DNA of 64,000 bases from assembly GCA_028688905.1 (NCBI GenBank), contig JAQTXH010000004.1:197636-261635 (forward strand), read 5' to 3'. This DNA is from Acidiphilium sp. (GTDB lineage: Bacteria > Pseudomonadota > Alphaproteobacteria > Acetobacterales > Acetobacteraceae). The notes under the pieces are model-generated. The model had not been told where the DNA came from. It searched no databases and saw only the letters and a list, made by a program, of their open reading frames with translations. Of the stretch, positions 1-64,000 are shown in pieces. The first letter of the stretch is position 1; each line of letters begins with the position of its first letter. Both the position numbers and the translations under genes were made by a program.

Positions 1-385
1 GGATGGGTCGGGGTGTGCTGGACGCTGGAATGGTCTTTTTAATAGAATCCTCATGGTTTCGAGACTCTCATCCCAGGAGGTAAAACGCGATTGTGATGAT
101 AGAGCCTGATCGTTTCAGGACGAACAGGCTCTATCTCTATTTTTGCCTGCAATTTCGTCACATTCGATTGCCGCAAGGCGTCAACCTCAAGCAATATTGC
201 TAATCCACAGGCTCTGGAAGAGCCCCTGGTGGATCACCAGTTCCGGCAAGGCCGCACACCATCGGCGGTCGGCCGCCTTGCGGGGCAGCAAATGCACGGT
301 GCTTATGTCGCGCGGGCGATTCCTATGCTATTTATACACGACGCTAGTCCGAAACTGGCCATGCCCCGGATACTGAGGTAGTACG
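1..385. other. Non-coding left edge and leader of the GT8 gene
   Basis: No convincing gene is seen. The stretch holds a terminator-like hairpin (98-144) and then about 240 bases of mixed composition leading to the glycosyltransferase. A short open frame at 143-376 has no recognisable motif and ends just before the real gene, so I do not call it. A weak ribosome binding site, GAGG, lies just upstream of the ATG at 386. Confidence 0.5.
98..144 (+). terminator. Rho-independent terminator of a gene lying left of the window
   Basis: A perfect 11-base inverted repeat, GATAGAGCCTG at 98-108 and CAGGCTCTATC at 125-135, encloses a 16-base loop and is followed within a few bases by a T-rich tract ending near 144. 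This is the standard form of an intrinsic terminator on the plus strand. No complete gene precedes it here, so the gene it serves must end before or at the window edge. Confidence 0.6.
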
Positions 386-1330
386 ATGCCACCTTGCTGC
401 ATATGTTATACAACGGATCCTGGCTATTTGCTTCCGACGTTCGTCAGCGCGATACAGGCGCGTCGTCATACAGCGGTCGCCAGCGCGGATATTGCGATTT
501 ACAGTTTTGGTGAAACCAGCAGCGCGGCGCGTGCCTTCGACCATGCCTGCCAGACCGAAGGGATTAGATTTTTTTCCGTCAGAGCAGAGGAAATCGGTGG
601 CGCAAGCGCCATGCTCGCCCGCCTGTTTCTGACACGCTTCGTGCCATCGGAATATAAGCAGTTCTTATATATCGATGGAGATACGCAAATCACTGAATCG
701 CTTGACCCGCTGGTGGATTATCCCGTTCCGCCAGGACAGTTTCTGGCCGCCACCGATCCTATGACCTTCGCTATTCTCGGCCGGACGAAACATGACAGGG
801 ATATTTCAGAATATTTTTCATCCATCGGTATTCCTGCTGGCGCTGAGAATAATTATTTCAACACGGGTGTTCTGCGGATTAATCGCGAAGGCTGGGAGGA
901 ACTTGGCCTTGGGGCCTGGAATCTCTTCCGCAAGCATGAGCGTCGTTCGCGCTTCCCGGATCAGGATGCATTGAATATCGTTGGTGGCGCGAACCGTATC
1001 CCGATGTCACTGGCGTGGAATTTCCCAATTTTCATGCGCAACTCACGGGTCGAGACGATCATCAAGCCGCGCATCTATCATTTCATGGGAAGTCCAAAAC
1101 CATGGCACGGCGTTTTTCTGCCTTGGGGTGCCAGTGTTTACCAGCCCTATGTGGAGGCCGTGAAGAAATATCCCGACCTTGCTGCTTATCTCTCCGTAAT
1201 GCCGCTGCAAAAAAAGCTCCGCTATATGCTCCAGCAGCACTATAAACAAGGCTTGGAGACTGTCACCTGGGGCTTCAGTGAACGCCGCAACCGTATTCTG
1301 AATTATGAAAACAGCCTGACGCGCGCATAA
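386..1330 (+). CDS. Glycosyltransferase family 8 protein
   Basis: Predicted retaining sugar transferase of 314 residues, acting in the cytoplasm on an unknown acceptor, probably a surface polysaccharide or glycolipid. The GT8 signature is visible: the metal- and nucleotide-sugar-binding DxD as YIDGDT at about residues 95-100, then YFNTGVLRIN and DQDALN further on, and a C-terminal YHFMGSPKPW segment that resembles the HFxGxxKPW closing motif of the family. There is no signal peptide or membrane segment. A weak GAGG precedes the ATG. The gene stands alone between a terminator and a non-coding stretch, so its substrate cannot be read from neighbours. Base composition is lower in GC than the core genes further right. 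The family call is firm; donor and acceptor are unknown. Confidence 0.85.
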   Translation: MPPCCICYTTDPGYLLPTFVSAIQARRHTAVASADIAIYSFGETSSAARAFDHACQTEGIRFFSVRAEEIGGASAMLARLFLTRFVPSEYKQFLYIDGDTQITESLDPLVDYPVPPGQFLAATDPMTFAILGRTKHDRDISEYFSSIGIPAGAENNYFNTGVLRINREGWEELGLGAWNLFRKHERRSRFPDQDALNIVGGANRIPMSLAWNFPIFMRNSRVETIIKPRIYHFMGSPKPWHGVFLPWGASVYQPYVEAVKKYPDLAAYLSVMPLQKKLRYMLQQHYKQGLETVTWGFSERRNRILNYENSLTRA

Positions 1331-1750
1331 AGGCTTTGCGGCAAGGATTAGGATAGCATGATAATTCCGCTTGGGCGCGTATTATACTACTGGTTGCGGG
1401 TTTTCTGACCTGCAATGAGCCGAAAATCGCAACGGGGACAACGGTGCGATGGAATCGAGGCGTTGGCATGTGCGGCAAGACAAATGGCTCGAAGCTCAGT
1501 TTCGTCGGAATCCATTACCACTGCTGGCTTTTTGCCATCCTTGCCCCCAAACGTTCGGTTTCTGTAAGGGAGCCGCAATAATTCAAAAGTTCACATGTTT
1601 CCAGACACTTGCAGCCGATTTCGATTTTCCGGAAAACCCGCAACCAGTCGTAAGGGTCACTCGATCGATTCCATTGCTTAGGTTCGGTGTCAATCAAGCA
1701 GTTTGAGGAGGCCTAAATGCGCCATTCCGACCTCCTCAAAAGCCGTTCAT
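1331..1750. other. Non-coding stretch with one strong inverted repeat
   Basis: Lies between the convergent ends of the GT8 gene and the M24 gene. The only clear structure is a 10-base inverted repeat, TTTGAGGAGG at 1702-1711 and CCTCCTCAAA at 1731-1740, just past the stop of the M24 gene. It could end the minus-strand operon, but neither side has a run of T. Short open frames here have no recognisable motif. Confidence 0.5.
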
Positions 1751-2446
1751 TCAGGAAAAATAACTGTCGTCGAGCAGCATGTCTTCGTAGAAGGCACCGT
1801 AGCCATCGGTGGGGTGGCGGATGTGGATTTCCAGCACCCAAAGGAGCGGGGAGGGTTTGAAGTCTACGTCGGCCATGGGGCCGTCGTAGATGGCGGCGTG
1901 CGGGAAGTTTGACAGGCGGTGGCCGGAGAGGTCCATGTTGAGTTCCCAGCCCAGGGATTGAGCCTCCGTGACGGCGAACTCGTAGAGTTCCTTGCCGGTC
2001 AAGCCGGTATTTTCCCATTTGTGGCGGACGGTGTGGAAGAGGGTGCGGGCGTCGGCGGCGCATTTTTCCTTCTCAGGCGCGGAGCCGACGACGAAGGTGT
2101 CGCCGCCGTCGCCTTCCCAGTCTTCCCAGACCGGGCCGATGTCGATGAGGAAGATGTCGTTGTCCTTCAGGATGATGCCGGGGTCGGATGGGGCACCGAA
2201 GGTTTTCAGGGTGTTGGTGCCGAAGCGGACGTAGACGTCGTGCCAACCGCGCACCATGTCGTTGGTGGCGAGGAGTTCCTTGGCTTGCTCGACGGCGTCT
2301 TCTTCCAGCATGCCGGGTTTCACGAAAGCGGCGATCTGGTTGATGATGGCGCGGGTTTTGCCGCGCATTTTAAGCATCTGCTCCTTGGTGAAGGCGGGGC
2401 CGACGGCTTCATAGGCGATTTGCTTTTCTTTTAGAACGGTGCTCAT
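1751..2446 (-). CDS. M24-family (creatinase/aminopeptidase P fold) hydrolase, short form
   Basis: A 231-residue protein consisting only of the pita-bread catalytic domain shared by methionine aminopeptidase, prolidase and creatinase. The five expected metal ligands can be placed: two Asp in IDIGPVWEDWEGDGGDTF, a His in SGHRLSNFPH, a Glu in WVLEIHIRHP and a Glu in GAFYEDMLL. It lacks the N-terminal creatinase domain of longer M24 enzymes, so the substrate is uncertain. Its ATG overlaps the ferredoxin stop as ATGA, with a GGAG ribosome binding site at about 2453-2458, so it is the last gene of a translationally coupled operon (permease, ferredoxin, this gene). I infer hydrolysis of an imported amino-acid derivative or short peptide. 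It may equally be a non-peptidase member. Confidence 0.8.
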   Translation of the reverse strand: MSTVLKEKQIAYEAVGPAFTKEQMLKMRGKTRAIINQIAAFVKPGMLEEDAVEQAKELLATNDMVRGWHDVYVRFGTNTLKTFGAPSDPGIILKDNDIFLIDIGPVWEDWEGDGGDTFVVGSAPEKEKCAADARTLFHTVRHKWENTGLTGKELYEFAVTEAQSLGWELNMDLSGHRLSNFPHAAIYDGPMADVDFKPSPLLWVLEIHIRHPTDGYGAFYEDMLLDDSYFS

Positions 2447-2817
2447 GATTTAATCTCCTGAGTGGGTGGTCTGAGTGTGGGAGCCTTGGGAACGATGGGG
2501 TCGGGCGTGATGCGCAACCCGGATAAACGACTTTCAAGAACGATCTGGCAGGCCAAACGGTGGTTTACTTCGTCCTGGTTTGCCTCTCGCGATCTCAGGA
2601 AGCGCAGCATCCTGGTCTCGGAGGTGGAGGGTGGTGACAGGCGGTTGAAAAAGGCATCATCCACCAGCACTCGGCAGGCACCGCAGATACCGCGGCCTTT
2701 GCACACCGTTTGGATTTTCTCGCCCGCATTCTGCATGGCGGAGAGGACCGTATCTCCTGGCTCGGCGATGATTTGGGCATCGCCGACCAGGAGCAGAACG
2801 TTAGGAACGCTAGGCAT
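2443..2817 (-). CDS. 2Fe-2S ferredoxin domain protein
   Basis: Small electron carrier of 124 residues when started at the ATG at 2817. Four cysteines in the pattern C39-x5-C45-x2-C48 ... C90 sit in TVCKGRGICGAC and RLACQ. The x5/x2 spacing is that of adrenodoxin-type ferredoxins rather than the x4/x2 plant type. The chosen start overlaps the permease stop by eight bases (ATGCCTAG); a longer in-frame start at 2910 would lie inside the permease and is unlikely. Placement between a transporter and a hydrolase is unusual. It suggests that an oxygenase or reductase encoded elsewhere needs this ferredoxin in the same catabolic route; this is inference. Confidence 0.8.
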   Translation of the reverse strand: MPSVPNVLLLVGDAQIIAEPGDTVLSAMQNAGEKIQTVCKGRGICGACRVLVDDAFFNRLSPPSTSETRMLRFLRSREANQDEVNHRLACQIVLESRLSGLRITPDPIVPKAPTLRPPTQEIKS

Positions 2818-4207
2818 CCTGGGCCAGTTCAGGGAAGCCGCGGCTGGCGATGACCAGACGGCGATTCTGGAAGGCGATCCAGGCGCCGCCGATGATGAAG
2901 TAAGCGGCAAACATATACGGAAAGTATTTCACCGGTGCCGGCGGCACCGGGTACACGCTGCCGATGGTCGGCACCATCAGCAGCACCACCGATGCCACGG
3001 CAATGGCGACATGCCATGGCTTCAGCTGTCCTAACGACTTCACATAAAACGGTGCCGCAATGGAGACGAGAAGATATGCAACGATGAAGCCGAAGGCAGC
3101 GAGTGTGCCGGCATCGTTGAACATATCGCCTACAGCCATGCCTTTGATCAAGCCGATCGTCGGCAGCCCGAAGGAGATCGCACACATGATGAACACTGCG
3201 ATATGCGGTGTTTCATTGATCTTATGCGAGTCGGCGGTAAATTTATGGAACAATCCCTGCTGGCCCATGATGTAGATGATCCGCGCGCCGGCATTGAGGC
3301 AAGAGAGGTTGAGCGCGAAGAAGCTCACCATCGCGCCTACCGAAAGCGGTATCGCCATCCAAGGCATATGCACCAGGCCCGCGATCGTGTTCAGTGGCGC
3401 TGTCAGCTGGTCCAGTGTCGGTTTGGTTCCATTTGTCGCCTGTATTTCGACATAGGTGACAAACACGAAGAACACGCCGGCGATAATCAGGCTAACGATC
3501 ACCGACCAGGGAACCGCTTTTAGCGGATTGCGCGCCTCGTCACCGAACGCTGTCGCGGATTCGAAACCGACCAGCGAGAACACGGCGACAACGACACCGA
3601 GGCCGAGTGTGCCGATATTGAGGCTTGGCAGCGCGAATTGCGTCGTATCGACAGTGAAACCGTGGAAACCGAGTGCGATCAGGCAAAGTACGGTGATGAA
3701 CGCCATCGAGACAGCTTCCAGCACCAGCATTACTTTGGCCGACAGCGCCACGTTCTTCCAGGCCATGAAGCCGGCAATGCCGATGCACACGACAAACAGA
3801 ATGATAGCCGGGCAGTTGACGCCCGCCATCGAAAGCAGAGTCTGCGCGAAGGTGGTGAAACCATTGAGGCCGGCATCGGAAATGCCGAGATAGCACCAGA
3901 TCAGCGCCCAGCCGCCGAGGCCGCCCACCACATTGCCAAGCCCTTTGCAGATATATTGATACATCGAGCCCGAACCCGCGAAACGCGAGGCGAACTGATT
4001 AAGGTTGAACGCCACGAACAGCAGCATCACGGTGCCCAGGGCGTAGGAGAGCCAGCTCCAGGCACCGGTGGTTCCATACATCAGCGGAACAATCAGCGCG
4101 GCCGTCATGGTCGGCGAGATCAGGGCTATATTCTGGGCAAGCAATTCCAGTGGGCCAAGGGCATCTTTTTTCAGCGCCTTCACAGGCGAAATCGGCGGTG
4201 CGGTCAT
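2810..4207 (-). CDS. APC-superfamily amino-acid/amine permease
   Basis: A 465-residue inner-membrane transporter with about 12 hydrophobic segments. The first, near residues 20-50, carries LISPTMTAALIVPLMYGTTGAW, close to the unwound first helix of APC permeases. Other typical stretches are FSLVGFESATAFGDEARNP (the F-x-G-F-E segment of helix 6) and LNLSCLNAGARIIYIMGQQG (helix 8). It probably imports an amino acid or amine by proton symport. It is the first gene of the minus-strand operon with the ferredoxin and M24 genes. A MocR-type regulator is transcribed divergently from the 166-base gap, the usual arrangement when such a regulator controls its neighbour. Substrate unknown. Confidence 0.88.
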   Translation of the reverse strand: MTAPPISPVKALKKDALGPLELLAQNIALISPTMTAALIVPLMYGTTGAWSWLSYALGTVMLLFVAFNLNQFASRFAGSGSMYQYICKGLGNVVGGLGGWALIWCYLGISDAGLNGFTTFAQTLLSMAGVNCPAIILFVVCIGIAGFMAWKNVALSAKVMLVLEAVSMAFITVLCLIALGFHGFTVDTTQFALPSLNIGTLGLGVVVAVFSLVGFESATAFGDEARNPLKAVPWSVIVSLIIAGVFFVFVTYVEIQATNGTKPTLDQLTAPLNTIAGLVHMPWMAIPLSVGAMVSFFALNLSCLNAGARIIYIMGQQGLFHKFTADSHKINETPHIAVFIMCAISFGLPTIGLIKGMAVGDMFNDAGTLAAFGFIVAYLLVSIAAPFYVKSLGQLKPWHVAIAVASVVLLMVPTIGSVYPVPPAPVKYFPYMFAAYFIIGGAWIAFQNRRLVIASRGFPELAQDA

Positions 4208-4373
4208 CGCTGCAATCCTTCTCCAATCCGTGCCGTTGGTTTCGGCGGGTTCAAATTACAGATTGCGTGATGGCGCTGGTCTTTTTTGATCTTGCCAAGG
4301 CTACCATAAGTATGGATGATGCATATCCTCCAGTTTCAATAAATTACCTGGACCAGCTATTCGTGAGGATTTA
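4208..4373. promoter_or_regulatory. Divergent promoter region between permease operon and MocR gene
   Basis: This 166-base AT-rich gap separates two divergent starts. GCTGGTC at 4275-4281 and its complement GACCAGC at 4351-4357 form a widely spaced inverted pair, the second lying within the palindrome CTGGACCAG. Such split sites would suit a MocR dimer, but this is only a candidate. A GAGGAT ribosome binding site precedes the plus-strand gene at 4374. Confidence 0.35.
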
Positions 4374-5828
4374 ATGTTACGGCCATGGGATATCCGTATC
4401 AGTTTTGAACGCACTGGCACGACCCCCACTTGGCTACAAATTGCCAATACAATCGTCGATGCGATCCGCAGCGGAAGCTTAGCCCCAGGAAGCGCTTTGC
4501 CGGGGACCCGCGAACTGGCGACGCGTGTCGGAGTCAACAGAAAAACCATCCAGCAATCCTATGGTGAACTCATCGCCCAGGGTTGGCTGACGGCAACAGC
4601 CACACGAGGCACCTTCGTGTCCGCACTTTTACCGATTGTCGACTCTGACCGTGCCTCGAAAAAATCTCCGCGGTCGAATGCGGCTCTTCTCCTTCGTCGT
4701 GAAGCACCGGACCTCCTGTTGCCGCTTGCCGAGCCAAATATATTGAAATTTGATGACGGCGCGCCCGATACCCGTCTAATGCCGGCGGAGTTGGTTGTCC
4801 GCGCTTACAGGCGTGCCCTCCTAAATGGGTCTCGGCGTAATCTGCTAGGCTATGGTGACCCACGAGGAACTGAGGTACTCCGCCAAGCCGTGGCGGATAT
4901 GTTAAATGCAGACCGCGGCTTGAACTGCACAGCCGATAACATCTGCATCACACGTGGCAGTCAAATGGGTATATTCCTTGCGACGCGTCTTTTGGCACAA
5001 TCGGGGGACACGGTTGTTACCGAAGTATTAAGTTATCCTCCTGCCCGGGAAGCGTTCCGGGCTGCTGGCGCAGCGATTCTTAGTGTTGGACTGGACGAGT
5101 CTGGCATGCGTGTGGATGAGTTAGAAGCCTGCTGTCGCAAAATGCGCATCCGAGCAGTCTACGTGACACCGCATCATCAGTTTCCGACGACGGTGGTGAT
5201 GCCGCCGGAGCGGCGAATTCGCCTTCTCGCACTTGCAGATCAATTTGATTTTACGATCGTGGAAGACGATTACGATCACGAATTTCATTTCGGGCATCGC
5301 CCAATGTTGCCTTTGGCGAGCGCACGCAACTGGGGGCGAGTGCTCTACATTGGCTCATTATCCAAGATTTTGTCGCCCTCGCTGCGTGTCGGGTACCTTG
5401 TGGCTACGCCAGAGGTGATAGAACGTGCTGCGGCTGAGATCATGATGATTGACCGGCAAGGTGACCCGGCTATGGAAGCCGCAGCAGCAGACCTCATGAG
5501 TTCAGGGGCACTGAAAAGCCACACTCGCAAGGTACTTCGTAGTTATGTTCGCCGCAGGGAGTGCTTAGCAAACGCTTTGCGAGATAAGCTTGCCAATTTA
5601 ACGGATTTTACCCTTCCACAGGGTGGACTGGCTTTATGGGTAGAATTTGTGAAACATATTGATCTCGCAGAGTTTTGTAGAAATGCTCAAAAAGCCCGTG
5701 TAGGCATCACGCCAGGACAGGCTTTCGCAACCAACGGCTACATCACTAACGGTGCTCGACTGGGTTTTGGCAGTTTGGATGAGCGAGAGTTGCGTGAGGC
5801 TGTGGGGCGTCTAAAAGTTCCTGAATAG
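4374..5828 (+). CDS. MocR/PdxR-type regulator (GntR wHTH fused to PLP aminotransferase domain)
   Basis: A 484-residue fusion. Residues about 10-80 form a GntR winged helix (LAPGSALPGTRELATRVGVN is the recognition region). After a linker, residues about 120-480 form a fold-type I aminotransferase domain. The PLP lysine is K331 in GSLSKILSPSLRVGY and the cofactor-binding Asp is in VEDDYDHEF. MocR proteins sense PLP adducts or amino compounds and usually act on a divergent operon, here the permease-ferredoxin-M24 set; that link is inferred from position. The start has a GTGAGGA ribosome binding site. Codon use and GC are clearly lower than in the core genes to the right (about half GC in sampled lines), consistent with acquisition by transfer. 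Confidence 0.9.
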   Translation: MLRPWDIRISFERTGTTPTWLQIANTIVDAIRSGSLAPGSALPGTRELATRVGVNRKTIQQSYGELIAQGWLTATATRGTFVSALLPIVDSDRASKKSPRSNAALLLRREAPDLLLPLAEPNILKFDDGAPDTRLMPAELVVRAYRRALLNGSRRNLLGYGDPRGTEVLRQAVADMLNADRGLNCTADNICITRGSQMGIFLATRLLAQSGDTVVTEVLSYPPAREAFRAAGAAILSVGLDESGMRVDELEACCRKMRIRAVYVTPHHQFPTTVVMPPERRIRLLALADQFDFTIVEDDYDHEFHFGHRPMLPLASARNWGRVLYIGSLSKILSPSLRVGYLVATPEVIERAAAEIMMIDRQGDPAMEAAAADLMSSGALKSHTRKVLRSYVRRRECLANALRDKLANLTDFTLPQGGLALWVEFVKHIDLAEFCRNAQKARVGITPGQAFATNGYITNGARLGFGSLDERELREAVGRLKVPE

Positions 5829-6148
5829 CCAAAACTAAGCTGTAGAAAGTTGGGCAGCGAAATTTATGCAGCGACGCTGCCCTATGGAGGATATGGGCAC
5901 AACGCAAGGGCGTTGCACACATCCCCACAGGGACAACAACCGCCAGAAAAGGACGCAATTTTTGAAAATGAAGTTGTAGGAAATGCAGGCAGCCGTCTGG
6001 CCCAGACACGGAATCCTGGGCCACCTCCGTGCGATGGCTTGGCGGGGGTTCCACGTCGCGGTGGACGCCATGTGGACACCGCGCCCAAAGCGAGAAAGGC
6101 CGCCCCAAGGCAGCCTTCTCATAACGCTCTAATTTTCCTGAAGAAATC
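5829..6148. other. Non-coding stretch between MocR gene and tRNA-Gly
   Basis: No gene is supported. Overlapping open frames on both strands have no recognisable protein motif. The right part holds a hairpin (6092-6120) that could end the tRNA transcript. No integrase gene or second copy of the tRNA 3' end was seen, although this is where an island attachment site would be expected. Confidence 0.5.
6092..6120 (-). terminator. Hairpin terminator downstream of tRNA-Gly
   Basis: Read on the minus strand, GAGAAGGCTGCC and GGCGGCCTTTCTC pair almost perfectly around a four-base loop (TTGG). The hairpin starts about 29 bases after the tRNA end. The stem resembles terminators often found after tRNA genes, but the following tract (GCTTTGG) is weak, so efficiency is uncertain. 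Confidence 0.5.
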
Positions 6149-6223
6149 TGGAGCGGGCGATGGGATTCGAACCCACGACCCCAACCTTGGCAAGGTTGTG
6201 CTCTACCCCTGAGCTACGCCCGC
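6149..6223 (-). tRNA. tRNA-Gly (anticodon GCC)
   Basis: The minus strand folds as a standard cloverleaf. The acceptor stem is GCGGGCG with CGCCCGC, the D arm is GCTC...GAGC, and the anticodon stem is CAACC/GGTTG with loop TTGCCAA, giving anticodon GCC for glycine GGC/GGU codons. The T arm is GTGGG-TTCGAAT-CCCAT. The discriminator base T is followed by an encoded CCA (6149-6151). The 3' end points toward the lower-GC block at 1-6 kb, the usual side for island insertion. Confidence 0.97.
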
Positions 6224-6283
6224 GTCCGGAGTTCTGATACCCAGCTCCATGTCGTTTGGCAAGTCGACGTCTATACCGTTGGC

Positions 6284-6741
6284 TCAATTCGCATTAGCGA
6301 TGCACGCGGGTCTGACACTCAGCATTCCTGCGGTTGTGGCGAGGACGGCTCGAGGCGAAGGGGGCCGAGGAAGGACGACGAGATGATACCATCGTAGGTA
6401 GCTGCCGAGATATTTGGTGGCGGCACCTCGATGGCTTCGGAGAAAGCTTTTGAGGCGTTCATGGCGCGGCTATTGACCGTCTGAATGTGGAGATCGCCGC
6501 GCACCCGCGCGCCTGCTGATTGGTTGAGCACCTCGTGGCTGACGCCCGACGCGGCGGCACAGACGGACGACAACACCGCACTGACAGTGGAACCAGACCG
6601 GTCGGCGGCCACCAGAGCGGGGACCGATTCGTTCGACAGCCCTGGTTTGGATGCTTTGCCTCCACGCTTACGGGGTTTGCGATCGAGAGCGCGTTCACCC
6701 TTGCGACTGGCCAACAAGAAGGTCTCGTCGACCGTTGCGGC
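6284..6741 (-). pseudogene. Decayed IS1595-family (ISXO2-like) transposase remnant
   Basis: On the minus strand, directly after the proC stop and in the same frame, the sequence reads TVDETFLLASRKGER, KPRKRGGKASKPGLSNE and VAADRSGSTVSAVL, which I recognise as the DDE core of IS1595-type transposases. It then jumps to GVSHEVLNQSAGARVRGDLHIQ, so a stretch of roughly 25 residues, expected to hold the second catalytic Asp, appears deleted. At about 6461-6465 the frame shifts by two bases (or minus one) from NSR to HERLKSFLRSHRGAATKYLG, and the reading then runs to a TGA at 6284. The N-terminal half and both ends of the element are missing. The gene is clearly dead. The family is judged from memory of the conserved motifs. 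Confidence 0.8.
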
Positions 6742-7554
6742 TTACTCCTTGGCGAGCGCGCGCGATCTTTCGGTGGCCGCTACAATGGCTTGGCTCATTG
6801 CCGCGGGCCACGCGGTGGCGTGCATCAGAACGGCCAGGGCACGCTCAGTCGTGCCATTGGGGCTGGTAACGGCGCGGCGCAGTGCCTCCGCCGGTTCATC
6901 GCTCGCGGCCAGCAGGCCAGCGGCACCTATCACGGTCTGACGTGCCAGGCGGCGGGCCAGCGCAGGGGGAATGCCCTGTTCGGCGGCGGCGGATTCGAGC
7001 AATTCGACCAGAAGGAACACATAGGCTGGCCCTCCGCCTGAAACGGCCGTGACCGGGTCCAACAGCGCCTCGTCGTCAACAAATTCCACGACGCCCACGG
7101 CTGCGAGCAAAATTTCCGCGAGGGCACGTTGTGATGACGACACTGTTGCGCCCGCACAGGCCACGGTGATTCCCTGGCGAATGGCGGCTGGCGTGTTGGG
7201 CATCGCCCGCACAATCGCGGCGGCGGCACCCAGGTGCCGGCTGAGCCAGTCGATCGGCTTGCCTGCCATGATCGAAACGAATACCGCCGACCCGGCAAAC
7301 CGCGTCAGCGGTGCCACCGCCTCGGCGGCAACCTGTGGTTTGACAGCCAGAACAATCGCAGAGGGCACGAAATCTTCCGAAACCGCCGCGAGCGATGTCA
7401 CAACCGTAATCCGCTCGGTTGCCAGCATGGTCGCCTGGGCGCTGGGGTCGATCACGACGACGCGGGAAACCCCGCGTTCACGCCAACCCGCCAACATCGC
7501 CGAACCCATTTTGCCGCCGCCGATCAGCAGCAACGGCGGCAGCAATGCGCTCAT
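6742..7554 (-). CDS. proC: Pyrroline-5-carboxylate reductase
   Basis: Cytoplasmic enzyme for the last step of proline synthesis, reducing 1-pyrroline-5-carboxylate with NAD(P)H. The 270-residue protein starts with the Rossmann motif LLLIGGGKMGSAML. It has the family blocks AVKPQVAAEAV, IVRAMPNTPAAI and the C-terminal helical dimer domain with AVSGGGPAYVFLLVELLESAA and TSPNGTTERAL. The ATG at 7554 overlaps the YbjN gene stop as ATGA; a start five codons upstream is less likely. The downstream flank is an IS1595 remnant that begins at the proC stop codon itself, in frame, but the C-terminus looks normal for the family, so the enzyme should be intact. Confidence 0.95.
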   Translation of the reverse strand: MSALLPPLLLIGGGKMGSAMLAGWRERGVSRVVVIDPSAQATMLATERITVVTSLAAVSEDFVPSAIVLAVKPQVAAEAVAPLTRFAGSAVFVSIMAGKPIDWLSRHLGAAAAIVRAMPNTPAAIRQGITVACAGATVSSSQRALAEILLAAVGVVEFVDDEALLDPVTAVSGGGPAYVFLLVELLESAAAEQGIPPALARRLARQTVIGAAGLLAASDEPAEALRRAVTSPNGTTERALAVLMHATAWPAAMSQAIVAATERSRALAKE

Positions 7555-8054
7555 GCTTCGCCGACGCACTCCAGCATCGCGGCGGCCAGTGCCTCATCGG
7601 GGTTTTTGCCACCCCACAGCACGAACTGGAACGCCGGGAAAAACCGTTCGCACTCGGTCACCGCGATATCGACCATGTCTTCGACGCTCTCGGCTGACGC
7701 GGCCGTTGCGCCACGCAGGAGAACCGAGTGGCGAAACACCGGCATGCCGTCGTCCTGATCCATGCCGAAATGGCCGATCCAGAGTTTTTCATTTGCGCGC
7801 GCCAGCAGTTCATACAGTGCTTTGCGCCGCCGCTCTGGCGCTTTCAGATCGAATGCGCAGGAAAAATGCATTACCGAGATTTCATGCGACCAGGAAAAAT
7901 ACAATCCGTAATCGCACCAGCGGCCCGGCGCTTCGGCGGCGATTTCACTATCGCTGCGCCGATCGAACGCCCAGTCGTTGGCGGCGATTACTTGTTCAAC
8001 AATATCGAGCGGGTTGCCGACGGATTCGACGGTCTGAGAGGCCAGGGAGGTCAT
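7551..8054 (-). CDS. YbjN domain-containing protein
   Basis: A 167-residue cytoplasmic protein matching the YbjN (type III secretion chaperone-like) family commonly found next to proC in alphaproteobacteria. Typical features are NPLDIVEQVIAANDW at the start, a central WSHEISVMHFSCAFDLK strand region, LARANEKLWIGHFGMDQDDG and a C-terminal ALAAAMLECVGEA helix. Its biochemical role is not established; in enterobacteria YbjN affects stress tolerance and motility. The start at 8054 is preceded by AGGAGGAGA, an excellent ribosome binding site, whereas a frame start 10 codons upstream has none. The stop overlaps proC, so the two are co-translated. Confidence 0.85.
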   Translation of the reverse strand: MTSLASQTVESVGNPLDIVEQVIAANDWAFDRRSDSEIAAEAPGRWCDYGLYFSWSHEISVMHFSCAFDLKAPERRRKALYELLARANEKLWIGHFGMDQDDGMPVFRHSVLLRGATAASAESVEDMVDIAVTECERFFPAFQFVLWGGKNPDEALAAAMLECVGEA

Positions 8055-8180
8055 TAGGGGTCTCCTCCTGATTACAGAAGCCAAGCTAACGGCGGGATCG
8101 CCGGTGCCGAATCGGAGTCTACCGGAGTTTTGCGCCGCACCGCAATCATAGTGTGGCTATGAATAGTTAACAAACAATGA

Positions 8181-8207
8181 ACCTGCCAAGTGAGGCAGGT
8201 TTTTTTG
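8181..8207 (+). terminator. Intrinsic terminator-like hairpin, T-run on plus strand
   Basis: ACCTGCC (8181-8187), loop AAGTGA and GGCAGGT (8194-8200) are followed by a run of T. The T-run is on the plus strand, yet no plus-strand gene precedes it: the flanking YbjN and rpmB genes are both on the minus strand. On the minus strand the downstream tract TTCATTGTTTG is a weaker T-tract, so it may still end the rpmB transcript. Confidence 0.6.
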
Positions 8208-8233
8208 TGATGCCGGCCGTGAAATTGTCGGGT

Positions 8234-8536
8234 TCAGGCTGATTTCGCCTCACGCTTCGCCGCCGCCTTGACGACCCGGCGCTTCAAAGTCAGCGCTTCG
8301 GCGGTCAACTTGCGGTTCGGCGTGGTGAGCAAAAACGCATCCAGCCCGCCCTTGTGCTCGATCGTGGAGAGGCCGCGCGGGGTCACCCGCAGCCGGACCG
8401 AATGGCCCAGAGCCTCGGATTGCACCGAACTATCCTGCAAATTCGGCAGAAACCGCCGGCGCGACTTGTTGTTCGCATGGCTGACATTGTTGCCGGTAAG
8501 CACGCTCTTGCCAGTGATTTCGCAGCGACGGGTCAT
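8234..8536 (-). CDS. rpmB: 50S ribosomal protein L28 (bL28)
   Basis: A 100-residue structural protein of the large ribosomal subunit. The N-terminus [27 protein letters not shown] is characteristic of L28, including the C-x-x-T/S-G-K segment and HANNKS. The basic tail [19 protein letters not shown] is typical of alphaproteobacterial L28. The start at 8536 was chosen because L28 begins at MTRRC; an earlier in-frame start adds 11 residues with no family support. Apparently monocistronic, followed by the hairpin at 8181-8207. Confidence 0.97.
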
Positions 8537-8739
8537 AACGAAAGCCTCGATCCAGAGAACCCGGCTCACGCCAGGTTGATGACAGATAATAAAACTTTAA
8601 CCGCGCCACGGACCCCGTGGAACGGTGCTGGATCGCTATATCGCCAAAACCGCCGCACGGGTCAAGCACCCCACCGGCATCGAACCACCTGCCGATGCGT
8701 GGTACCCTTGCCGCTCAACCCTCACCACAGGAGTTGTGC

Positions 8740-10869
8740 ATGACACATCACCCACTGCCGGACCCGATGGACGACAAGAATTTCCCGGTCGCGGCCGATG
8801 CCACCCGCGCCGAAGACCGGCCCTATACGTTGAAATCCGACGATTGTTTTGCGATTTTCGGCGTCAATGGCGACATGACCGCCGGCAGCGAAGGGGTCTA
8901 TTACCATGACACCCGCCATCTCTCGCGCCTTGCCATTACCCTCAACGGCACCCGGCCGCGCCTGCTGAGCGGGGCGATCAGCGCCGACAACGCGACCCTG
9001 GTGTGCGATCTCGCGGCGCGCGCGCCAGAAGGCAAGACTGACATGGGCGATGATGCCAATGAAATTTCGCTCCGCCGCGAAACCTTTCTCTGGCATGGCA
9101 CACGCCACGACGCGCTCACCCTCGGCAACTGGTCGCTCACGCCACAGACCATGGGCCTCGCGATCAATTTCGCGTCCGACTTCGCAGATCTGTTCGAGAT
9201 CCGCGGCACAACCCGCACGCAGCACGGCACGCAGGAGACCCCGAACACCACCGCCCACGGTGCCACCCTGGCCTGTCGCGGCCTCGATGGCGTGCGCCGC
9301 TGGACCCGGCTGGAGTTCGACTCGAAACCCGACCGGGTCGAACCCGATGCCGCGCACTACCGGGTCCGTCTGACGCCGGGTGCAACCTTCCGAATCACCA
9401 TCGCCATCCAATGCGGTGCCGATGCCGACCAGGCGCGGATCGAACCCTTCCGCACCGCCCGCAATGCCGCCGGTCGCGGCCGGCACGCTCTGCGGGGCGA
9501 AGCCGCCACGCTGATCACCAGCAACACCTTGGTCAACGCTGCCCTGATGCGCGCGTGCGACGATCTGATCATGCTGACCACCGCAACCGACTACGGCCCT
9601 TACCCCTACGCCGGCGTGCCATGGTTTTCCACCGCGTTCGGTCGCGACGCGATCATCACCGCATTACAGGTGCTCTGGCTCGCCCCCGGCCTCGCGCGCG
9701 GCGTTCTCGGCTTTCTCGCGGCCAACCAGGCCACCACGACCGATCCCGCCGCCGATGCCGAACCCGGTAAAATTCTCCATGAATTCCGCGACGGTGAAAT
9801 GGCACGGCTCGGCGAGGTGCCGTTTCGCCGCTATTACGGCTCGGTCGATGCCACGCCGCTGTTCGTGATGCTCGCCGGTGCCTATCACGACCGCACCGGC
9901 GACACCGCGTTCATCCATGGCATCTGGCCGAACATCGAGGCTGCCCTGGGCTGGATCGACGGATCTGGGGACGAAGACGGCGACGGATTCGTCGAATACG
10001 GCCGCAAGACCGGCCACGGCCTCGCCAACCAGGGTTGGAAGGACAGCCAGGATTCGATTTTTCATGCCGATGGCACCCTGGCGGCCGGCCCGATCGCGTT
10101 GTGCGAGGTGCAGGGCTACGTCTATGCCGCCAAAATCGCCGCCGCTGGCCTCGCCGCCGCGCTCGGCAAGCCGGATCGTGCCGCCGCCCTGACCGCCCAG
10201 GCCGCCGCATTGCGCCAGAAATTCGACGCTGCCTTCTGGGACCCGGCGCAAAATTTCTACAGCCTCGCGCTCGACGGTGCCAAACGACCCTGCCGGGTTC
10301 TCACCTCGAACGCCGGGCACGCGCTGTTCACCGGTATTGCCTTGCCCGACCGTGCGAACGCCGTCGCCGACCGGCTGATGGGTGAGGGTTTCTTCTCGGG
10401 CTGGGGCATCCGCACCCTGGCGCGCGGCGAGGTCAGGTTCAACCCGATGTCCTATCATAACGGCTCGGTCTGGCCGCACGACAACGCCCTGATCGGCCTC
10501 GGTCTGGCCCGCTACGGCCGCCACGCCGACGCCGCCCGCCTGTTCGATGCGATGCTCGCCACCGCCACCTGGGCCGAGCGTTACCGACTGCCCGAGTTGT
10601 TCTGCGGCTTTCCGCGCAAGCCGGGCCACGCGCCCACTGCCTACCCGGTCGCCTGCGCGCCGCAGGCCTGGGCGGCGGCGACCTTGCCAGCCCTGCTCAA
10701 TGCCTGCCTCGATCTCACGATCGACCCGGTCACCGGCAGCGCGATCGCCGGCACCCCGGTCCTGCCCACAGGCATCGATCATCTCAGGGTCGAAAACCTC
10801 GCCATCGCGGGTCAGCGCGTCGCGCTGTCGTTTGCCAGGGGTGCGGATGGCGGTATCACGTCGGGTTGA
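8740..10869 (+). CDS. Amylo-alpha-1,6-glucosidase / glycogen debranching enzyme-type protein
   Basis: A 709-residue cytoplasmic glucan hydrolase. The N-terminal domain (about 1-260) has the GDE_N look: YTLKSDDCFAIFGVNGDMTAG and GVYYHDTRHLSRL. The C-terminal (alpha/alpha)6 domain has GVPWFSTAFGRDAIITALQ, QGWKDSQDSIFHADG and SVWPHDNALIG, typical of the amylo-1,6-glucosidase superfamily. It should remove branch stubs or trim glucan chains and would complement GlgX in the operon 10 kb to the right. The start at 8740 has an AGGAG ribosome binding site, and upstream in-frame starts are not supported. Its 3' end overlaps the convergent MFS gene by 58 bases. No signal peptide is seen. Confidence 0.87.
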   Translation: MTHHPLPDPMDDKNFPVAADATRAEDRPYTLKSDDCFAIFGVNGDMTAGSEGVYYHDTRHLSRLAITLNGTRPRLLSGAISADNATLVCDLAARAPEGKTDMGDDANEISLRRETFLWHGTRHDALTLGNWSLTPQTMGLAINFASDFADLFEIRGTTRTQHGTQETPNTTAHGATLACRGLDGVRRWTRLEFDSKPDRVEPDAAHYRVRLTPGATFRITIAIQCGADADQARIEPFRTARNAAGRGRHALRGEAATLITSNTLVNAALMRACDDLIMLTTATDYGPYPYAGVPWFSTAFGRDAIITALQVLWLAPGLARGVLGFLAANQATTTDPAADAEPGKILHEFRDGEMARLGEVPFRRYYGSVDATPLFVMLAGAYHDRTGDTAFIHGIWPNIEAALGWIDGSGDEDGDGFVEYGRKTGHGLANQGWKDSQDSIFHADGTLAAGPIALCEVQGYVYAAKIAAAGLAAALGKPDRAAALTAQAAALRQKFDAAFWDPAQNFYSLALDGAKRPCRVLTSNAGHALFTGIALPDRANAVADRLMGEGFFSGWGIRTLARGEVRFNPMSYHNGSVWPHDNALIGLGLARYGRHADAARLFDAMLATATWAERYRLPELFCGFPRKPGHAPTAYPVACAPQAWAAATLPALLNACLDLTIDPVTGSAIAGTPVLPTGIDHLRVENLAIAGQRVALSFARGADGGITSG

Positions 10870-12074
10870 TCCGGTTCGGTCTCTGGTTCGGTTTCTGGCA
10901 TCAGAAACCACACCAAAATCGTCGCGATCAGCCCTGCCGCCGCCAGTGCGAAAAACGCCGCGTGATCGCCGATCCGGCTCGAAATCGCCCCCGCCGCCGC
11001 CGTGCTCACCGTCGCCCCCAGCCCGACCGCCAGCCCGATCGCCCCCATGATCAAATTGAAATGCCCGCGCTCACGCGCGATGTCCGCCGCGATCAAGGGC
11101 AGCAGCACCCCGATCACCGCGGCACTGATCCCATCGAGCGTCTGGATCAGCACCACCGGCACCGGGGCCGAAATTAGCCCGAACAGCGCCCCGCGGATCG
11201 GCTCGGCACCAAACCCCAGCAGCAGCACCACCCGCCGGCCATAGCGCTGCGCCGCTCGCCCAACCCAGGGCGATATCAGGGCCACTACCATCTGCGGCGC
11301 GACAATGCAGGCCGCGATCACCAGGTTCGCGATATTGCCCGCCTTTGCCGCAAGTTCGCTGCCAACAAAGGGCAGCATCGCGGCATCGGCCATCTGAAAC
11401 ATCACGATGCACGCCATGAACGCCAGCAGTCGCCGATCGAGAAACAACACCCGCAGGTCTGCAAACGTGCTGCGATGCGGTCGTGCAACCTCGATCCGGG
11501 CGCGCACCACCCGGCGTGATTCGATGCGTGATAACGCGAACAACGAGGGCGCGCCGAGCAGTGCGGTCAGCCAGAACACCGAACCCGGCGCGAAATAATA
11601 GCCGCACCCGCCCATCACCGCCGCGGCCACGCCATTGCCGAGCGAGGCGTAACGGGCATTCCGCCCCAATCGTTCGCCGAGCGCGGCACTGCTGACCATG
11701 GCGATCGTCACCGCCGCAATCGCCGGGTTGAGCATGCAACTGGCAAATCCGTGCATCACCTCTGCCAGGCCGACGCCGAAATGGGTCGGCATCAGCACGA
11801 ACAGCAGGGCGCTCGCGGTGATCGCGCCGATCGCCAGCGCCGCCGCCAGCCGCTTGCTCGGCATCCAGTCGACCAGCGCGCCCGCCGGCAACTGGCTGGC
11901 CATCGCGACCAGGGTGCCGAGCGAGAGCACACTGCCGATCGCAATGTCGGTCCAGCGTTGGGTGGTCAGATAGATCGCGATGAATGGGCCGAATCCGGTC
12001 TGCACGTCGGCCACGAAAAAATTCAGCCAATCCAGCCCTTGCAGGCTGCGTTTCGACCCTTGGCTCTCGCTCAA
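10812..12074 (-). CDS. MFS transporter
   Basis: A 420-residue inner-membrane protein with about 12 hydrophobic segments. The first begins at LDWLNFFVADVQTGFGPFIAIY, and the cytoplasmic loop between helices 2 and 3 reads GALVDWMPSKRLAA, a form of the MFS G-x-x-x-D-x-x-x-x-R/K motif. A second conserved loop, SPWVGRAAQRYGRR, lies in the C-terminal half. Substrate unknown. The start appears to be TTG at 12074, overlapping the stop of the PRC-barrel gene as TTGA; no ATG is available close enough to keep the first helix. Co-transcribed with the PRC-barrel gene. The 3' end overlaps the debranching enzyme gene on the other strand. Confidence 0.85.
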   Translation of the reverse strand: MSESQGSKRSLQGLDWLNFFVADVQTGFGPFIAIYLTTQRWTDIAIGSVLSLGTLVAMASQLPAGALVDWMPSKRLAAALAIGAITASALLFVLMPTHFGVGLAEVMHGFASCMLNPAIAAVTIAMVSSAALGERLGRNARYASLGNGVAAAVMGGCGYYFAPGSVFWLTALLGAPSLFALSRIESRRVVRARIEVARPHRSTFADLRVLFLDRRLLAFMACIVMFQMADAAMLPFVGSELAAKAGNIANLVIAACIVAPQMVVALISPWVGRAAQRYGRRVVLLLGFGAEPIRGALFGLISAPVPVVLIQTLDGISAAVIGVLLPLIAADIARERGHFNLIMGAIGLAVGLGATVSTAAAGAISSRIGDHAAFFALAAAGLIATILVWFLMPETEPETEPDQPDVIPPSAPLANDSATR

Positions 12075-12595
12075 GGTGCGGCTTTGGCGTCAGGCTTGGC
12101 CGCGTCGGACTTGATCGGCTCCAGCTGCGGCGGTTTGGGGGTTTTCGCGACCGCGACCGGCACCGAGGCCGCACCCGATTTATATTCCGGCAGCGCCTTC
12201 AGCTTGGCGGCATCAAGGGTGACCACAACCGCGATCTGACCCTTCACTACGGAAAAATGCAGAACATCCCAGGCTATTGCGATATTGCGGTCGCCCAGAC
12301 CGAGAAATCCAGCGAATTCGACCACCGCCGCCTTGGGCTTGCCGGCCTGATCGATCAGCACGTTCACCACATGGCCGATCACCGCCCCCTTCATGTCCAT
12401 TACCGGCTGCCCCAGCAGCCCTTCGGCACGGACCTTCGGCAAATGCTCAAGCGTGGGTGGTTTCGGCTGGGGCGGCAGCACGACAGATGGGGGTGGCGGC
12501 AATTGTGCCGACGGACTCGCGCCGTACGGCGTTTGCGCCGCCGCTGCCGTGGGCAGACCTGCCAGCATCGTCAGGATCAAACCTTTATTCCGCAT
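12071..12595 (-). CDS. Exported PRC-barrel domain protein
   Basis: A 174-residue protein with a signal peptide (MRNKGLILTMLAGLPTAAAA, cleavage near residue 20). A proline-rich linker of about 30 residues follows, then a PRC-barrel domain (about 60-150) with GQPVMDMKGAVIGHVVNVLID and AVVEFAGFLGLGDRNIAI. The acidic-basic tail is alanine- and lysine-rich. PRC-barrel proteins in the alphaproteobacterial periplasm are common and poorly defined. It precedes and overlaps the MFS gene, so the pair forms an operon. The function of the pair is not known. Confidence 0.8.
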   Translation of the reverse strand: MRNKGLILTMLAGLPTAAAAQTPYGASPSAQLPPPPSVVLPPQPKPPTLEHLPKVRAEGLLGQPVMDMKGAVIGHVVNVLIDQAGKPKAAVVEFAGFLGLGDRNIAIAWDVLHFSVVKGQIAVVVTLDAAKLKALPEYKSGAASVPVAVAKTPKPPQLEPIKSDAAKPDAKAAP

Positions 12596-12839
12596 AGATC
12601 ATCATATGGGTCATCCCGTGATCAGTTTGCGGGTTCATCCCCCTCATCGGCAATGAATTCAGCCCCCATGTGGCCAGACCGAACCCGGTTTCCAACCCTT
12701 GCCCGGCCAGAATCGTTAAGTCACGAGATCCGCGATAATCATCAGATCGAGCGTGAAATTTAATGATGTTGTAACTTAATCGCTGCATTGTCTTGGCTAT
12801 GAGACACCCCCATCGCGACCCTGTCTGCGGGACGACCCG

Positions 12840-13589
12840 ATGAAGCCGAGCCTTAAATCGACCTTTGGGGCAATGTTCGACAGTCTGGGCTATCATCTTA
12901 TTGCGAACGAGCGGATGGCCACAGCCGATGCCGCAACGCATCTCGCGACCCTGTTTGCAACCCTCAGGATCGATCTGGTCGTTGATATTGGTGCCGACTC
13001 CGGCCAGTTCGGGCGCTTTCTGCGTGACGATGTCGGCTATTCCGGGCGGATCGCCTCGTTCGAGGCGGTGCCGGCCAACTTTACCGTCCTGAAAGCCCAG
13101 GCCGGACCCGATGAATTATGGGATGTCGAACACACCGCCCTTGGCGCGACCGGGGGCGAACTGCCGCTTAACGTGATCGAGTTACAAAGCGTGCGTGCCG
13201 TAGCCTCGGTGGTTCCCACTACGCTCGGTCGATTCAGCCGCCAGACAGCGCGGGTCCGGCGTGAAACCGTGCCGGTGCGCACGCTTGATGAAGCGTTGTC
13301 GCATCTGCTCGTCCGCCACGGTGCCAACCGCGTTTTCCTGAAGCTCAATGCCAGGTTTCGCGATCGGGATGTTTTGAAGGGTGCTGAAAAATCCCTTGGC
13401 AAAATTGCTGCTCTGCAAACCGAATTGAGCACGACCCGCAAATCGGAGGGTATGCCGCACTATCTTGCCATGCTGTCCTATTTCGAGGCCAAGCACTTTT
13501 CACCCAGCCGGTTTTTCCCGATCCCGCCGCACACGGCCGCCGCACCCAACGGCTTCGAATGCTGCATGGTCAACGCCGCCTATGTGTAA
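12840..13589 (+). CDS. FkbM-family methyltransferase, atypical active-site motif
   Basis: A 249-residue SAM-dependent methyltransferase-like protein. The SAM-binding loop is VVDIGADSGQFGRFL, followed by the acidic strand end SFEAVPANF and the FkbM C-terminal pattern RVFLKLNARFRDRDVLKGAE. In most FkbM proteins the last block reads like FLKIDTEGxE/D; here the Asp and the Gly-Glu are replaced (KLNARFRDRD), so activity or target may differ. Family members methylate sugars or polyketides. It stands alone, convergent to rlmN with only seven bases between stops. The long AT-rich leader on its left contains no gene. Confidence 0.75.
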   Translation: MKPSLKSTFGAMFDSLGYHLIANERMATADAATHLATLFATLRIDLVVDIGADSGQFGRFLRDDVGYSGRIASFEAVPANFTVLKAQAGPDELWDVEHTALGATGGELPLNVIELQSVRAVASVVPTTLGRFSRQTARVRRETVPVRTLDEALSHLLVRHGANRVFLKLNARFRDRDVLKGAEKSLGKIAALQTELSTTRKSEGMPHYLAMLSYFEAKHFSPSRFFPIPPHTAAAPNGFECCMVNAAYV

Positions 13590-13596
13590 TGCCGGT

Positions 13597-14757
13597 CTAT
13601 GCCGCGGGTGCCATGGCGGATTTCAACTGGCCGCACGCTGCCAGAATGTCCCGCCCGCGCGGGGTACGCACCGGTGCGGCGTAGCCGGCGTTCATCACGA
13701 TAGCGGCAAACCGATGGATCGCGTTGCCGCTCGATGTCGCATAGGTCGAACCCGGCCAGGGATTGAACGGGATCAGGTTGACCTTGGCCGGAATGCCGGC
13801 GATCAGCCGCACCAGTTCGCGCGCGTCGGCCTCGCTGTCGTTGATCCCCTTGAGCATGACGTATTCAAAAGTGATCCGCCGCGCGTTCGATGCCGCCGGA
13901 TAGCGCCGGCACGCCGCGATCAACTCGGCGATGTTATACTTGCGGTTCAGCGGTACGATCACGTCGCGCACCTCGTCACGCACCGCATGGAGCGACACCG
14001 CCAGATTGACCCCGAGTTCCGTGCCGCACCGGTCCATCATCGGCACCACGCCGGAGGTCGAAAGCGTAATCCGCCGGCGCGACAGGCCGATGCCTTCGCC
14101 ATCCATGATGATCTTCATAGCGGTCGCGACATTTTTGTAATTATACAGCGGTTCACCCATGCCCATCATCACGATGGTCGAAAGCAGGCGCGGCGTATCG
14201 CCCTTCGGGCTTGGCCATTCGCCATAGGCATCGCGCATCGCCATGAACTGCCCGACGATTTCCGCCGCCGAAAGGTTGCGGGTCAAGCGTTGCGTGCCGG
14301 TATGGCAGAATCGGCACGACAGCGTGCATCCGACCTGCGAGGATATGCAGACCGCCCCCCGATCCTCGGTCACGTCCGGAATATAAACCGTCTCGACCGT
14401 CTCGTTATCACGAAACCGGAACAACATTTTACGGGTATCGTCGCTACTCAACTGGTCTGCCGCCACGCCAGGCCGGCCGATCACGAAATGGTCGGCGAGT
14501 TTTTCCCGCAACGGCTTGGCGATATTCGCCATCGCGGCAAAATCGGTCACCCCCTGATGATAAATCCAGTGCCACAACTGCTTGGCCCGAAACGCAGCCT
14601 CGCCGATCGAGGCGACCGCTTCGCCAAGTTCCGCGCGCGACATACCGACCAGATCGCGCCTTCCGTCGGCCAACAGGGCGGGCGGTGGCGCGAACAGGGC
14701 AGCCTTGGCCAGAATGCGCGTGCGCTCAGCCTCGTCGAGATCGAGCGTGGCCGACAT
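13597..14757 (-). CDS. rlmN: Dual-specificity 23S rRNA A2503 / tRNA A37 C2-methyltransferase
   Basis: A 386-residue radical-SAM enzyme that methylates C2 of adenosine 2503 in 23S rRNA and of adenosine 37 in some tRNAs. The radical-SAM cysteines are C144, C148 and C151 in [12 protein letters not shown]. Other family blocks are [17 protein letters not shown]-like [24 protein letters not shown] and the C-terminal catalytic cysteine in [10 protein letters not shown]. Length agrees with the family. It starts three bases after the stop of the IalB-like gene, so the two are likely co-transcribed. Confidence 0.96.
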
Positions 14758-14760
14758 GAT

Positions 14761-15282
14761 CTAGCTCTTTTTCAGCGCGGCGGCGGATGGGCAGGCTTTC
14801 TTGATCGCCTTATATGCGTCGGAAAACCCATCGAGTCCAAAACTGTCGGTCACTGGCTTGGCATTGGGCGCGGCGGCGGTCGCGATCACCGAAGAGCCGC
14901 CCAGGAACGCCTGAGTGGTTGCGGCCCCTTTCATCGCGTAGGCCATATTATCCTTGGTAAAAAACTTCAGCGTATTGCCGCCGACCACCAGGGTCACCTT
15001 GGCGTCCTTGGTGTAGGTAATGCCCTGGCTGAGGGAAATCTCATCGCGAAAACTCGCCCGCTCGGTTACCGTCAGCATCGCCGGCGTCGCTTTACTGCCT
15101 TTGGCGACCTTGCTGGTGGTAAACGCGTAGCAAGCCTTGTCCGGCCCTGTGCCATAGGTCGCGGCGGTCCAGGATTTGAACACGCCGAGCGGCTTGGGCG
15201 CATCGGTGGCCGGGGTTTGGGCCGCGAACGCGAGGCACGGTGCGGCAACGGCAAGCAGAACCAGGAGGGGTGCGTGTTTCAT
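14761..15282 (-). CDS. IalB-like (invasion-associated locus B family) exported protein
   Basis: A 173-residue secreted or periplasmic protein with signal peptide MKHAPLLVLLAVAAPCLAFA. The mature part reads like the IalB family: FKSWTAATYG...KACYAFTTSKV near the N-terminus, then a beta-rich body with TVTERASFRDEISL and FFTKDNMAYAMKG. Despite the name, the family is widespread in free-living alphaproteobacteria with no known invasive role; function is undefined. The start at 15282 is chosen because it begins the signal peptide; a frame start 20 codons upstream would run into the next gene. It precedes rlmN by three bases. Confidence 0.75.
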   Translation of the reverse strand: MKHAPLLVLLAVAAPCLAFAAQTPATDAPKPLGVFKSWTAATYGTGPDKACYAFTTSKVAKGSKATPAMLTVTERASFRDEISLSQGITYTKDAKVTLVVGGNTLKFFTKDNMAYAMKGAATTQAFLGGSSVIATAAAPNAKPVTDSFGLDGFSDAYKAIKKACPSAAALKKS

Positions 15283-15319
15283 ACGCCCAGAAATACGCGC
15301 CCCATCGCGCCGCGACAAG

Positions 15320-15562
15320 CTACCTTCCAATCCGAATCCCAATATTCACCTGATGGATCGCGGCATCCACCGCCCGCAGCGCCGCCAGCCGGTGGCCCCC
15401 CTTGTTATGCGTCGCCGCCAGAAGCTGTGATCGTGCCGCCATCAGCGCATTGCGGGCCGCCATCATATGCCCCTGGTAAGCCGTGGCCACCCCACCGATG
15501 GCCCCGCCGGCCAGTAGGGCAGCAGAGAGAATGACGACAATGCGTGTCTTACTGAAAGTCAT
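15320..15562 (-). CDS. Small exported helical protein, hypothetical
   Basis: An 80-residue protein with an N-terminal signal or anchor (SKTRIVVILSAALLAGGAIGG). The remainder is a helical region rich in Ala and His: MMAARNALMAARSQLLAA, then NKGGHRLAALRAVDAAIHQV. The GGHR...A...A..DxAI pattern recurs in many small periplasmic proteins of proteobacteria, but I know of no assigned function. The start at 15562 has an AGGAGAT ribosome binding site; an earlier in-frame start lacks one. It lies 37 bases upstream of the IalB-like gene on the same strand. Confidence 0.65.
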   Translation of the reverse strand: MTFSKTRIVVILSAALLAGGAIGGVATAYQGHMMAARNALMAARSQLLAATHNKGGHRLAALRAVDAAIHQVNIGIRIGR

Positions 15563-15706
15563 GATCGATCTCCTGAGAACCATTAAAGTCACACGTTCGT
15601 TATCCAGGGGAAACGTGGCGCAATCGCGACATCTCGGTAACGAAATGCAAGCAATTCATCGGCATTATCTTGGCAGTCGGTCGCTCTGGTCGTAACCTGC
15701 CCGACT

Positions 15707-15901
15707 ATGAAATCACGTGCCGCCATGCTCATCCTGGCAACGCTTCTGCTCTCGGGCTGCGCCGACAGCACCACCACCTATTACCACAAGCACCCGCGTG
15801 AACTGATGCGCGAAGTGGTCAATTGCGAGAACAATGGCGGTGCGCTCGCCAACACGCCGCCTTGCCGCAAGGCGCTCCGGATCAACGCGCAATTATTTTG
15901 A
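15707..15901 (+). CDS. Small EexN-like lipoprotein
   Basis: A 64-residue protein with a lipoprotein signal: MKSRAAMLILATLLLSGC, lipobox LLSGC with the lipidated Cys at residue 18. The short mature part has TTYYHKHPRELMREVVNC and TPPCRKALRI. The pattern tyr-x-x-x-P-x-x-(10)-C...L.x-x-P-x-C resembles EexN-family lipoproteins, small proteins known from conjugative plasmids as entry-exclusion factors and also found as chromosomal relatives of unknown role. No conjugation gene lies nearby. The 3' end overlaps the convergent dehydrogenase gene by nine bases. Confidence 0.65.
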   Translation: MKSRAAMLILATLLLSGCADSTTTYYHKHPRELMREVVNCENNGGALANTPPCRKALRINAQLF

Positions 15902-16765
15902 CGCCGCAAACCGCGCGATCAGCGACGACGTGTCCCACCGGTTGCCACCCATTGCCTGCACGTCGGCATAGAATTGATCAATCAGCGCGGTCACCGGCAA
16001 CCGCGCCCCGGTCTCGTGGGCCTGTGCGAGACATATCCCCAGGTCTTTGCGCATCCAGTCCACCGCAAAGCCGAAATCGAATGTTTGCGCCGCCATCGTC
16101 TTCCAGCGATTCTCCATCTGCCAGCTCTGAGCGGCCCCCTTGGAAATCGCGCCCATCACCGCTGCCACATCCAACCCCGCCGTCTGGGCGAAATGCAGCC
16201 CTTCCGCCAGACCTTGCACCGTGGCCGCGATACAAATCTGATTGACCATTTTTGCCAGTTGCCCGGCACCGGATGGCCCGATGTGGGTGATATTTGCCCC
16301 GAAACATCCAATCACCGGCTGCGCCCGTGCAAAATCCGCGGCATTGCCACCAATCATCACCGTCAGCCGGCCCGCTTCCGCGCCCGCCTGGCCACCGGAA
16401 ACCGGGGCATCGAGAAAACCGAAGTTTTGTGCCGCCGCCCGCGCCGCCAGTTCGCGCGCCACGGTGGCCGAAGCGGTCGTGTGATCGACGAACAATGCGC
16501 CTTCCGTCATACCGGCAAATGCGCCGTCTTCGCCAATTGTCACCGCGCGTAAATCGTCATCGTTGCCGACGCAGGCAAACACCAGCTCGCACCCTTGGGC
16601 CGCTTCCTTTGGGGTGGATGCGGCACGCCCCGCATGCACCCCGGTCCATGCAGCCGCCTTTGCCGCCGTGCGATTGAATACCGTGACGTCATGCCCGCCA
16701 GCGGCCAGATGCCCCGCCATCGGAAATCCCATCACGCCCAGCCCGATGAACGCCACTTTCGCCAT
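15893..16765 (-). CDS. NAD(P)-dependent beta-hydroxyacid dehydrogenase (3-hydroxyisobutyrate dehydrogenase family)
   Basis: A 290-residue cytoplasmic oxidoreductase. The N-terminal Rossmann fold begins VAFIGLGVMGFPMAGHL. The substrate-binding loop is FLDAPVSGGQAGAEAG and the catalytic lysine helix is GAGQLAKMVNQICIA, where K corresponds to the family's catalytic Lys. The C-terminal helical domain ends normally. Family members oxidise 3-hydroxyisobutyrate, reduce tartronate semialdehyde or act on 6-phosphogluconate-like acids; the sequence alone does not decide between these. It follows the GT4 gene on the same strand after a 100-base gap that shows no feature. Confidence 0.87.
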   Translation of the reverse strand: MAKVAFIGLGVMGFPMAGHLAAGGHDVTVFNRTAAKAAAWTGVHAGRAASTPKEAAQGCELVFACVGNDDDLRAVTIGEDGAFAGMTEGALFVDHTTASATVARELAARAAAQNFGFLDAPVSGGQAGAEAGRLTVMIGGNAADFARAQPVIGCFGANITHIGPSGAGQLAKMVNQICIAATVQGLAEGLHFAQTAGLDVAAVMGAISKGAAQSWQMENRWKTMAAQTFDFGFAVDWMRKDLGICLAQAHETGARLPVTALIDQFYADVQAMGGNRWDTSSLIARFAASK

Positions 16766-16867
16766 GATCCAGCTCCTGAAACCAAAGTGCCGTTTTATGG
16801 AGTCAGTGAGCGATCCGCAAACGCACGCCAGGATGCGGCCCTCGAGAAACCCGACGCATCCTGCGGC

Positions 16868-17920
16868 TTACAACGCGGGGGTCGTTACGCCCGATCGCAC
16901 GGGCACCAGATTATCCATGAAAAGCGAGGCGCAGGCCGCCCAGGAAAATTGCTCGGCAAACCGCCGGCAGTCGCCCCGGTTGACATCCAGGGCACCGAGC
17001 GCCGCTGTCCGCAAATTGTCATCCAGCGCCCCGACACGCGGCACCACGCCGCCAATGATATCGCGCGGGCCGGCGACCGGAAACGCCGCTACCGGCGTTC
17101 CCGCCGCCAGAGCTTCCAGTACCACCAGACCGAAGGTGTCGGTGCGGCTGGGGAAAACGAACACATCCGCGCTGGCGAACAGCGAGGCAAGTTCCCCCCC
17201 CTGGCGAGCGCCAAGAAACACTGTGCGCGGCCCGCTGTAGCGCCGGATCAGTCGCTCGCGTTCGGGGCCGTCGCCCACAATCAGCTTGGTTCCTGGCAGA
17301 TCGAGGTCGAGAAACGCCGGTACATTTTTCTCCACCGCCAAGCGCCCGACCGATAAAAAAACCGGCCGTTCATAGGGCAGTGTCACCGCCTGATCGGGGT
17401 GAAACAACGTTGCATCCACCCCGCGCGACCACAGCAGGGTGTTGGCGAACCCGTGATTCTTCAACTCCGCCGCGAGTGATCGCGTCGCCACCATGGTGCC
17501 GCAACCCCGCCCATGAAACCGCCGCAGCCACGCATAGGCCAGACGCTGCGGCATCCTGATCCGTGCTGCCAGATAGTCGGGAAAGCGCGTATGATACGCT
17601 GTGGTGAACTGCCATCCCGCGCGCCGGGCCAGCCGCGACGCGGCAATTCCCAACGGACCTTCGGTCGCGATGTGTAACGCGTCGGGCGCGAATTCATCGA
17701 ACAACCGCGCCATCCGCCGGCGCGGCAGCAGCGACAGCCGGATTTCAGGATAGCTGGGGCAGGGCAGGGTACAAAACCGATCCGGCCCTACCACCATAAC
17801 CCGCTGCCCCAACGCTTCCAGTTGGGTAGCCAGCATCGACAGTGTGCGCACCACACCGTTCACCTGTGCGTGCCACGCATCGGTGACGATCAGGATACGC
17901 CCCGCCTCGCCGCGCAGCAT
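16868..17920 (-). CDS. Glycosyltransferase family 4, diacylglycerol-type glycolipid synthase candidate
   Basis: A 350-residue GT-B fold enzyme. It opens with RILIVTDAWHAQVNGVVRTL, the hallmark of a GT4 subgroup in alphaproteobacteria related to diacylglycerol glycosyltransferases. The donor-site region includes FLSVGRLAVEKN and FPSRTDTFGLVVLEALAAGTPV, with the conserved E-x7-E spacing. It should add a sugar to a lipid at the inner membrane; the acceptor is inferred. The start at 17920 lies one base past the stop of the phosphoesterase gene and fits the family N-terminus; a start at 17947 overlapping that gene is possible. Pairing with an LpxH-like gene supports an envelope lipid role. Confidence 0.82.
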   Translation of the reverse strand: MLRGEAGRILIVTDAWHAQVNGVVRTLSMLATQLEALGQRVMVVGPDRFCTLPCPSYPEIRLSLLPRRRMARLFDEFAPDALHIATEGPLGIAASRLARRAGWQFTTAYHTRFPDYLAARIRMPQRLAYAWLRRFHGRGCGTMVATRSLAAELKNHGFANTLLWSRGVDATLFHPDQAVTLPYERPVFLSVGRLAVEKNVPAFLDLDLPGTKLIVGDGPERERLIRRYSGPRTVFLGARQGGELASLFASADVFVFPSRTDTFGLVVLEALAAGTPVAAFPVAGPRDIIGGVVPRVGALDDNLRTAALGALDVNRGDCRRFAEQFSWAACASLFMDNLVPVRSGVTTPAL

Positions 17921-17921
17921 T

Positions 17922-18749
17922 TCAGGCAGGTGCCGCATCCAACGCATCCCGCGTCGCCGAACTTTTGCGTGGGGTCAAGAACGAAAGTTTGTTGCGCGCG
18001 GCCCAGTCGATCAGTTCCAACCGCCCATCCCAATGCTCGACCAGGGCGGTGCAACTTTCCACCCAGTCGCCATCGTTGATATATTTCACGCCATCGACCA
18101 TCCGCATTTCCGGGTGATGGATGTGACCGCACACGACACCGTCGAACCCGCGCGCCCGTGCATCGGCGGCGAGTGCGGTCTCGAACCGGTCGATCGCCTT
18201 CACCGCTTCCTTCACCTGGCGCTTAAGGTAGGCCGAGAGCGACCAGTAGGGATACCCCAGGTGGGCGCGAACGATGTTGAAATAGCGGTTGAGGACCAAG
18301 GCGGCGGTGTAGGCCCAGTCACCAAGCAGTGCCAGGGTTTTTGCATAGCACACGACCGAATCGAATTGATCGCCATGGGTCACCAGCAGCCGCTCACCCA
18401 ATGCCGTGACGTGCTCTGCCTCGGCCGCGAAGGTAATGCCAGCCATCTCCAGCCCGAGTGGCAGAAACCGCCGCACCACTTCGTCGTGGTTGCCGGGAAC
18501 ATAGATGATTTTCGCCCCCTGGCGCGCGTGTCGCAAAATCAGGGTCAGCACATCGTCATGATGCTTGTCCCAGTACCAGCCGCGTTTCAGCCGCCAGCCG
18601 TCGATAATGTCGCCCACTAGGAAAATATGGTCCGCACTGGTGCGGCGCAAAAAATCCGCCAGAAAATCAGCCCGGCAGCCACGCGTGCCAAGATGAGTGT
18701 CCGATATGAACACGCTGCGATAACGTGTGATCGCGACCGATGCTGTCAT
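17922..18749 (-). CDS. LpxH-like metallophosphoesterase (UDP-2,3-diacylglucosamine hydrolase family)
   Basis: A 275-residue calcineurin-like phosphoesterase. The dimetal ligands are visible in order: FISDTHLG (Asp, His), LVGDIIDGW (Asp), YVPGNHDE (Asn, His), VTHGDQFD (His) and CGHIHHPEM (two His). This matches the LpxH/YbbF group that splits UDP-2,3-diacylglucosamine or related phosphodiesters. In many alphaproteobacteria such a gene is paired with a GT4 gene, as here, and the true substrate of the pair is less certain than for LpxH of E. coli. First gene of the minus-strand set; upstream is a long AT-rich region shared with the glgE operon. Confidence 0.85.
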   Translation of the reverse strand: MTASVAITRYRSVFISDTHLGTRGCRADFLADFLRRTSADHIFLVGDIIDGWRLKRGWYWDKHHDDVLTLILRHARQGAKIIYVPGNHDEVVRRFLPLGLEMAGITFAAEAEHVTALGERLLVTHGDQFDSVVCYAKTLALLGDWAYTAALVLNRYFNIVRAHLGYPYWSLSAYLKRQVKEAVKAIDRFETALAADARARGFDGVVCGHIHHPEMRMVDGVKYINDGDWVESCTALVEHWDGRLELIDWAARNKLSFLTPRKSSATRDALDAAPA

Positions 18750-18858
18750 GGCGCGCTCGTTACGCGATCGGGCCGTGTCGTGCCTAATGAAACTCTGATG
18801 ACAAGCGTTGGATATTTACAAATTCGTGACAGTTTGCGCGCATATTGTTTGCTCGAAA

Positions 18859-18918
18859 TACCTAACCGTCGAGGTACGGTTTGCGATACTGTAAGTTACC
18901 GTTGCATAGGTATGGTTT
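18859..18918. repeat. Two copies of a TACC...GGTAYGGTTT motif
   Basis: Copy 1 has TACC at 18859-18862 and GGTACGGTTT at 18873-18882. Copy 2 has TACC at 18897-18900 and GGTATGGTTT at 18909-18918. The decamers differ at one base and are 36 bases apart. Within copy 1, AACCGT (18864-18869) and ACGGTT (18876-18881) form a perfect inverted repeat. Such a pair, about 40-100 bases upstream of a promoter, looks like binding sites for a dimeric regulator; the regulator is unknown. Confidence 0.5.
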
Positions 18919-18946
18919 AACTCTCTGCAAGAATCGGTAATCACAA

Positions 18947-18972
18947 TTGAGATATGCGCTTGAGATATGCGT
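18947..18972. repeat. Tandem 13-base direct repeat overlapping the promoter
   Basis: TTGAGATATGCGC at 18947-18959 is followed immediately by TTGAGATATGCGT at 18960-18972; 12 of 13 bases match. The second copy includes the proposed -35 element, so a protein bound here would directly affect transcription of the glgE operon. Confidence 0.6.
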
Positions 18973-18989
18973 TCAGAAAATTATATACT
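18960..18989 (+). promoter_or_regulatory. Sigma-70-type promoter of the glgE-treY operon
   Basis: The -35 candidate TTGAGA (18960-18965), an 18-base spacer and the -10 candidate TATACT (18984-18989) make a good match to the housekeeping consensus, in an AT-rich setting. Transcription would start near 18996, about 340 bases before the glgE ATG. No other promoter-like sequence of this quality was seen in the gap. Experimental support is lacking. Confidence 0.5.
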
Positions 18990-19013
18990 AACAATATTTT
19001 AAGGTTGGGCGTC

Positions 19014-19223
19014 TTATTGTGGTGCTTGGTCTTTCCGCGCCGCGACTGGCACCCACCATTTTGTGGTTCCCGCATCGCCTGTAGCTCCTAATGATTTCAA
19101 TATAGCAACAATTCCAACTGCCATCGGTTCTCGACGTCCTCCAGCCTTGGACCCAGCCTTGAACATGGTGCAGGACCTGCCCACATCCTCGAAGTTCGTT
19201 CGAGCCTGCGCCGCGTTCCACAA
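19014..19223 (-). CDS. Doubtful small hypothetical protein antisense to the glgE leader
   Basis: A 69-residue open frame starting at a TTG, with no good ribosome binding site. The translation has protein-like stretches (RTNFEDVGRSCTMFKAG, AILKSLGATGDAG, TTKWWVPVAARKDQ) but matches no family I recognise, and there is no ATG start except internally. It could be a gene fragment left by a transferred element or a chance frame. If transcribed it would be antisense to the operon leader. Confidence 0.2.
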   Translation of the reverse strand: MWNAAQARTNFEDVGRSCTMFKAGSKAGGRREPMAVGIVAILKSLGATGDAGTTKWWVPVAARKDQAPQ

Positions 19224-19337
19224 TTCGTTGCCGCGTTCGAGCGATATTTAGCTGTCCCGGGTTTGGGCTGAAGCGTCGTCAGCCTTGATTTCGCTGTGAA
19301 AAACGAGCCATTACTGGCTTCATGGAGACTGTCCAGT

Positions 19338-22300
19338 ATGGATGACCAATCAGTCATGTCCAGTGCGACGCTGCCAATTTCGGCAACCTCCGCCGATCAA
19401 TTTACGGCTTCGTCGCGACCTAGGCCCTCGGCGCTATATTACATCGATACTGCAACGACCGCTACTGTGGCCTCCTGGACTGACGCCGCCGATCGCGCGG
19501 CAGCGCTCGGTTTCGATGCGATCCTGCTATCCTCCCCTTTCGCGACTGACGGTTCATCTCACGAATTCAATGTCACCAGCCACGCCGTTCTACGTGAGAC
19601 ACTCGGTGGCGGCGCGGTTGATACGGCCCTGGGCCACCTTGCCAGCACCGCCCATGCAAACGACTTGTCGGTGGTTCTCGACGTCTGCATGGATCGGATT
19701 GCCATCACGGCCCCCCTGGCCGAGGCCCACCCCGACTGGTTCGTCCATGCGGACGACGCGGCCGCCTTCTGTTTTCTGTCCGAATCGGATGCGGCGGTGG
19801 ACTGGTGGGACGATCGGTTCGCCGCCTGGCAATCGGTCGGGATCGACGGGTTTCGCTGCGACGCCGCTCACCGGGTTCCTGCCACCGTGTGGGCGCGCCT
19901 GATCCGTGCCGCGCGCTCCCGCAACCCGACATGCCTGTTCATTGCCTCCACATTCGGGGCGACACCGCCGGCAATCGCCGGACTGGCAGGGTGTGGTTTC
20001 GACTTTGCCCTGTCATCGTCATGCTGGTGGGATGGCAGCGCACCCTGGCTGGCCGACGATCTCGATCGCATCGGGGGCATCGGCCACGTTGCCACCCTGG
20101 CAGCCCCTCCCGGCCATACTGGTCCTCTGGCCAATCGCGCCATCGGTCTTGCCGCGTTTCTGGGTCGTCTCTGGGTTCTGAACATTGAGCCGGTTGCCAG
20201 CCAGACCGAAGTGATCACCTCTGCCAACGCGCTGCGCCGGCATCATCGCGCTTTGTTCGAAGGTGCCGCCCGTCTGGTGTCACCGCCTTTTGCGCCGGTT
20301 GCGGTGTTCGCCCGAATTGGCGCACCCGACGGCGGTCTGCTGTTTGCCCTGGCACCGGGTATCCGTTCGATCACTGCAACCCAAATCCGGGCGTGGCTCG
20401 GGGAGAGTTGTGGCGAAATTATACGGCTTCCCGATGCCGCTGCGCCGTCGGTGGACCGGGAAAACGCCTTCACGACCAGTGCGGCGGGTACGCTGCTGCT
20501 TTACACCCAGCCGCCTCGGCCTGTCACGCGGGTGGCGAGCAAGGCGATTCCCGCGAAAAATGCCGTCAAAGCACCGCGCATTGCAATCGAGGCGGTGTCG
20601 CCGGCGGTCGAATCCGGCCGGTTTCCGATCAAGCGCATCGTCGGCGAGCAGATCGTGTTCGAGGCCGACCTGATCTGCGATGGTCACGGCAAACTCGCCG
20701 CCGATCTGCTCTGGCGCGCTGCCGACGAAACCGCATGGCAACGTGCTCCGATGGCGCTGCTCGCCAATGATCGTTGGACCGCGACCCTGCGGCTCGATCG
20801 TCTGGGCCGCCATCAGGTCACGATCGAGGCCTGGATTGACCGTTTCGGGGCCTTTGTCGATGAGATCACCAAAAAACACGCGGCCGGCGTGGACATCGCC
20901 CTTGAACGGGTCGAGGGCGTCGCCCTGATCGAAGCCGCCGCCCACCACGCAACGCCTCCCGATCGGGAGGCCGCCACCGCGCTGCTTGCTCTCCTCGCCG
21001 CGACCCCGGAAGATCAGCGGCTAGCCCTGTTGATCGATCCGGTCACCGTCGCGCTGATGCGCACCGTCGAACCTCGGCATTCGCTCCTCCGGCTGCATCC
21101 GCCATTGCCGGTCGAGGCTGAACGCACCAAGGCAGGTTTTGCCAGTTGGTATGAGATTTTTCCGCGCAGCCAGAGCGGATCTGAAACCCGGCACGGTCAT
21201 TTCGACGATGTTATCGCGCACCTGCCGCGTATCCACGCCATGGGGTTCGATATCCTGTATTTCCCGCCGATCCACCCGATTGGTCATAAAAATCGGAAAG
21301 GCCGCAACAACAGCCTGACCCCAAGTGAAACCGATCCTGGCAGCCCCTATGCCATCGGCGGGCCAGACGGGGGCCATTGCGCACTTCACCCGGAGCTTGG
21401 CAGCTTCGATGATTTTCGCCGCTTGTTAACCGCCGTTGCCGATCACGGCCTGGAACTGGCACTGGATTTTGCCATCCAGTGCGCGCCCGATCACCCATGG
21501 TTGCGCGAACATCCCGAATGGTTCGACTGGCGCCCCGACGGTTCGATCCGCTACGCGGAAAACCCGCCGAAAAAATATGAAGACATCGTCAATGTCGATT
21601 TCTATGCTGAAGGTGCGATGCCCTCGCTCTGGATCGCGCTGCGCGATGTGGTCGCCTTCTGGGTCAAACAAGGGGTGCGCATTTTCCGGGTCGATAACCC
21701 CCACACCAAGCCATTGCCGTTCTGGGAATGGATGATCAACGACATTCGCGCCCGCAACCCGGAGGTCATGTTCCTCGCCGAAGCCTTCACGACGCCAAAA
21801 CTGATGTACCGGTTGGCAAAACTCGGTTTCTCGCAATCCTATACTTATTTCACCTGGCGCAATACCGCCGCCGAGTTGCGTGAATACTTCACTGAATTAA
21901 CGACTATGGCCCCGCGCGAATTCTTCCGCCCCCATCTTTTTGTCAATACGCCTGATATCAATCCGGTATTCCTGCAAACATCGGGCCGCCCCGGCTTTCT
22001 GCTGCGCGCGGCGCTGGCGGCGACGTTGTCAGGCCTTTGGGGCGTATATAATGGCTTCGAATTGTGCGAATCCGCTGCCTTGCCCGGGCGCGAGGAATAT
22101 CTCGACTCCGAAAAATACCAGATCCGCGCATGGGATCATGACCGCCCCGGCAACATCGTCTCCGAGATCACCGCGTTGAACCGCATGCGCCGGCAGAACC
22201 CGGCGTTGCACAGCCATCTCGGTATTACCTTTCTGCCCTGCTCCAACGAACACGTGCTGTATTTCGAAAAAACCAATGCCGACCGCAGCAATGTCATCCT

Positions 22301-22502
22301 CGCCGCCATCAGCCTCGATCCGTTCAACCGCCAGATCGCCGAGATCGAACTACCCCTCTGGCGTTTCGGTCTTGCCGACGATGCCGCCCTGAACGCCGAA
22401 GATCTTGCGCGCGGCGTCGCTTTCGTCTGGCATGGCAAACACCAGATTGTCAGCCTCGATCCACACGAACTGCCTTATTGCATCTGGCGAGTGCGCGCAT
22501 GA
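19338..22502 (+). CDS. glgE: Alpha-1,4-glucan:maltose-1-phosphate maltosyltransferase with N-terminal degenerate GH13 domain
   Basis: Transfers maltose from maltose-1-phosphate to the non-reducing end of a glucan (GH13_3). The chosen ATG at 19338 has a GGAG about 10 bases upstream and gives 1,054 residues; a GTG at 19296 is an alternative. Three parts are seen. Residues about 30-395 are a GH13-like domain with a nucleophile-like D175 in GIDGFRCDAAHRVP but Ser (204) where the acid/base Glu should be. Residues about 426-531 are the DUF3416 beta-sandwich. Residues about 600-1054 are the active domain with nucleophile D786 in FRVDNPHTKP, acid/base E815 in VMFLAEAF and D873 in VNTPDINP. GlgE of actinobacteria is near 670 residues, so the first 400 are extra. 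First gene of the operon; its stop overlaps treS. Confidence 0.92.
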   Translation: MDDQSVMSSATLPISATSADQFTASSRPRPSALYYIDTATTATVASWTDAADRAAALGFDAILLSSPFATDGSSHEFNVTSHAVLRETLGGGAVDTALGHLASTAHANDLSVVLDVCMDRIAITAPLAEAHPDWFVHADDAAAFCFLSESDAAVDWWDDRFAAWQSVGIDGFRCDAAHRVPATVWARLIRAARSRNPTCLFIASTFGATPPAIAGLAGCGFDFALSSSCWWDGSAPWLADDLDRIGGIGHVATLAAPPGHTGPLANRAIGLAAFLGRLWVLNIEPVASQTEVITSANALRRHHRALFEGAARLVSPPFAPVAVFARIGAPDGGLLFALAPGIRSITATQIRAWLGESCGEIIRLPDAAAPSVDRENAFTTSAAGTLLLYTQPPRPVTRVASKAIPAKNAVKAPRIAIEAVSPAVESGRFPIKRIVGEQIVFEADLICDGHGKLAADLLWRAADETAWQRAPMALLANDRWTATLRLDRLGRHQVTIEAWIDRFGAFVDEITKKHAAGVDIALERVEGVALIEAAAHHATPPDREAATALLALLAATPEDQRLALLIDPVTVALMRTVEPRHSLLRLHPPLPVEAERTKAGFASWYEIFPRSQSGSETRHGHFDDVIAHLPRIHAMGFDILYFPPIHPIGHKNRKGRNNSLTPSETDPGSPYAIGGPDGGHCALHPELGSFDDFRRLLTAVADHGLELALDFAIQCAPDHPWLREHPEWFDWRPDGSIRYAENPPKKYEDIVNVDFYAEGAMPSLWIALRDVVAFWVKQGVRIFRVDNPHTKPLPFWEWMINDIRARNPEVMFLAEAFTTPKLMYRLAKLGFSQSYTYFTWRNTAAELREYFTELTTMAPREFFRPHLFVNTPDINPVFLQTSGRPGFLLRAALAATLSGLWGVYNGFELCESAALPGREEYLDSEKYQIRAWDHDRPGNIVSEITALNRMRRQNPALHSHLGITFLPCSNEHVLYFEKTNADRSNVILAAISLDPFNRQIAEIELPLWRFGLADDAALNAEDLARGVAFVWHGKHQIVSLDPHELPYCIWRVRA

Positions 22503-25500
22503 AAAAGAATCACAAGGTCACCATTGCCTCTTTCGCCGAAGGTGATCCCCTCTGGTACAAAGATGCGGTGATCTATCAGGTTCACGTCAAATCCTTTTTT
22601 GACAAAAACAACGATGGCGTTGGCGATTTCGTCGGTCTGATGGAAAAACTCGACTATATTACCGAACTCGGCGTTACCGCAATCTGGTTACTGCCGTTTT
22701 ACCCATCACCCCGCCGCGATGATGGATACGACATCAGCGCCTATCGTGCGGTCCACGAAGAATACGGCTCCCTTGCCGATCTGCGCCACCTGATCGATGC
22801 TGCCCATAGTCGCGATATTCGGGTCATCACCGAACTTGTCATCAATCATACCTCCGACCAGCACCCCTGGTTTCAGCGTGCCCGCGCGGCCAAATCAGGC
22901 TCATCCGCGCGTAACTATTATGTCTGGTCCGACACCGATCATAAATATGACGGCACCCGCGTCATCTTTATAGACACCGAAAAATCGAATTGGACCTGGG
23001 ACGCCGTCGCCGGTGCCTATTACTGGCACAGGTTTTACAGCCACCAACCCGATCTGAATTTCGACAACCCCAGGGTTCTGCACGAAGTTCTCGGTATCAT
23101 GCGCTTCTGGCTCGATCTCGGGGTCGATGGTTTACGGCTCGATGCGGTGCCTTACCTCATCGAGCGGGAGGGAACTAACAACGAAAACCTGCCGGAAACT
23201 CACGTTGTTCTCAAACAGATCCGCGCGGCGATGGATGCGCACGCCCCCGGCCGCATGTTGCTCGCCGAAGCTAACCAATGGCCGGAAGATGCGCAGCAAT
23301 ATTTTGGCGGCGGCGATGAATGCCACATGTCGTTTCATTTTCCGCTAATGCCGCGCATGTATATGGCAATCGCCCAGGAAGATCGCTTTCCGATCACCGA
23401 CATCATGCGCCAGACGCCGGCGATCCCGGAGGTGTGCCAATGGGCAATTTTTTTGCGCAATCACGATGAACTAACGCTCGAGATGGTCACGGACTCCGAA
23501 CGTGATTACCTTTGGGAAACCTACGCCGCCGATCGTCGCGCCCGTCTCAACCTCGGTATCCGCCGGCGGTTGGCTCCGTTACTGGAGCACGATCGTCGCC
23601 GCATTGAACTGATGAACGGATTGCTGTTCTCGATGCCTGGTACTCCCGTGATTTATTACGGTGACGAAATCGGCATGGGCGACAACATTCATCTCGGCGA
23701 TCGCGACGGTGTGCGCACGCCGATGCAATGGTCACCCGATCGCAACGGCGGCTTTTCGCGCGCCAACCCTGCACAACTTGTCCTGCCGCCCATCATGGAC
23801 CCGATCTATGGTTATCAGGCGCTCAATGTCGAAGCCCAGGCCGCCGACCCATACTCACTGTTGAACTGGACGCGCCGCATGCTGGCGGTCCGCAAGCGCC
23901 ACCGTGCCTTTGGCCGTGGCACACTACGTTTCCTGTATCCGGGAAATCGAAAAGTTCTGGCATATCTGCGTGAGTTTACCGATAGCGATGGCCGTGACGA
24001 GGTCATCCTTTGCGTATACAATCTGTCGCGTACCGCCCAGGCTGTCGAACTCGATCTCGTGGCACTGGAAGGTCGCATTCCGCTTGATCTGCTCGGTGGG
24101 TCGCCATTCCCGCCGATCGGCCAACTGCCCTACATGCTCACCTTGCCGCCTTTTGCATTCTACTGGTTCAGTCTGGCGACCGAAGCGGCGATGCCGACCT
24201 GGCGCATCCAGCCGTCCGAACCTTTACCCGAATTTGCAACCCTGGTGATGCGCAGCGGACTTTCCGATCTTCTCAATGCCGAGGCCAGGACAATTCTGGA
24301 GACCGAGAGCCTGCCGAAATACCTCGCCCGCCGCCGTTGGTTCGCGGCCAAGGACCGCAAGATCGATGCCGCCACGCTCGGTCGCGCCGACATTGTCGGC
24401 AGCGAAGCTACCGGCCTGTTGCTCGCCGAAGTCATTGTCGATGTCGGCGGATCGCACCAGACTTATCAGGTGCCGCTTGCTGTTAGTTGGGATGACGAAC
24501 CATCAAATCCAATGGTCCAGCAGCTTGCCCTGGCCCGTATCAGGCGGCACCGCCGTGTCGGGTTCCTGACCGATGCCTTCGCGATCGACGCTCTGCCGCG
24601 TAACATCATCGCCGGTCTCAAGGCGCGCGCTTGTCTCACGATCAAGGATGGTGAAATTCGGTTCCTGCCAACGGCGCAGATCGATGATCTTCCCGATATG
24701 AAGGACGCCGAAATTCGCCGGTTTTCGGCGGAACAATCGAACAGTTCGATGATCGTCGGCGATACCGCGATCATCAAGGTGTTGCGCCGGATCGAGGGGG
24801 GCATTCATCCCGAGACAGAAATGACCCGTTTTTTGACTGAGAACGGCTTCACCAATACACCCGCACTGTTAGGCGAAGTGGTGCGTGTTGACGCCGAAGG
24901 TCAATTTTATACCTTGATCGTTGCGCAGCGTTTCGTACGCAACCAGGGTGATGCATGGCAATGGACGCTCGATTCGCTCACCCGCGCCGTCGACACCGCG
25001 ATCCACGCCGATCTCAATGACGCGGACGAAGCCGATGCCCTCGCCGGCTACCTGCCTTTTGCCGCCGCCATGGGGCGGCGTCTGGCTGAAATGCACGCCA
25101 CTTTGGCAAATCCCGGCACCGCACCCGATTTCAACCCGGAACCGGCCGATAGCGACGACATCGCGCGGTGGGCCAGATCGGCGTACCAGCAGGTGGCGGC
25201 GGCGTTCGCGGCATTGGAGCGCGCGCGTCCACAGGCGGCACCCGCAACGCTCGCCTTGATTGAACAACTGATGCAGAAGCGCCAAGACCTTGAGGCCGCC
25301 TTGCCGACATTAGCAAAGGCGGGCCTGGGAACTTTAAAAACGCGCATTCACGGCGATTTTCATCTCGGCCAGATTCTGGCAGCGCAGGGCGATGCCTATC
25401 TGATCGATTTCGAGGGCGAACCCGCGAAATCTTTGACCGAGCGGCGCGCCAAGGGTTCAGCACTGCGCGATGTCGCGGGGTTGTTGCGCTCGTTCGATTA

Positions 25501-25825
25501 CGCCGGTGCGTCGGTTGAACGCGCAGTACCCATTGCGACCGAAATGGCCCATCAGCGCGCGGCCTCGATGCTTCGACGATTTAGCAGAGACGCTGGTGCC
25601 AGCTTCATCGAAGCCTACCGCGGCATTGCTGCCAGTGCAGCGCATCCATGGATTACGGACGACGCATGGGACGATCTGCTGGCTCTGTTTCTGATCGAGA
25701 AATCGGCCTACGAAATTTGTTACGAAGCAGCAAACCGACCAGCGTGGCTCATTATTCCGTTGACCGGACTGGCGCGACTGGCAAACCAGATCACGACAGG
25801 AGTGAATGATGCCGACAATGGATGA
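22499..25825 (+). CDS. treS: Trehalose synthase fused to maltokinase (TreS-Mak)
   Basis: Bifunctional protein of 1,108 residues. The TreS half (about 1-550, GH13_16) interconverts trehalose and maltose. It has nucleophile D215 in [13 protein letters not shown], acid/base E257 in MLLAEANQ and transition-state His-Asp at 322-323 in FLRNHDEL. The C-terminal half (about 570-1108) is a maltokinase (Pep2 type) that makes maltose-1-phosphate. It has the N-terminal cap [15 protein letters not shown] and the kinase motifs HGDFHLGQ (near 952) and IDFEGEP (near 967). This fusion is known in many bacteria and feeds GlgE directly. The ATG at 22499 overlaps the glgE stop as ATGA; an in-frame start seven codons upstream is less likely. 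Confidence 0.95.
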
Positions 25826-27977
25826 CGCAACGCTCGATAATCTTGCCAACGGGCGTCATGCCGATCCGTTCTCATGCCTTGGTCCCCATTTTTCAGGCAC
25901 CGGAACCATCGTCACGACATTCCAGCCTGGGGCGCGCTGTGTCGATCTGGTGCCCTCGTCGGAGGCCGGATCGGTCGCAATGGCACGCATCCATCCGGCG
26001 GGAATATTCAGCGGTGAGTTGCCTTCAGGCACCGCCTATCATTTTCGGGTGGACTGGGGCGATGCGGTGCAAAACATTCAAGACCCGTACCGCTTTCCGC
26101 CGATCCTCACCGATTTCGATATTCATTTGTTAGCACAGGGTCGCCAGCTTCGCCTGGCCGAATGCCTTGGTGCCATGCCCGTGACGCTCGAAGGTATTCG
26201 CGGCGTCCGGTTTGCGGTTTGGGCGCCCAATGCGCAGCGTGTATCGGTCGTCGGACCCTTCAACACCTGGGACGGCCGCCGCCACCCGATGCGGTTGCGC
26301 TATGAGGTCGGCGTGTGGGAATTGTTCATCCCGGAAATTTTCGTTGGCAGTCTCTATAAGTTTGAAATCCTTTCAGCCGATGGTGCTGTTCTGTTGAAAG
26401 CAGATCCGCTGGCCCGCCAGGTGCAGGGTCCGCCGGAAACAGCCTCCATCGTCGCTGACGGCGCGGTATTTGCCTGGAACGATGACGCCTGGATGCAAAC
26501 GCGCGATGGGCGGAGCGACACAGCGCTTGCGGTCTATGAAGTCCACGCGGCGTCATGGCGACGTCACCCCGATGGCCGGCCGTTACTATGGGGCGAACTG
26601 GCTGACGAACTGATCCCCTACGTTGCGGGGCTAGGCTTCACCCATATCGAATTCATGCCCATTATGGCACATCCGTTCGGGGGGTCATGGGGCTACCAGC
26701 CGCTCTCTCAATTTGCACCGATGCCGGCGCTCGGCACCCCTGCTGAATTCGCCAATTTCATCGATCGCTGCCATCAAGCCGGTGTCGGGGTGATTCTCGA
26801 CTGGGTACCAGCCCACTTCCCGACCGATGCGTTCGGCCTGATCCGGTTCGATGGTACCGCCCTTTACGAACATGCCGACCCCCGCGAAGGGTTTCACCAG
26901 GACTGGAACACCCTGATCTATAACTTAGGGCGCGTCGAGGTTCGCAATTTCTTGGTGGCCAGCGCGTTGTTCTGGCTTGACCGCTTTCACGTCGATGGCA
27001 TCAGGGTCGATGCCGTTGCCTCGATGTTGTATCGTGACTATTCGCGCCAGCCGGGCGAATGGATTCCCAACCGCTACGGTGGCCGCGAAAACCTCGAAGC
27101 GATCAGTTTTTTGCAGGAACTCGCAACCGATATCGAACAATACGCTCCCGGCGCCATGCTGATCGCCGAAGAATCGACCGCGTGGCCCGGCGTCACCCAG
27201 CCGGTTGCCAACAACGGCCTTGGCTTCACGCATAAATGGAATATGGGGTGGATGCACGATACGCTGCGGTATATCGAGCGTGACCCGATCATCCGGCGCT
27301 ATCATCACGACGACATGACATTCGGGTTGATCTATGCGTTCTCGGAACGCTTTGTACTGCCGATCTCGCACGATGAAGTCGTCTATGGCAAACATTCACT
27401 GCTCGAAAAAATGCCGGGCGACTCCTGGCAAAAATTCGCCAATCTACGGGCCTATCTGACGTTCATGTGGACCCAGCCGGGCAAGAAACTGCTGTTTATG
27501 GGCCAGGAGTTCGGTCAATCCAGCGAATGGAATCACGACGTCGGACTGGAATGGCACGATGCGGACATGCCCCTTCACAGCGGCGTGCGGCGTCTGGTGG
27601 TCGACCTCAACCGCTTTTACCGAACGGAGCCGGCCCTGAGCCGCACCGACTTCAAACCTGATGGATTTCGCTGGATCATCGGCGACGACCGTGATCAAAG
27701 CATATTCGCCTGGGTCCGTCAGACCCATGATGATGCCGAAACCATCGTTGTGGTGTCCAACTTTACTCCGGTTCCCCGTCTTGCCTATCGCGTTGGCGTG
27801 CCATCACCCGGTCGTTGGCTCGAACGCCTTAACAGCGACGCCGCAGTCTATGGCGGATCGGATATGGGAAATCTCGGCGGTGCCACGACCGAAGCCAGCC
27901 CGGCCCATGGCATGGCGCAATCGCTGGTCCTCACTTTGCCGCCGCTCGGCGTGCTGATCCTGCGCAAGGACCGCTGA
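25806..27977 (+). CDS. glgB: 1,4-alpha-glucan branching enzyme
   Basis: Introduces alpha-1,6 branches into the glucan made by GlgE. The protein has 723 residues, usual for GH13_9 with both an N1 and a CBM48 domain: CBM48 with [24 protein letters not shown] at about 135-160, then the catalytic barrel. Catalytic groups are the nucleophile Asp near 402 in [12 protein letters not shown], acid/base Glu near 455 in MLIAEEST and His-Asp in [12 protein letters not shown]. The 5' end lies inside treS (20-base overlap). An AGGAG precedes three closely spaced ATGs (25806, 25809, 25818), and the second is best spaced, so the exact start is uncertain by up to four codons. Its stop overlaps glgX as TGATG. 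Confidence 0.96.
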
Positions 27978-30088
27978 TGCCGATCATACCGGCAAAACTA
28001 TCGGCCGGCGCACCCGATCCGCTGGGGTCCCGGTGGGATGGATTCGGCGTCAACTTCGCGGTGTTTTCGGCGCATGCCGACAGGATCGAGCTTTGCATTT
28101 TCGATCGTGGCGGCCGGCGTGAAATCGCGCGCTACGATCTACCCGAATGCACCGACGAGGTCTTTCACGGCTATCTGCCGGATGGGTTGCCAGGACTGAT
28201 CTATGGCTACCGCGCCCACGGGCCATACCAACCCGAGCGTGGCCATCGGTTCAACCCTAACAAGCTGCTGCTTGATCCTTACGCCGAAACCATATTTGGC
28301 GATATCCACTGGTCCGACACGCTCTTCGGCTATCGCGTCGGGGCGGCCAGGGCCGATCTTTCATTTGACCGCCGTGACAGTGCATTAGCCATGCCAAAAG
28401 CAATCGTCGCTGACAACTGCGTGGCGTGGGGCGACCATCGCCGGCCCAACCGGGGCTGGAGCGAAACCGTCATCTATGAGGCGCACCTGCGTGGCTTCAC
28501 GCGCAGCCGGATGGACATTCCACCAGAGCGCCAAGGTACCTTTGCCGCCTTGCAGGACCCGCGGGTGATCGATCATCTGGTGTCGCTCGGAATCACTGCC
28601 ATCGAACTTCTCCCGGTGCATGCCTATTTGCAGGACCGCTTTCTGGTGGAACGCCACCTGACCAACTACTGGGGTTATTCCTCGCTGTCCTTCTTTGCCC
28701 CCCAGCGTGCCTATCTCGCCAACCCCGAGCAGGCGGGCCACGAAATCCGCGCGACGGTCCGGCGGCTGCACGAGGCGGGGATCGAAATTATTCTCGATGT
28801 CGTCTACAACCATACGTGCGAGGGCAACGAGATGGGGCCGACGCTGAGCTGGCGCGGCCTCGACAATGCCAGCTACTATCGGTTGATGCCGGGCCACGAA
28901 CGGCAATTCATCAACGACACCGGTTGCGGCAACACCTTGAACATCTGCCATCCACGCGTTTTGCAGATGGTGATGGATAGTCTGCGGCATTGGGCACAGG
29001 CCTATCAAGTCGACGGATTCAGGTTTGATCTCGGCACCATTCTCGGGCGCGAAATTTCCGGGTTCGATCCCGGTTCCGGCTTTTTCGATGCCATTCGCCA
29101 GGACCCGGTACTTTCCAAGCTCAAGCTCATTTCCGAACCCTGGGATCTTGGGCCAGGCGGCTACCAACTTGGCAATCATCCTCCCGGCTTCTCGGAATGG
29201 AACGCCGCGTTTCGCGACGGGGTGCGCCGTTTTTGGCGGGGCGATCATGGCAAGCGGCCGCAGATTGCGCGAAGACTGATGGGATCACCCGAATTATTCG
29301 ACCGCCGCCGCCGCCGCCCCTTCGCCTCGATCAACTTCCTCACCGCGCACGATGGCTTCACGCTCCACGATCTGGTTAGCTATGTGCATCGGCACAACAT
29401 TGAAAATGGCGAAGACAACCGCGATGGCCACGGCGACAATCTGTCATCGAATTGGGGTGTCGAGGGGGAAACCGACGACCCTATCATCAACGCAACCCGC
29501 GATCGGGTGAAGCGCGCCATGCTCACAACGTTGTTCGTCTCGTTTGGCGTTCCCATGCTTCTGGCAGGCGACGAATTGAACAGAACCCAGCGTGGTAACA
29601 ATAACGCCTATTGCCAGGACAATGAAATATCGTGGGTTGACTGGTCGAGCATCGACGATCACTCGGCGCAATCGCTTATCGATTTCATCGGCGCTCTTGC
29701 GAACGTGCGCCGGCGCTACCCAAGCCTGCGTAGTTCAGTGTTTCGTCATGGTATTGAGATGATCGCGCCGGAAATCGCCGATACATCGTGGTTCGACGAG
29801 CAGGCTGGCGACCTTACTAGTGAGGCCTGGGCGGACCCTAACGCCAGGTTACTGACGCTGCGCCGAGCGACCCATGAACAAAGCGCCGCCGATATCACAA
29901 TCGTCATGCTGAATGCGTCCGACCAGGACCGAAACTTCACTCTTCCGCCCCCTGCCTTCGCATGGATACTTGAAATCGATAGCGCCAATCCGGCCCATGT
30001 GCGAACTCCCTACCCCGATCCCGCTATCATGGTGGCATCCCGTTCCGTCGTCGTGTTCGGTGCCCTGATCGAAGAGGTACCCGAATGA
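27977..30088 (+). CDS. glgX: Glycogen debranching protein GlgX (isoamylase type)
   Basis: Hydrolyses alpha-1,6 bonds of short side chains in partly degraded glycogen. The 703-residue protein has an N-terminal CBM48 (GSRWDGFGVNFAVFSAHADRIELCIFD) and a GH13_11 barrel. Its nucleophile Asp is near 352 in VDGFRFDLGTILGRE, the acid/base Glu near 387 in LISEPWDLGPGGYQLG, and the His-Asp in NFLTAHDGFTLHDLVSY. It starts inside the glgB stop codon and ends overlapping treZ. The linear chains it frees are substrates for MalQ and TreY encoded just downstream. It overlaps in role with the amylo-1,6-glucosidase-type gene at 8.7 kb. Confidence 0.95.
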   Translation: MPIIPAKLSAGAPDPLGSRWDGFGVNFAVFSAHADRIELCIFDRGGRREIARYDLPECTDEVFHGYLPDGLPGLIYGYRAHGPYQPERGHRFNPNKLLLDPYAETIFGDIHWSDTLFGYRVGAARADLSFDRRDSALAMPKAIVADNCVAWGDHRRPNRGWSETVIYEAHLRGFTRSRMDIPPERQGTFAALQDPRVIDHLVSLGITAIELLPVHAYLQDRFLVERHLTNYWGYSSLSFFAPQRAYLANPEQAGHEIRATVRRLHEAGIEIILDVVYNHTCEGNEMGPTLSWRGLDNASYYRLMPGHERQFINDTGCGNTLNICHPRVLQMVMDSLRHWAQAYQVDGFRFDLGTILGREISGFDPGSGFFDAIRQDPVLSKLKLISEPWDLGPGGYQLGNHPPGFSEWNAAFRDGVRRFWRGDHGKRPQIARRLMGSPELFDRRRRRPFASINFLTAHDGFTLHDLVSYVHRHNIENGEDNRDGHGDNLSSNWGVEGETDDPIINATRDRVKRAMLTTLFVSFGVPMLLAGDELNRTQRGNNNAYCQDNEISWVDWSSIDDHSAQSLIDFIGALANVRRRYPSLRSSVFRHGIEMIAPEIADTSWFDEQAGDLTSEAWADPNARLLTLRRATHEQSAADITIVMLNASDQDRNFTLPPPAFAWILEIDSANPAHVRTPYPDPAIMVASRSVVVFGALIEEVPE

Positions 30089-31860
30089 CGCAAGCGAACC
30101 AAAGCCATCCAAACTGGGGCGTGAGTATGCTAACGCCCGATCGTGCCTGCTTCACGATATGGGCACCCGGTTGCAGCACCATGGCGCTCGAAATCGAGGG
30201 GAATCCCCTGCTCCCGATGCGCGCCGCCCCCGATGGATATTTCATGATCGAGGCGGCCTGCACCGCCGGTGCCTGCTACCGCTTTGTGACCGACACGGGG
30301 CAAGCGGTGGCGGATCCCGCATCCCGCCTGCAAGCGGGCGACGTCCACGATGCGAGCGTCGTCGTCGATGCCGTTCCCTACGAATGGCAAAACCCCGACT
30401 GGCGTGGCCGGCCATGGCACGAAGCGGTCATTTACGAACTTCATCCGGGTGCCTGCGGCGGCTATGCCGGAATTGAAACCATGCTGCCCCGGCTTGCAAA
30501 ACTTGGCATTACCGCAGTCGAACTGATGCCCATCGCGGATTTCCCTGGACGGCATAATTGGGGCTACGACGGTGTGCTGCCCTATGCGCCCGACACCGCA
30601 TATGGCACGCCCGACCAACTGCGACACATGATCGATACTGCCCATGGACTTGATCTCATGGTATTTCTCGACGTGGTCTATAATCACTTTGGACCCGACG
30701 GAAATTATCTCCACGCCTACGCGCCGCAATTTTTTCGCGATGACATCAAGACCCCATGGGGCAGCGCGATCGACTACCGGCGTGATCCGGTTAGGCGCTA
30801 TTTCATTGACAATGCAATATATTGGCTAAAAACTTTCCAATTTGATGGCCTGCGCTTCGACGCGGTTCACGCCATTCATGACAACGGCTTTCTTGCAACG
30901 ATGGCAACCGAGATACGCAATGTGATGCCACCGCAACGCCACGTTCATCTGGTCCTGGAAAACGACGATAATAACGCGACGCTGTTGACCGTGGGTGCAT
31001 CCGGACCACTTTACGATGCGCAATGGGCCGATGACACCCACCATTGTTTGCATGTTCTGCTGACCGGCGAACAAAGCGGGTATTATGAAGACTACCCCGA
31101 CGCTGCCGAACAACTTGCGCGCTGCCTGTCGTCGGGCTTCGCCTATCAAGGTGAAGCTTCGCCCCATCGCGACGGTGAGCGCCGGGGTACGCCGAGCGGG
31201 CATCTACCGCCGACCGCCTTCGTTGCCTTCCTGCAAAATCATGACCAGATTGGCAACCGCGCGCTTGGTGAACGCCTGACGACAATGGCCGATCCCCACG
31301 CCTTGCGCGCGGCCATTCTACTGCTGTTACTGTCGCCCCAGATTCCCCTGATCTTTATGGGTGAAGAATTTGGCGAGACGCGGCCATTTCTTTACTTCAC
31401 CGATCACCAATCCGCAGACCTCGCGGAAGCCGTGCGTCAGGGACGCCGGCGGGAATTTGCGAAATTCGCGGCATTTTCTTCTAAAGAGGTGCCACAGAAC
31501 ATTCCGGACCCTAACGATCCTGCCACGTTTACGGCGTCGGTCCCCACGTTTGCCAGCAATCCCCATGCGTCCAGTTGGTTTGAATTCTATGCCGCGCTGC
31601 TTGAAATCCGGCACAAAATCATCATGCCGCGAAGTGTCGGCGCTCGTTCGGGGGGGGCCTCTGCGCTGGGCCGGACCGGGGTGCGCGCGGTGTGGCACAT
31701 GGGCGATGGCATGCGACTAATAATCGCGGCTAATTTCGGCAGTGAGTCCCTTATCTGCGATCTCGGTAACGGTACCGTTCTGGCATCATCGCGGAACTCA
31801 GCCGCAAAAACATCCGAGATTGCCGCGCGCACGGCGATTGCCTGGCTTGAACGCCCATGA
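30085..31860 (+). CDS. treZ: Malto-oligosyltrehalose trehalohydrolase
   Basis: Releases free trehalose from malto-oligosyltrehalose made by TreY. The 591-residue GH13_10 enzyme has an N-terminal CBM48-like domain (CFTIWAPGCSTMALEIEG), then a barrel with HNWGYDGVLPYAPDTAYG (family hallmark), nucleophile Asp near 259 in FDGLRFDAVHAIHD, acid/base Glu near 292 in HLVLENDDNNA and His-Asp in FLQNHDQIGNR. The C-terminal domain is slightly degenerate but complete. The ATG overlaps the glgX stop and its own stop overlaps malQ (ATGA in each case). Confidence 0.95.
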   Translation: MTQANQSHPNWGVSMLTPDRACFTIWAPGCSTMALEIEGNPLLPMRAAPDGYFMIEAACTAGACYRFVTDTGQAVADPASRLQAGDVHDASVVVDAVPYEWQNPDWRGRPWHEAVIYELHPGACGGYAGIETMLPRLAKLGITAVELMPIADFPGRHNWGYDGVLPYAPDTAYGTPDQLRHMIDTAHGLDLMVFLDVVYNHFGPDGNYLHAYAPQFFRDDIKTPWGSAIDYRRDPVRRYFIDNAIYWLKTFQFDGLRFDAVHAIHDNGFLATMATEIRNVMPPQRHVHLVLENDDNNATLLTVGASGPLYDAQWADDTHHCLHVLLTGEQSGYYEDYPDAAEQLARCLSSGFAYQGEASPHRDGERRGTPSGHLPPTAFVAFLQNHDQIGNRALGERLTTMADPHALRAAILLLLLSPQIPLIFMGEEFGETRPFLYFTDHQSADLAEAVRQGRRREFAKFAAFSSKEVPQNIPDPNDPATFTASVPTFASNPHASSWFEFYAALLEIRHKIIMPRSVGARSGGASALGRTGVRAVWHMGDGMRLIIAANFGSESLICDLGNGTVLASSRNSAAKTSEIAARTAIAWLERP

Positions 31861-33848
31861 ATGATGCGACACTCTATCATCTTGCCGAATGCGCCGGATT
31901 ATCACGAACGTGGCACGACGTGTTCGGCACCGGGCACGATGTCACACCGGATACCCTGCGTGCCCTTCTTACCGCCCTTGGTTTGCCTGCCGCATCCGAA
32001 TCGGCGTGCCATGATGCGGTTGCGGTGCTTGAGGCCGAGACGCGCCGGCTGCCAAAACTACTGACCACATCGGTCGATGCCGATATCGTCCTGGAGTACG
32101 CTGGCGGTGTCGTCCGTGTCGTTCTCGATGACGGAACTGCTTACGAATCCAACCCGCATGACATTGGCGATGGTAAGGTCAGGATCGAGCGAATCGCACG
32201 GCCGGGCTACCATCAAATATACCTCGGCGAGCGCGCGATCGACGTCGCGGTCGCGCCGTCGCGGGCTTTTACGGTGCAGGACGCGTTGCACTGCCGTGGG
32301 CGATCCGGCAAAGTCTGGGGTCTCGCGGCTCAGGTCTACGGGCTGGTGCGCAAAAATGACGGTGGTATCGGCGATTTTGCGGCTTTGGCCAGCTTCGTCC
32401 GCAGTGCCGGCGGGCATGGCGCGGATGCGGTGGCGATCAGTCCGATCCACGCGCTCTATGCCAGCGAACCCGGGCACTATGGACCCTATGGCCCTTCGAG
32501 CCGCATCGCCCTCAACCCGGTCTATGCCGGCGTCGATTGTGCGGAGCCGCCATTAACGGCCGACGGATTGATCGACTGGCGGGTGTCCGCACCGTTGCGA
32601 TATGCGGCGCTGCGTGCCGCGTTTGCGCACGATCGGAACAACCCGGATTTCGCGACATTCCAGACGACCGCCCCCCGAGCCATCCGGCTTCACGCCTGGT
32701 TCGAGGCGATCGTCACCCATCAACTGGCCATAGGGGCCGGCAGGGACTGGCGATCGTGGCCCGCGGTGCTTCGTGACCCCACCACCCTCGAAGTCACCAG
32801 TCTGGTGGCCGAATGTCACGAAGACGTTGCGTTTCACCTTTATGCGCAATGGCGGGCCTCAACCAGCCTGAAAGCGGCGCAACGCGCGGCGATCGATGCT
32901 GACATGGCAATCGGCCTGATTGCCGATCTGGCGGTCGGAGCCGATCCTGCCGGGAGCGATGCATGGAGCCGCCCGTCCGAGGTGCTGCGGGGGGCATCGG
33001 TAGGTGCTCCACCGGACGAATTTAATCGCCGGGGCCAGAACTGGGGACTGACCGCATTTTCACCCCGTGGATTGCGCCAAAGCGGCTTCTCCGCGCTACG
33101 CGACATGTTGGCAGCGGCGCTTGAGCCGGCCGGTGGCGTCAGAATCGATCACGCCATGGGCCTGTCGCGACTGTGGATCATTCCCGATGGCGGCGAGGCC
33201 AAGGACGGCTGCTATTTGCGCTATCCGTTCGACGATATGCGGCGGATCGTCATGTTAGAATCGTTTCGTCATCAGGGAATCGTCGTCGCGGAAGATCTCG
33301 GAACCGTGCCGCACGGTTTCCGGGACTCACTGGCTGCAAGCGGACTCGCGGGCATGAGCATCCTGTGGTTCGAGCGTGACGGTGATCGGTTCATCCCGCC
33401 ATCGGCCTGGCGCGCCGACACCGCGGCACTAACAACGACGCACGACTTGCCGACGATTGCCGGTTGGTGGCGCGGCACCGATATCGGATGGCGCGATCGG
33501 CTCGGCCTCGCGGGGGAGGATGCCGGCAAGCGCGCCCATGACCGTGAATGCCTATGGTCAGCCTGTCTGGAGTCCGGGGCAGGGCAGGGGGCGATGCCCG
33601 CGCCCGAGGCTGGCGATGCCATTGCGGATACTCTCGCGGTCCACATTGCCACGGCCGCATCGGATCTGGTCATCCTGCCAATCGAGGATGCGTTGGCACT
33701 GGACGAGCAGCCTAACATTCCAGGTACCATCGATGAACATCCAAACTGGCGCCGCCGCCTTCCGTCTGAGGCAGCGTCCATCCTCGACCAAAGCAAGGTG
33801 GCCATGCGTCTCGCCGCCCTCGACCGAAGGCGCAAACAAATATGCTGA
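31857..33848 (+). CDS. malQ: 4-alpha-glucanotransferase (amylomaltase)
   Basis: Disproportionates malto-oligosaccharides by moving glucan segments between chains (GH77). The 663-residue protein has an N-terminal extension of about 140 residues with a beta-sandwich look, then the GH77 barrel: YGLVRKNDGGIGDFAALASF, YGPYGPSSRIALNPVY (the 250s-loop region), nucleophile Asp near 431 in VRIDHAMGLSRLWIIP, acid/base Glu near 479 in VVAEDLGTVP and HDLPTIAGWW. It sits between treZ and treY, a frequent order in proteobacteria. It can lengthen short chains so that TreY or GlgE can use them. It overlaps treZ by four bases and treY by seven. Confidence 0.95.
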   Translation: MNDATLYHLAECAGLSRTWHDVFGTGHDVTPDTLRALLTALGLPAASESACHDAVAVLEAETRRLPKLLTTSVDADIVLEYAGGVVRVVLDDGTAYESNPHDIGDGKVRIERIARPGYHQIYLGERAIDVAVAPSRAFTVQDALHCRGRSGKVWGLAAQVYGLVRKNDGGIGDFAALASFVRSAGGHGADAVAISPIHALYASEPGHYGPYGPSSRIALNPVYAGVDCAEPPLTADGLIDWRVSAPLRYAALRAAFAHDRNNPDFATFQTTAPRAIRLHAWFEAIVTHQLAIGAGRDWRSWPAVLRDPTTLEVTSLVAECHEDVAFHLYAQWRASTSLKAAQRAAIDADMAIGLIADLAVGADPAGSDAWSRPSEVLRGASVGAPPDEFNRRGQNWGLTAFSPRGLRQSGFSALRDMLAAALEPAGGVRIDHAMGLSRLWIIPDGGEAKDGCYLRYPFDDMRRIVMLESFRHQGIVVAEDLGTVPHGFRDSLAASGLAGMSILWFERDGDRFIPPSAWRADTAALTTTHDLPTIAGWWRGTDIGWRDRLGLAGEDAGKRAHDRECLWSACLESGAGQGAMPAPEAGDAIADTLAVHIATAASDLVILPIEDALALDEQPNIPGTIDEHPNWRRRLPSEAASILDQSKVAMRLAALDRRRKQIC

Positions 33849-36628
33849 GCACCATTCCGCGCGCCACCATCCGGCTGCAATTTCATCAGGGTTTTACCCT
33901 TGATGACGGGGCCGCCGTCATTCCCTACGCGGCCTCCCTGGGCATGAGCCATCTCTACGCATCGCCCATTCTCAAGGCCCGGCCTGGTTCGACGCATGGT
34001 TATGACATCGTGGACCATAATGCGATCAACCCTGAACTCGGCGGCGAGTCCGCCTTGCAGCGCCTGTCCGCTACACTACGGGCACATAACATGGGTCTGA
34101 TCCTCGACATCGTTCCCAATCACATGGGCGTTGGCGGCGGTGACAACACGTGGTGGATGGATGTGCTCGAATGGGGCCGCGCCAGCCGCTATGCGGATGC
34201 GTTCGACATCGACTGGTCCCCGCCCGATCCTGCCTTGCACGGCAAGATCATGGCCCCCTTCCTGGGTGAATTCTACGGTGCGGCCCTGCAATCCGGCGAT
34301 CTTCGCCTAGCCTGCGACGCACCGGCCGGGCGGGTTTCGGTTGTCTATCATGAGCACGTCTTTCCGCTGTCGCCAGCAGGCATGGCCATGGTGCTCAAGG
34401 CCGCACCCCGCCGGTTTGCCGATGCCATCGCCCATTTCACCGCCGCCGCCGACCTTGCGGATCGCCAGGAGATCGCCCGCCCCCTCGCCGAAACCGCGCG
34501 CCACAGGTTTGCCGGCTTGTTAGAAACACCAGACGGTCAGGCAGGGTTGGCGACGGCACTCGCCCGCTATGAGCCGAATTCAACCGAAGGCGAACACCGC
34601 CTGCACGACCTGTTGGAAACCCAGAGCTATCGACTGACGTACTGGCGTGCCGCCGCCGATGAAATCAACTGGCGGCGGTTTTTCGATATCAATACACTGG
34701 CAGGCATTCGGGTCGAAATCCCATGGGTATTCTCGGAAAGTCACAAACTTATCCTTGATCTCTATGCACGTGGGATTATCGACGGGGTGCGGATCGACCA
34801 TGTCGACGGGCTGGCTGATCCACGCGCCTACTGCCGCAAGCTGCGTCGCACCCTGACCGCGGCAGGCCGTGCCCGGCCGCCCGGGGCAGCGTCAGGTCCG
34901 CCCTACATCATCGTCGAAAAAATCCTTGCCCCGCATGAACGCTTGCGCGCCGACTGGCTGACGGACGGCACCACCGGCTACGATTTCATGAACGAGGGTG
35001 CCGCGGTTCTGCATGATCCTGAAGGGGCCAAACCACTTGCCGATCTCTGGCACGATCTGACCGGGCGCAGCGGTGACTTCGACCTTGAAGAGCGCGATGC
35101 GCGGCGGCAGGTGCTGCGCGACAATCTGACGAGCGAATGGAACGCCACGGCGGCGCTGTTGCATCGCCTCGCGGCGGGCGATCTCGCGACCCGTGACATC
35201 ACACTAACCGCCTTGCGCCGCGCCCTCGCGGAACTTCTGATCAATTTCCCGATCTATCGCATCTACGCCGGGGCCGGCGGCAGCACCGATAACGATGCGC
35301 AGACCATGGACTGGGCGCTGGCCCGTGCGCTGCGGAGTTTCCGTGTCGCCGATCGGGGCTTATTGTACCAGATTCGCCACTGGCTGGCCGACCGCCCCCT
35401 GGCGCGCGAGCCGTTGGAGCGTCGCTCTCTGCACCGGCGTGCCATGGTGCGGTTTCAACAACTTTCCGCGCCGGTTGCGGCCAAATCGGTCGAAGACACC
35501 GCATTCTACCGCTATGGTCGCCTGTTGTCGCGCAATGAGGTTGGCAGCACACCCGCCCAATTTTCACTAACGCCGGCGGCGTTCCACGCCGCGCAATCCC
35601 AGCGGGCCGCCAATCTGGCGCACGCGATGCTGGCTACCGCCACCCATGATCACAAACGCGGCGAAGACACCCGGATCCGGCTTGCCGTGCTGTCGGAAAT
35701 CCCCGAGGCTTGGCAGACCGCCCTCGCGCGCTGGATGCGTCTCAACAGCGCGCTGGTACGCGATTTAGACTCGGGTCGCGCCCCAAGCGAGGCCGACGAG
35801 ATCATGCTCTATCAGACTTTGATCGCGGCTTGGCCACTGGGTACATCGGTCCAGACGGCCGACGGGTTCCGTGACCGCGTCTGGGGCTGGTGGGAAAAAT
35901 CGATTCGCGAGGCAAAACTTCGCTCGGAGTGGGCCGCTCCCGACGAAGCCTATGAGGATGCTTGCCGCCAGTTTCTCGATGGAATTTTCGACGTCACCCG
36001 TGCCACGGCGACCTTGGGTGAAATCGTCGCGTTCGCCCAACGCATCGGTCCCGCCGGTGCCCTCAACAGCCTGGGACAGATTGTTCTGAAATACACCGTT
36101 CCCGGTGTGCCCGATCTTTATCAGGGCACCGAATTCTGGGACCAGAGTCTCGTCGATCCGGACAATCGCCGCCCGGTGGATTTTGCCGCGCGTATCACAG
36201 CGCGAACAACATCCGAAACCTGCGAAAACCTCTTGTTGCATTGGCAGGATGGTCGGATCAAGCAGACCGTCATCGCCCAGTTGTTGGCGTTCCGCGCCAA
36301 TAATCGCACCCTGTTCGACCATGGCGATTATACCGCGCTGGAGGGTACCGGCAGCCAGGCATCCCATGTGCTCGCTTTCGCACGAAGTCACGGCGCGGGC
36401 CGCCTCGTCGTCGCCATCTCGCGCCTTGCAACGCCGTTGCTCGGCGAGGCCCCATTGCCGCTCGTTCCCATGGCGGCCTGGGGTGACACGATGCTCCCGT
36501 TGAACGCTACGACGTCCGCCCCATGGCAAAACGTGCTGACCGGGCAGCGGATCGTGCCGGCCGACGGGGGCTTCGGTCTGTCAGATCTGTTCGCGACCAT
36601 GCCGGTCGCTGTGTTGCACCAAGCGTGA
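33842..36628 (+). CDS. treY: Malto-oligosyltrehalose synthase
   Basis: Converts the reducing-end alpha-1,4 bond of a malto-oligosaccharide to the alpha,alpha-1,1 bond of trehalose by internal transglycosylation (GH13_26). The 928-residue protein shows the family start TIRLQFHQGFTLDDGAAVIPY and HLYASPILKARPGSTHGYD. It has LILDIVPNHMGVGGGDN, nucleophile Asp near 319 in GVRIDHVDGLADP, acid/base Glu near 359 in YIIVEKILAPHE and His-Asp in ATHDHKRGEDTR. It is a little longer than typical (about 800-900). It is the last gene of the operon; dnaE follows after 35 bases with no evident terminator between. Confidence 0.95.
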   Translation: MLSTIPRATIRLQFHQGFTLDDGAAVIPYAASLGMSHLYASPILKARPGSTHGYDIVDHNAINPELGGESALQRLSATLRAHNMGLILDIVPNHMGVGGGDNTWWMDVLEWGRASRYADAFDIDWSPPDPALHGKIMAPFLGEFYGAALQSGDLRLACDAPAGRVSVVYHEHVFPLSPAGMAMVLKAAPRRFADAIAHFTAAADLADRQEIARPLAETARHRFAGLLETPDGQAGLATALARYEPNSTEGEHRLHDLLETQSYRLTYWRAAADEINWRRFFDINTLAGIRVEIPWVFSESHKLILDLYARGIIDGVRIDHVDGLADPRAYCRKLRRTLTAAGRARPPGAASGPPYIIVEKILAPHERLRADWLTDGTTGYDFMNEGAAVLHDPEGAKPLADLWHDLTGRSGDFDLEERDARRQVLRDNLTSEWNATAALLHRLAAGDLATRDITLTALRRALAELLINFPIYRIYAGAGGSTDNDAQTMDWALARALRSFRVADRGLLYQIRHWLADRPLAREPLERRSLHRRAMVRFQQLSAPVAAKSVEDTAFYRYGRLLSRNEVGSTPAQFSLTPAAFHAAQSQRAANLAHAMLATATHDHKRGEDTRIRLAVLSEIPEAWQTALARWMRLNSALVRDLDSGRAPSEADEIMLYQTLIAAWPLGTSVQTADGFRDRVWGWWEKSIREAKLRSEWAAPDEAYEDACRQFLDGIFDVTRATATLGEIVAFAQRIGPAGALNSLGQIVLKYTVPGVPDLYQGTEFWDQSLVDPDNRRPVDFAARITARTTSETCENLLLHWQDGRIKQTVIAQLLAFRANNRTLFDHGDYTALEGTGSQASHVLAFARSHGAGRLVVAISRLATPLLGEAPLPLVPMAAWGDTMLPLNATTSAPWQNVLTGQRIVPADGGFGLSDLFATMPVAVLHQA

Positions 36629-36663
36629 TCGCATTTCGGGGGCGGCCCTGCTAATCTATCCCG

Positions 36664-40083
<3,420 letters not shown>

Positions 40084-40101
40084 AACTCAGCACGGTAAGA
40101 C

Positions 40102-40317
40102 TCAGCCGCAACATCCTTTGCCCTCGATCTGAACCGGTGGGCAGGCCACCGTGCCATAGGAACAGAACACGCAGCAATCGCCCGGCTTTGGGCGCAACAC
40201 CGCGCCGCATCCGGTGCAATCATAAAAATACTGGCATGCATCGACCGGCATCACCTCGCGCTTTGACGTCCCGCATTGCGGGCAGGTAATCACGCTCTCA
40301 CTGATCACTTCCTTCAT
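40102..40317 (-). CDS. GDCCVxC-domain cysteine-rich protein
   Basis: A 71-residue cytoplasmic protein. It has a zinc-ribbon-like pair of CxxC motifs (ITCPQCG and YDCTGCG) and the signature GDCCVFCSYGTVACPP, ending KGCCG. Proteins with this signature are often encoded next to MerT-type mercury transporters and some carry selenocysteine in place of a Cys; here all codons are Cys. The role is unknown; metal binding is likely from the ten-plus cysteines. The ATG overlaps the merT stop as ATGA, so both are made together. Longer in-frame starts lie inside merT and are rejected. Confidence 0.8.
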   Translation of the reverse strand: MKEVISESVITCPQCGTSKREVMPVDACQYFYDCTGCGAVLRPKPGDCCVFCSYGTVACPPVQIEGKGCCG

Positions 40318-40685
40318 CCGAACCGGTACCCCAAATACAGCAGCCCAAACCCCAGAACGAACCCGACCGCCATCGCCCATCGCACCTGTGGCCGCGCGCA
40401 AAAATTGTCGCCCGCACAGGCTGGGGGCCGTTGCTGCCAAGCAAACATCAGCGCCCCTGCACCAAGCCCAAGGGACGCGATCAGCAACAAGATCGGACGG
40501 TCGGGTGCCGCCAAAATCCCGATCCCTCCTAGCCACCCCGAACCCAACCCCACCATCGCCAGCAAAAAGGGTAGTCCGCAGCATGACGCGGCACCAAAAG
40601 CCGCAATCAACCCGCCAATAGTCAGAACCGCACTGCCGGTTCCCACAGCATCGCCGTGCCGTGCCTGTATTTGCCGATCACTCAT
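40314..40685 (-). CDS. merT: MerT-type mercuric ion transport protein
   Basis: A 123-residue inner-membrane protein with three to four hydrophobic helices. The first helix carries the vicinal cysteines of MerT (FGAASCCGLPFLLAMVGLG), and the loop between helices 2 and 3 holds a second pair (CAGDNFC), matching the two Cys pairs MerT uses to pass Hg(II) across the membrane. The start at 40685 has a strong GGGGGT ribosome binding site. No merP (periplasmic Hg carrier) or merA (reductase) lies here, so imported mercury would have to be handled elsewhere. Divergent from merR across a clear operator. Confidence 0.85.
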   Translation of the reverse strand: MSDRQIQARHGDAVGTGSAVLTIGGLIAAFGAASCCGLPFLLAMVGLGSGWLGGIGILAAPDRPILLLIASLGLGAGALMFAWQQRPPACAGDNFCARPQVRWAMAVGFVLGFGLLYLGYRFG

Positions 40686-40782
40686 CGTACCCCCATTTGC
40701 AGACTGCCAATCAATGCCTAGAGTGTGATTGGCGGAGGCGGAATCGCCGGAGCCGTCAATCACACGTAAAACAAAGAGCTAC

Positions 40783-40803
40783 AGTCTGTAGTCCCTACAG
40801 ACT
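40783..40803. promoter_or_regulatory. MerR operator within the merT promoter
   Basis: A perfect inverted repeat, AGTCTGTAG (40783-40791) and CTACAGACT (40795-40803) with a three-base centre, lies in the gap between merT and merR. On the minus strand it fills the space between a -35 candidate TTGAGT and a -10 candidate TAGCTC about 19 bases apart. The long spacer with a centred dyad is the classic layout of promoters that MerR-family activators untwist. Confidence 0.8.
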
Positions 40804-40833
40804 CAAGATGGTTTTCATCACGGACACGTCATC

Positions 40834-41268
40834 ATGACCATCACCGACATGCCGATCGGCGAAGCCTCTCGCTGTGCCAATCTGCCGATCGAAACAATCC
40901 GCTATTACGAGCGAATCGGCTTGATCGCCCCGCCGCCGCGGTATGGCAAGTACCGCATTTTTCGTCCGGTCGACGTCACGCGTCTGCGATTCATCCGCCG
41001 CGCTCGCGAACTCGATTTTAGTCTGGAAGCTATCCGTACCTTGCTCGCCCTCGCGACGGTGCCCACCGATAATTGTGCGGCGGCGCAGACGCTCGGTGCC
41101 TCCCATCTCGCTGACATAACAGCAAAAATTGCCGATCTCACCGTGATGGCACAAATCCTTTCCGACACGATCGCGCAATGCAATAATACCGGGCGGACCG
41201 CAGATTGTCCGCTGATCGAGGCGCTATCGGCACAACCTTACTCCCCTGACAGCTCCCGCCGGCGTTGA
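40834..41268 (+). CDS. merR: Mercury-responsive MerR-family transcriptional regulator
   Basis: A 144-residue regulator. The N-terminal winged helix reads PIGEASRCANLPIETIRYYERIGL, followed by the coiled-coil dimer helix. Three cysteines have the pattern C-x34-C-x8-C (DNCAAAQ, IAQCNNTG, TADCPLIEA). This equals the spacing of C82, C117 and C126 that bind Hg(II) across the dimer in Tn501 MerR, so this is a true mercury sensor by sequence. It starts 31 bases past the operator and should repress and activate the divergent merT-GDCCVxC pair. The 3' end overlaps the convergent channel gene by 31 bases. Confidence 0.9.
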   Translation: MTITDMPIGEASRCANLPIETIRYYERIGLIAPPPRYGKYRIFRPVDVTRLRFIRRARELDFSLEAIRTLLALATVPTDNCAAAQTLGASHLADITAKIADLTVMAQILSDTIAQCNNTGRTADCPLIEALSAQPYSPDSSRRR

Positions 41269-43058
41269 TCCAACTCCTCGCTATAGCGGCGTAACGCATA
41301 TTGCTCGCTCAGCACACCCATGACCTGCCGCGTTTCCGGCCCATCCAGCACCACCAGCACATCGCATTCCGACCGTTCGAACGCGCGGATCGCCTCTTTC
41401 ACGGTGGCCTGCGGCAACAGGAAATCTTCCTGATGGCGCAATATATCGTGGATCGTGTGGGGATCTTCCTCCCCCGGTGCCTGCGCCTCCGACGGGTAGG
41501 CGATGCCGACATAACGCTGCGCGCTGTCCACCACCACAACATACTGGGTACGTCCCAGCGGATATTCCGCCTTGAACGCCGGAATATCCATATCCTCATG
41601 CACCGTGTATTGGGTCCGCCGCATCATCCGCCCGACCGTCAGATTATGGATCCAGCCGATATCCACGGCACTGCGAATGCTTTCGCCGCGCAAATGAAAC
41701 CGCCACGTGGTGAACGAGTACCCGAACACCCGCCGCACCGTGAGCGACGCCGCGATCGCTGCCGCCAGCACGGCGACGGTGATGCTGAAATTACTGGTAC
41801 TTTCGAGGGCGAGAAACGTCATCGTCATCGGCCCGCCCACAATTGCCACCGCGAGCGCCGCCATCCCCACCACGGCGTAAAATCCGATCGGCAACCCGTG
41901 CGCGAACGGCAGTAGCACGGCGACATCGCCATAGGCGCGCCCGAGCAGCGATCCCATGAACAAGGCGGCAAAGAATAACCCGCCGCGAAACCCTGAGCCG
42001 ATCGAGAATGCCGAGGCGGTCGATTTCATCACCAGCAGGGTCACCGCCAGCAGCAGCGGGTACACCACGGCCAGTTGCGTGTGCAGCGACGAATTGCCCG
42101 ACGCCATGACCTTCGGCGTGATACTGCCGAGCAGACCCACGACCACCCCGCCGAGGATCGGCCGTAGCCAAATCGGCACGCCGGCCCTTCGGAATGCCGC
42201 CTCGATCATGGTGACACCGCGCATGATCGCGATACCGACGAACCCGGCGGTCACCCCCAGCAGAATCGCCAGCGGATAGGCGTAGCCAGGCACCACGGTT
42301 GGCAGCACCACGTCGAGCGGCCGCACGCCGCCATCCATGAGCCAGTCGGCAACCAGCGTGCCGGTCAAGGTCGAGATAATAATCAGCGGCAGGCTCGCCA
42401 TCGAATAGGTGCCAATCACCAGTTCGATGCCATAGAATGCGCCGCATAACGGCGCATTGAACGCCCCGGCGATGGCCGCCCCCGCGCCGCACCCTACCAA
42501 TATCCTCAGATCGTTGCGCCGCAAGCGGAACGATTGACCCACCCAGGATGCCAGTCCACCGCCGAACTGCGCGTAGCCGGCCTCCATCCCCACCGATCCG
42601 CCGACGCCGTTCGACAGTACGGTCTGCGAGGCAACGATAACGGAATCCCGCAGTGACAGTTTGCCGCCGTACAGCGCATTCGCCTCAACCGGATCGACAA
42701 AGTTGCCGGGCCGGTACTTCGCCAGCAACCACGAAACCGATCCCAGCACGGCACCGCCCAGAATAGGCACGAACATCGCACGGATCGGGTCGATGTGCGC
42801 TTGCTGCGACAAGCCTTCTCCAAGGTGCGGCAGAGCGAAAAACCAGAAGTGAAACCGGTGGCTGAAAAAATCCATCAGGAACACCGCAACCCCGCTCAAC
42901 CCCCCTACCAGGATTGCCAGCGTCGCCAGCCATAACTCATCGGTTCGCACGAGCGCCCGCAGGTGCATCGGCGCGTCGACGGTCACGGCGCTGAACCGGC
43001 GTTTAAGGCCGATCATAAAGCGCTGGGCGCTATCGCGGCGAACGGTTGAACTGGCCAT
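41238..43058 (-). CDS. ClC-family chloride channel/antiporter with CBS domain pair
   Basis: A 606-residue inner-membrane protein with about 12 helices in residues 30-430 and two CBS domains in 460-606 (MRRTQYTVHEDMDIPAFKAE; FLLPQATVKEAIRAFERSE). The gating-glutamate motif, GREGP in well-studied ClCs, is GMEAG here (GGSVGMEAGYAQ), keeping the Glu. The usual Ser motif GSGIP is replaced by VDPVEANALYGG. The later motif reads GFRGGLFFAALFMG. This marks a divergent ClC subgroup, so anion choice and mechanism should not be assumed. It lies upstream of, and faces away from, the TPP-enzyme gene's stop. It may help with acid or halide stress. Confidence 0.87.
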   Translation of the reverse strand: MASSTVRRDSAQRFMIGLKRRFSAVTVDAPMHLRALVRTDELWLATLAILVGGLSGVAVFLMDFFSHRFHFWFFALPHLGEGLSQQAHIDPIRAMFVPILGGAVLGSVSWLLAKYRPGNFVDPVEANALYGGKLSLRDSVIVASQTVLSNGVGGSVGMEAGYAQFGGGLASWVGQSFRLRRNDLRILVGCGAGAAIAGAFNAPLCGAFYGIELVIGTYSMASLPLIIISTLTGTLVADWLMDGGVRPLDVVLPTVVPGYAYPLAILLGVTAGFVGIAIMRGVTMIEAAFRRAGVPIWLRPILGGVVVGLLGSITPKVMASGNSSLHTQLAVVYPLLLAVTLLVMKSTASAFSIGSGFRGGLFFAALFMGSLLGRAYGDVAVLLPFAHGLPIGFYAVVGMAALAVAIVGGPMTMTFLALESTSNFSITVAVLAAAIAASLTVRRVFGYSFTTWRFHLRGESIRSAVDIGWIHNLTVGRMMRRTQYTVHEDMDIPAFKAEYPLGRTQYVVVVDSAQRYVGIAYPSEAQAPGEEDPHTIHDILRHQEDFLLPQATVKEAIRAFERSECDVLVVLDGPETRQVMGVLSEQYALRRYSEELDQRRRELSGE

Positions 43059-43232
43059 AGCGCGTCCCGGTTTTGGGAGATCGAAAACAAGAGCGGACCA
43101 CCCGCTCGAAAATTACATGCCGTCAGTGTGTGTCAGTATCATGGCCCTTTATTGTTGCAGCACACAAAATAACGGGTCAACTGCCCTATTCAGCAATGGT
43201 GGTGATCAAATCCATCATTCAGGGTGATATGC

Positions 43233-44771
43233 TTAAATAGTTAACAATTCGATCAGAAACGGGCCGGAGCGATCAAAGCTGTTGGCCAGCAATTCGTTCA
43301 AAGCCACCATCGACGACGCTTGCGCCGCCATCACCCCCATGCCCTCGGCCAGCTTCACGAAATCGAGATTGGGATTGCCCAGATCAAGCATGTTCAGTGC
43401 GGTCCGCCCGGGAGTTGCCCCCACGCCAGCGAATTCCTGCAACAGAATTTCATATTTGTGGTTTGCAATAATAATGATCGTCAGATCCAGCTTGCGCCGC
43501 GCCGCCGTCCACAGCGCCGCGATACTATACATGGCAGATCCGTCTGCCTGGATCGCCACGACCCGCCGCCCCGACCCGGCGGCGGCAACCGCAGCACCCA
43601 CCGCCAGCGGCAGACCACCGCCGATCGCGCCGCCCGGCACCTGCATCCACACATGTGGGGCGGCCCCATGGGTGAAGCGGGAAAATCCGCGCCCGAACGA
43701 AATTCCCTCATCCACCACAATCGCGTTTTCCGGCAGCAAGGAAGCCAGCGAGGCTGCCACCGCCTCCGCCCCAATTGCACCGGTCGCCGCAGCGGGCGGT
43801 GGCGTCACCGCAATCTCGACCGCGCCGGCCCCCAAGGCTTCGGCGAGCGCCGCCAGGGCTACGCTGCCGTTTTGATCGATCGCCGCCAGCGTCTGCACCG
43901 TGCAATCCTCCGGCCACAGTTGTCCCGGCTTGCCAGGATAGGCAAAGAACCCGACCGGAGGCTTTGCCTCGACCAAAATCAGATGCTTGATCCCCACCAG
44001 GGATTCGATCGCCGCATCGATCTGATAGGGTATCCGTTCGATCGGCGGCCGCCCGCGCCCGCGCTCCATCCGGGCGTTGAACATCTCCGCCAGCAGTTTG
44101 GCATCCATCGCGACCGCAATCGCGGTCGCCAGCCGCAGTGTCGCGTCGTTCAACGTCCTCCCGCCCAGCAGAAGCATGGTTGGCGCGCCCGACCGCAACA
44201 CATCCGCCACCGAAGCGATGGTCGAAACATCCGGTACCGGCCGCGCTGGCACAATTCGTGGCGCGCCTGCCACCCCGCCCTCGGTCCAGGCGGTATCGGC
44301 GGGTAAAATCAGCGTTGCGATCGTGCCGGTTTTTGCCGCCGCCACCGCATCCGCCGCATCGCGCCCCACCGTCGCGGCGCTCGTCGCGGTGCGAACAAAC
44401 CCGGAAATCGGCCGCGCCCATCCCTCGGTATCGGCGGTCAGGGGCGCATCGAGCGGCCGGTGATACGTCGCCTGGTCCCCCACGATATTGACAATCCCCG
44501 ATCGTCCGCGTCGTGCATTGTGTAAATTCGCCAGAGCATTGGCTAATCCCGGGCCGCAGTGCAGCAGGGTCGCCGCCGGCCGTCCACTCACCCGCCAAAA
44601 CGCATCAGCTGCCCCGGAGGCCACGGTTTCATCGAGGCACAATACGCAGTCAATCCCTGGAATCCGGTCGAGCGCGGCGACAAAATGCATCTCGCTGGTG
44701 CCCGGATTGGCGAAAACGGTATCGATTCCGCAGGCGATCAACGTGTAAACCAGACTTTCCGCACCGTTCAT
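43233..44771 (-). CDS. Thiamine-diphosphate enzyme, acetolactate synthase large-subunit-like
   Basis: A 512-residue enzyme with the three-domain layout of the acetolactate synthase / benzoylformate decarboxylase superfamily. The Pyr domain reads FANPGTSEMHFVAALDRIPG with the activating Glu in CLDETVASGAADA. A central FAD-like domain follows, and the PP domain has the TPP motif in QADGSAMYSIAALWTAARRK...NHKYEIL. No small-subunit gene lies nearby, so it is probably not the valine/isoleucine biosynthetic enzyme; a decarboxylase or other 2-oxoacid enzyme is possible. The start at 44771 has GGAGCGA upstream. A frame start 14 codons earlier is unsupported. Confidence 0.82.
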   Translation of the reverse strand: MNGAESLVYTLIACGIDTVFANPGTSEMHFVAALDRIPGIDCVLCLDETVASGAADAFWRVSGRPAATLLHCGPGLANALANLHNARRGRSGIVNIVGDQATYHRPLDAPLTADTEGWARPISGFVRTATSAATVGRDAADAVAAAKTGTIATLILPADTAWTEGGVAGAPRIVPARPVPDVSTIASVADVLRSGAPTMLLLGGRTLNDATLRLATAIAVAMDAKLLAEMFNARMERGRGRPPIERIPYQIDAAIESLVGIKHLILVEAKPPVGFFAYPGKPGQLWPEDCTVQTLAAIDQNGSVALAALAEALGAGAVEIAVTPPPAAATGAIGAEAVAASLASLLPENAIVVDEGISFGRGFSRFTHGAAPHVWMQVPGGAIGGGLPLAVGAAVAAAGSGRRVVAIQADGSAMYSIAALWTAARRKLDLTIIIIANHKYEILLQEFAGVGATPGRTALNMLDLGNPNLDFVKLAEGMGVMAAQASSMVALNELLANSFDRSGPFLIELLTI

Positions 44772-44829
44772 GATTTCGCTCCATTGCCCTGCTGCTCTAT
44801 TTGCGCGGTGCATTCTGGTGCTGCAAGCG

Positions 44830-45789
44830 CTACCCCTTGAGCGGCAACGGTGCTGTCGCCAACGGCTTCAGCCAAAAATCCGGCATCGTCGCGACAAATT
44901 GTGCCCGCAGCGCGGTAATCGTCGCGCGGGGCAATCCCACCGCCTCGGCACGAAAAAAATCCTTATCGCGGGTAAATATCAGATAGGCGAGCGTCTCGTT
45001 CACGATCAGACCGCGATAATCCGCGTCGTAGCCCTGGCGCACCAGAAAATCCTGAAACGCGGCGCGCTCCGCCGCTGTCATCACCGTGTTATAAAATCGA
45101 TGTACGAACGCACGGTAAACCGGATTCGTAAAATAGGCTCCATGGGACAATTCATGCCGCAAAATCACTGCGCGCGCCCGCCACCCTACCCGATGCCCTG
45201 GTCCGGCCCGCGGAATCGAGATCACCGCCCCGTTGGCACCCGGTGTTAGAAACCCCGCTTGCGCCGCGATCGCGCGCAACCGGCGCTCCTGAAGATTGAG
45301 CGTCAGATGTTCGGCCCGCACGAGACGAAAAAACTGGCGCAGCGCGTGGGCGGGATAATCATCCCCATAGTAATAGGTGCCGATTGTCAAATCCACCGCC
45401 GCCAGTTTTGCCTTGAACGCGGCCTGGCTCAGAACCCGATCTTTTGGTGCATCCGCCTTCTCGATCAGCGCCGCCACCCGGTCGAACATCAGACCTTGCG
45501 CATGCAGATCGGGGCAGTCCACCACCAGAACCAGCGGATCGTCGCGAAATCGGAATACCGTGAAATGCGGGCTGACGTGTCGGAAAATTTGCCCTTCGCT
45601 CGCCAGTTGAAACGGTGCCGGACGCATCGCTACCCACCCTAGCACCGCCGCAACCAGCGCGACCGCCACGCCGGCAACCGTTAGCACAATCACGCCGAAC
45701 CGCCCTCGTTTTTTTACCGGGCGGTTGACCCGTACCGTATCGTCGAGATGACCGCCGCGCCGGCGGCTCCCGTTATCCGGCGGCACCAC
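44830..45789 (-). CDS. Membrane-anchored putative zinc metallopeptidase (HELSH)
   Basis: A 319-residue protein with a basic N-terminus and one membrane helix at about 33-52 (VIVLTVAGVAVALVAAVLGW), leaving a large periplasmic domain. It contains HELSH at 212-216 (ILRHELSHGAYF), a match to the HExxH zinc-protease motif, with a possible third ligand Glu in IVNETLAYLIF about 50 residues on, as in gluzincins. I do not recognise a characterised homologue. The frame opens with GTG-GTG just after the OmpA-family gene (27-base gap), so the two are likely one operon, pointing to a cell-wall or envelope task. Proteolytic activity is inferred from the motif only. Confidence 0.65.
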   Translation of the reverse strand: MVPPDNGSRRRGGHLDDTVRVNRPVKKRGRFGVIVLTVAGVAVALVAAVLGWVAMRPAPFQLASEGQIFRHVSPHFTVFRFRDDPLVLVVDCPDLHAQGLMFDRVAALIEKADAPKDRVLSQAAFKAKLAAVDLTIGTYYYGDDYPAHALRQFFRLVRAEHLTLNLQERRLRAIAAQAGFLTPGANGAVISIPRAGPGHRVGWRARAVILRHELSHGAYFTNPVYRAFVHRFYNTVMTAAERAAFQDFLVRQGYDADYRGLIVNETLAYLIFTRDKDFFRAEAVGLPRATITALRAQFVATMPDFWLKPLATAPLPLKG

Positions 45790-45816
45790 GCGGCGATTCC
45801 CGGCGCTGTCCGGGGG

Positions 45817-46416
45817 TCACTTGCCGATATTGATAACCTGCACCCGCCGGTTGGCGCGATTCGGCGTGTTCGGCCCGGTCGGCACCAGCAGATCCTGCTC
45901 GCCGACCCCCGACGCTGCGAGGCGCGCCGCCGCGATATTGAACTTGCTCTGCAAGTAGCTGTCGACCGCCTTGGCCCGTGCATCCGACAGCGCCAAATTG
46001 GTCGCGGCGCTGCCGGTGGTGTCAGTGTGGCCCACCAGCTTGAACTTGTAGTCCGCCAGTGTGGGATCGGTCAGCGCATGACCCAACCGGTCGAGTTCGG
46101 TTTTGGCGCGCGGGGTCAATGTTGCGGAACCCATCGCAAAATCGATGTTGAGGTTGATCGACGGTGCCGTGGGCTTTGTGCCGCCGCCAACCCGCAGGGT
46201 GCTCGGCGTGGTCGCCGGGGCCGGCGCGATCGCGCCCGGTCCGGGCGGCAACGGCACGATACCGCGCGTCGTCGCTGAAATGGTGCCGGTCGGCTTCAGC
46301 GCCTGAATGATTTGCGACGCCGAAGGCCCGGTCGTTTGCGCCGAGGCGGACATTGCCGTGACCATGCCGGCAAAACCGCCAGCGAACGCGAGAGTGGCAA
46401 TTCCTGTGAGACGCAT
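45817..46416 (-). CDS. OmpA-family outer-membrane/peptidoglycan-binding protein
   Basis: A 199-residue exported protein. The signal peptide is about residues 1-27 (ending SASA). A Thr/Pro-rich linker of about 60 residues follows, then a C-terminal OmpA-like domain (about 90-199): INFDFAMGSATLTPRAKTEL-type start, ALSDARAKAVDSYLQSKF and the closing GPNTPNRANRRVQVINI. The domain binds diaminopimelate of peptidoglycan. No beta-barrel is present, so it is a small periplasmic tether. It is followed by the HELSH protein gene on the same strand. Confidence 0.87.
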   Translation of the reverse strand: MRLTGIATLAFAGGFAGMVTAMSASAQTTGPSASQIIQALKPTGTISATTRGIVPLPPGPGAIAPAPATTPSTLRVGGGTKPTAPSINLNIDFAMGSATLTPRAKTELDRLGHALTDPTLADYKFKLVGHTDTTGSAATNLALSDARAKAVDSYLQSKFNIAAARLAASGVGEQDLLVPTGPNTPNRANRRVQVINIGK

Positions 46417-46543
46417 CGTCCGCTCCTTCTCAATACAGCGTCAGTCCTTATAACGGATTTCTGGCCGCAGTTCCAGCGCCAGGACCCTGTATGGACCCTC
46501 TTTGAGTAGAAATCGATCGCCGGTGATCGGCATAGAAAACCGG

Positions 46544-49000
46544 TTATCGTGGCCGTTTTGGCAGAGCGGGAGCGTGCCATGGTTGCTCCGGCCATTCATG
46601 CTTCGGGTAGCGCCCGCGCATGTCCTTGCGGGCCTCCGCCCAGCCCGACCGCCAGAATCCGGCCAGATCGCCTGTCACCGCGATGGGCCGTCCCGCCGGC
46701 GAAAGCAGGGCGATCTGCAATCCCACCCGCCCCGCCGCCAGACGCGGGGTTGCGTCCAGCCCGTAGAAAACCTGAGCCCGTGCCGCCGCCATCGGCACTG
46801 ATGCGGTGTAATCGATCGCGATCGAACCACCCGGTACCGAGATATACTCAGGTAGAGAATAATTCAGGGTTCTGACCCGCTCATGCCCCAGGGCTGTCTG
46901 CAGGATCGCGGCGAGGTCAAGTTGATCGGTCTCCTTGAGCCGGGTCAGCCCCGCCAGATAAGGTACCAGCCACACATCGAGTGTCGTAAACAGCGCCGCA
47001 TCCGAAAAATCGGGCCAACCCTCCGGTTCGATCCCGCGCATCCAGGCGACGCGCGCCTGCAACTGCCGGACGGCACCGGTCCATGCCAGCCGTTCCGGCT
47101 TTGCCGCCACCGCGTCCCGCAGCGCCGCCGCGATTTCATCGGCGCTGGCCGGAAAACTGCGATCCGCCAGCACAATCGTGCCCAACCGCCGCCGCTCGCG
47201 AACCATGACGGTGCCGGATGTGCCGTCCAGCCCGACCTCGCGATGGGTCACGATCCGATCCGCCAGCAACACGTCCAGGACTACGGGATCAAGCGGTGCG
47301 GCCAGCCCGATTTTCGGTGCGCCCCGGCCGCCGAGCGCCGCCACCGCCAGCATCGGGGCGCGGGAGAGCGGATCGGCGAGGTCGAGTTTCGCGCCGCCCC
47401 CGTCGCTCATCCGAAAACTGCCAGGTTCGCCACGCCGCACCGCGATGCGGTCCGGAAATCCGGATGCGATCAGCACTGCGGCATCGCCCGAAGCCACCGC
47501 GTCGCGCCGCAATCCCAGCCGCGTCCGATACGTGGCACCCGCCTGACGGATGCGCGCAATCGCCCCACGATCGCCAGTGCCGCGCCCAGCACCCCGCTCC
47601 CCGACACCCCGCTCCCTGATAAGATCCAGCCTAGTGGAAATATCGGCGGTGCCTGCGTCACGCAGCGGGTCGCGTTCTTCCAGCAACGCCGCCAGATCGG
47701 CCGCCAGCGCCCGTTCGCCTGGGGTTTCGGCGGCGAGCATCAGCGCCGCCAACCGTGGCGATGCGCCCAGCGCGGCCATGCATCGCCCCCGTGCGGTGAT
47801 TTTGCCGGTGGCATCCAGCGCGCCGAGTCCGGTCAGCAACGCCGACGCCGCCGTGATTGCGCCGGGCGGCGGTGGATCGGCGAACGGCAAATCCGTGCAG
47901 CGCTCGCCCCATACCGCGCAGGCTAGAACCAGCGACGATAATTCCGCATCGAGGATCTCCGGTCGGTCGAACGCGGGCAAACCACGGTGCAGCGCCTCGG
48001 TCCAGAGCCGGATCGCTAATCCAGGGGCTTCGCGCCCGGCCCGTCCGGCGCGCTGGGTCGCCGCCGCTTGGCTGATCCGCCGTGTCACCAACCGGGTCAG
48101 CGCGCGACCGGCATCGAACTGCGGTGCCCGGCGATACCCGCCATCGATCACTACACGCACCCCGGGCACGGTCAGCGACGTTTCGGCGATGCTGGTGGCG
48201 AGAATGACCCGCCGCACCTCGGTCGGTGCCAGAACGCGCGCCTGCTCGCCCGGCGGCAGGTCGCCGAATAACGGCAGCACCGCGACCCCCACTCCCGCTA
48301 ATGCCTGCTCGGCCCGCCGGATTTCACCGACACCGGGCAGAAACGCCAGAATATCGCCCCGATGCGCCGCCAGCGCGCCCCGCACCGCGCGGGCCAGCGC
48401 GTCCGGCAGGTCGCGTGGATCGGCCAGATCGCGCGCGGCGTATTCGATCGCGACCGGATATGCCCTGCCTTCGCTTTCGATCACCACCGCCTGCAACAAA
48501 TCGGCCAGCCTTGCACCATCGAGTGTCGCCGACATCACCAGAATCCGCAGTTCCGGTCGCAGGCCGCGTTGCAGATCGAGAGTGAGCGCCAGGCCGAGGT
48601 CGGCTTCCAGGCTGCGTTCGTGGATTTCATCGAAAATGACGCAGGCCACGCCCTCGAGCCCAGGATCGCCCAGCAGTCGCCGGGTCAGCAACCCTTCGGT
48701 GATCACCTCGATCCTGGTGCGCGGCCCGACCACGGAATCAAGACGGGTGCGATAGCCGACCAATCCGCCCGGGACGTCGCCGATCAGGCTGGCGATCCGT
48801 TCCGCCGCCGCGCGGGCGGCGAGGCGGCGGGGTTCGAGCATCAGGATTTTGCCATCGCCGACCCAGGCTTCGCCCAGCAGCGCCTGCGGCACCAGGGTGG
48901 TCTTGCCGGCACCGGGTGGCGCGATCAGCACGGCGTTCGATCGCGTCGCAAGGGCGTCGCGCAGGGCCGGCAGCATCGCGGTGACGGGGAGTTCATCCAT
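46544..49000 (-). CDS. hrpB: ATP-dependent helicase HrpB
   Basis: DEAH-box RNA helicase-like protein of 818 residues, the normal length for HrpB. The Walker A is APPGAGKTTLVPQALL near the N-terminus, the Walker B is DEIHERSLEADLGLAL, and the helicase C-terminal motif is SIAETSLTVPGVRVVIDGGY...QRAGRAGRE. The helicase-associated and HrpB C-terminal domains are present (GSIAIDYTASVP, KHEWPE). Its cellular job is not well defined. The start at 49000 (MDELPVTAML) was chosen because the first in-frame start, a GTG, adds six residues without family support. The dsbD-like gene starts 48 bases away on the other strand. Confidence 0.94.
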   Translation of the reverse strand: MDELPVTAMLPALRDALATRSNAVLIAPPGAGKTTLVPQALLGEAWVGDGKILMLEPRRLAARAAAERIASLIGDVPGGLVGYRTRLDSVVGPRTRIEVITEGLLTRRLLGDPGLEGVACVIFDEIHERSLEADLGLALTLDLQRGLRPELRILVMSATLDGARLADLLQAVVIESEGRAYPVAIEYAARDLADPRDLPDALARAVRGALAAHRGDILAFLPGVGEIRRAEQALAGVGVAVLPLFGDLPPGEQARVLAPTEVRRVILATSIAETSLTVPGVRVVIDGGYRRAPQFDAGRALTRLVTRRISQAAATQRAGRAGREAPGLAIRLWTEALHRGLPAFDRPEILDAELSSLVLACAVWGERCTDLPFADPPPPGAITAASALLTGLGALDATGKITARGRCMAALGASPRLAALMLAAETPGERALAADLAALLEERDPLRDAGTADISTRLDLIRERGVGERGAGRGTGDRGAIARIRQAGATYRTRLGLRRDAVASGDAAVLIASGFPDRIAVRRGEPGSFRMSDGGGAKLDLADPLSRAPMLAVAALGGRGAPKIGLAAPLDPVVLDVLLADRIVTHREVGLDGTSGTVMVRERRRLGTIVLADRSFPASADEIAAALRDAVAAKPERLAWTGAVRQLQARVAWMRGIEPEGWPDFSDAALFTTLDVWLVPYLAGLTRLKETDQLDLAAILQTALGHERVRTLNYSLPEYISVPGGSIAIDYTASVPMAAARAQVFYGLDATPRLAAGRVGLQIALLSPAGRPIAVTGDLAGFWRSGWAEARKDMRGRYPKHEWPEQPWHAPALPKRPR

Positions 49001-49047
49001 GAAGCGGGCGGTTAGCACCGAACCGCGTAATGTGCGATAAATGCGAT

Positions 49048-51075
49048 ATGAGCGTTCTTCGTCGTCTGATCCCGCTGCTTGTCATCTGGCTGCTGACCCC
49101 TCTGGTCGCGCGGGCGGCCGAGAGCAACCAGGTCGTTTCATCGCGTGCCAGCGTGTCGCTGGTCTCGGCCACGAAAGCGGCCTCCGGCAGCACGATCAAG
49201 CTTGGTCTGTTGTTTCGCCTGCAACCCAACTGGCATATCTATTGGTCCGACCCGGGTGATGCTGGTGAACCCCCTTCGATCACCATCACCTCCCCCGAAG
49301 GCACCAAAGTTGGCCCGTTTGCCTATCCCGCGCCGCATTGGCTGGTGGCGAGCGGGGTGGGGGACTACACCGAGGACGGCACGGTGCTGCTGCCGTTCAC
49401 CCTGACCACGCCGCGGCCGGGCGTTTCGACCATCGACGCGACGGCGGACTGGCTGGTGTGCGACCCCAAAATCTGTGTGCCTGAGCATGGCCGGTTTGCT
49501 CTCACCCTGCCGGGCGGCACTGGACCCTCGGCCCAGGCACCGCTGTTTGCGGCGGCGGCGGCGCAGATGCCGCGTCCCTCGCCGTTCAGGGCCATCATCG
49601 CGCCGGATGGAACGCTGGCGATCACCGGGGCGGGACTCAGCCGGGCTGCGGTGAAATCCGCGCATTTCTACCCGGACGATCCGGGCGTCATTGTGAATGC
49701 GGCACCGCAAAAGCTTGGATACGTCGCGAACGGCTTCACCCTCGGTCTGAAACCCGCCGATGCCGCAAAACCGCTCACGGCTCTCGCGGGCGTGCTCGAA
49801 ATCACCGATCCGGCCGGGCAGACCCAGGCGTTGACGATCGCGGTGACGCAAGGCGTGGCACCCGCGCCTCTCGTCACGACGCCGTGGTTTGTCTGGATCG
49901 GTGCCGCGCTGCTCGGTGGCCTGATCCTCAACCTGATGCCCTGCGTGTTTCCGGTGCTCGCGATCAAGGCGATGGCGGTTACCCGGTTCGGTCGCAACGA
50001 CCGGGCCGAAGCGCGGCGGGAATCGCTGGCCTATACCGCTGGTGCGGTGCTCGCGATGCTGGTGCTGGGTGGCGTTCTGCTGGTCGTTCGGGCGGGCGGT
50101 ACCGCCCTCGGCTGGGGGTTTCAGTTTCAGTCGCCGGTGTTCATCGCGGTGATGGCGTGGCTGGTGTTCGCGATCGGGCTGAATTTCGCCGGGATGTATG
50201 AAATTTCGGGCATGGAAAATCTTGGCTCGGGTCTGGCGGCGCGCGGTGGACTAGCCGGCAGTTTCGCAACCGGGCTGCTGGCGGTGGTGGTGGCGACGCC
50301 CTGCACCGCGCCGTTCATGGGCGGTGCGCTCGCCGCGGCCCTCGCGGCACCGATGATCCTTGGGTTGAGTATATTCGCTGCCCTGGGCCTTGGGATCGCG
50401 CTGCCGTTCGTGCTGGTCGCGATTGTTCCGGGCCTGGCGCGGGTGTTGCCCCGCCCTGGTGCCTGGATGGACGTGCTGCGCCAGTTCCTGGCGTTTCCGA
50501 TGTTTGCCACCGCGATCTGGCTGCTTTGGGTGATGGCGCTGGAGGCGGGCGCGTCGGGCGTGCTGATCGTTGGCGCGGGGGGTGTGTCGATCGGCTTCGC
50601 GCTCTGGCTGTTGCGGTTTCACGGCATCGTGGCGCGTGGTGCGGCGGTGCTCGTGGTGATCGCGACAGGATTTTTACTCCCGCGCATCACCACGGCGGAT
50701 GCGACCGGTGCGGCCTCGCATGGTCTGCATGTCACCGGGGCCGTGGCGTTCTCGCCCGAAAAACTCACCGCCCTGCGCGAAGCCGGCAAACCGGTGCTGG
50801 TCGATATGACGGCGGCATGGTGCATCACCTGCCAAGTCAACGAGCGAGTCGCGCTGGAACCGGCGGCGATGCAGCGGTTTTTTCGTGCTCATCACGTGAC
50901 ATTGATGATGGGCGACTGGACGAGGCGGAACCCAGCGATCACCGCGTATCTCGCCGCGCATGGCCGCGACGGCGTGCCGATTTACGTGTTCTACCCGCCG
51001 GACCACGCAATGCCGGTGGTGCTGCCGCAGATTCTGACGCCCGCGATCGTGACCGATGCGATCGCGGGGCGGTAG
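49048..51075 (+). CDS. DsbD/ScsB-type protein-disulfide reductase
   Basis: A 675-residue inner-membrane electron-transfer protein passing reducing power from cytoplasmic thioredoxin to periplasmic thiols. The signal peptide is at 1-22. The N-terminal periplasmic domain resembles ScsB, with PNWHIYWSDPGDAGEPP and the redox pair in WLVCDPKICVPEHG. The membrane domain has the paired cysteines in NLMPCVFPVLAIKAM and ATPCTAPFMGGALAA. The C-terminal thioredoxin domain has C592 and C595 in AAWCITCQVNE. The start at 49048 begins the signal peptide; upstream in-frame Met residues add only MCDKCD. It is followed by a small exported protein and a diheme cytochrome c, perhaps a cytochrome or thiol maturation cluster. 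Confidence 0.9.
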   Translation: MSVLRRLIPLLVIWLLTPLVARAAESNQVVSSRASVSLVSATKAASGSTIKLGLLFRLQPNWHIYWSDPGDAGEPPSITITSPEGTKVGPFAYPAPHWLVASGVGDYTEDGTVLLPFTLTTPRPGVSTIDATADWLVCDPKICVPEHGRFALTLPGGTGPSAQAPLFAAAAAQMPRPSPFRAIIAPDGTLAITGAGLSRAAVKSAHFYPDDPGVIVNAAPQKLGYVANGFTLGLKPADAAKPLTALAGVLEITDPAGQTQALTIAVTQGVAPAPLVTTPWFVWIGAALLGGLILNLMPCVFPVLAIKAMAVTRFGRNDRAEARRESLAYTAGAVLAMLVLGGVLLVVRAGGTALGWGFQFQSPVFIAVMAWLVFAIGLNFAGMYEISGMENLGSGLAARGGLAGSFATGLLAVVVATPCTAPFMGGALAAALAAPMILGLSIFAALGLGIALPFVLVAIVPGLARVLPRPGAWMDVLRQFLAFPMFATAIWLLWVMALEAGASGVLIVGAGGVSIGFALWLLRFHGIVARGAAVLVVIATGFLLPRITTADATGAASHGLHVTGAVAFSPEKLTALREAGKPVLVDMTAAWCITCQVNERVALEPAAMQRFFRAHHVTLMMGDWTRRNPAITAYLAAHGRDGVPIYVFYPPDHAMPVVLPQILTPAIVTDAIAGR

Positions 51076-51107
51076 ACGAGATTGTGATGCCGGGACATGA
51101 TCGGACG

Positions 51108-51587
51108 ATGATGAAATCGCTGGGACGGATGATTGCGGGTTTTGGTATCGCCACCACCGCTGTCGGGGGCGCAGGGGCGATGATGTTGCCACCGCTCGGG
51201 CTTTGGCAGGGCGAGTACACTTGCGCGCAAGGTAAAACCGGGTTGGCGTTGCAGATCACCGCCCTCAGCCCGACGACGGTGCGGGCGGTATTCTATTTCC
51301 ATGCCCTGGCCAGCAATCCAGGGGTGCCGCAGGGGTGTTTTGCAATGCGCGGGCATTTCGACGCGGCGACGCGGCATCTGACCCTGAGTCCAACGCGCTG
51401 GCTGGCGCAGCCGCCGTTTTATGTCTGGACCGGTTTGTCCGGCACGGTGGAGCGCGACGGTTCCGGGCTGACCGGCACGATCGAGGGGCCGGCCTGCACG
51501 GACTTTGCATTGACGCCAAGTGCGGCGCTTCCGGTGCCACCCGCGCCGGCGTCATGCCGGATGGATCAGAATGGGCCGACAGTATAA
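51108..51587 (+). CDS. Small exported protein of unknown function
   Basis: A 159-residue protein with a hydrophobic N-terminus (GRMIAGFGIATTAVGGAGAM) and a beta-rich mature domain: LWQGEYTCAQGKTGLALQI, AVFYFHALASNPGVPQGCF and LTPTRW-like LSPTRWLAQPPFYVWTGL, ending with a Cys-containing IEGPACTDFAL. Three or four cysteines could form disulfides, fitting its place after a disulfide reductase gene. The WQG-Y-C-QG-TGL pattern recurs in exported proteins of soil bacteria, often in larger proteins, but no function is known to me. The start is chosen at the ATG pair 51108/51111; an upstream ATG at 51087 is also possible. Confidence 0.7.
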   Translation: MMKSLGRMIAGFGIATTAVGGAGAMMLPPLGLWQGEYTCAQGKTGLALQITALSPTTVRAVFYFHALASNPGVPQGCFAMRGHFDAATRHLTLSPTRWLAQPPFYVWTGLSGTVERDGSGLTGTIEGPACTDFALTPSAALPVPPAPASCRMDQNGPTV

Positions 51588-51636
51588 GGTGGCAGGTATC
51601 GAATGTGAGCAGCGCAGAGATGTGGGGGAGTGCAGA

Positions 51637-52257
51637 ATGGTTCGATTAAAGGATTGGTTTTTCGCCGGGGCGCTGATTTGTGCCGTACCCTGTGCTGCCC
51701 ACGCCGCGCCACCGCAGGTCGCGGCGTGCGCTGGGTGTCACGCAGCCAATGGCATGGGCAACCCGGTGGCCGGGTTTCCCGCCCTTGCCGGGCAACCTTC
51801 GGGATATTTGGAACAGCAGCTTTACGCCTTCAAACACGGCACCCGGCGCAACGCGATCATGAATAGCTTTGCGACCAGCCTGAACGCGGCGGATCGCAAA
51901 GCAATTGCCGCCTATTACCACGGCATGCCGGTGGTGGCTCCGGCATCGCTACCGGCGGCACCGGCGGATGATGCGGGGGCGACGCTGGCAACCGAAGGTG
52001 CCGACGCCGGCACGCCGCACGCGATTCCGGCCTGTGATTCCTGCCATGGCGCGGGCGGATTGGGCGTGGCTCCGGCATTTCCGCGTCTGGCGGGTCAACC
52101 GGAGTCCTATATCGAGAGCCAGTTGATCGACTGGCGGAACGGAGCGCGGACCGAAAGCGATCTACATTTGATGCGCAATGTGGCGGTTTTGCTGACTTCC
52201 GCCCAGATCAAGGCGGTATCGGCATATTTTGCGTCGCTGCCGCCGACGGCCGGATAG
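51637..52257 (+). CDS. Diheme cytochrome c (c4-like)
   Basis: A 206-residue periplasmic electron carrier. The signal peptide ends near AHA (residue 23). Two heme c sites are CAGCH (31-35) and CDSCH (133-137). Each half has the c4-type pattern: FPALAGQPSGYLEQQLYAFKHGTR in the first and FPRLAGQPESYIESQLIDWRNGAR in the second, showing an internal duplication. Axial Met candidates lie in NSFATSLN and LHLMRNVAVLL. The start at 51637 has a GGGGGAG ribosome binding site. It may accept electrons from the bc1 complex or quinol dehydrogenases. No oxidase genes lie nearby. Confidence 0.9.
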   Translation: MVRLKDWFFAGALICAVPCAAHAAPPQVAACAGCHAANGMGNPVAGFPALAGQPSGYLEQQLYAFKHGTRRNAIMNSFATSLNAADRKAIAAYYHGMPVVAPASLPAAPADDAGATLATEGADAGTPHAIPACDSCHGAGGLGVAPAFPRLAGQPESYIESQLIDWRNGARTESDLHLMRNVAVLLTSAQIKAVSAYFASLPPTAG

Positions 52258-52288
52258 AACATCATCGGTTCAGCCGTTTCCACCTGCA

Positions 52289-52327
52289 CCAAGCATAGCC
52301 TCCAAGCATAGCCTCCAAACATAGTCT
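52289..52327. repeat. Three tandem 13-base repeats between convergent genes
   Basis: CCAAGCATAGCCT at 52289-52301 and 52302-52314 is exact; CCAAACATAGTCT at 52315-52327 differs at two bases. They fill most of the 75 bases between the cytochrome c stop and the binding-protein stop. Their role is unknown; slippage could change the copy number. Confidence 0.75.
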
Positions 52328-52332
52328 AGGGA

Positions 52333-53550
52333 TTACAGCGAAAACACCGGTTTTGCGGCCCCGCTGACGGTGGTGTCGATCGTGATCAGCCGGCCGTTGC
52401 GCCATTGTTGCAGGGTGGCAAAGCTGTTGCGGTTCTGGCCATTGGCACCGAACGCGGCACCCCAGCCATTGGCAAGCGTACCGCGCTTTAGTCTGGTCGC
52501 CGTCAGGGTGGTTATGAGCGATTTGCCTGGTTGCAGGGACGCAAGGACCAGACTGGTCCCGACATAGGTCGTCAGGCTGGCGCTGCCGCGTGGCGATATC
52601 GCGTATTGCCGCCGGTAGGCCTGGGCGATGGCGTCGGAGGGGCCGGTCGCGGCGTACAGCGGCGCATCGACCACCATGGTGTTTTCGATCGCGCGGCCCA
52701 GTGCCGCGCCTGCCGCCGACAGGCCATAGCCCGGGCCGGTTCCGATGATCATGCGGGGCCGCCACGCCGCGATCGTCATCGCCTCGTATAACAACAGCAC
52801 ATGTTCGATACGGCCGGCGTGGACCAGCAGGTCGATCTTCGCACGCTTCATCCGGCCCACCTCGCTGGCCAGATCCATCGTGTTGGTATCGTAGCCCATG
52901 GTGAGCAGGATCGGCAGTTTGCCGCGCTGTGCGATACCGAGCATGGCGGCGGCGAAGGCACCATCGCTCGCCCCATCGTCGAACAGCAGGGCGATCCGTA
53001 AGCCGGTCACTGGTTTACGCCATGCTGGCGCGATTTGTCCCGTTATGGCGGCGGCGGCGGCGGCGGCGAGATCGGCGGTGGTCAGGCCGGTGCGGATCAG
53101 CATTTTGAAGCCACGCGACGTGATGGCGTCGGCTGGGGCGTCGAGTTCGACATAGGGAATATTAGCCAGTTCCGCGGCTGCTGTGGCGGCGAAGGATTTG
53201 GCCGATGACATCGTGCCGAGCAACGCGGCGGGAGGGGCGGTTTTGGCAAGGCGGGCGATGGTGCCGTCGGGGTCGCTGGCGTCGGCGCGGATCAGGTTGA
53301 TCGGTTGGGCGCGATGACGATTGGCCGCAGCGACCGCGAGAGCAACGCCGCGCCAAGCTTCGTCGCCCGCGAAGCCTTGCGCGCCGGAGTCGGGAAACAA
53401 GGCGGCGAGGGAGATCGGCGGGGCGGGCTTCGGTGCGGTGGCGGAACTGGCCGCCCATGCCCAGGCCGGAGCGAGGCTGGCGAGACTTGTGCCCAGGCTT
53501 GTGCCCAGGCCTGTGCTAAGCATGGTCCGGCGGGTGAGGATCGCGGTCAT
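52333..53550 (-). CDS. Type-1 periplasmic binding protein (ABC transporter substrate-binding family)
   Basis: A 405-residue exported protein. The signal region has a twin arginine, LTRRTMLSTGLGTSLG, so Tat export is likely. The mature protein has the two-lobed type-1 PBP look: ISLAALFPDSGAQGFAGDEAWRGVALAVA, LGTMSSAKSFAATAAAELANIPYVELDAPAD, and further on RIALLFDDGASDGAFAAAMLG and RPRMIIGTGPGYGL. Such proteins bind branched-chain amino acids or amides, or act as regulators of cell-wall synthesis. No permease or ATPase gene lies next to it, so the partner is unknown. The start at 53550 is chosen to begin the signal; frames further upstream are not supported. The GTSLGTSL stretch reflects a short tandem DNA repeat. 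Confidence 0.8.
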   Translation of the reverse strand: MTAILTRRTMLSTGLGTSLGTSLASLAPAWAWAASSATAPKPAPPISLAALFPDSGAQGFAGDEAWRGVALAVAAANRHRAQPINLIRADASDPDGTIARLAKTAPPAALLGTMSSAKSFAATAAAELANIPYVELDAPADAITSRGFKMLIRTGLTTADLAAAAAAAITGQIAPAWRKPVTGLRIALLFDDGASDGAFAAAMLGIAQRGKLPILLTMGYDTNTMDLASEVGRMKRAKIDLLVHAGRIEHVLLLYEAMTIAAWRPRMIIGTGPGYGLSAAGAALGRAIENTMVVDAPLYAATGPSDAIAQAYRRQYAISPRGSASLTTYVGTSLVLASLQPGKSLITTLTATRLKRGTLANGWGAAFGANGQNRNSFATLQQWRNGRLITIDTTVSGAAKPVFSL

Positions 53551-53671
53551 CAGGTTCGGTAGGGTGGTCCGGTTGGGGTGAAGGCGTGGTTGAGGGATCA
53601 TGCGACTTATATGTAGAGGAATTGCGGCGTGACGCCGCGTTTTAACACAGACACAAACAAGGACCCACACC

Positions 53672-54673
53672 ATGATCCTCCCGGATGAAATGCGCCACGT
53701 GACCTACCACACCCCCGGCGGGCCCGAGGTGTTGTATCTGACCACCGGCCCGGTACCGTTGCCCCGGCCGGGCGAGGTGTTGATCAGGGTTGCGGCGGCG
53801 GGGATCAACCGGCCGGACATTCAGCAGCGCAAAGGGGCTTATCCGCCGCCGCCGGGGGCTAGCCCGATTCTAGGGCTGGAAGCGGCGGGGGAGGTGGTTG
53901 CTTTGGGTGAGGGCGTCACGTCGTGGCGGATCGGAGATCGCCTGACCGGTTTGTGCAATGGCGGCGGTTACGCCGAGTTTGTGGCGATCCCTGCAGGGCA
54001 GTGTCTGCCCTGGCCAGCCGGGTTCGATGCGGTGCAAGCGGCATCTCTGCCGGAAGCATGCTTTACCGTGTGGGCCAATTTGTTCGATCTGGGACGGTTG
54101 GCACCGGGTGAAACCGTACTGGTGCATGGCGGCACTTCAGGAATTGGGGTGACTGCGATCCAGCTTGCCACGGCGTTTGGGGCAAAAGTGTACGCAACGG
54201 CGGGATCTGCGGCGAAATGCACAGCCTGCCTCGACCTGGGTGCCGCCGGGGCGATCAACTACCGAGAAGCGGATTTTCTCGCGGATATCAAGGCGATGAC
54301 CAGTGGTGCGGGGGTGGATGTGGTGTTGGATATGGTGGGCGCGCCTTACACTCAGCGTAATCTGCGGGCATTGAAGCGAGGCGGGCGGCTGGTGCAGATC
54401 GCCTTCATGCAAGGTAGTGTGGTCAGCGAACTCGATCTGCTGCCGATCATGATGAAACGCCTGACCGTGACGGGTTCGACGATGCGACCACGGACCGCGT
54501 GTGAGAAAGCGGTGATCGCCGAGGCTCTTCACGATCTCGTGTGGCCATGGCTGGAGGCTGGAACCGTACGACCGGTCATTTATGAAACATGTCAATGGAG
54601 CGATGTATCAAAAGCGCATCGACTTATGGAAAATAGCTCTCATGTTGGGAAAATAATACTGAATATCAGTTAG
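53672..54673 (+). CDS. NAD(P)H-quinone oxidoreductase, zinc-free medium-chain family (PIG3-like)
   Basis: A 333-residue cytoplasmic enzyme of the MDR superfamily without the structural and catalytic zinc ligands. Blocks are GEVLIRVAAAGINRPDIQQRKG, PILGLEAAGEVVALGEGV, the NADPH-binding motif VLVHGGTSGIGVTAIQLA and the PIG3-type tail region FMQGSVVSELDLLPIMMKRL. It should reduce quinones or enones with NADPH. The ATG at 53672 is used; a second Met six codons on is possible. GC drops in the last 100 bases of the gene (YETCQWSDVSKAHRLMENSS) and stays low in the following gap. Confidence 0.92.
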   Translation: MILPDEMRHVTYHTPGGPEVLYLTTGPVPLPRPGEVLIRVAAAGINRPDIQQRKGAYPPPPGASPILGLEAAGEVVALGEGVTSWRIGDRLTGLCNGGGYAEFVAIPAGQCLPWPAGFDAVQAASLPEACFTVWANLFDLGRLAPGETVLVHGGTSGIGVTAIQLATAFGAKVYATAGSAAKCTACLDLGAAGAINYREADFLADIKAMTSGAGVDVVLDMVGAPYTQRNLRALKRGGRLVQIAFMQGSVVSELDLLPIMMKRLTVTGSTMRPRTACEKAVIAEALHDLVWPWLEAGTVRPVIYETCQWSDVSKAHRLMENSSHVGKIILNIS

Positions 54674-54974
54674 TGGGATGCCTTGAAACATCGGGAATCG
54701 TCGTGGATTTACCTTCCAAATCGGAAACCTGACCTAACAACACCAGGGTTTTGTTATGCGTCGTGCTGCGTCGCGGCACGGATTCGAGGGTGAGGACAGC
54801 TCCCTTCCGTTACCGTCGTCCGTCGCCTGCAAATAAGGCAATTATTGCCGTTTTATGTCGCATGTTAGTTTTGTAAAATGGACTTTTTAACAAAAACCCC
54901 TGAAGTTTTTCTTGCTTTGCACAATCGGGTCAGGTAGACGGAAACTATAAATTAAGTTTTTTGGAGGCTTCCCG
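54674..54974. other. AT-rich gap before the repeat-protein gene
   Basis: No gene is seen. The 301 bases are clearly lower in GC than their surroundings. The last part contains a -10-like TATAAA shortly before the strong ribosome binding site GGAGG (about 54962-54966) that serves the gene at 54975. No hairpin terminator for the oxidoreductase gene is evident. Confidence 0.5.
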
Positions 54975-56195
54975 ATGAGTGGTTCTGTAACGGTTGTAGG
55001 CGGCGTTAATGGTACCATCCCAGGTGCCGTGGCGGTGCCGGTCAGTGGCTTGTCCAGTTCGGCCCTGGGGAGCCTTCAGGCATCCCTTTCAGCGATCACC
55101 ACCAGTGTGCTTGGCGGCTCGGCTGGGTTTACCAACTTCGATTCGATTACCGGGGTGACGTATGAAGCGACGATTGCCGGCACCAATAATCTTTACGAAC
55201 TGACGAACACCGATAGTGCCGGCGGGTCGACGCCTGGATCGGTTACCGGAACAGTGGGCATCGCAAGTGTTTACAGTTCGGTTGTCGTGCAAGCGCCGGG
55301 TACCATCACCGTCAATGGCAGCGGTGCCCCCGCGACCTCATACGTTCTGGGTGCAACCAGCAATGTCGATCTGTTCACCAACGGGGGAACGAGTTCCGTC
55401 ATCGCTGCCGGTGGCAGCGACACCATCAATATGATGGGGAATAACTATGTGACCCTCTCAGGCGGCTCCGACAAGGTCACGACCTACGCGGGCAGCGACA
55501 CGGTGGTGGCGACTGGCTCGGCTTCCGTCTACGCGGGAACGGCGAAAGGATATGCCGGAAACATCGACTTCATCAACAACAGTTCGGTGTCTGCGACGCT
55601 CAATGCGAATGCAGGGTCCGCGACGGTGTTTGGTGGCAGCGCGGGCGGCACGTTCCTTGGTGGGACGGCGGGCAGCAACTCGCTGGTTGGCGGGAATGGT
55701 TCAGTGTTCCTCATCGGCGGCGGCAGTAATGACACGCTGATTGCGGGCGGCAATGGGGCAACCACGTCCACTGGCGCAAACTACCTGTTCGCGGGTGCGG
55801 GTAATGAAACGCTGCTGGCGAGTTCGGTTACCGGAAGCAACCTGTTCCAGGTTGGATCGGGGACGGACGTTATTTCGACCGCAGGATCGGGTACCCAGTA
55901 TTTCTTCGGCTCGTCGGGCAATGCTTCAATGACCGGATCGACGACTATGGGTGCCAATAACGTCTACTTCTTTGGTTCCACCACCAGCCCGGGTGGCAAT
56001 GACATCATTTCCAACTTTGGTAAGAACAGCGAGCTGATCGCGACGAACAGCGTCACGATCGAGTCGATCACAGGTGCGACCATCAATGGTACGCCCGGCG
56101 CGTTGGTGACCTTGACGGACGGCACCCACATCACGCTGACCGGCGTCAATGCTGCAAGCATCCAGGGTTCTGCGGGCGGTACGATCATTACCTGA
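54975..56195 (+). CDS. Beta-roll-like Gly/Ser/Thr-rich repeat protein, probably secreted by a type I system
   Basis: A 406-residue protein rich in Gly, Ser, Thr, Asn and Ala, with few charged residues and no Cys. There is no Sec signal at the N-terminus (MSGSVTVVGGVNGTIPGAV). The middle has degenerate repeats of the hemolysin type (about 125-350): GGSDTINMMGNN, GGSDKVTTYAGSD, GGSNDTLIAGGNG, GAGNETLL and GGNDIISNFGKNSE. These resemble the GGxGxDxLx nonapeptides that fold as beta-rolls but often lack the full calcium ligands. A C-terminal uncleaved secretion signal, as used by ABC exporters, would fit. No exporter genes are adjacent. A strong terminator follows. It may be an adhesin or surface-layer component. 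Confidence 0.7.
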   Translation: MSGSVTVVGGVNGTIPGAVAVPVSGLSSSALGSLQASLSAITTSVLGGSAGFTNFDSITGVTYEATIAGTNNLYELTNTDSAGGSTPGSVTGTVGIASVYSSVVVQAPGTITVNGSGAPATSYVLGATSNVDLFTNGGTSSVIAAGGSDTINMMGNNYVTLSGGSDKVTTYAGSDTVVATGSASVYAGTAKGYAGNIDFINNSSVSATLNANAGSATVFGGSAGGTFLGGTAGSNSLVGGNGSVFLIGGGSNDTLIAGGNGATTSTGANYLFAGAGNETLLASSVTGSNLFQVGSGTDVISTAGSGTQYFFGSSGNASMTGSTTMGANNVYFFGSTTSPGGNDIISNFGKNSELIATNSVTIESITGATINGTPGALVTLTDGTHITLTGVNAASIQGSAGGTIIT

Positions 56196-56218
56196 TCGCG
56201 CGACACTCAAGCTTAATG

Positions 56219-56250
56219 GAAAAGCCCGGGGCATTGTCCCGGGCTTTTTT
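56219..56250 (+). terminator. Intrinsic terminator after the beta-roll protein
   Basis: AAGCCCGGG (56222-56230) pairs perfectly with CCCGGGCTT (56238-56246) around a seven-base loop and continues into a run of T. The A-run on its left makes it active in both directions, so it can also stop minus-strand transcription of mlaF coming from the right. Confidence 0.9.
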
Positions 56251-56308
56251 GTAGGTCGATCTGCGGGGTGGCTTGCTCCTAGCGGATCAACCTTCGTGCC
56301 ATATTGCT

Positions 56309-57091
56309 CTATTTACGCAGCGCCATCCGGATCGGCCCGTCACTGCGGCCATGGGTGAACTGATCGACCATCGGGTTGCCGCTGTTCATCACCGTGGCGG
56401 CGGCACCTTCCCAGATGATCCTGCCGTCGAAGATCATGGCGATGCGGTCGCCGATTCGGGCGGCACTCGCCATGTCATGGGTGATCGCGATCGAGGTCGA
56501 GCCGAGGCGTTTGACGCAATCGATGATCAACCCGTCGATCACTGCGCCCATGATCGGGTCGAGGCCGGTGGTGGGTTCGTCGAAAAACAGGATCGAGGGT
56601 TCGGCGGCGATGGCACGGGCGAGGGCGACGCGTTTTTGCATGCCGCCAGACAGTTCAGCCGGTGACAGATCGCCGACGCTGGGGTCGAGTCCAACCTGCG
56701 CGAGGACGCGGGCGGCGACGTCGCGCGCTTCGGCGCGGGTGACCCGGCCCCGGGCGAGCAGGCCGAAAGCGACATTTTCCCATACCGTCTGGCTGTCGAA
56801 CAGCGCGCCGTTCTGAAACAGCATGCCGATCTGGTCGCGCAATTGCCGCGCCCGAGCCGGTTTGGCGGTGAGAACGTTCTGGCCATCGATCAGGATGGTG
56901 CCGGCATCGGGCTGGATCATGCCGAGGATGCATTTCAGCAGCACCGACTTGCCGGTACCGGAGCCGCCGATCACCACCATGCTGGTACGGGGCATCACGT
57001 CGAGGTCGATACCGTCGAGCACAAGCTTGGGGCCGAAGGATTTTTTCAGGCCGCGAATGCTGATTTTGGGCTGGGTGGCGCTGGTGCTCAT
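56309..57091 (-). CDS. mlaF: MlaF-type ABC transporter ATP-binding protein
   Basis: ATPase of the Mla/TRG lipid-transport system, 260 residues. Walker A is GGSGTGKSVLLKCILG, the Q-loop lies in MLFQNGALFDSQTVWENVAFGL (an MlaF-characteristic stretch), the signature is LSGGMQKRVALARA and Walker B is ILFFDEPTTGLDP, with the switch His in ITHDM. It couples ATP hydrolysis to phospholipid movement between the membranes. It follows mlaE by 16 bases. No mlaD (MCE-domain) gene lies downstream, where it would be expected: the next feature is the convergent repeat-protein gene. Confidence 0.93.
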   Translation of the reverse strand: MSTSATQPKISIRGLKKSFGPKLVLDGIDLDVMPRTSMVVIGGSGTGKSVLLKCILGMIQPDAGTILIDGQNVLTAKPARARQLRDQIGMLFQNGALFDSQTVWENVAFGLLARGRVTRAEARDVAARVLAQVGLDPSVGDLSPAELSGGMQKRVALARAIAAEPSILFFDEPTTGLDPIMGAVIDGLIIDCVKRLGSTSIAITHDMASAARIGDRIAMIFDGRIIWEGAAATVMNSGNPMVDQFTHGRSDGPIRMALRK

Positions 57092-57107
57092 GGTGCGGGC
57101 CTTTCGA

Positions 57108-57893
57108 TCAAGGTGTGAAGAAGGCCTGGGTCAGCACGTAATCGAACGCCAGAATCATGATCGAGGCCGAGACCACCGCCGCCGTGGTGGCACTGCCGAC
57201 GCCCTGGGCACCGCCGCGCGAGCGATAACCGTGAAAGCAGCCCATCAGCGCGATGATGAAGCCGAACACCGCGGATTTGATCAGGCCGGACATCACGTCG
57301 GTGGTTTTCAGGTAGCTCAAGGTATCCTGCAAATAGGCAGTGGGGTCGAAGCCAAGCCGCACGGTCGAGACCAGGAAACCACCGGCGACGCCCAGAATAT
57401 CGGCGACCACCACCAAAAGCGGCAGCGCGATCACGCCGGCGAGCAGGCGCGGCGTGACCAGATAGCGCATCGGGTCGGTTGCGAGGGTCGAGAGCGCGTC
57501 GATCTGGTCGGTGACCCGCATGGTGCCGAGTTCGGCGGCCATCGCGGAGCCGGCGCGACCGGCAACCATCAATCCCGCGAGCACCGGGCCGAGTTCACGG
57601 GTGAGCGAGAGCACCACAACGCTCGCGATCACGCTGGAACTGTCGAACCGCGAGAACCCGACATAGCTTTGCAGCGCCAGCACCATGCCGGTGAACACGG
57701 CGGTCAGCGCCACGACTGGGAGGCTGAAAAACCCGATTTCCATCAGCGCGCGGCCAAAATTGCGCAGATAATAGGGTGGGCGGAACAGGCCGGACAGGGC
57801 GGCGATGGTAAAGATCGCCAGTTCGCCGAGTAGGCCGAGAATGTTGATCACGAGACGGCCGAGGGCGGCCACCGGGTCGAGCACAAGGTTCAT
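57108..57893 (-). CDS. mlaE: MlaE-type lipid ABC transporter permease
   Basis: Membrane subunit of 261 residues with five to six helices. Family blocks are FFSLPVVALTAVFTGMVLALQSY, RELGPVLAGLMVAGRAGSAMAAELGTMRVTDQIDAL and GCFHGYRSRGGAQGVGSATTAAVV. It moves phospholipids together with the ATPase encoded next to it. It sits seven bases after the alr stop on the same strand, so alr, mlaE and mlaF may be co-transcribed. Confidence 0.94.
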   Translation of the reverse strand: MNLVLDPVAALGRLVINILGLLGELAIFTIAALSGLFRPPYYLRNFGRALMEIGFFSLPVVALTAVFTGMVLALQSYVGFSRFDSSSVIASVVVLSLTRELGPVLAGLMVAGRAGSAMAAELGTMRVTDQIDALSTLATDPMRYLVTPRLLAGVIALPLLVVVADILGVAGGFLVSTVRLGFDPTAYLQDTLSYLKTTDVMSGLIKSAVFGFIIALMGCFHGYRSRGGAQGVGSATTAAVVSASIMILAFDYVLTQAFFTP

Positions 57894-57900
57894 GGCCGCT

Positions 57901-58971
57901 TTATACCGATTTTACGACGCGCCGATAGCGCCGCCCAAGGCTGGTCAGAATTTCGTAGGCGATCGTGCCGGCCTCGGCGGCGATGGCGTCGATTCCGTGA
58001 CCGGGACCGATCAGGTCGAGCATGGTGCCGGGCGTGAGATCGGGGTGATCGGTAACGTCGAACGTCATCAGATCCATCGAAATCCGGCCGATCAGCGCGA
58101 TTTCATCATCCTGAAAACGGGCGGTGAGATGGCCGGCCAAGCGGCGCGGCAGGCCATCGGCATAGCCGACGCCGATGGTCGCGATCAGCGAGGCACGCTC
58201 GGCACGCCAGGTGGCGTTGTAGCCCACAGTGTCGCCTTCGTTGATCGCGCGGATTTGCAGGATCGGGGCCGACAGCGTGATCACCGGGCGCATCGGGTTT
58301 GCCCGGCCCGGCGTCGGGTTGCCACCATAGAGCGCGATGCCCGGTCGCGCGAGGTCCGAGGCGAAATCCGCGCCGAGAAAGAGTCCCGATGAATTGGCGA
58401 GGCTGGTTTTGACCCCAGGGAACGCGGCGGCGATGGTCGCAAAGCGGGTTGCTTGGGCTGCGTTTTCCGGTGCATCGGGCCGTTCGGCCGAAATCAGGTG
58501 ACTCATGATATACTGAAGCGCGATACCCTCCAGCCGCTCGGGTTCAGCGCGAATCATCGCCAATTCTGGGGCATCGAGGCCGAGTCGGCGCATCCCGGTA
58601 TCGATGTGCAGCAGCGCGGGCAACTCCCGCTCGGCAGTGCGCGCAGCCCGTTGCCAGCGGGCGCAATCGGGCAGGGAATTGAGTACCGGGATGAGATTCT
58701 GGTCAACGAAACCAGCTTCCGCGCCGGGCGGGCAGCCATTCAGCACCGCAATCCACGATTCGGGAATGATCGGACGCAACGCGAAGGCCTCATCAGCGGT
58801 GGCGACGAAAAAATGACGGCAACCCGCCGCCGCCAAAGCGGGGGCGATCCGTGCCGCCCCCAGTCCGTAAGCATCCGCCTTGACCACGGCGGCCGTATCA
58901 CCGGCATTATGGGCCGCGAGGAAGCGCCAGTTGGCGACGACCGCCCCGATATCGATGGTCAGAACCGGCAC
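57901..58971 (-). CDS. alr: Alanine racemase
   Basis: PLP enzyme that makes D-alanine for peptidoglycan, 356 residues. The start is placed at a GTG (58971) because the protein then begins MPVLTIDIGAVVANWR, as other Alr do; the open frame upstream overlaps the EcsC-family gene and has no family match. The PLP lysine is K31 in AVVKADAYGLG. The catalytic Tyr is near residue 249 in GDTVGYNATWRAER, and the C-terminal ISMDLMTFDVTD block is normal. It begins 10 bases after the stop of the EcsC-family gene and is followed by mlaE. Confidence 0.94.
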   Translation of the reverse strand: MPVLTIDIGAVVANWRFLAAHNAGDTAAVVKADAYGLGAARIAPALAAAGCRHFFVATADEAFALRPIIPESWIAVLNGCPPGAEAGFVDQNLIPVLNSLPDCARWQRAARTAERELPALLHIDTGMRRLGLDAPELAMIRAEPERLEGIALQYIMSHLISAERPDAPENAAQATRFATIAAAFPGVKTSLANSSGLFLGADFASDLARPGIALYGGNPTPGRANPMRPVITLSAPILQIRAINEGDTVGYNATWRAERASLIATIGVGYADGLPRRLAGHLTARFQDDEIALIGRISMDLMTFDVTDHPDLTPGTMLDLIGPGHGIDAIAAEAGTIAYEILTSLGRRYRRVVKSV

Positions 58972-58981
58972 CGTCCCGTGG

Positions 58982-59794
58982 TCAGGCCGCGTTGCGGAAC
59001 AGGTGCTTGCGCTGGCGATAGTCTTCGACATAGCGGTCGAAACAGGCACGGACGGCATCGGCATCGCCATATTTTCGCTCCAGCGCGCGCAGGGTGAAAT
59101 GCACCTGCGCCATGGTCTGAAAATAGCCCATGAACAGGTAATTGACACCCGCCCCCGCAACCGCGCCCACAAACGGCACCATCGAGGCCAGCACCTGATC
59201 GGACATCACCACCGAAAATCGCGCCGCCACGGTGCGCATGAAAATCGACAGCGGCGCATGGGTCATCGCGCCGCGCACCGCCCAATAGCTCGCCTCGATG
59301 TCTTCGGCTTCATCGCGGATGGTGCCGAACCCGAACACTTCCAGGCAGGCGCGTTTGGTTTCGAAATCATCGAGGTCTTCGCCGTGGCTGCGGGCAATCT
59401 CCGCGATCGAACGGAACATCATGGCCATGGTGAATGGAATGTCGGCCAACCCGAGCACCCCACCTGCAAGGCCCGAAAGCGCGCCGCTGGCCGCGACCGC
59501 GTTGCGATACATCTGTTCAGGGGCTGGTCCCGCATGCTTGCCGGCGAGGCCGAAGCGCGAGGCGCTCAGCAATGACCACATCGCCTCCGAGGCGTATTCC
59601 TCGACCGCACGGCGACCGTTCGGCGCGATCCAGGTGATCGCGCGCTCGATCGCATTGCCGGCGGTGCGCCCGATGCGGTTGAGGGCGCGGGTGAACAAGC
59701 CGCGCGAGGCGACAAAGCGCGATGCCGCCTGGTCGATCAGGTGCCGGTCAGCCTCGGAAAAGCCCGCGCAGGCATTGTTGCCGATCATCGCCAT
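58982..59794 (-). CDS. EcsC-family protein
   Basis: A 270-residue protein matching the EcsC family (named after a B. subtilis protein of unknown mechanism that is linked to ABC transport and secretion). Features are ISWI-like AITWIAPNGRRAVEEYASEA, a glycine-rich hydrophobic region LSGLAGGVLGLADIPFTMAMMFRSIAEIA and a second one, MVPFVGAVAGAGVNYLFMGYF, consistent with membrane association. The ending RALERKYGDADAVRACFDRYV is typical. An AGGAGGA ribosome binding site precedes the start. It lies between dnaB and alr on the same strand. Confidence 0.85.
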   Translation of the reverse strand: MAMIGNNACAGFSEADRHLIDQAASRFVASRGLFTRALNRIGRTAGNAIERAITWIAPNGRRAVEEYASEAMWSLLSASRFGLAGKHAGPAPEQMYRNAVAASGALSGLAGGVLGLADIPFTMAMMFRSIAEIARSHGEDLDDFETKRACLEVFGFGTIRDEAEDIEASYWAVRGAMTHAPLSIFMRTVAARFSVVMSDQVLASMVPFVGAVAGAGVNYLFMGYFQTMAQVHFTLRALERKYGDADAVRACFDRYVEDYRQRKHLFRNAA

Positions 59795-59823
59795 GGGTAA
59801 AAATCCTCCTGCCCGACCCGAAA

Positions 59824-61305
59824 TTACTCATGTTGGGTGTCGAGATCGGCAAATCGAGTGAATTCCGCTTCAAAAAACAGGTCGATCTTGCCGGTCGGCC
59901 CGTGGCGCTGCTTGGCGAGCAGCAGCTCGGCCTTGTTATGAACCATTTCCATCTTGCGCTGCCAGTCATCCAGCGCGGATTGGAAGTCGGAATCCTTCAT
60001 GTCGGTGGGCTTCGGCATCCGCATTTGCAGGTAGTATTCATCGCGATAAACGAACATTACCGCATCGGCGTCCTGCTCGATCGTGCCGGATTCGCGCAAA
60101 TCGGACAGTTGCGGCCGCTTGTCCTCGCGCGATTCGACGGCGCGGGACAACTGCGACAAGGCCAGAACCGGCACCGCGAGTTCCTTGGCGATGGCTTTGA
60201 GGCCCTGGGTGATCTGGCTGATTTCCAGCACCCGGTTGTCGGGCTTGGTGCCGGCGGCGGGGCGCATCAGTTGCAGGTAATCGACCACGATCAGCGCAAG
60301 GCCGCGGGTGCGTTTGAGGCGGCGGCAGCGGGTGCGCAGCGCCGACAGGGTAATCGCCGGGGTGTCGTCGATCACCAGCGGGAGGCGGGCGATCCGGCGG
60401 GACACGGTGACGAAATTGTCGAAATCCTTCTGGCCGATCTCGCCGCGACGAATACGGTCCGACGAGACGCGCGCCTCCTCGGCCAAAAGCCGGGTGGCAA
60501 GCTGCTCGGCGCTCATTTCCAGTGAAAATATGGCAACCGCCTGCTTGGCCTCGGCGTTGGGATTATCGGCACGGGCTTCGGCGAGCAGGGCCTGCGCGGC
60601 ACCGAAGGCGATTTTGGTGGCCAATGCGGTCTTGCCCATGCCGGGGCGGCCGGCCAGAATCAGCAGATCGGAGGGGTGCAACCCGCCGGTTTTGCCGTCG
60701 AGATCGGTCAAGCCGGTGGTCAGGCCCGATACCTTGCCATCGCGCTCGAAGGCGCGGGCAGCGGTGTTGATCGCCATGGCCAGTGCCGCCTCGAAGCTCA
60801 TGGCGGTGCCTTCGCCGCCGCCACGGGTCGCGAGGTCGAACAGCGCCTGTTCGGCCGCTTCGATCTGCGATGTGCCGTCGAGTTCGGGTTCGGCACCGAA
60901 GGCGCGGTTGACCGTGACTTCGCCGAGGTCGATCAGTTGGCGCCTGATCCAGGCATCGTAAATGGTCCTTCCGTAATCGCCGGCGTTGATGATGCCGACC
61001 ATGGCCGCAAGGAGTTGGGCGAGATACGCCGTACCACCCACTTCGTCGAGCAGGCCGGAATGCTCGAAGGTCGAGCGCAGCGTGACTGGATCGGCCAGTT
61101 GCCCGGCCTCGATCCGCCGGGCAATGGCCTCGAAAATCCGGCCATGCACCGCATCGGCAAAATGCTCGGGGGCGAGAAATTCCGAGACCCGCTCATAGGC
61201 CTTGTTGTTGGCGAGCAGCGCGCCGAGCAGCGCCTGTTCGGCTTCGAGATTGGCGGGGGGTAGGCGTTGGGAAAGTCCGAGCAGCGGGGAGTGGGTGACA
61301 TTCAT
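59824..61305 (-). CDS. dnaB: Replicative DNA helicase DnaB
   Basis: Hexameric fork helicase, 493 residues. The N-terminal collar domain starts RLPPANLEAEQALLGALLANNKAY. The RecA-like motor has Walker A GRPGMGKTALATKIAF, the Walker B Asp in LALIVVDYLQLM, and FSLEMSAEQLATRLLAEEA and LSQLSRAVESREDKRPQLSDLRESG. The ATG at 61305 fits the family; a GTG eight codons earlier is possible. The usual C-terminal tail RHGPTGKIDLFFEAEFTRFADL is complete. No intein is present at the Walker A or later insertion sites. Confidence 0.96.
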   Translation of the reverse strand: MNVTHSPLLGLSQRLPPANLEAEQALLGALLANNKAYERVSEFLAPEHFADAVHGRIFEAIARRIEAGQLADPVTLRSTFEHSGLLDEVGGTAYLAQLLAAMVGIINAGDYGRTIYDAWIRRQLIDLGEVTVNRAFGAEPELDGTSQIEAAEQALFDLATRGGGEGTAMSFEAALAMAINTAARAFERDGKVSGLTTGLTDLDGKTGGLHPSDLLILAGRPGMGKTALATKIAFGAAQALLAEARADNPNAEAKQAVAIFSLEMSAEQLATRLLAEEARVSSDRIRRGEIGQKDFDNFVTVSRRIARLPLVIDDTPAITLSALRTRCRRLKRTRGLALIVVDYLQLMRPAAGTKPDNRVLEISQITQGLKAIAKELAVPVLALSQLSRAVESREDKRPQLSDLRESGTIEQDADAVMFVYRDEYYLQMRMPKPTDMKDSDFQSALDDWQRKMEMVHNKAELLLAKQRHGPTGKIDLFFEAEFTRFADLDTQHE

Positions 61306-61525
61306 ACGGCAAGTGTAGTCCCGCGACACGCGGCACGACAGGTGCCCCGCCCTGTGGATTGGGTGGATAGGGGGGATAATCCCAGGATGTTTGGTGCTAA
61401 ATTCTGGGCGAAGCAGGGTTGTATTAACCAGATTTTAATATTTTTGCGTTATGCAAAGCCCCAGGCGGTTTGCCGCACCTTACGGGCGACACGACCTCTG
61501 TTGACGATGAGGATGGGGCTTTGAA

Positions 61526-62788
61526 ATGCCTTTGCGGAATAAATTGCTTCCCGACGCCGCTCCGAACATCACCTTGCCCGTGAAGAGGCAGCGTGGCCGG
61601 CGATGGCAGGCGGTGTATTCCCGGATTGCGCGGGCGCTGCAGAGCGATAGTGAACGCCGTCAGCCCTTGGAAGTGCGCGAAGAACTGATGCATGTGTTGT
61701 TTGGCCGGCCCGCCAATGTGTTGCTGGTGGGCACGGCCGGAATATCCTGTGGCCTGTTCGCCTATGCCCGCCAGGGCGAGATGACGGCTCTCGGCCTCGG
61801 CGTGGTCGGGTTCGCGCTGGTGGCGATCCGCTACCAGATCATTCTGATGTTCAGGCGACGATTTCTCAAGGCACGATGCCTTGATCTCGATCGTTGGTTC
61901 GCGTTGTTCGGCATTACCGCAATCGCGTCGTCGCTGGCGTGGGGGGTGTTGACGTTTTATTGCCTCGCAATGTCGAGCGACCCGGTGCTGTATACGGCGG
62001 TTCTGGTGTCGAACGTGGCCACCGCCGGTGGAATCGCGGCACGGAACGCGGCAGCGCCAGGGATCGCGAAGCTGCAACTCCTGGCGGGTTTGGTGCCGAT
62101 CATGGCGGGAGCCCCATTGACCGATAACGCGGCCTATAGTTTCCTGATTCTGCTGGTGCCGGCGCTGATCTACGGATTGTTTGTACTGATTGCGGAAATA
62201 AATCAGCAGCTTGTGCAGTCGTATCGGTCCCAGCTCAAACTATCGGCATTGTCGAACATCGATTATCTGACCCAGATCGCCAATCGACGCTATTTTGGCG
62301 AGTGGTCGTCCGACGCACTGGAGCGATGCAAAGCTTTGCGTCAGCCGTTAGCGATTTTGATGATTGATGTCGATTATTTTAAAATGTTCAACGATCACTA
62401 TGGACACCAAGCCGGAGATGCATGTTTGCAGCAGGTCGCCGCGATATTGCAGGAAAACCTGCGACATGGCGGGGATGTCGTCTCGCGCTACGGCGGCGAG
62501 GAATTCGCGGTATCGTTACAAAACGCCAGCGCGGGCGAGGCCAGACTGGTCGCGCAACGACTGTGCGATGCGGTGGCGAGTGCGGCGTTGCCCCATGGGT
62601 ATCGCGAGGACGGCGGTGCGGTGGTGACGGTCAGTGTGGGGGCGGTGGCGACCGATCAGCTTTATGTCGGGTTGGAAGCACTGGTGCGATCAGCTGACAA
62701 AGCCCTGTACGAAGCCAAACGCGACGGCCGTAACCGGGTAGCCGTCGCCCGCGCGTTCGAGAGTCTGGCACCTATGGCAGTGGCGTGA
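61526..62788 (+). CDS. Membrane-bound diguanylate cyclase (GGDEF)
   Basis: A 420-residue protein that would make cyclic di-GMP. The first half holds about six hydrophobic helices (about 60-225), forming an integral-membrane sensor region of no named family that I recognise. The second half is a complete GGDEF domain: IDYLTQIANRRYF, LAILMIDVDYFKMFNDHYGHQAGDACLQQVA and the active-site loop SRYGGEEFAVSL (GGEEF near 323-327). The inhibitory I-site RxxD is not intact: the preceding residues are RHGGD, with the Arg one position off. The enzyme may therefore escape product inhibition. Monocistronic and divergent from dnaB. Confidence 0.9.
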   Translation: MPLRNKLLPDAAPNITLPVKRQRGRRWQAVYSRIARALQSDSERRQPLEVREELMHVLFGRPANVLLVGTAGISCGLFAYARQGEMTALGLGVVGFALVAIRYQIILMFRRRFLKARCLDLDRWFALFGITAIASSLAWGVLTFYCLAMSSDPVLYTAVLVSNVATAGGIAARNAAAPGIAKLQLLAGLVPIMAGAPLTDNAAYSFLILLVPALIYGLFVLIAEINQQLVQSYRSQLKLSALSNIDYLTQIANRRYFGEWSSDALERCKALRQPLAILMIDVDYFKMFNDHYGHQAGDACLQQVAAILQENLRHGGDVVSRYGGEEFAVSLQNASAGEARLVAQRLCDAVASAALPHGYREDGGAVVTVSVGAVATDQLYVGLEALVRSADKALYEAKRDGRNRVAVARAFESLAPMAVA

Positions 62789-62881
62789 TCAGCCGGGACG
62801 CAGGGATAGGGTCAATTCTTGTCATTCGGCTTAGCTGTCATCGCATCGAGGTGCATGTCGCCGGCGACGGGATCGACATCG

Positions 62882-64000
62882 TCAGGGCGCTTCCGGCGTG
62901 ATGGCGGCGACGCGCCGGTAGAGCGTATTCCGGCTGATACCAAGGGTTCGAGCCGCTTTACTCATGTTTCCGGCGGCGGATTCGATGGTTCGCAGGATGA
63001 TTTGATCGGAATGGGTTCGCAGTGAGCCTTCGTCTTCCTTCGCTCGCGCGGGTGAGGGGGGAGTACGGAGTTCGTTGACTTCGTCGTCGGGCAGATGGTG
63101 CCAGTCAAGTTCGATTTCGTCGGGGTCGCAAAGGGAGGACGCGATTCGCAACAGGCTGGCGAGTTGGCGGATGTTTCCTGGCCACCGGTAGGCGGCGAGA
63201 GCCTTGAACAAGTCGGGAGCCACTTTGCGCAAGGGGGTTCCGCTGTTGTCCTGTTCCAGTATCCGGGCAATGAGTGCCGCGAGATCGGTGCGTTCACGCA
63301 AAGGGGGGATCATAACGCTGAGGCCGTTGAGCCGGTAGAACAGGTCCGAGCGGAAGCTGCCGCGGGCGATTTCGGTCTTGAGGTTGCGGTTGGTGGCGCT
63401 GATCAGGGCAAAATCGACCGCGACGGGGCGGCCACCGAGCGGGGCGACGAGGCGATCTTCGAGCACGCGGAGCAAGCGGGTTTGCAGGGTGGGCGGCATG
63501 TCGCCGATTTCGTCGAGGAACAAAGTACCACCGTGGGCTTCGCGAATGCGCCCGACCGAGCCTTCGCGTTTGGCTCCGGTAAAGGCACCGGGGGCATAGC
63601 CGAATAGTTCGGCCTCGATCAGATTTTCCGGCAGGGCTGCGCAATTTACCGCGACAAAGGCCCCGCCGTGCCGCGGGCCGGCGCTGTGGATCGCCTTGGC
63701 GAGGAGGTCTTTACCAACGCCGGTTTCGCCGCGCAGCAAAACGGGGATCGGTTTACCAAGGATGCGCCTGATCTGGCCGATCGCGCGGGTTATTTGCGGA
63801 TCGCCGGTGTCGAGTGCGGCCAGAGCGTCATTAGACCAGATCGGGCAGGTAGGCGCGGTGGGCCAAGTTTGGCGGGCAGGGCGTGCGACCACGCGCGGCA
63901 CCTCGAGGCGCAGATGGAGCCGACCACCGTCGCGGCGGCACACTTCCATCAGCTTTCCGGTTTGGTCACGCGCCACTAGGTCTTCGAGGCGGCAATCGAG
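62882..64000 (-). CDS. Sigma-54-dependent regulator, AcoR-like (5' end outside the window)
   Basis: The right window edge cuts the gene; reading continues in frame to base 64000, so the N-terminal part is missing. The visible part is the AAA+ domain: Walker A GETGVGKDLL, the sigma-54 contact loop GAFTGAKREG, Walker B GTLFLDEIGDM, sensor and arginine-finger regions (SATNRNL, FRSDLFYRLN), and a C-terminal Fis-type HTH (AAGNMSKAARTLGISRNTLYRR). The linker before the AAA+ domain (LMEVCRRDGGRLHLRLEV) is short, as in AcoR-type activators with an N-terminal GAF sensor. The target genes are not in the window. It will need RpoN. Confidence 0.88.
   Translation of the reverse strand, partial: LDCRLEDLVARDQTGKLMEVCRRDGGRLHLRLEVPRVVARPARQTWPTAPTCPIWSNDALAALDTGDPQITRAIGQIRRILGKPIPVLLRGETGVGKDLLAKAIHSAGPRHGGAFVAVNCAALPENLIEAELFGYAPGAFTGAKREGSVGRIREAHGGTLFLDEIGDMPPTLQTRLLRVLEDRLVAPLGGRPVAVDFALISATNRNLKTEIARGSFRSDLFYRLNGLSVMIPPLRERTDLAALIARILEQDNSGTPLRKVAPDLFKALAAYRWPGNIRQLASLLRIASSLCDPDEIELDWHHLPDDEVNELRTPPSPARAKEDEGSLRTHSDQIILRTIESAAGNMSKAARTLGISRNTLYRRVAAITPEAP

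Follow-up and report, generated by a model that had tools for sequence, protein, structure and literature searches.

A merged GlgE-pathway operon in an Acidiphilium genome, with a GlgE that carries an apparently degenerate second barrel

Does a gene cluster that encodes both the conversion of trehalose into alpha-glucan and the return of alpha-glucan to trehalose amount to a self-contained cycle and, if it does not, what could set the direction of flow? The question is raised by seven genes on the forward strand of the window, by which we mean the whole 64,000-nucleotide stretch of Acidiphilium sp. contig JAQTXH010000004.1 that was analysed. A preliminary description had taken these genes for a closed trehalose–glucan cycle. 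We put the probability at roughly 85 per cent that they instead form a GlgE-pathway operon of the merged type that is not a closed loop, whose flow is set by enzyme preference together with GlgP and whose GlgE carries a degenerate copy of its own barrel. The genes are as follows.

19338-22502, + strand: glgE (open reading frame 19296-22502, first in-frame ATG at 19338; Pfam and PDB profile matches)
22499-25825, + strand: treS-mak fusion, ATG at 22499 (TIGR02456, 922.8 bits, and TIGR02457, 561.9 bits, both above cut-off)
25806-27977, + strand: glgB, glycogen branching enzyme (TIGR01515, 888.3 bits)
27977-30088, + strand: glgX, debranching enzyme (TIGR02100, 966.4 bits)
30085-31860, + strand: treZ, maltooligosyltrehalose trehalohydrolase (TIGR02402, 674.5 bits)
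31857-33848, + strand: malQ, 4-alpha-glucanotransferase (TIGR00217, 275.8 bits; PF02446)
33842-36628, + strand: treY, maltooligosyltrehalose synthase (TIGR02401, 979.4 bits)

The product of treS-mak is a trehalose synthase (trehalose-maltose isomerase) joined to a maltokinase. TreS, maltokinase, GlgB, GlgX, TreZ, MalQ and TreY all score above the threshold set for one or more curated NCBIfam models. The operon's GlgE reached the threshold of none in that collection; it passes the Pfam models PF11896 and PF21702. As first described, the seven genes lie on one strand (19338-36628) and overlap at all six junctions: by the ATGA at 22499-22502 (glgE/treS-mak), by 20 bases at 25806-25825 (treS-mak/glgB), by 1 base at 27977 (glgB/glgX), by 4 bases at both 30085 (glgX/treZ) and 31857 (treZ/malQ), and by 7 bases at 33842 (malQ/treY). 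The span originally given, 18750-36628, holds at its end, but its start takes in some 590 bases of leader with a GC content of 0.495 versus 0.605 in the operon. Rfam models returned nothing at gathering scores over 18600-36800. Fused TreS and maltokinase and GlgB, all by curated cut-offs, share the cluster with GlgE, as in the GlgE pathway, and treY, treZ and a GlgX debranching enzyme are all present, as in the TreY–TreZ route. We read the cluster as a proteobacterial operon for the GlgE pathway, of the merged type, which is an ordinary and known kind, and the earlier claim that both arms occur together is borne out by their encoding in one tightly packed cluster. By their predicted activities, TreS-Mak, GlgE and GlgB would carry trehalose through maltose and maltose 1-phosphate to branched alpha-glucan, the conversion of maltose 1-phosphate into glucan being the predicted role of the operon's GlgE, and GlgX, TreY, TreZ and MalQ would turn alpha-glucan chains into trehalose or maltose.

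That a gene is missing from a window of 64 kb is no ground for calling it missing from the genome, and this corrects the earlier account. Its statement that glgA, glgC, glgP, otsA and otsB are absent is right for the window and wrong for the genome, in which a profile search located a glgP-glgC-glgA cluster ∼150 kb from the operon on its own contig, otsB-otsA on contig C10 (the otsA product scoring 534.6, below the curated NCBIfam cut-off of 564.85 and above the Pfam cut-off), and a second glgX on contig C18. Gene content therefore implies neither a closed cycle nor glucan made without ADP-glucose; the search for glgA and glgC elsewhere that the preliminary description had itself suggested recovered a complete glgC-glgA route and, on gene content alone, goes against its proposal. 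That proposal was a self-contained cycle making glucan without ADP-glucose, with both directions held at fixed ratios by one transcript, and we now regard it as decidedly improbable. Overlapping genes do encode the full set of seven enzymes for the two arms, and the cycle could in principle be fed without ADP-glucose, since OtsAB usually starts from UDP-glucose. Against it stand the complete glgP-glgC-glgA set in the same genome, the further source of trehalose in otsB-otsA, and the fact that glgA immediately precedes glgE on its strand in 8 of the 80 named loci that were compared, which ties such operons to GlgA. For the merged operon that we favor, the separate glgC-glgA genes would supply carbon in the form of linear glucan and otsA-otsB in the form of trehalose, and carbon would leave as glucose 1-phosphate via GlgP. 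The classical glycogen route may in turn depend on the operon's branching enzyme, since the operon's GlgB is the only one of GH13 type found in a PF00128 search of the genome, a search limited to that type and one in which GlgB itself is detected weakly (27 and 25 bits), such that a second GlgB of divergent sequence might have escaped it.

The arrangement is shared with other genomes. The exact seven-gene order occurs in 8 of the 26 loci fetched from relatives, and in 15 of the 80 named loci, drawn from alpha-, beta- and gammaproteobacteria (glgA lies directly upstream of glgE in 5 of these 15); because the order recurs in relatives, it is not a product of chance. Clusters of the form glgA-glgE-treSmak-glgB-glgX-treZ-malQ-treY in Burkholderiales (e.g. 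Oxalicibacterium flavum, L090, and Achromobacter aloeverae, L131) have the same seven-gene order and an N-terminal GlgE extension, but carry glgA at their head, whereas here it sits beside glgP and glgC, ∼150 kb from the operon. In Pseudomonas aeruginosa PAO1 all seven gene products are found, the TreS-maltokinase fusion among them, and the available part of that report treats the trehalose–glucan loop and the question of a futile cycle together with enzyme biochemistry (PMC8084333). With the order this frequent and the pathway logic already published for P. aeruginosa (PMC8084333), the suggestion that the complete coupled set is less often seen is weakened. The co-occurrence of both glycogen routes, glgC-glgA and treS-pep2-glgE, in one bacterium is likewise reported for Defluviicoccus, although the accessible portion of that source gives gene presence and not operon order (PMC9041414). 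The operon represents a known pathway in an arrangement common to many proteobacteria. Here as in Defluviicoccus, the bacterium concerned is an alphaproteobacterium.

It might be expected that the two arms behave as adjoining functional units, each with its own promoter: glgE-treSmak-glgB for making glucan and glgX-treZ-malQ-treY for making trehalose. In 48 of the 80 named loci only glgE-treSmak-glgB is found on that strand within the stretch covered, several of the relatives' loci lack glgX, treZ, malQ or treY from the cluster, and in PAO1 one predicted operon holds glgE, treS/pep2 and glgB and another holds glgA, treZ, malQ, treY and glgX (PMC8084333). In the present genome, however, glgB and glgX overlap by 1 base, and a scan of the cluster returned no internal + strand promoter-like site better than 9/12, which makes such a division improbable here. 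Promoter-like matches over the cluster number 10 versus 7.0 +/- 2.5 expected from shuffled sequence, and terminator-like matches 19 versus 15.8 +/- 4.1. On whether internal promoters or terminators split the set, a point the preliminary description had raised, the scan is thus near shuffled expectation, the one item on the other side being a + strand match inside glgX (29206-29226) that resembles a terminator and has a stem of 9 pairs. Given the overlaps and the absence of clear internal signals, we infer that one transcript probably covers all seven genes. Two candidate start signals and one downstream gene bear on its limits.

18960-18989, + strand: TTGAGA-18-TATACT, best sigma-70-like match in the region (10/12 in a consensus scan; weak)
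19158-19186, + strand: CTTGAA-N16-CCCACAT, two-box promoter-like motif, candidate operon promoter (conserved upstream of glgE)
36664-40083, + strand: dnaE, DNA polymerase III alpha subunit (NF004226, 1419.9 bits)

The two-box motif is conserved in an alignment of seven upstream regions, of which two are nearly the same. Both in the window and in six of the eight GlgE-bearing congeners it lies at -119 to -180 relative to the predicted start of glgE; it is absent upstream of glgE in the other two (G002 and G008). Its exact pattern is unique in the genome (1 match), and a looser pattern has 3 matches genome-wide. The consensus for RpoH, the heat-shock sigma factor, consists of a CTTGAA-like -35 box and a CCCCAT-like -10 box. 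The two other stretches that match the looser motif hold no heat-shock gene, with frames judged by eye, and no RpoH regulon is visible. The aligned relatives did not show the AT-rich site at 18960 (TTGAGA-TATACT). At the other end, dnaE begins 35 bases downstream of treY on the same strand, the gap contains no terminator-like site, and the same neighborhood occurs in three relatives (G003, G006 and G010); dnaE is possibly read from the same transcript. Both dnaE and the extra N-terminal domain of GlgE had been missed in the preliminary description.

The direction of flow would most likely be set by enzyme preference, that of TreY and TreZ being for linear chains, together with GlgP, which is encoded separately. 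It has been proposed for P. aeruginosa that GlgP is needed before GlgX can debranch (PMC8084333), and GlgP may serve as such a gate here, although the argument was made for a different species, and the present genome, with its second GlgX and its OtsAB, has further routes that are absent from PAO1 or not reported there. In PAO1 the genes form two operons, with no glgC and no otsA/otsB (PMC8084333), whereas the present genome has a single cluster and carries glgC and otsAB outside it.

The operon's GlgE is itself unusual in architecture, and two regions can be distinguished.

19428-20510, + strand: N-terminal, apparently pseudo-GlgE barrel, about residues 31-391 (profile, AlphaFold2 fold, purifying selection)
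20538-22499, + strand: GlgE proper, with domains N/S, catalytic GH13 barrel and C-terminal domain (Pfam, PDB profile matches, alignment)

GlgE proper keeps the catalytic Asp786, Glu815 and Asp873, all three of which are kept in 49 of 49 aligned rows, and this Asp/Glu/Asp set is likewise kept in the actinobacterial enzymes of solved structure (Streptomyces coelicolor GlgEI and Mycobacterium GlgE; PDB 3zss, 4u33, 5cgm), which it matches at E about 1e-163 (S. coelicolor chains) and 1e-131 to 1e-139 (mycobacterial chains). Unlike the protein here, the matched chains have 663-723 residues, and none aligns with its residues 1-400. This N-terminal domain of ∼400 residues has a GH13-like fold, and profile and predicted fold both identify it as a (beta/alpha)8 barrel related to GH13, although no Pfam domain exceeds its cut-off there in the window protein. 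By sequence profile and by fold alike, it is nearest to the barrel of GlgE itself: the best PDB profile match is GlgE (E 2e-20), hhalign gives 1.1e-21 to GlgE versus 1.4e-9 to the next family, TreS, and the first twelve Foldseek matches of the AlphaFold2 model (pLDDT 82.7) are all GlgE. The domain was absent from 36 sampled Pseudomonas and Stutzerimonas GlgEs, a sample that does not include PA2151.

The domain appears to be a catalytically degenerate, apparently dead, copy of the GlgE barrel. In the window protein Ser204 replaces the acid/base Glu, with Asp175 at the nucleophile position, and among 49 aligned members the acid/base Glu is found in 1, the Asp at the nucleophile position in 12, and both in none. 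That it should instead be a catalytically active GH13 enzyme with a different specificity is extremely unlikely: the fold is that of GH13, in a confident predicted model, 12 members keep the Asp, the window protein among them, and the Arg two residues before it is kept in 44 of 49, but the acid/base Glu is replaced in 48 of 49, most commonly by Trp (35/49), and no member has both carboxylates. The Asp leaves a weak possibility of some chemistry in the window protein. Many members have AWTPG at the acid/base site, which the window protein does not, and a stretch resembling SSxxWWDxRxxW is conserved. Purifying selection acts on the domain (dN/dS 0.14-0.35 in six computable pairs). No stand-alone copy was found among the best 8 candidates per genome in 200 genomes of the phylum, its own included, a search in which such copies could be missed; seven matches with E < 1e-80 sit in frames of 1076-1226 aa, and weaker matches (down to E 1e-15) in frames of at least 660 aa. 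A limited search of open-licence PMC literature, which is no proof of novelty, returned no account of the domain, nor is it described in the available parts of PMC11046441 and PMC5076824.

Most likely the extra domain holds glucan chains or stabilises enzyme assembly. A further-reaching proposal, which we advance as speculation and consider doubtful, is that the catalytic barrel of GlgE underwent tandem duplication in alphaproteobacteria, Burkholderiales and xanthomonads, and that the N-terminal copy lost its catalytic residues and persisted in fused form as a pseudoenzyme, binding or threading the glucan as it grows, setting how chains are shared with GlgB and kept from TreY and TreZ, and so supplying the missing control in the cycle of synthesis and degradation. 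How glucan synthesis and breakdown are separated was called largely unknown in a 2024 review (PMC11046441). If our reading of the domain is true, a large group of proteobacterial GlgEs would be architecturally unlike every solved GlgE matched here and unlike the sampled Pseudomonas-type GlgEs, and would make it possible to test directly how the synthesis of a glucan is kept separate from its breakdown.

The seven genes lie as the preliminary description had them, each overlapping the next, and the arrangement is confirmed by the open frames, by reading of the junctions and by profile identities. The positions discussed here are:

18750-19337, leader of ~590 bases before glgE
19158-19186, CTTGAA-N16-CCCACAT motif upstream of glgE
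19296 (first in-frame ATG 19338) to 36628, + strand, open frames of glgE, treS-mak (a treS-maltokinase fusion), glgB, glgX, treZ, malQ and treY
22499-22502, ATGA at the glgE/treS-mak junction
29206-29226, + strand, terminator-like match with a 9-pair stem inside glgX
36629-36664, gap after treY; dnaE (DNA polymerase III alpha) begins 35 bases past treY on the same strand

The other junctions are, in order, overlaps of 20 bases, 1 base, 4 bases (twice) and 7 bases. TreS, maltokinase, GlgB, GlgX, TreZ, MalQ and TreY all exceed the cut-offs of curated NCBIfam models; GlgE, for which the NCBIfam search returned no model at its cut-off, owes its identification to Pfam PF11896 and PF21702 and to solved Streptomyces GlgE chains, which match its residues 401-1049 (E about 1e-163). 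The cluster exists, is packed and looks functional, and the operon is of an already known kind: the same enzymes are described as characterised in P. aeruginosa, where they are assigned to two predicted operons rather than the one cluster found in the window (PMC8084333).

The seven-gene order recurs among relatives. Sixty genomes, the window's own among them, were examined for PF11896; 27 have it, as do 8 of 12 congeners. Among the loci of all 26 other bearers the exact order on one strand is present in eight, one of which (L051, from relative G011) has an IS256-family transposase gene (7037-8218, - strand) that interrupts treS-mak within its maltokinase part, the remaining operon being kept. 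Six loci are contig-end-limited or fragments (L037, L038, L056, L057, L059 and L060), and in the remaining 12 one or more of glgX, treZ, malQ and treY is missing from the stretch examined, which in L058 stops inside malQ; otsA lies on the same strand in five of these 12. A scan of named genomes by TreS-Mak alignment, taken as the best 80 of 591 confirmed matches and so no random sample, gave the exact order in 15 loci of alpha-, beta- and gammaproteobacteria (classes judged by record title), five with glgA directly upstream of glgE. Among the same best 80, three more loci read glgA-glgE-treSmak-glgB, and 48 have glgE-treSmak-glgB alone on that strand within the stretch examined.

Several individual loci depart from these patterns. 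In L046 (genome G030) a single 526-residue frame (9837-11417) stands beside glgE where treS-mak is expected, and is perhaps the maltokinase part without TreS. Neither treY nor treZ is seen in the stretch examined of L035 and L054 (genomes G033 and G013), where otsA follows malQ on the same strand, as though one trehalose-making module could stand in for another. In L135, from a gammaproteobacterial bin, an ADP-glucose gene is placed beside the GlgE operon: glgC lies 154 bases before glgE of a seven-gene set, with glgA on the opposite strand, and the GlgE is without an N-terminal barrel.

Gene content elsewhere in the genome (3.41 Mb, 26 contigs, estimated 99.99% complete) contradicts the proposal of a closed cycle that makes glucan without ADP-glucose. 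The stated absence of glgA, glgC, glgP, otsA and otsB is true of the window, but all five were found elsewhere: genome searches gave one GlgA (E 6e-71), one GlgC (E 2e-146, above cut-off) and one glycogen phosphorylase, their genes adjoining as glgP-glgC-glgA at 62-68 kb of the operon's own contig (operon start near 217 kb), and otsA (E 1e-115; OtsA above its Pfam cut-off and below that of NCBIfam, 534.6 of 564.85) with otsB adjoining. Glucan made free of ADP-glucose is therefore no longer a necessity. A study of Chlamydiae puts both GlgC and GlgE routes in 4% of bacterial genomes (PMC7935935). The operon's GlgB is the one GH13 branching enzyme found in the genome, since only one of eight PF00128 matches lies outside the operon and is a second GlgX (contig C18, L143 475-2697, - strand, 1043 bits to TIGR02100); this count is non-exhaustive because PF00128 matches GlgB weakly (27 and 25 bits) and GH57 branching enzymes fall outside its scope.

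Over 18500-37000, promoter-like sites (10 vs 7.0 +/- 2.5 shuffled) and terminator-like sites (19 vs 15.8 +/- 4.1) are close to shuffled expectation; the match inside glgX counts against the single transcript proposed for the set. At the other end, the 35-base gap before dnaE contains no terminator-like site in the scan and the same adjacency is present in congeners G003, G006 and G010, so that the transcript, judged from sequence, may run past treY, and transcription of the sugar operon may extend into an essential replication gene.

The leader has a GC content of 0.495 (0.39 over 18780-19020) vs 0.605 for the operon, gave no Rfam family at gathering scores, and is flanked by a metallophosphoesterase gene pointing away. 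The motif aligns across seven upstream regions, the window's and those of six congeners (two near identical), and the window's upstream sequence outside it is unlike theirs. A scan of 104 upstream regions that tolerated one mismatch places it between -119 and -180 in the same seven. The scan gave a single further match, in G002, which lies past the predicted start and looks fortuitous, and none in G008. The motif resembles the heat-shock sigma promoter consensus; genome-wide pattern searches gave no support for such a regulon.

Ahead of GlgE proper lies an extra domain (residues 1 to about 400) in which, for the window protein, Pfam finds no family at its cut-off. A profile of 15 such regions found GlgE as its best relatives among solved structures (E 2e-20), and profile-profile comparison (at most 30 sequences per family) placed it nearest to GlgE proper from the same sequences (E 1.1e-21) and to extension-less GlgEs (2.8e-17), then TreS (1.4e-9) and TreZ (3.2e-9), with TreY, GlgB, GlgX and MalQ weaker. 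An AlphaFold2 model of residues 1-405 (mean pLDDT 82.7) retrieved GlgE structures as its first twelve Foldseek matches (TM about 0.7 by query length); how the two barrels sit relative to each other is uncertain in the full-length model (pLDDT 81.1, pTM 0.61). In 49 aligned members (the window, all 41 extension-bearing named loci and 7 of 26 relatives) GlgE proper retains its three catalytic residues in every member, whereas the extra domain has Asp at the nucleophile position in 12, Glu at the acid/base position in one (Trp in 35), and both together in none; the window protein, with Asp175 and Ser204 at these two positions, is without the AWTPG string found in 25 members. The extra domain is most simply read as the N-terminal copy from an old duplication of the GlgE barrel, since turned pseudoenzyme.

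At least 380 residues precede GlgE proper in 41 of 78 complete GlgEs from the best 80 of 591 loci; by record title, the 37 without them are from Pseudomonas or Stutzerimonas, save one from a gammaproteobacterial bin. Across a sample of 200 genomes of the phylum (own included), seven hold a match to the extra domain below 1e-80, in frames of 1076-1226 residues, and no stand-alone copy was seen among at most eight candidates scored per genome. The extra domain diverges faster than GlgE proper and yet is under constraint: of seven pairs compared, one was saturated and the other six gave dN/dS 0.14-0.35, vs 0.07-0.15 for GlgE proper. These values are rough because most pairs show a high level of synonymous change. 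A secondary glucan-binding site is reported to aid polymer extension in Streptomyces GlgE (PMC5076824), and by analogy with it, and from its conserved tryptophans, we would guess that the extra domain binds glucan. This degenerate second GlgE barrel is the part of the locus worth following.
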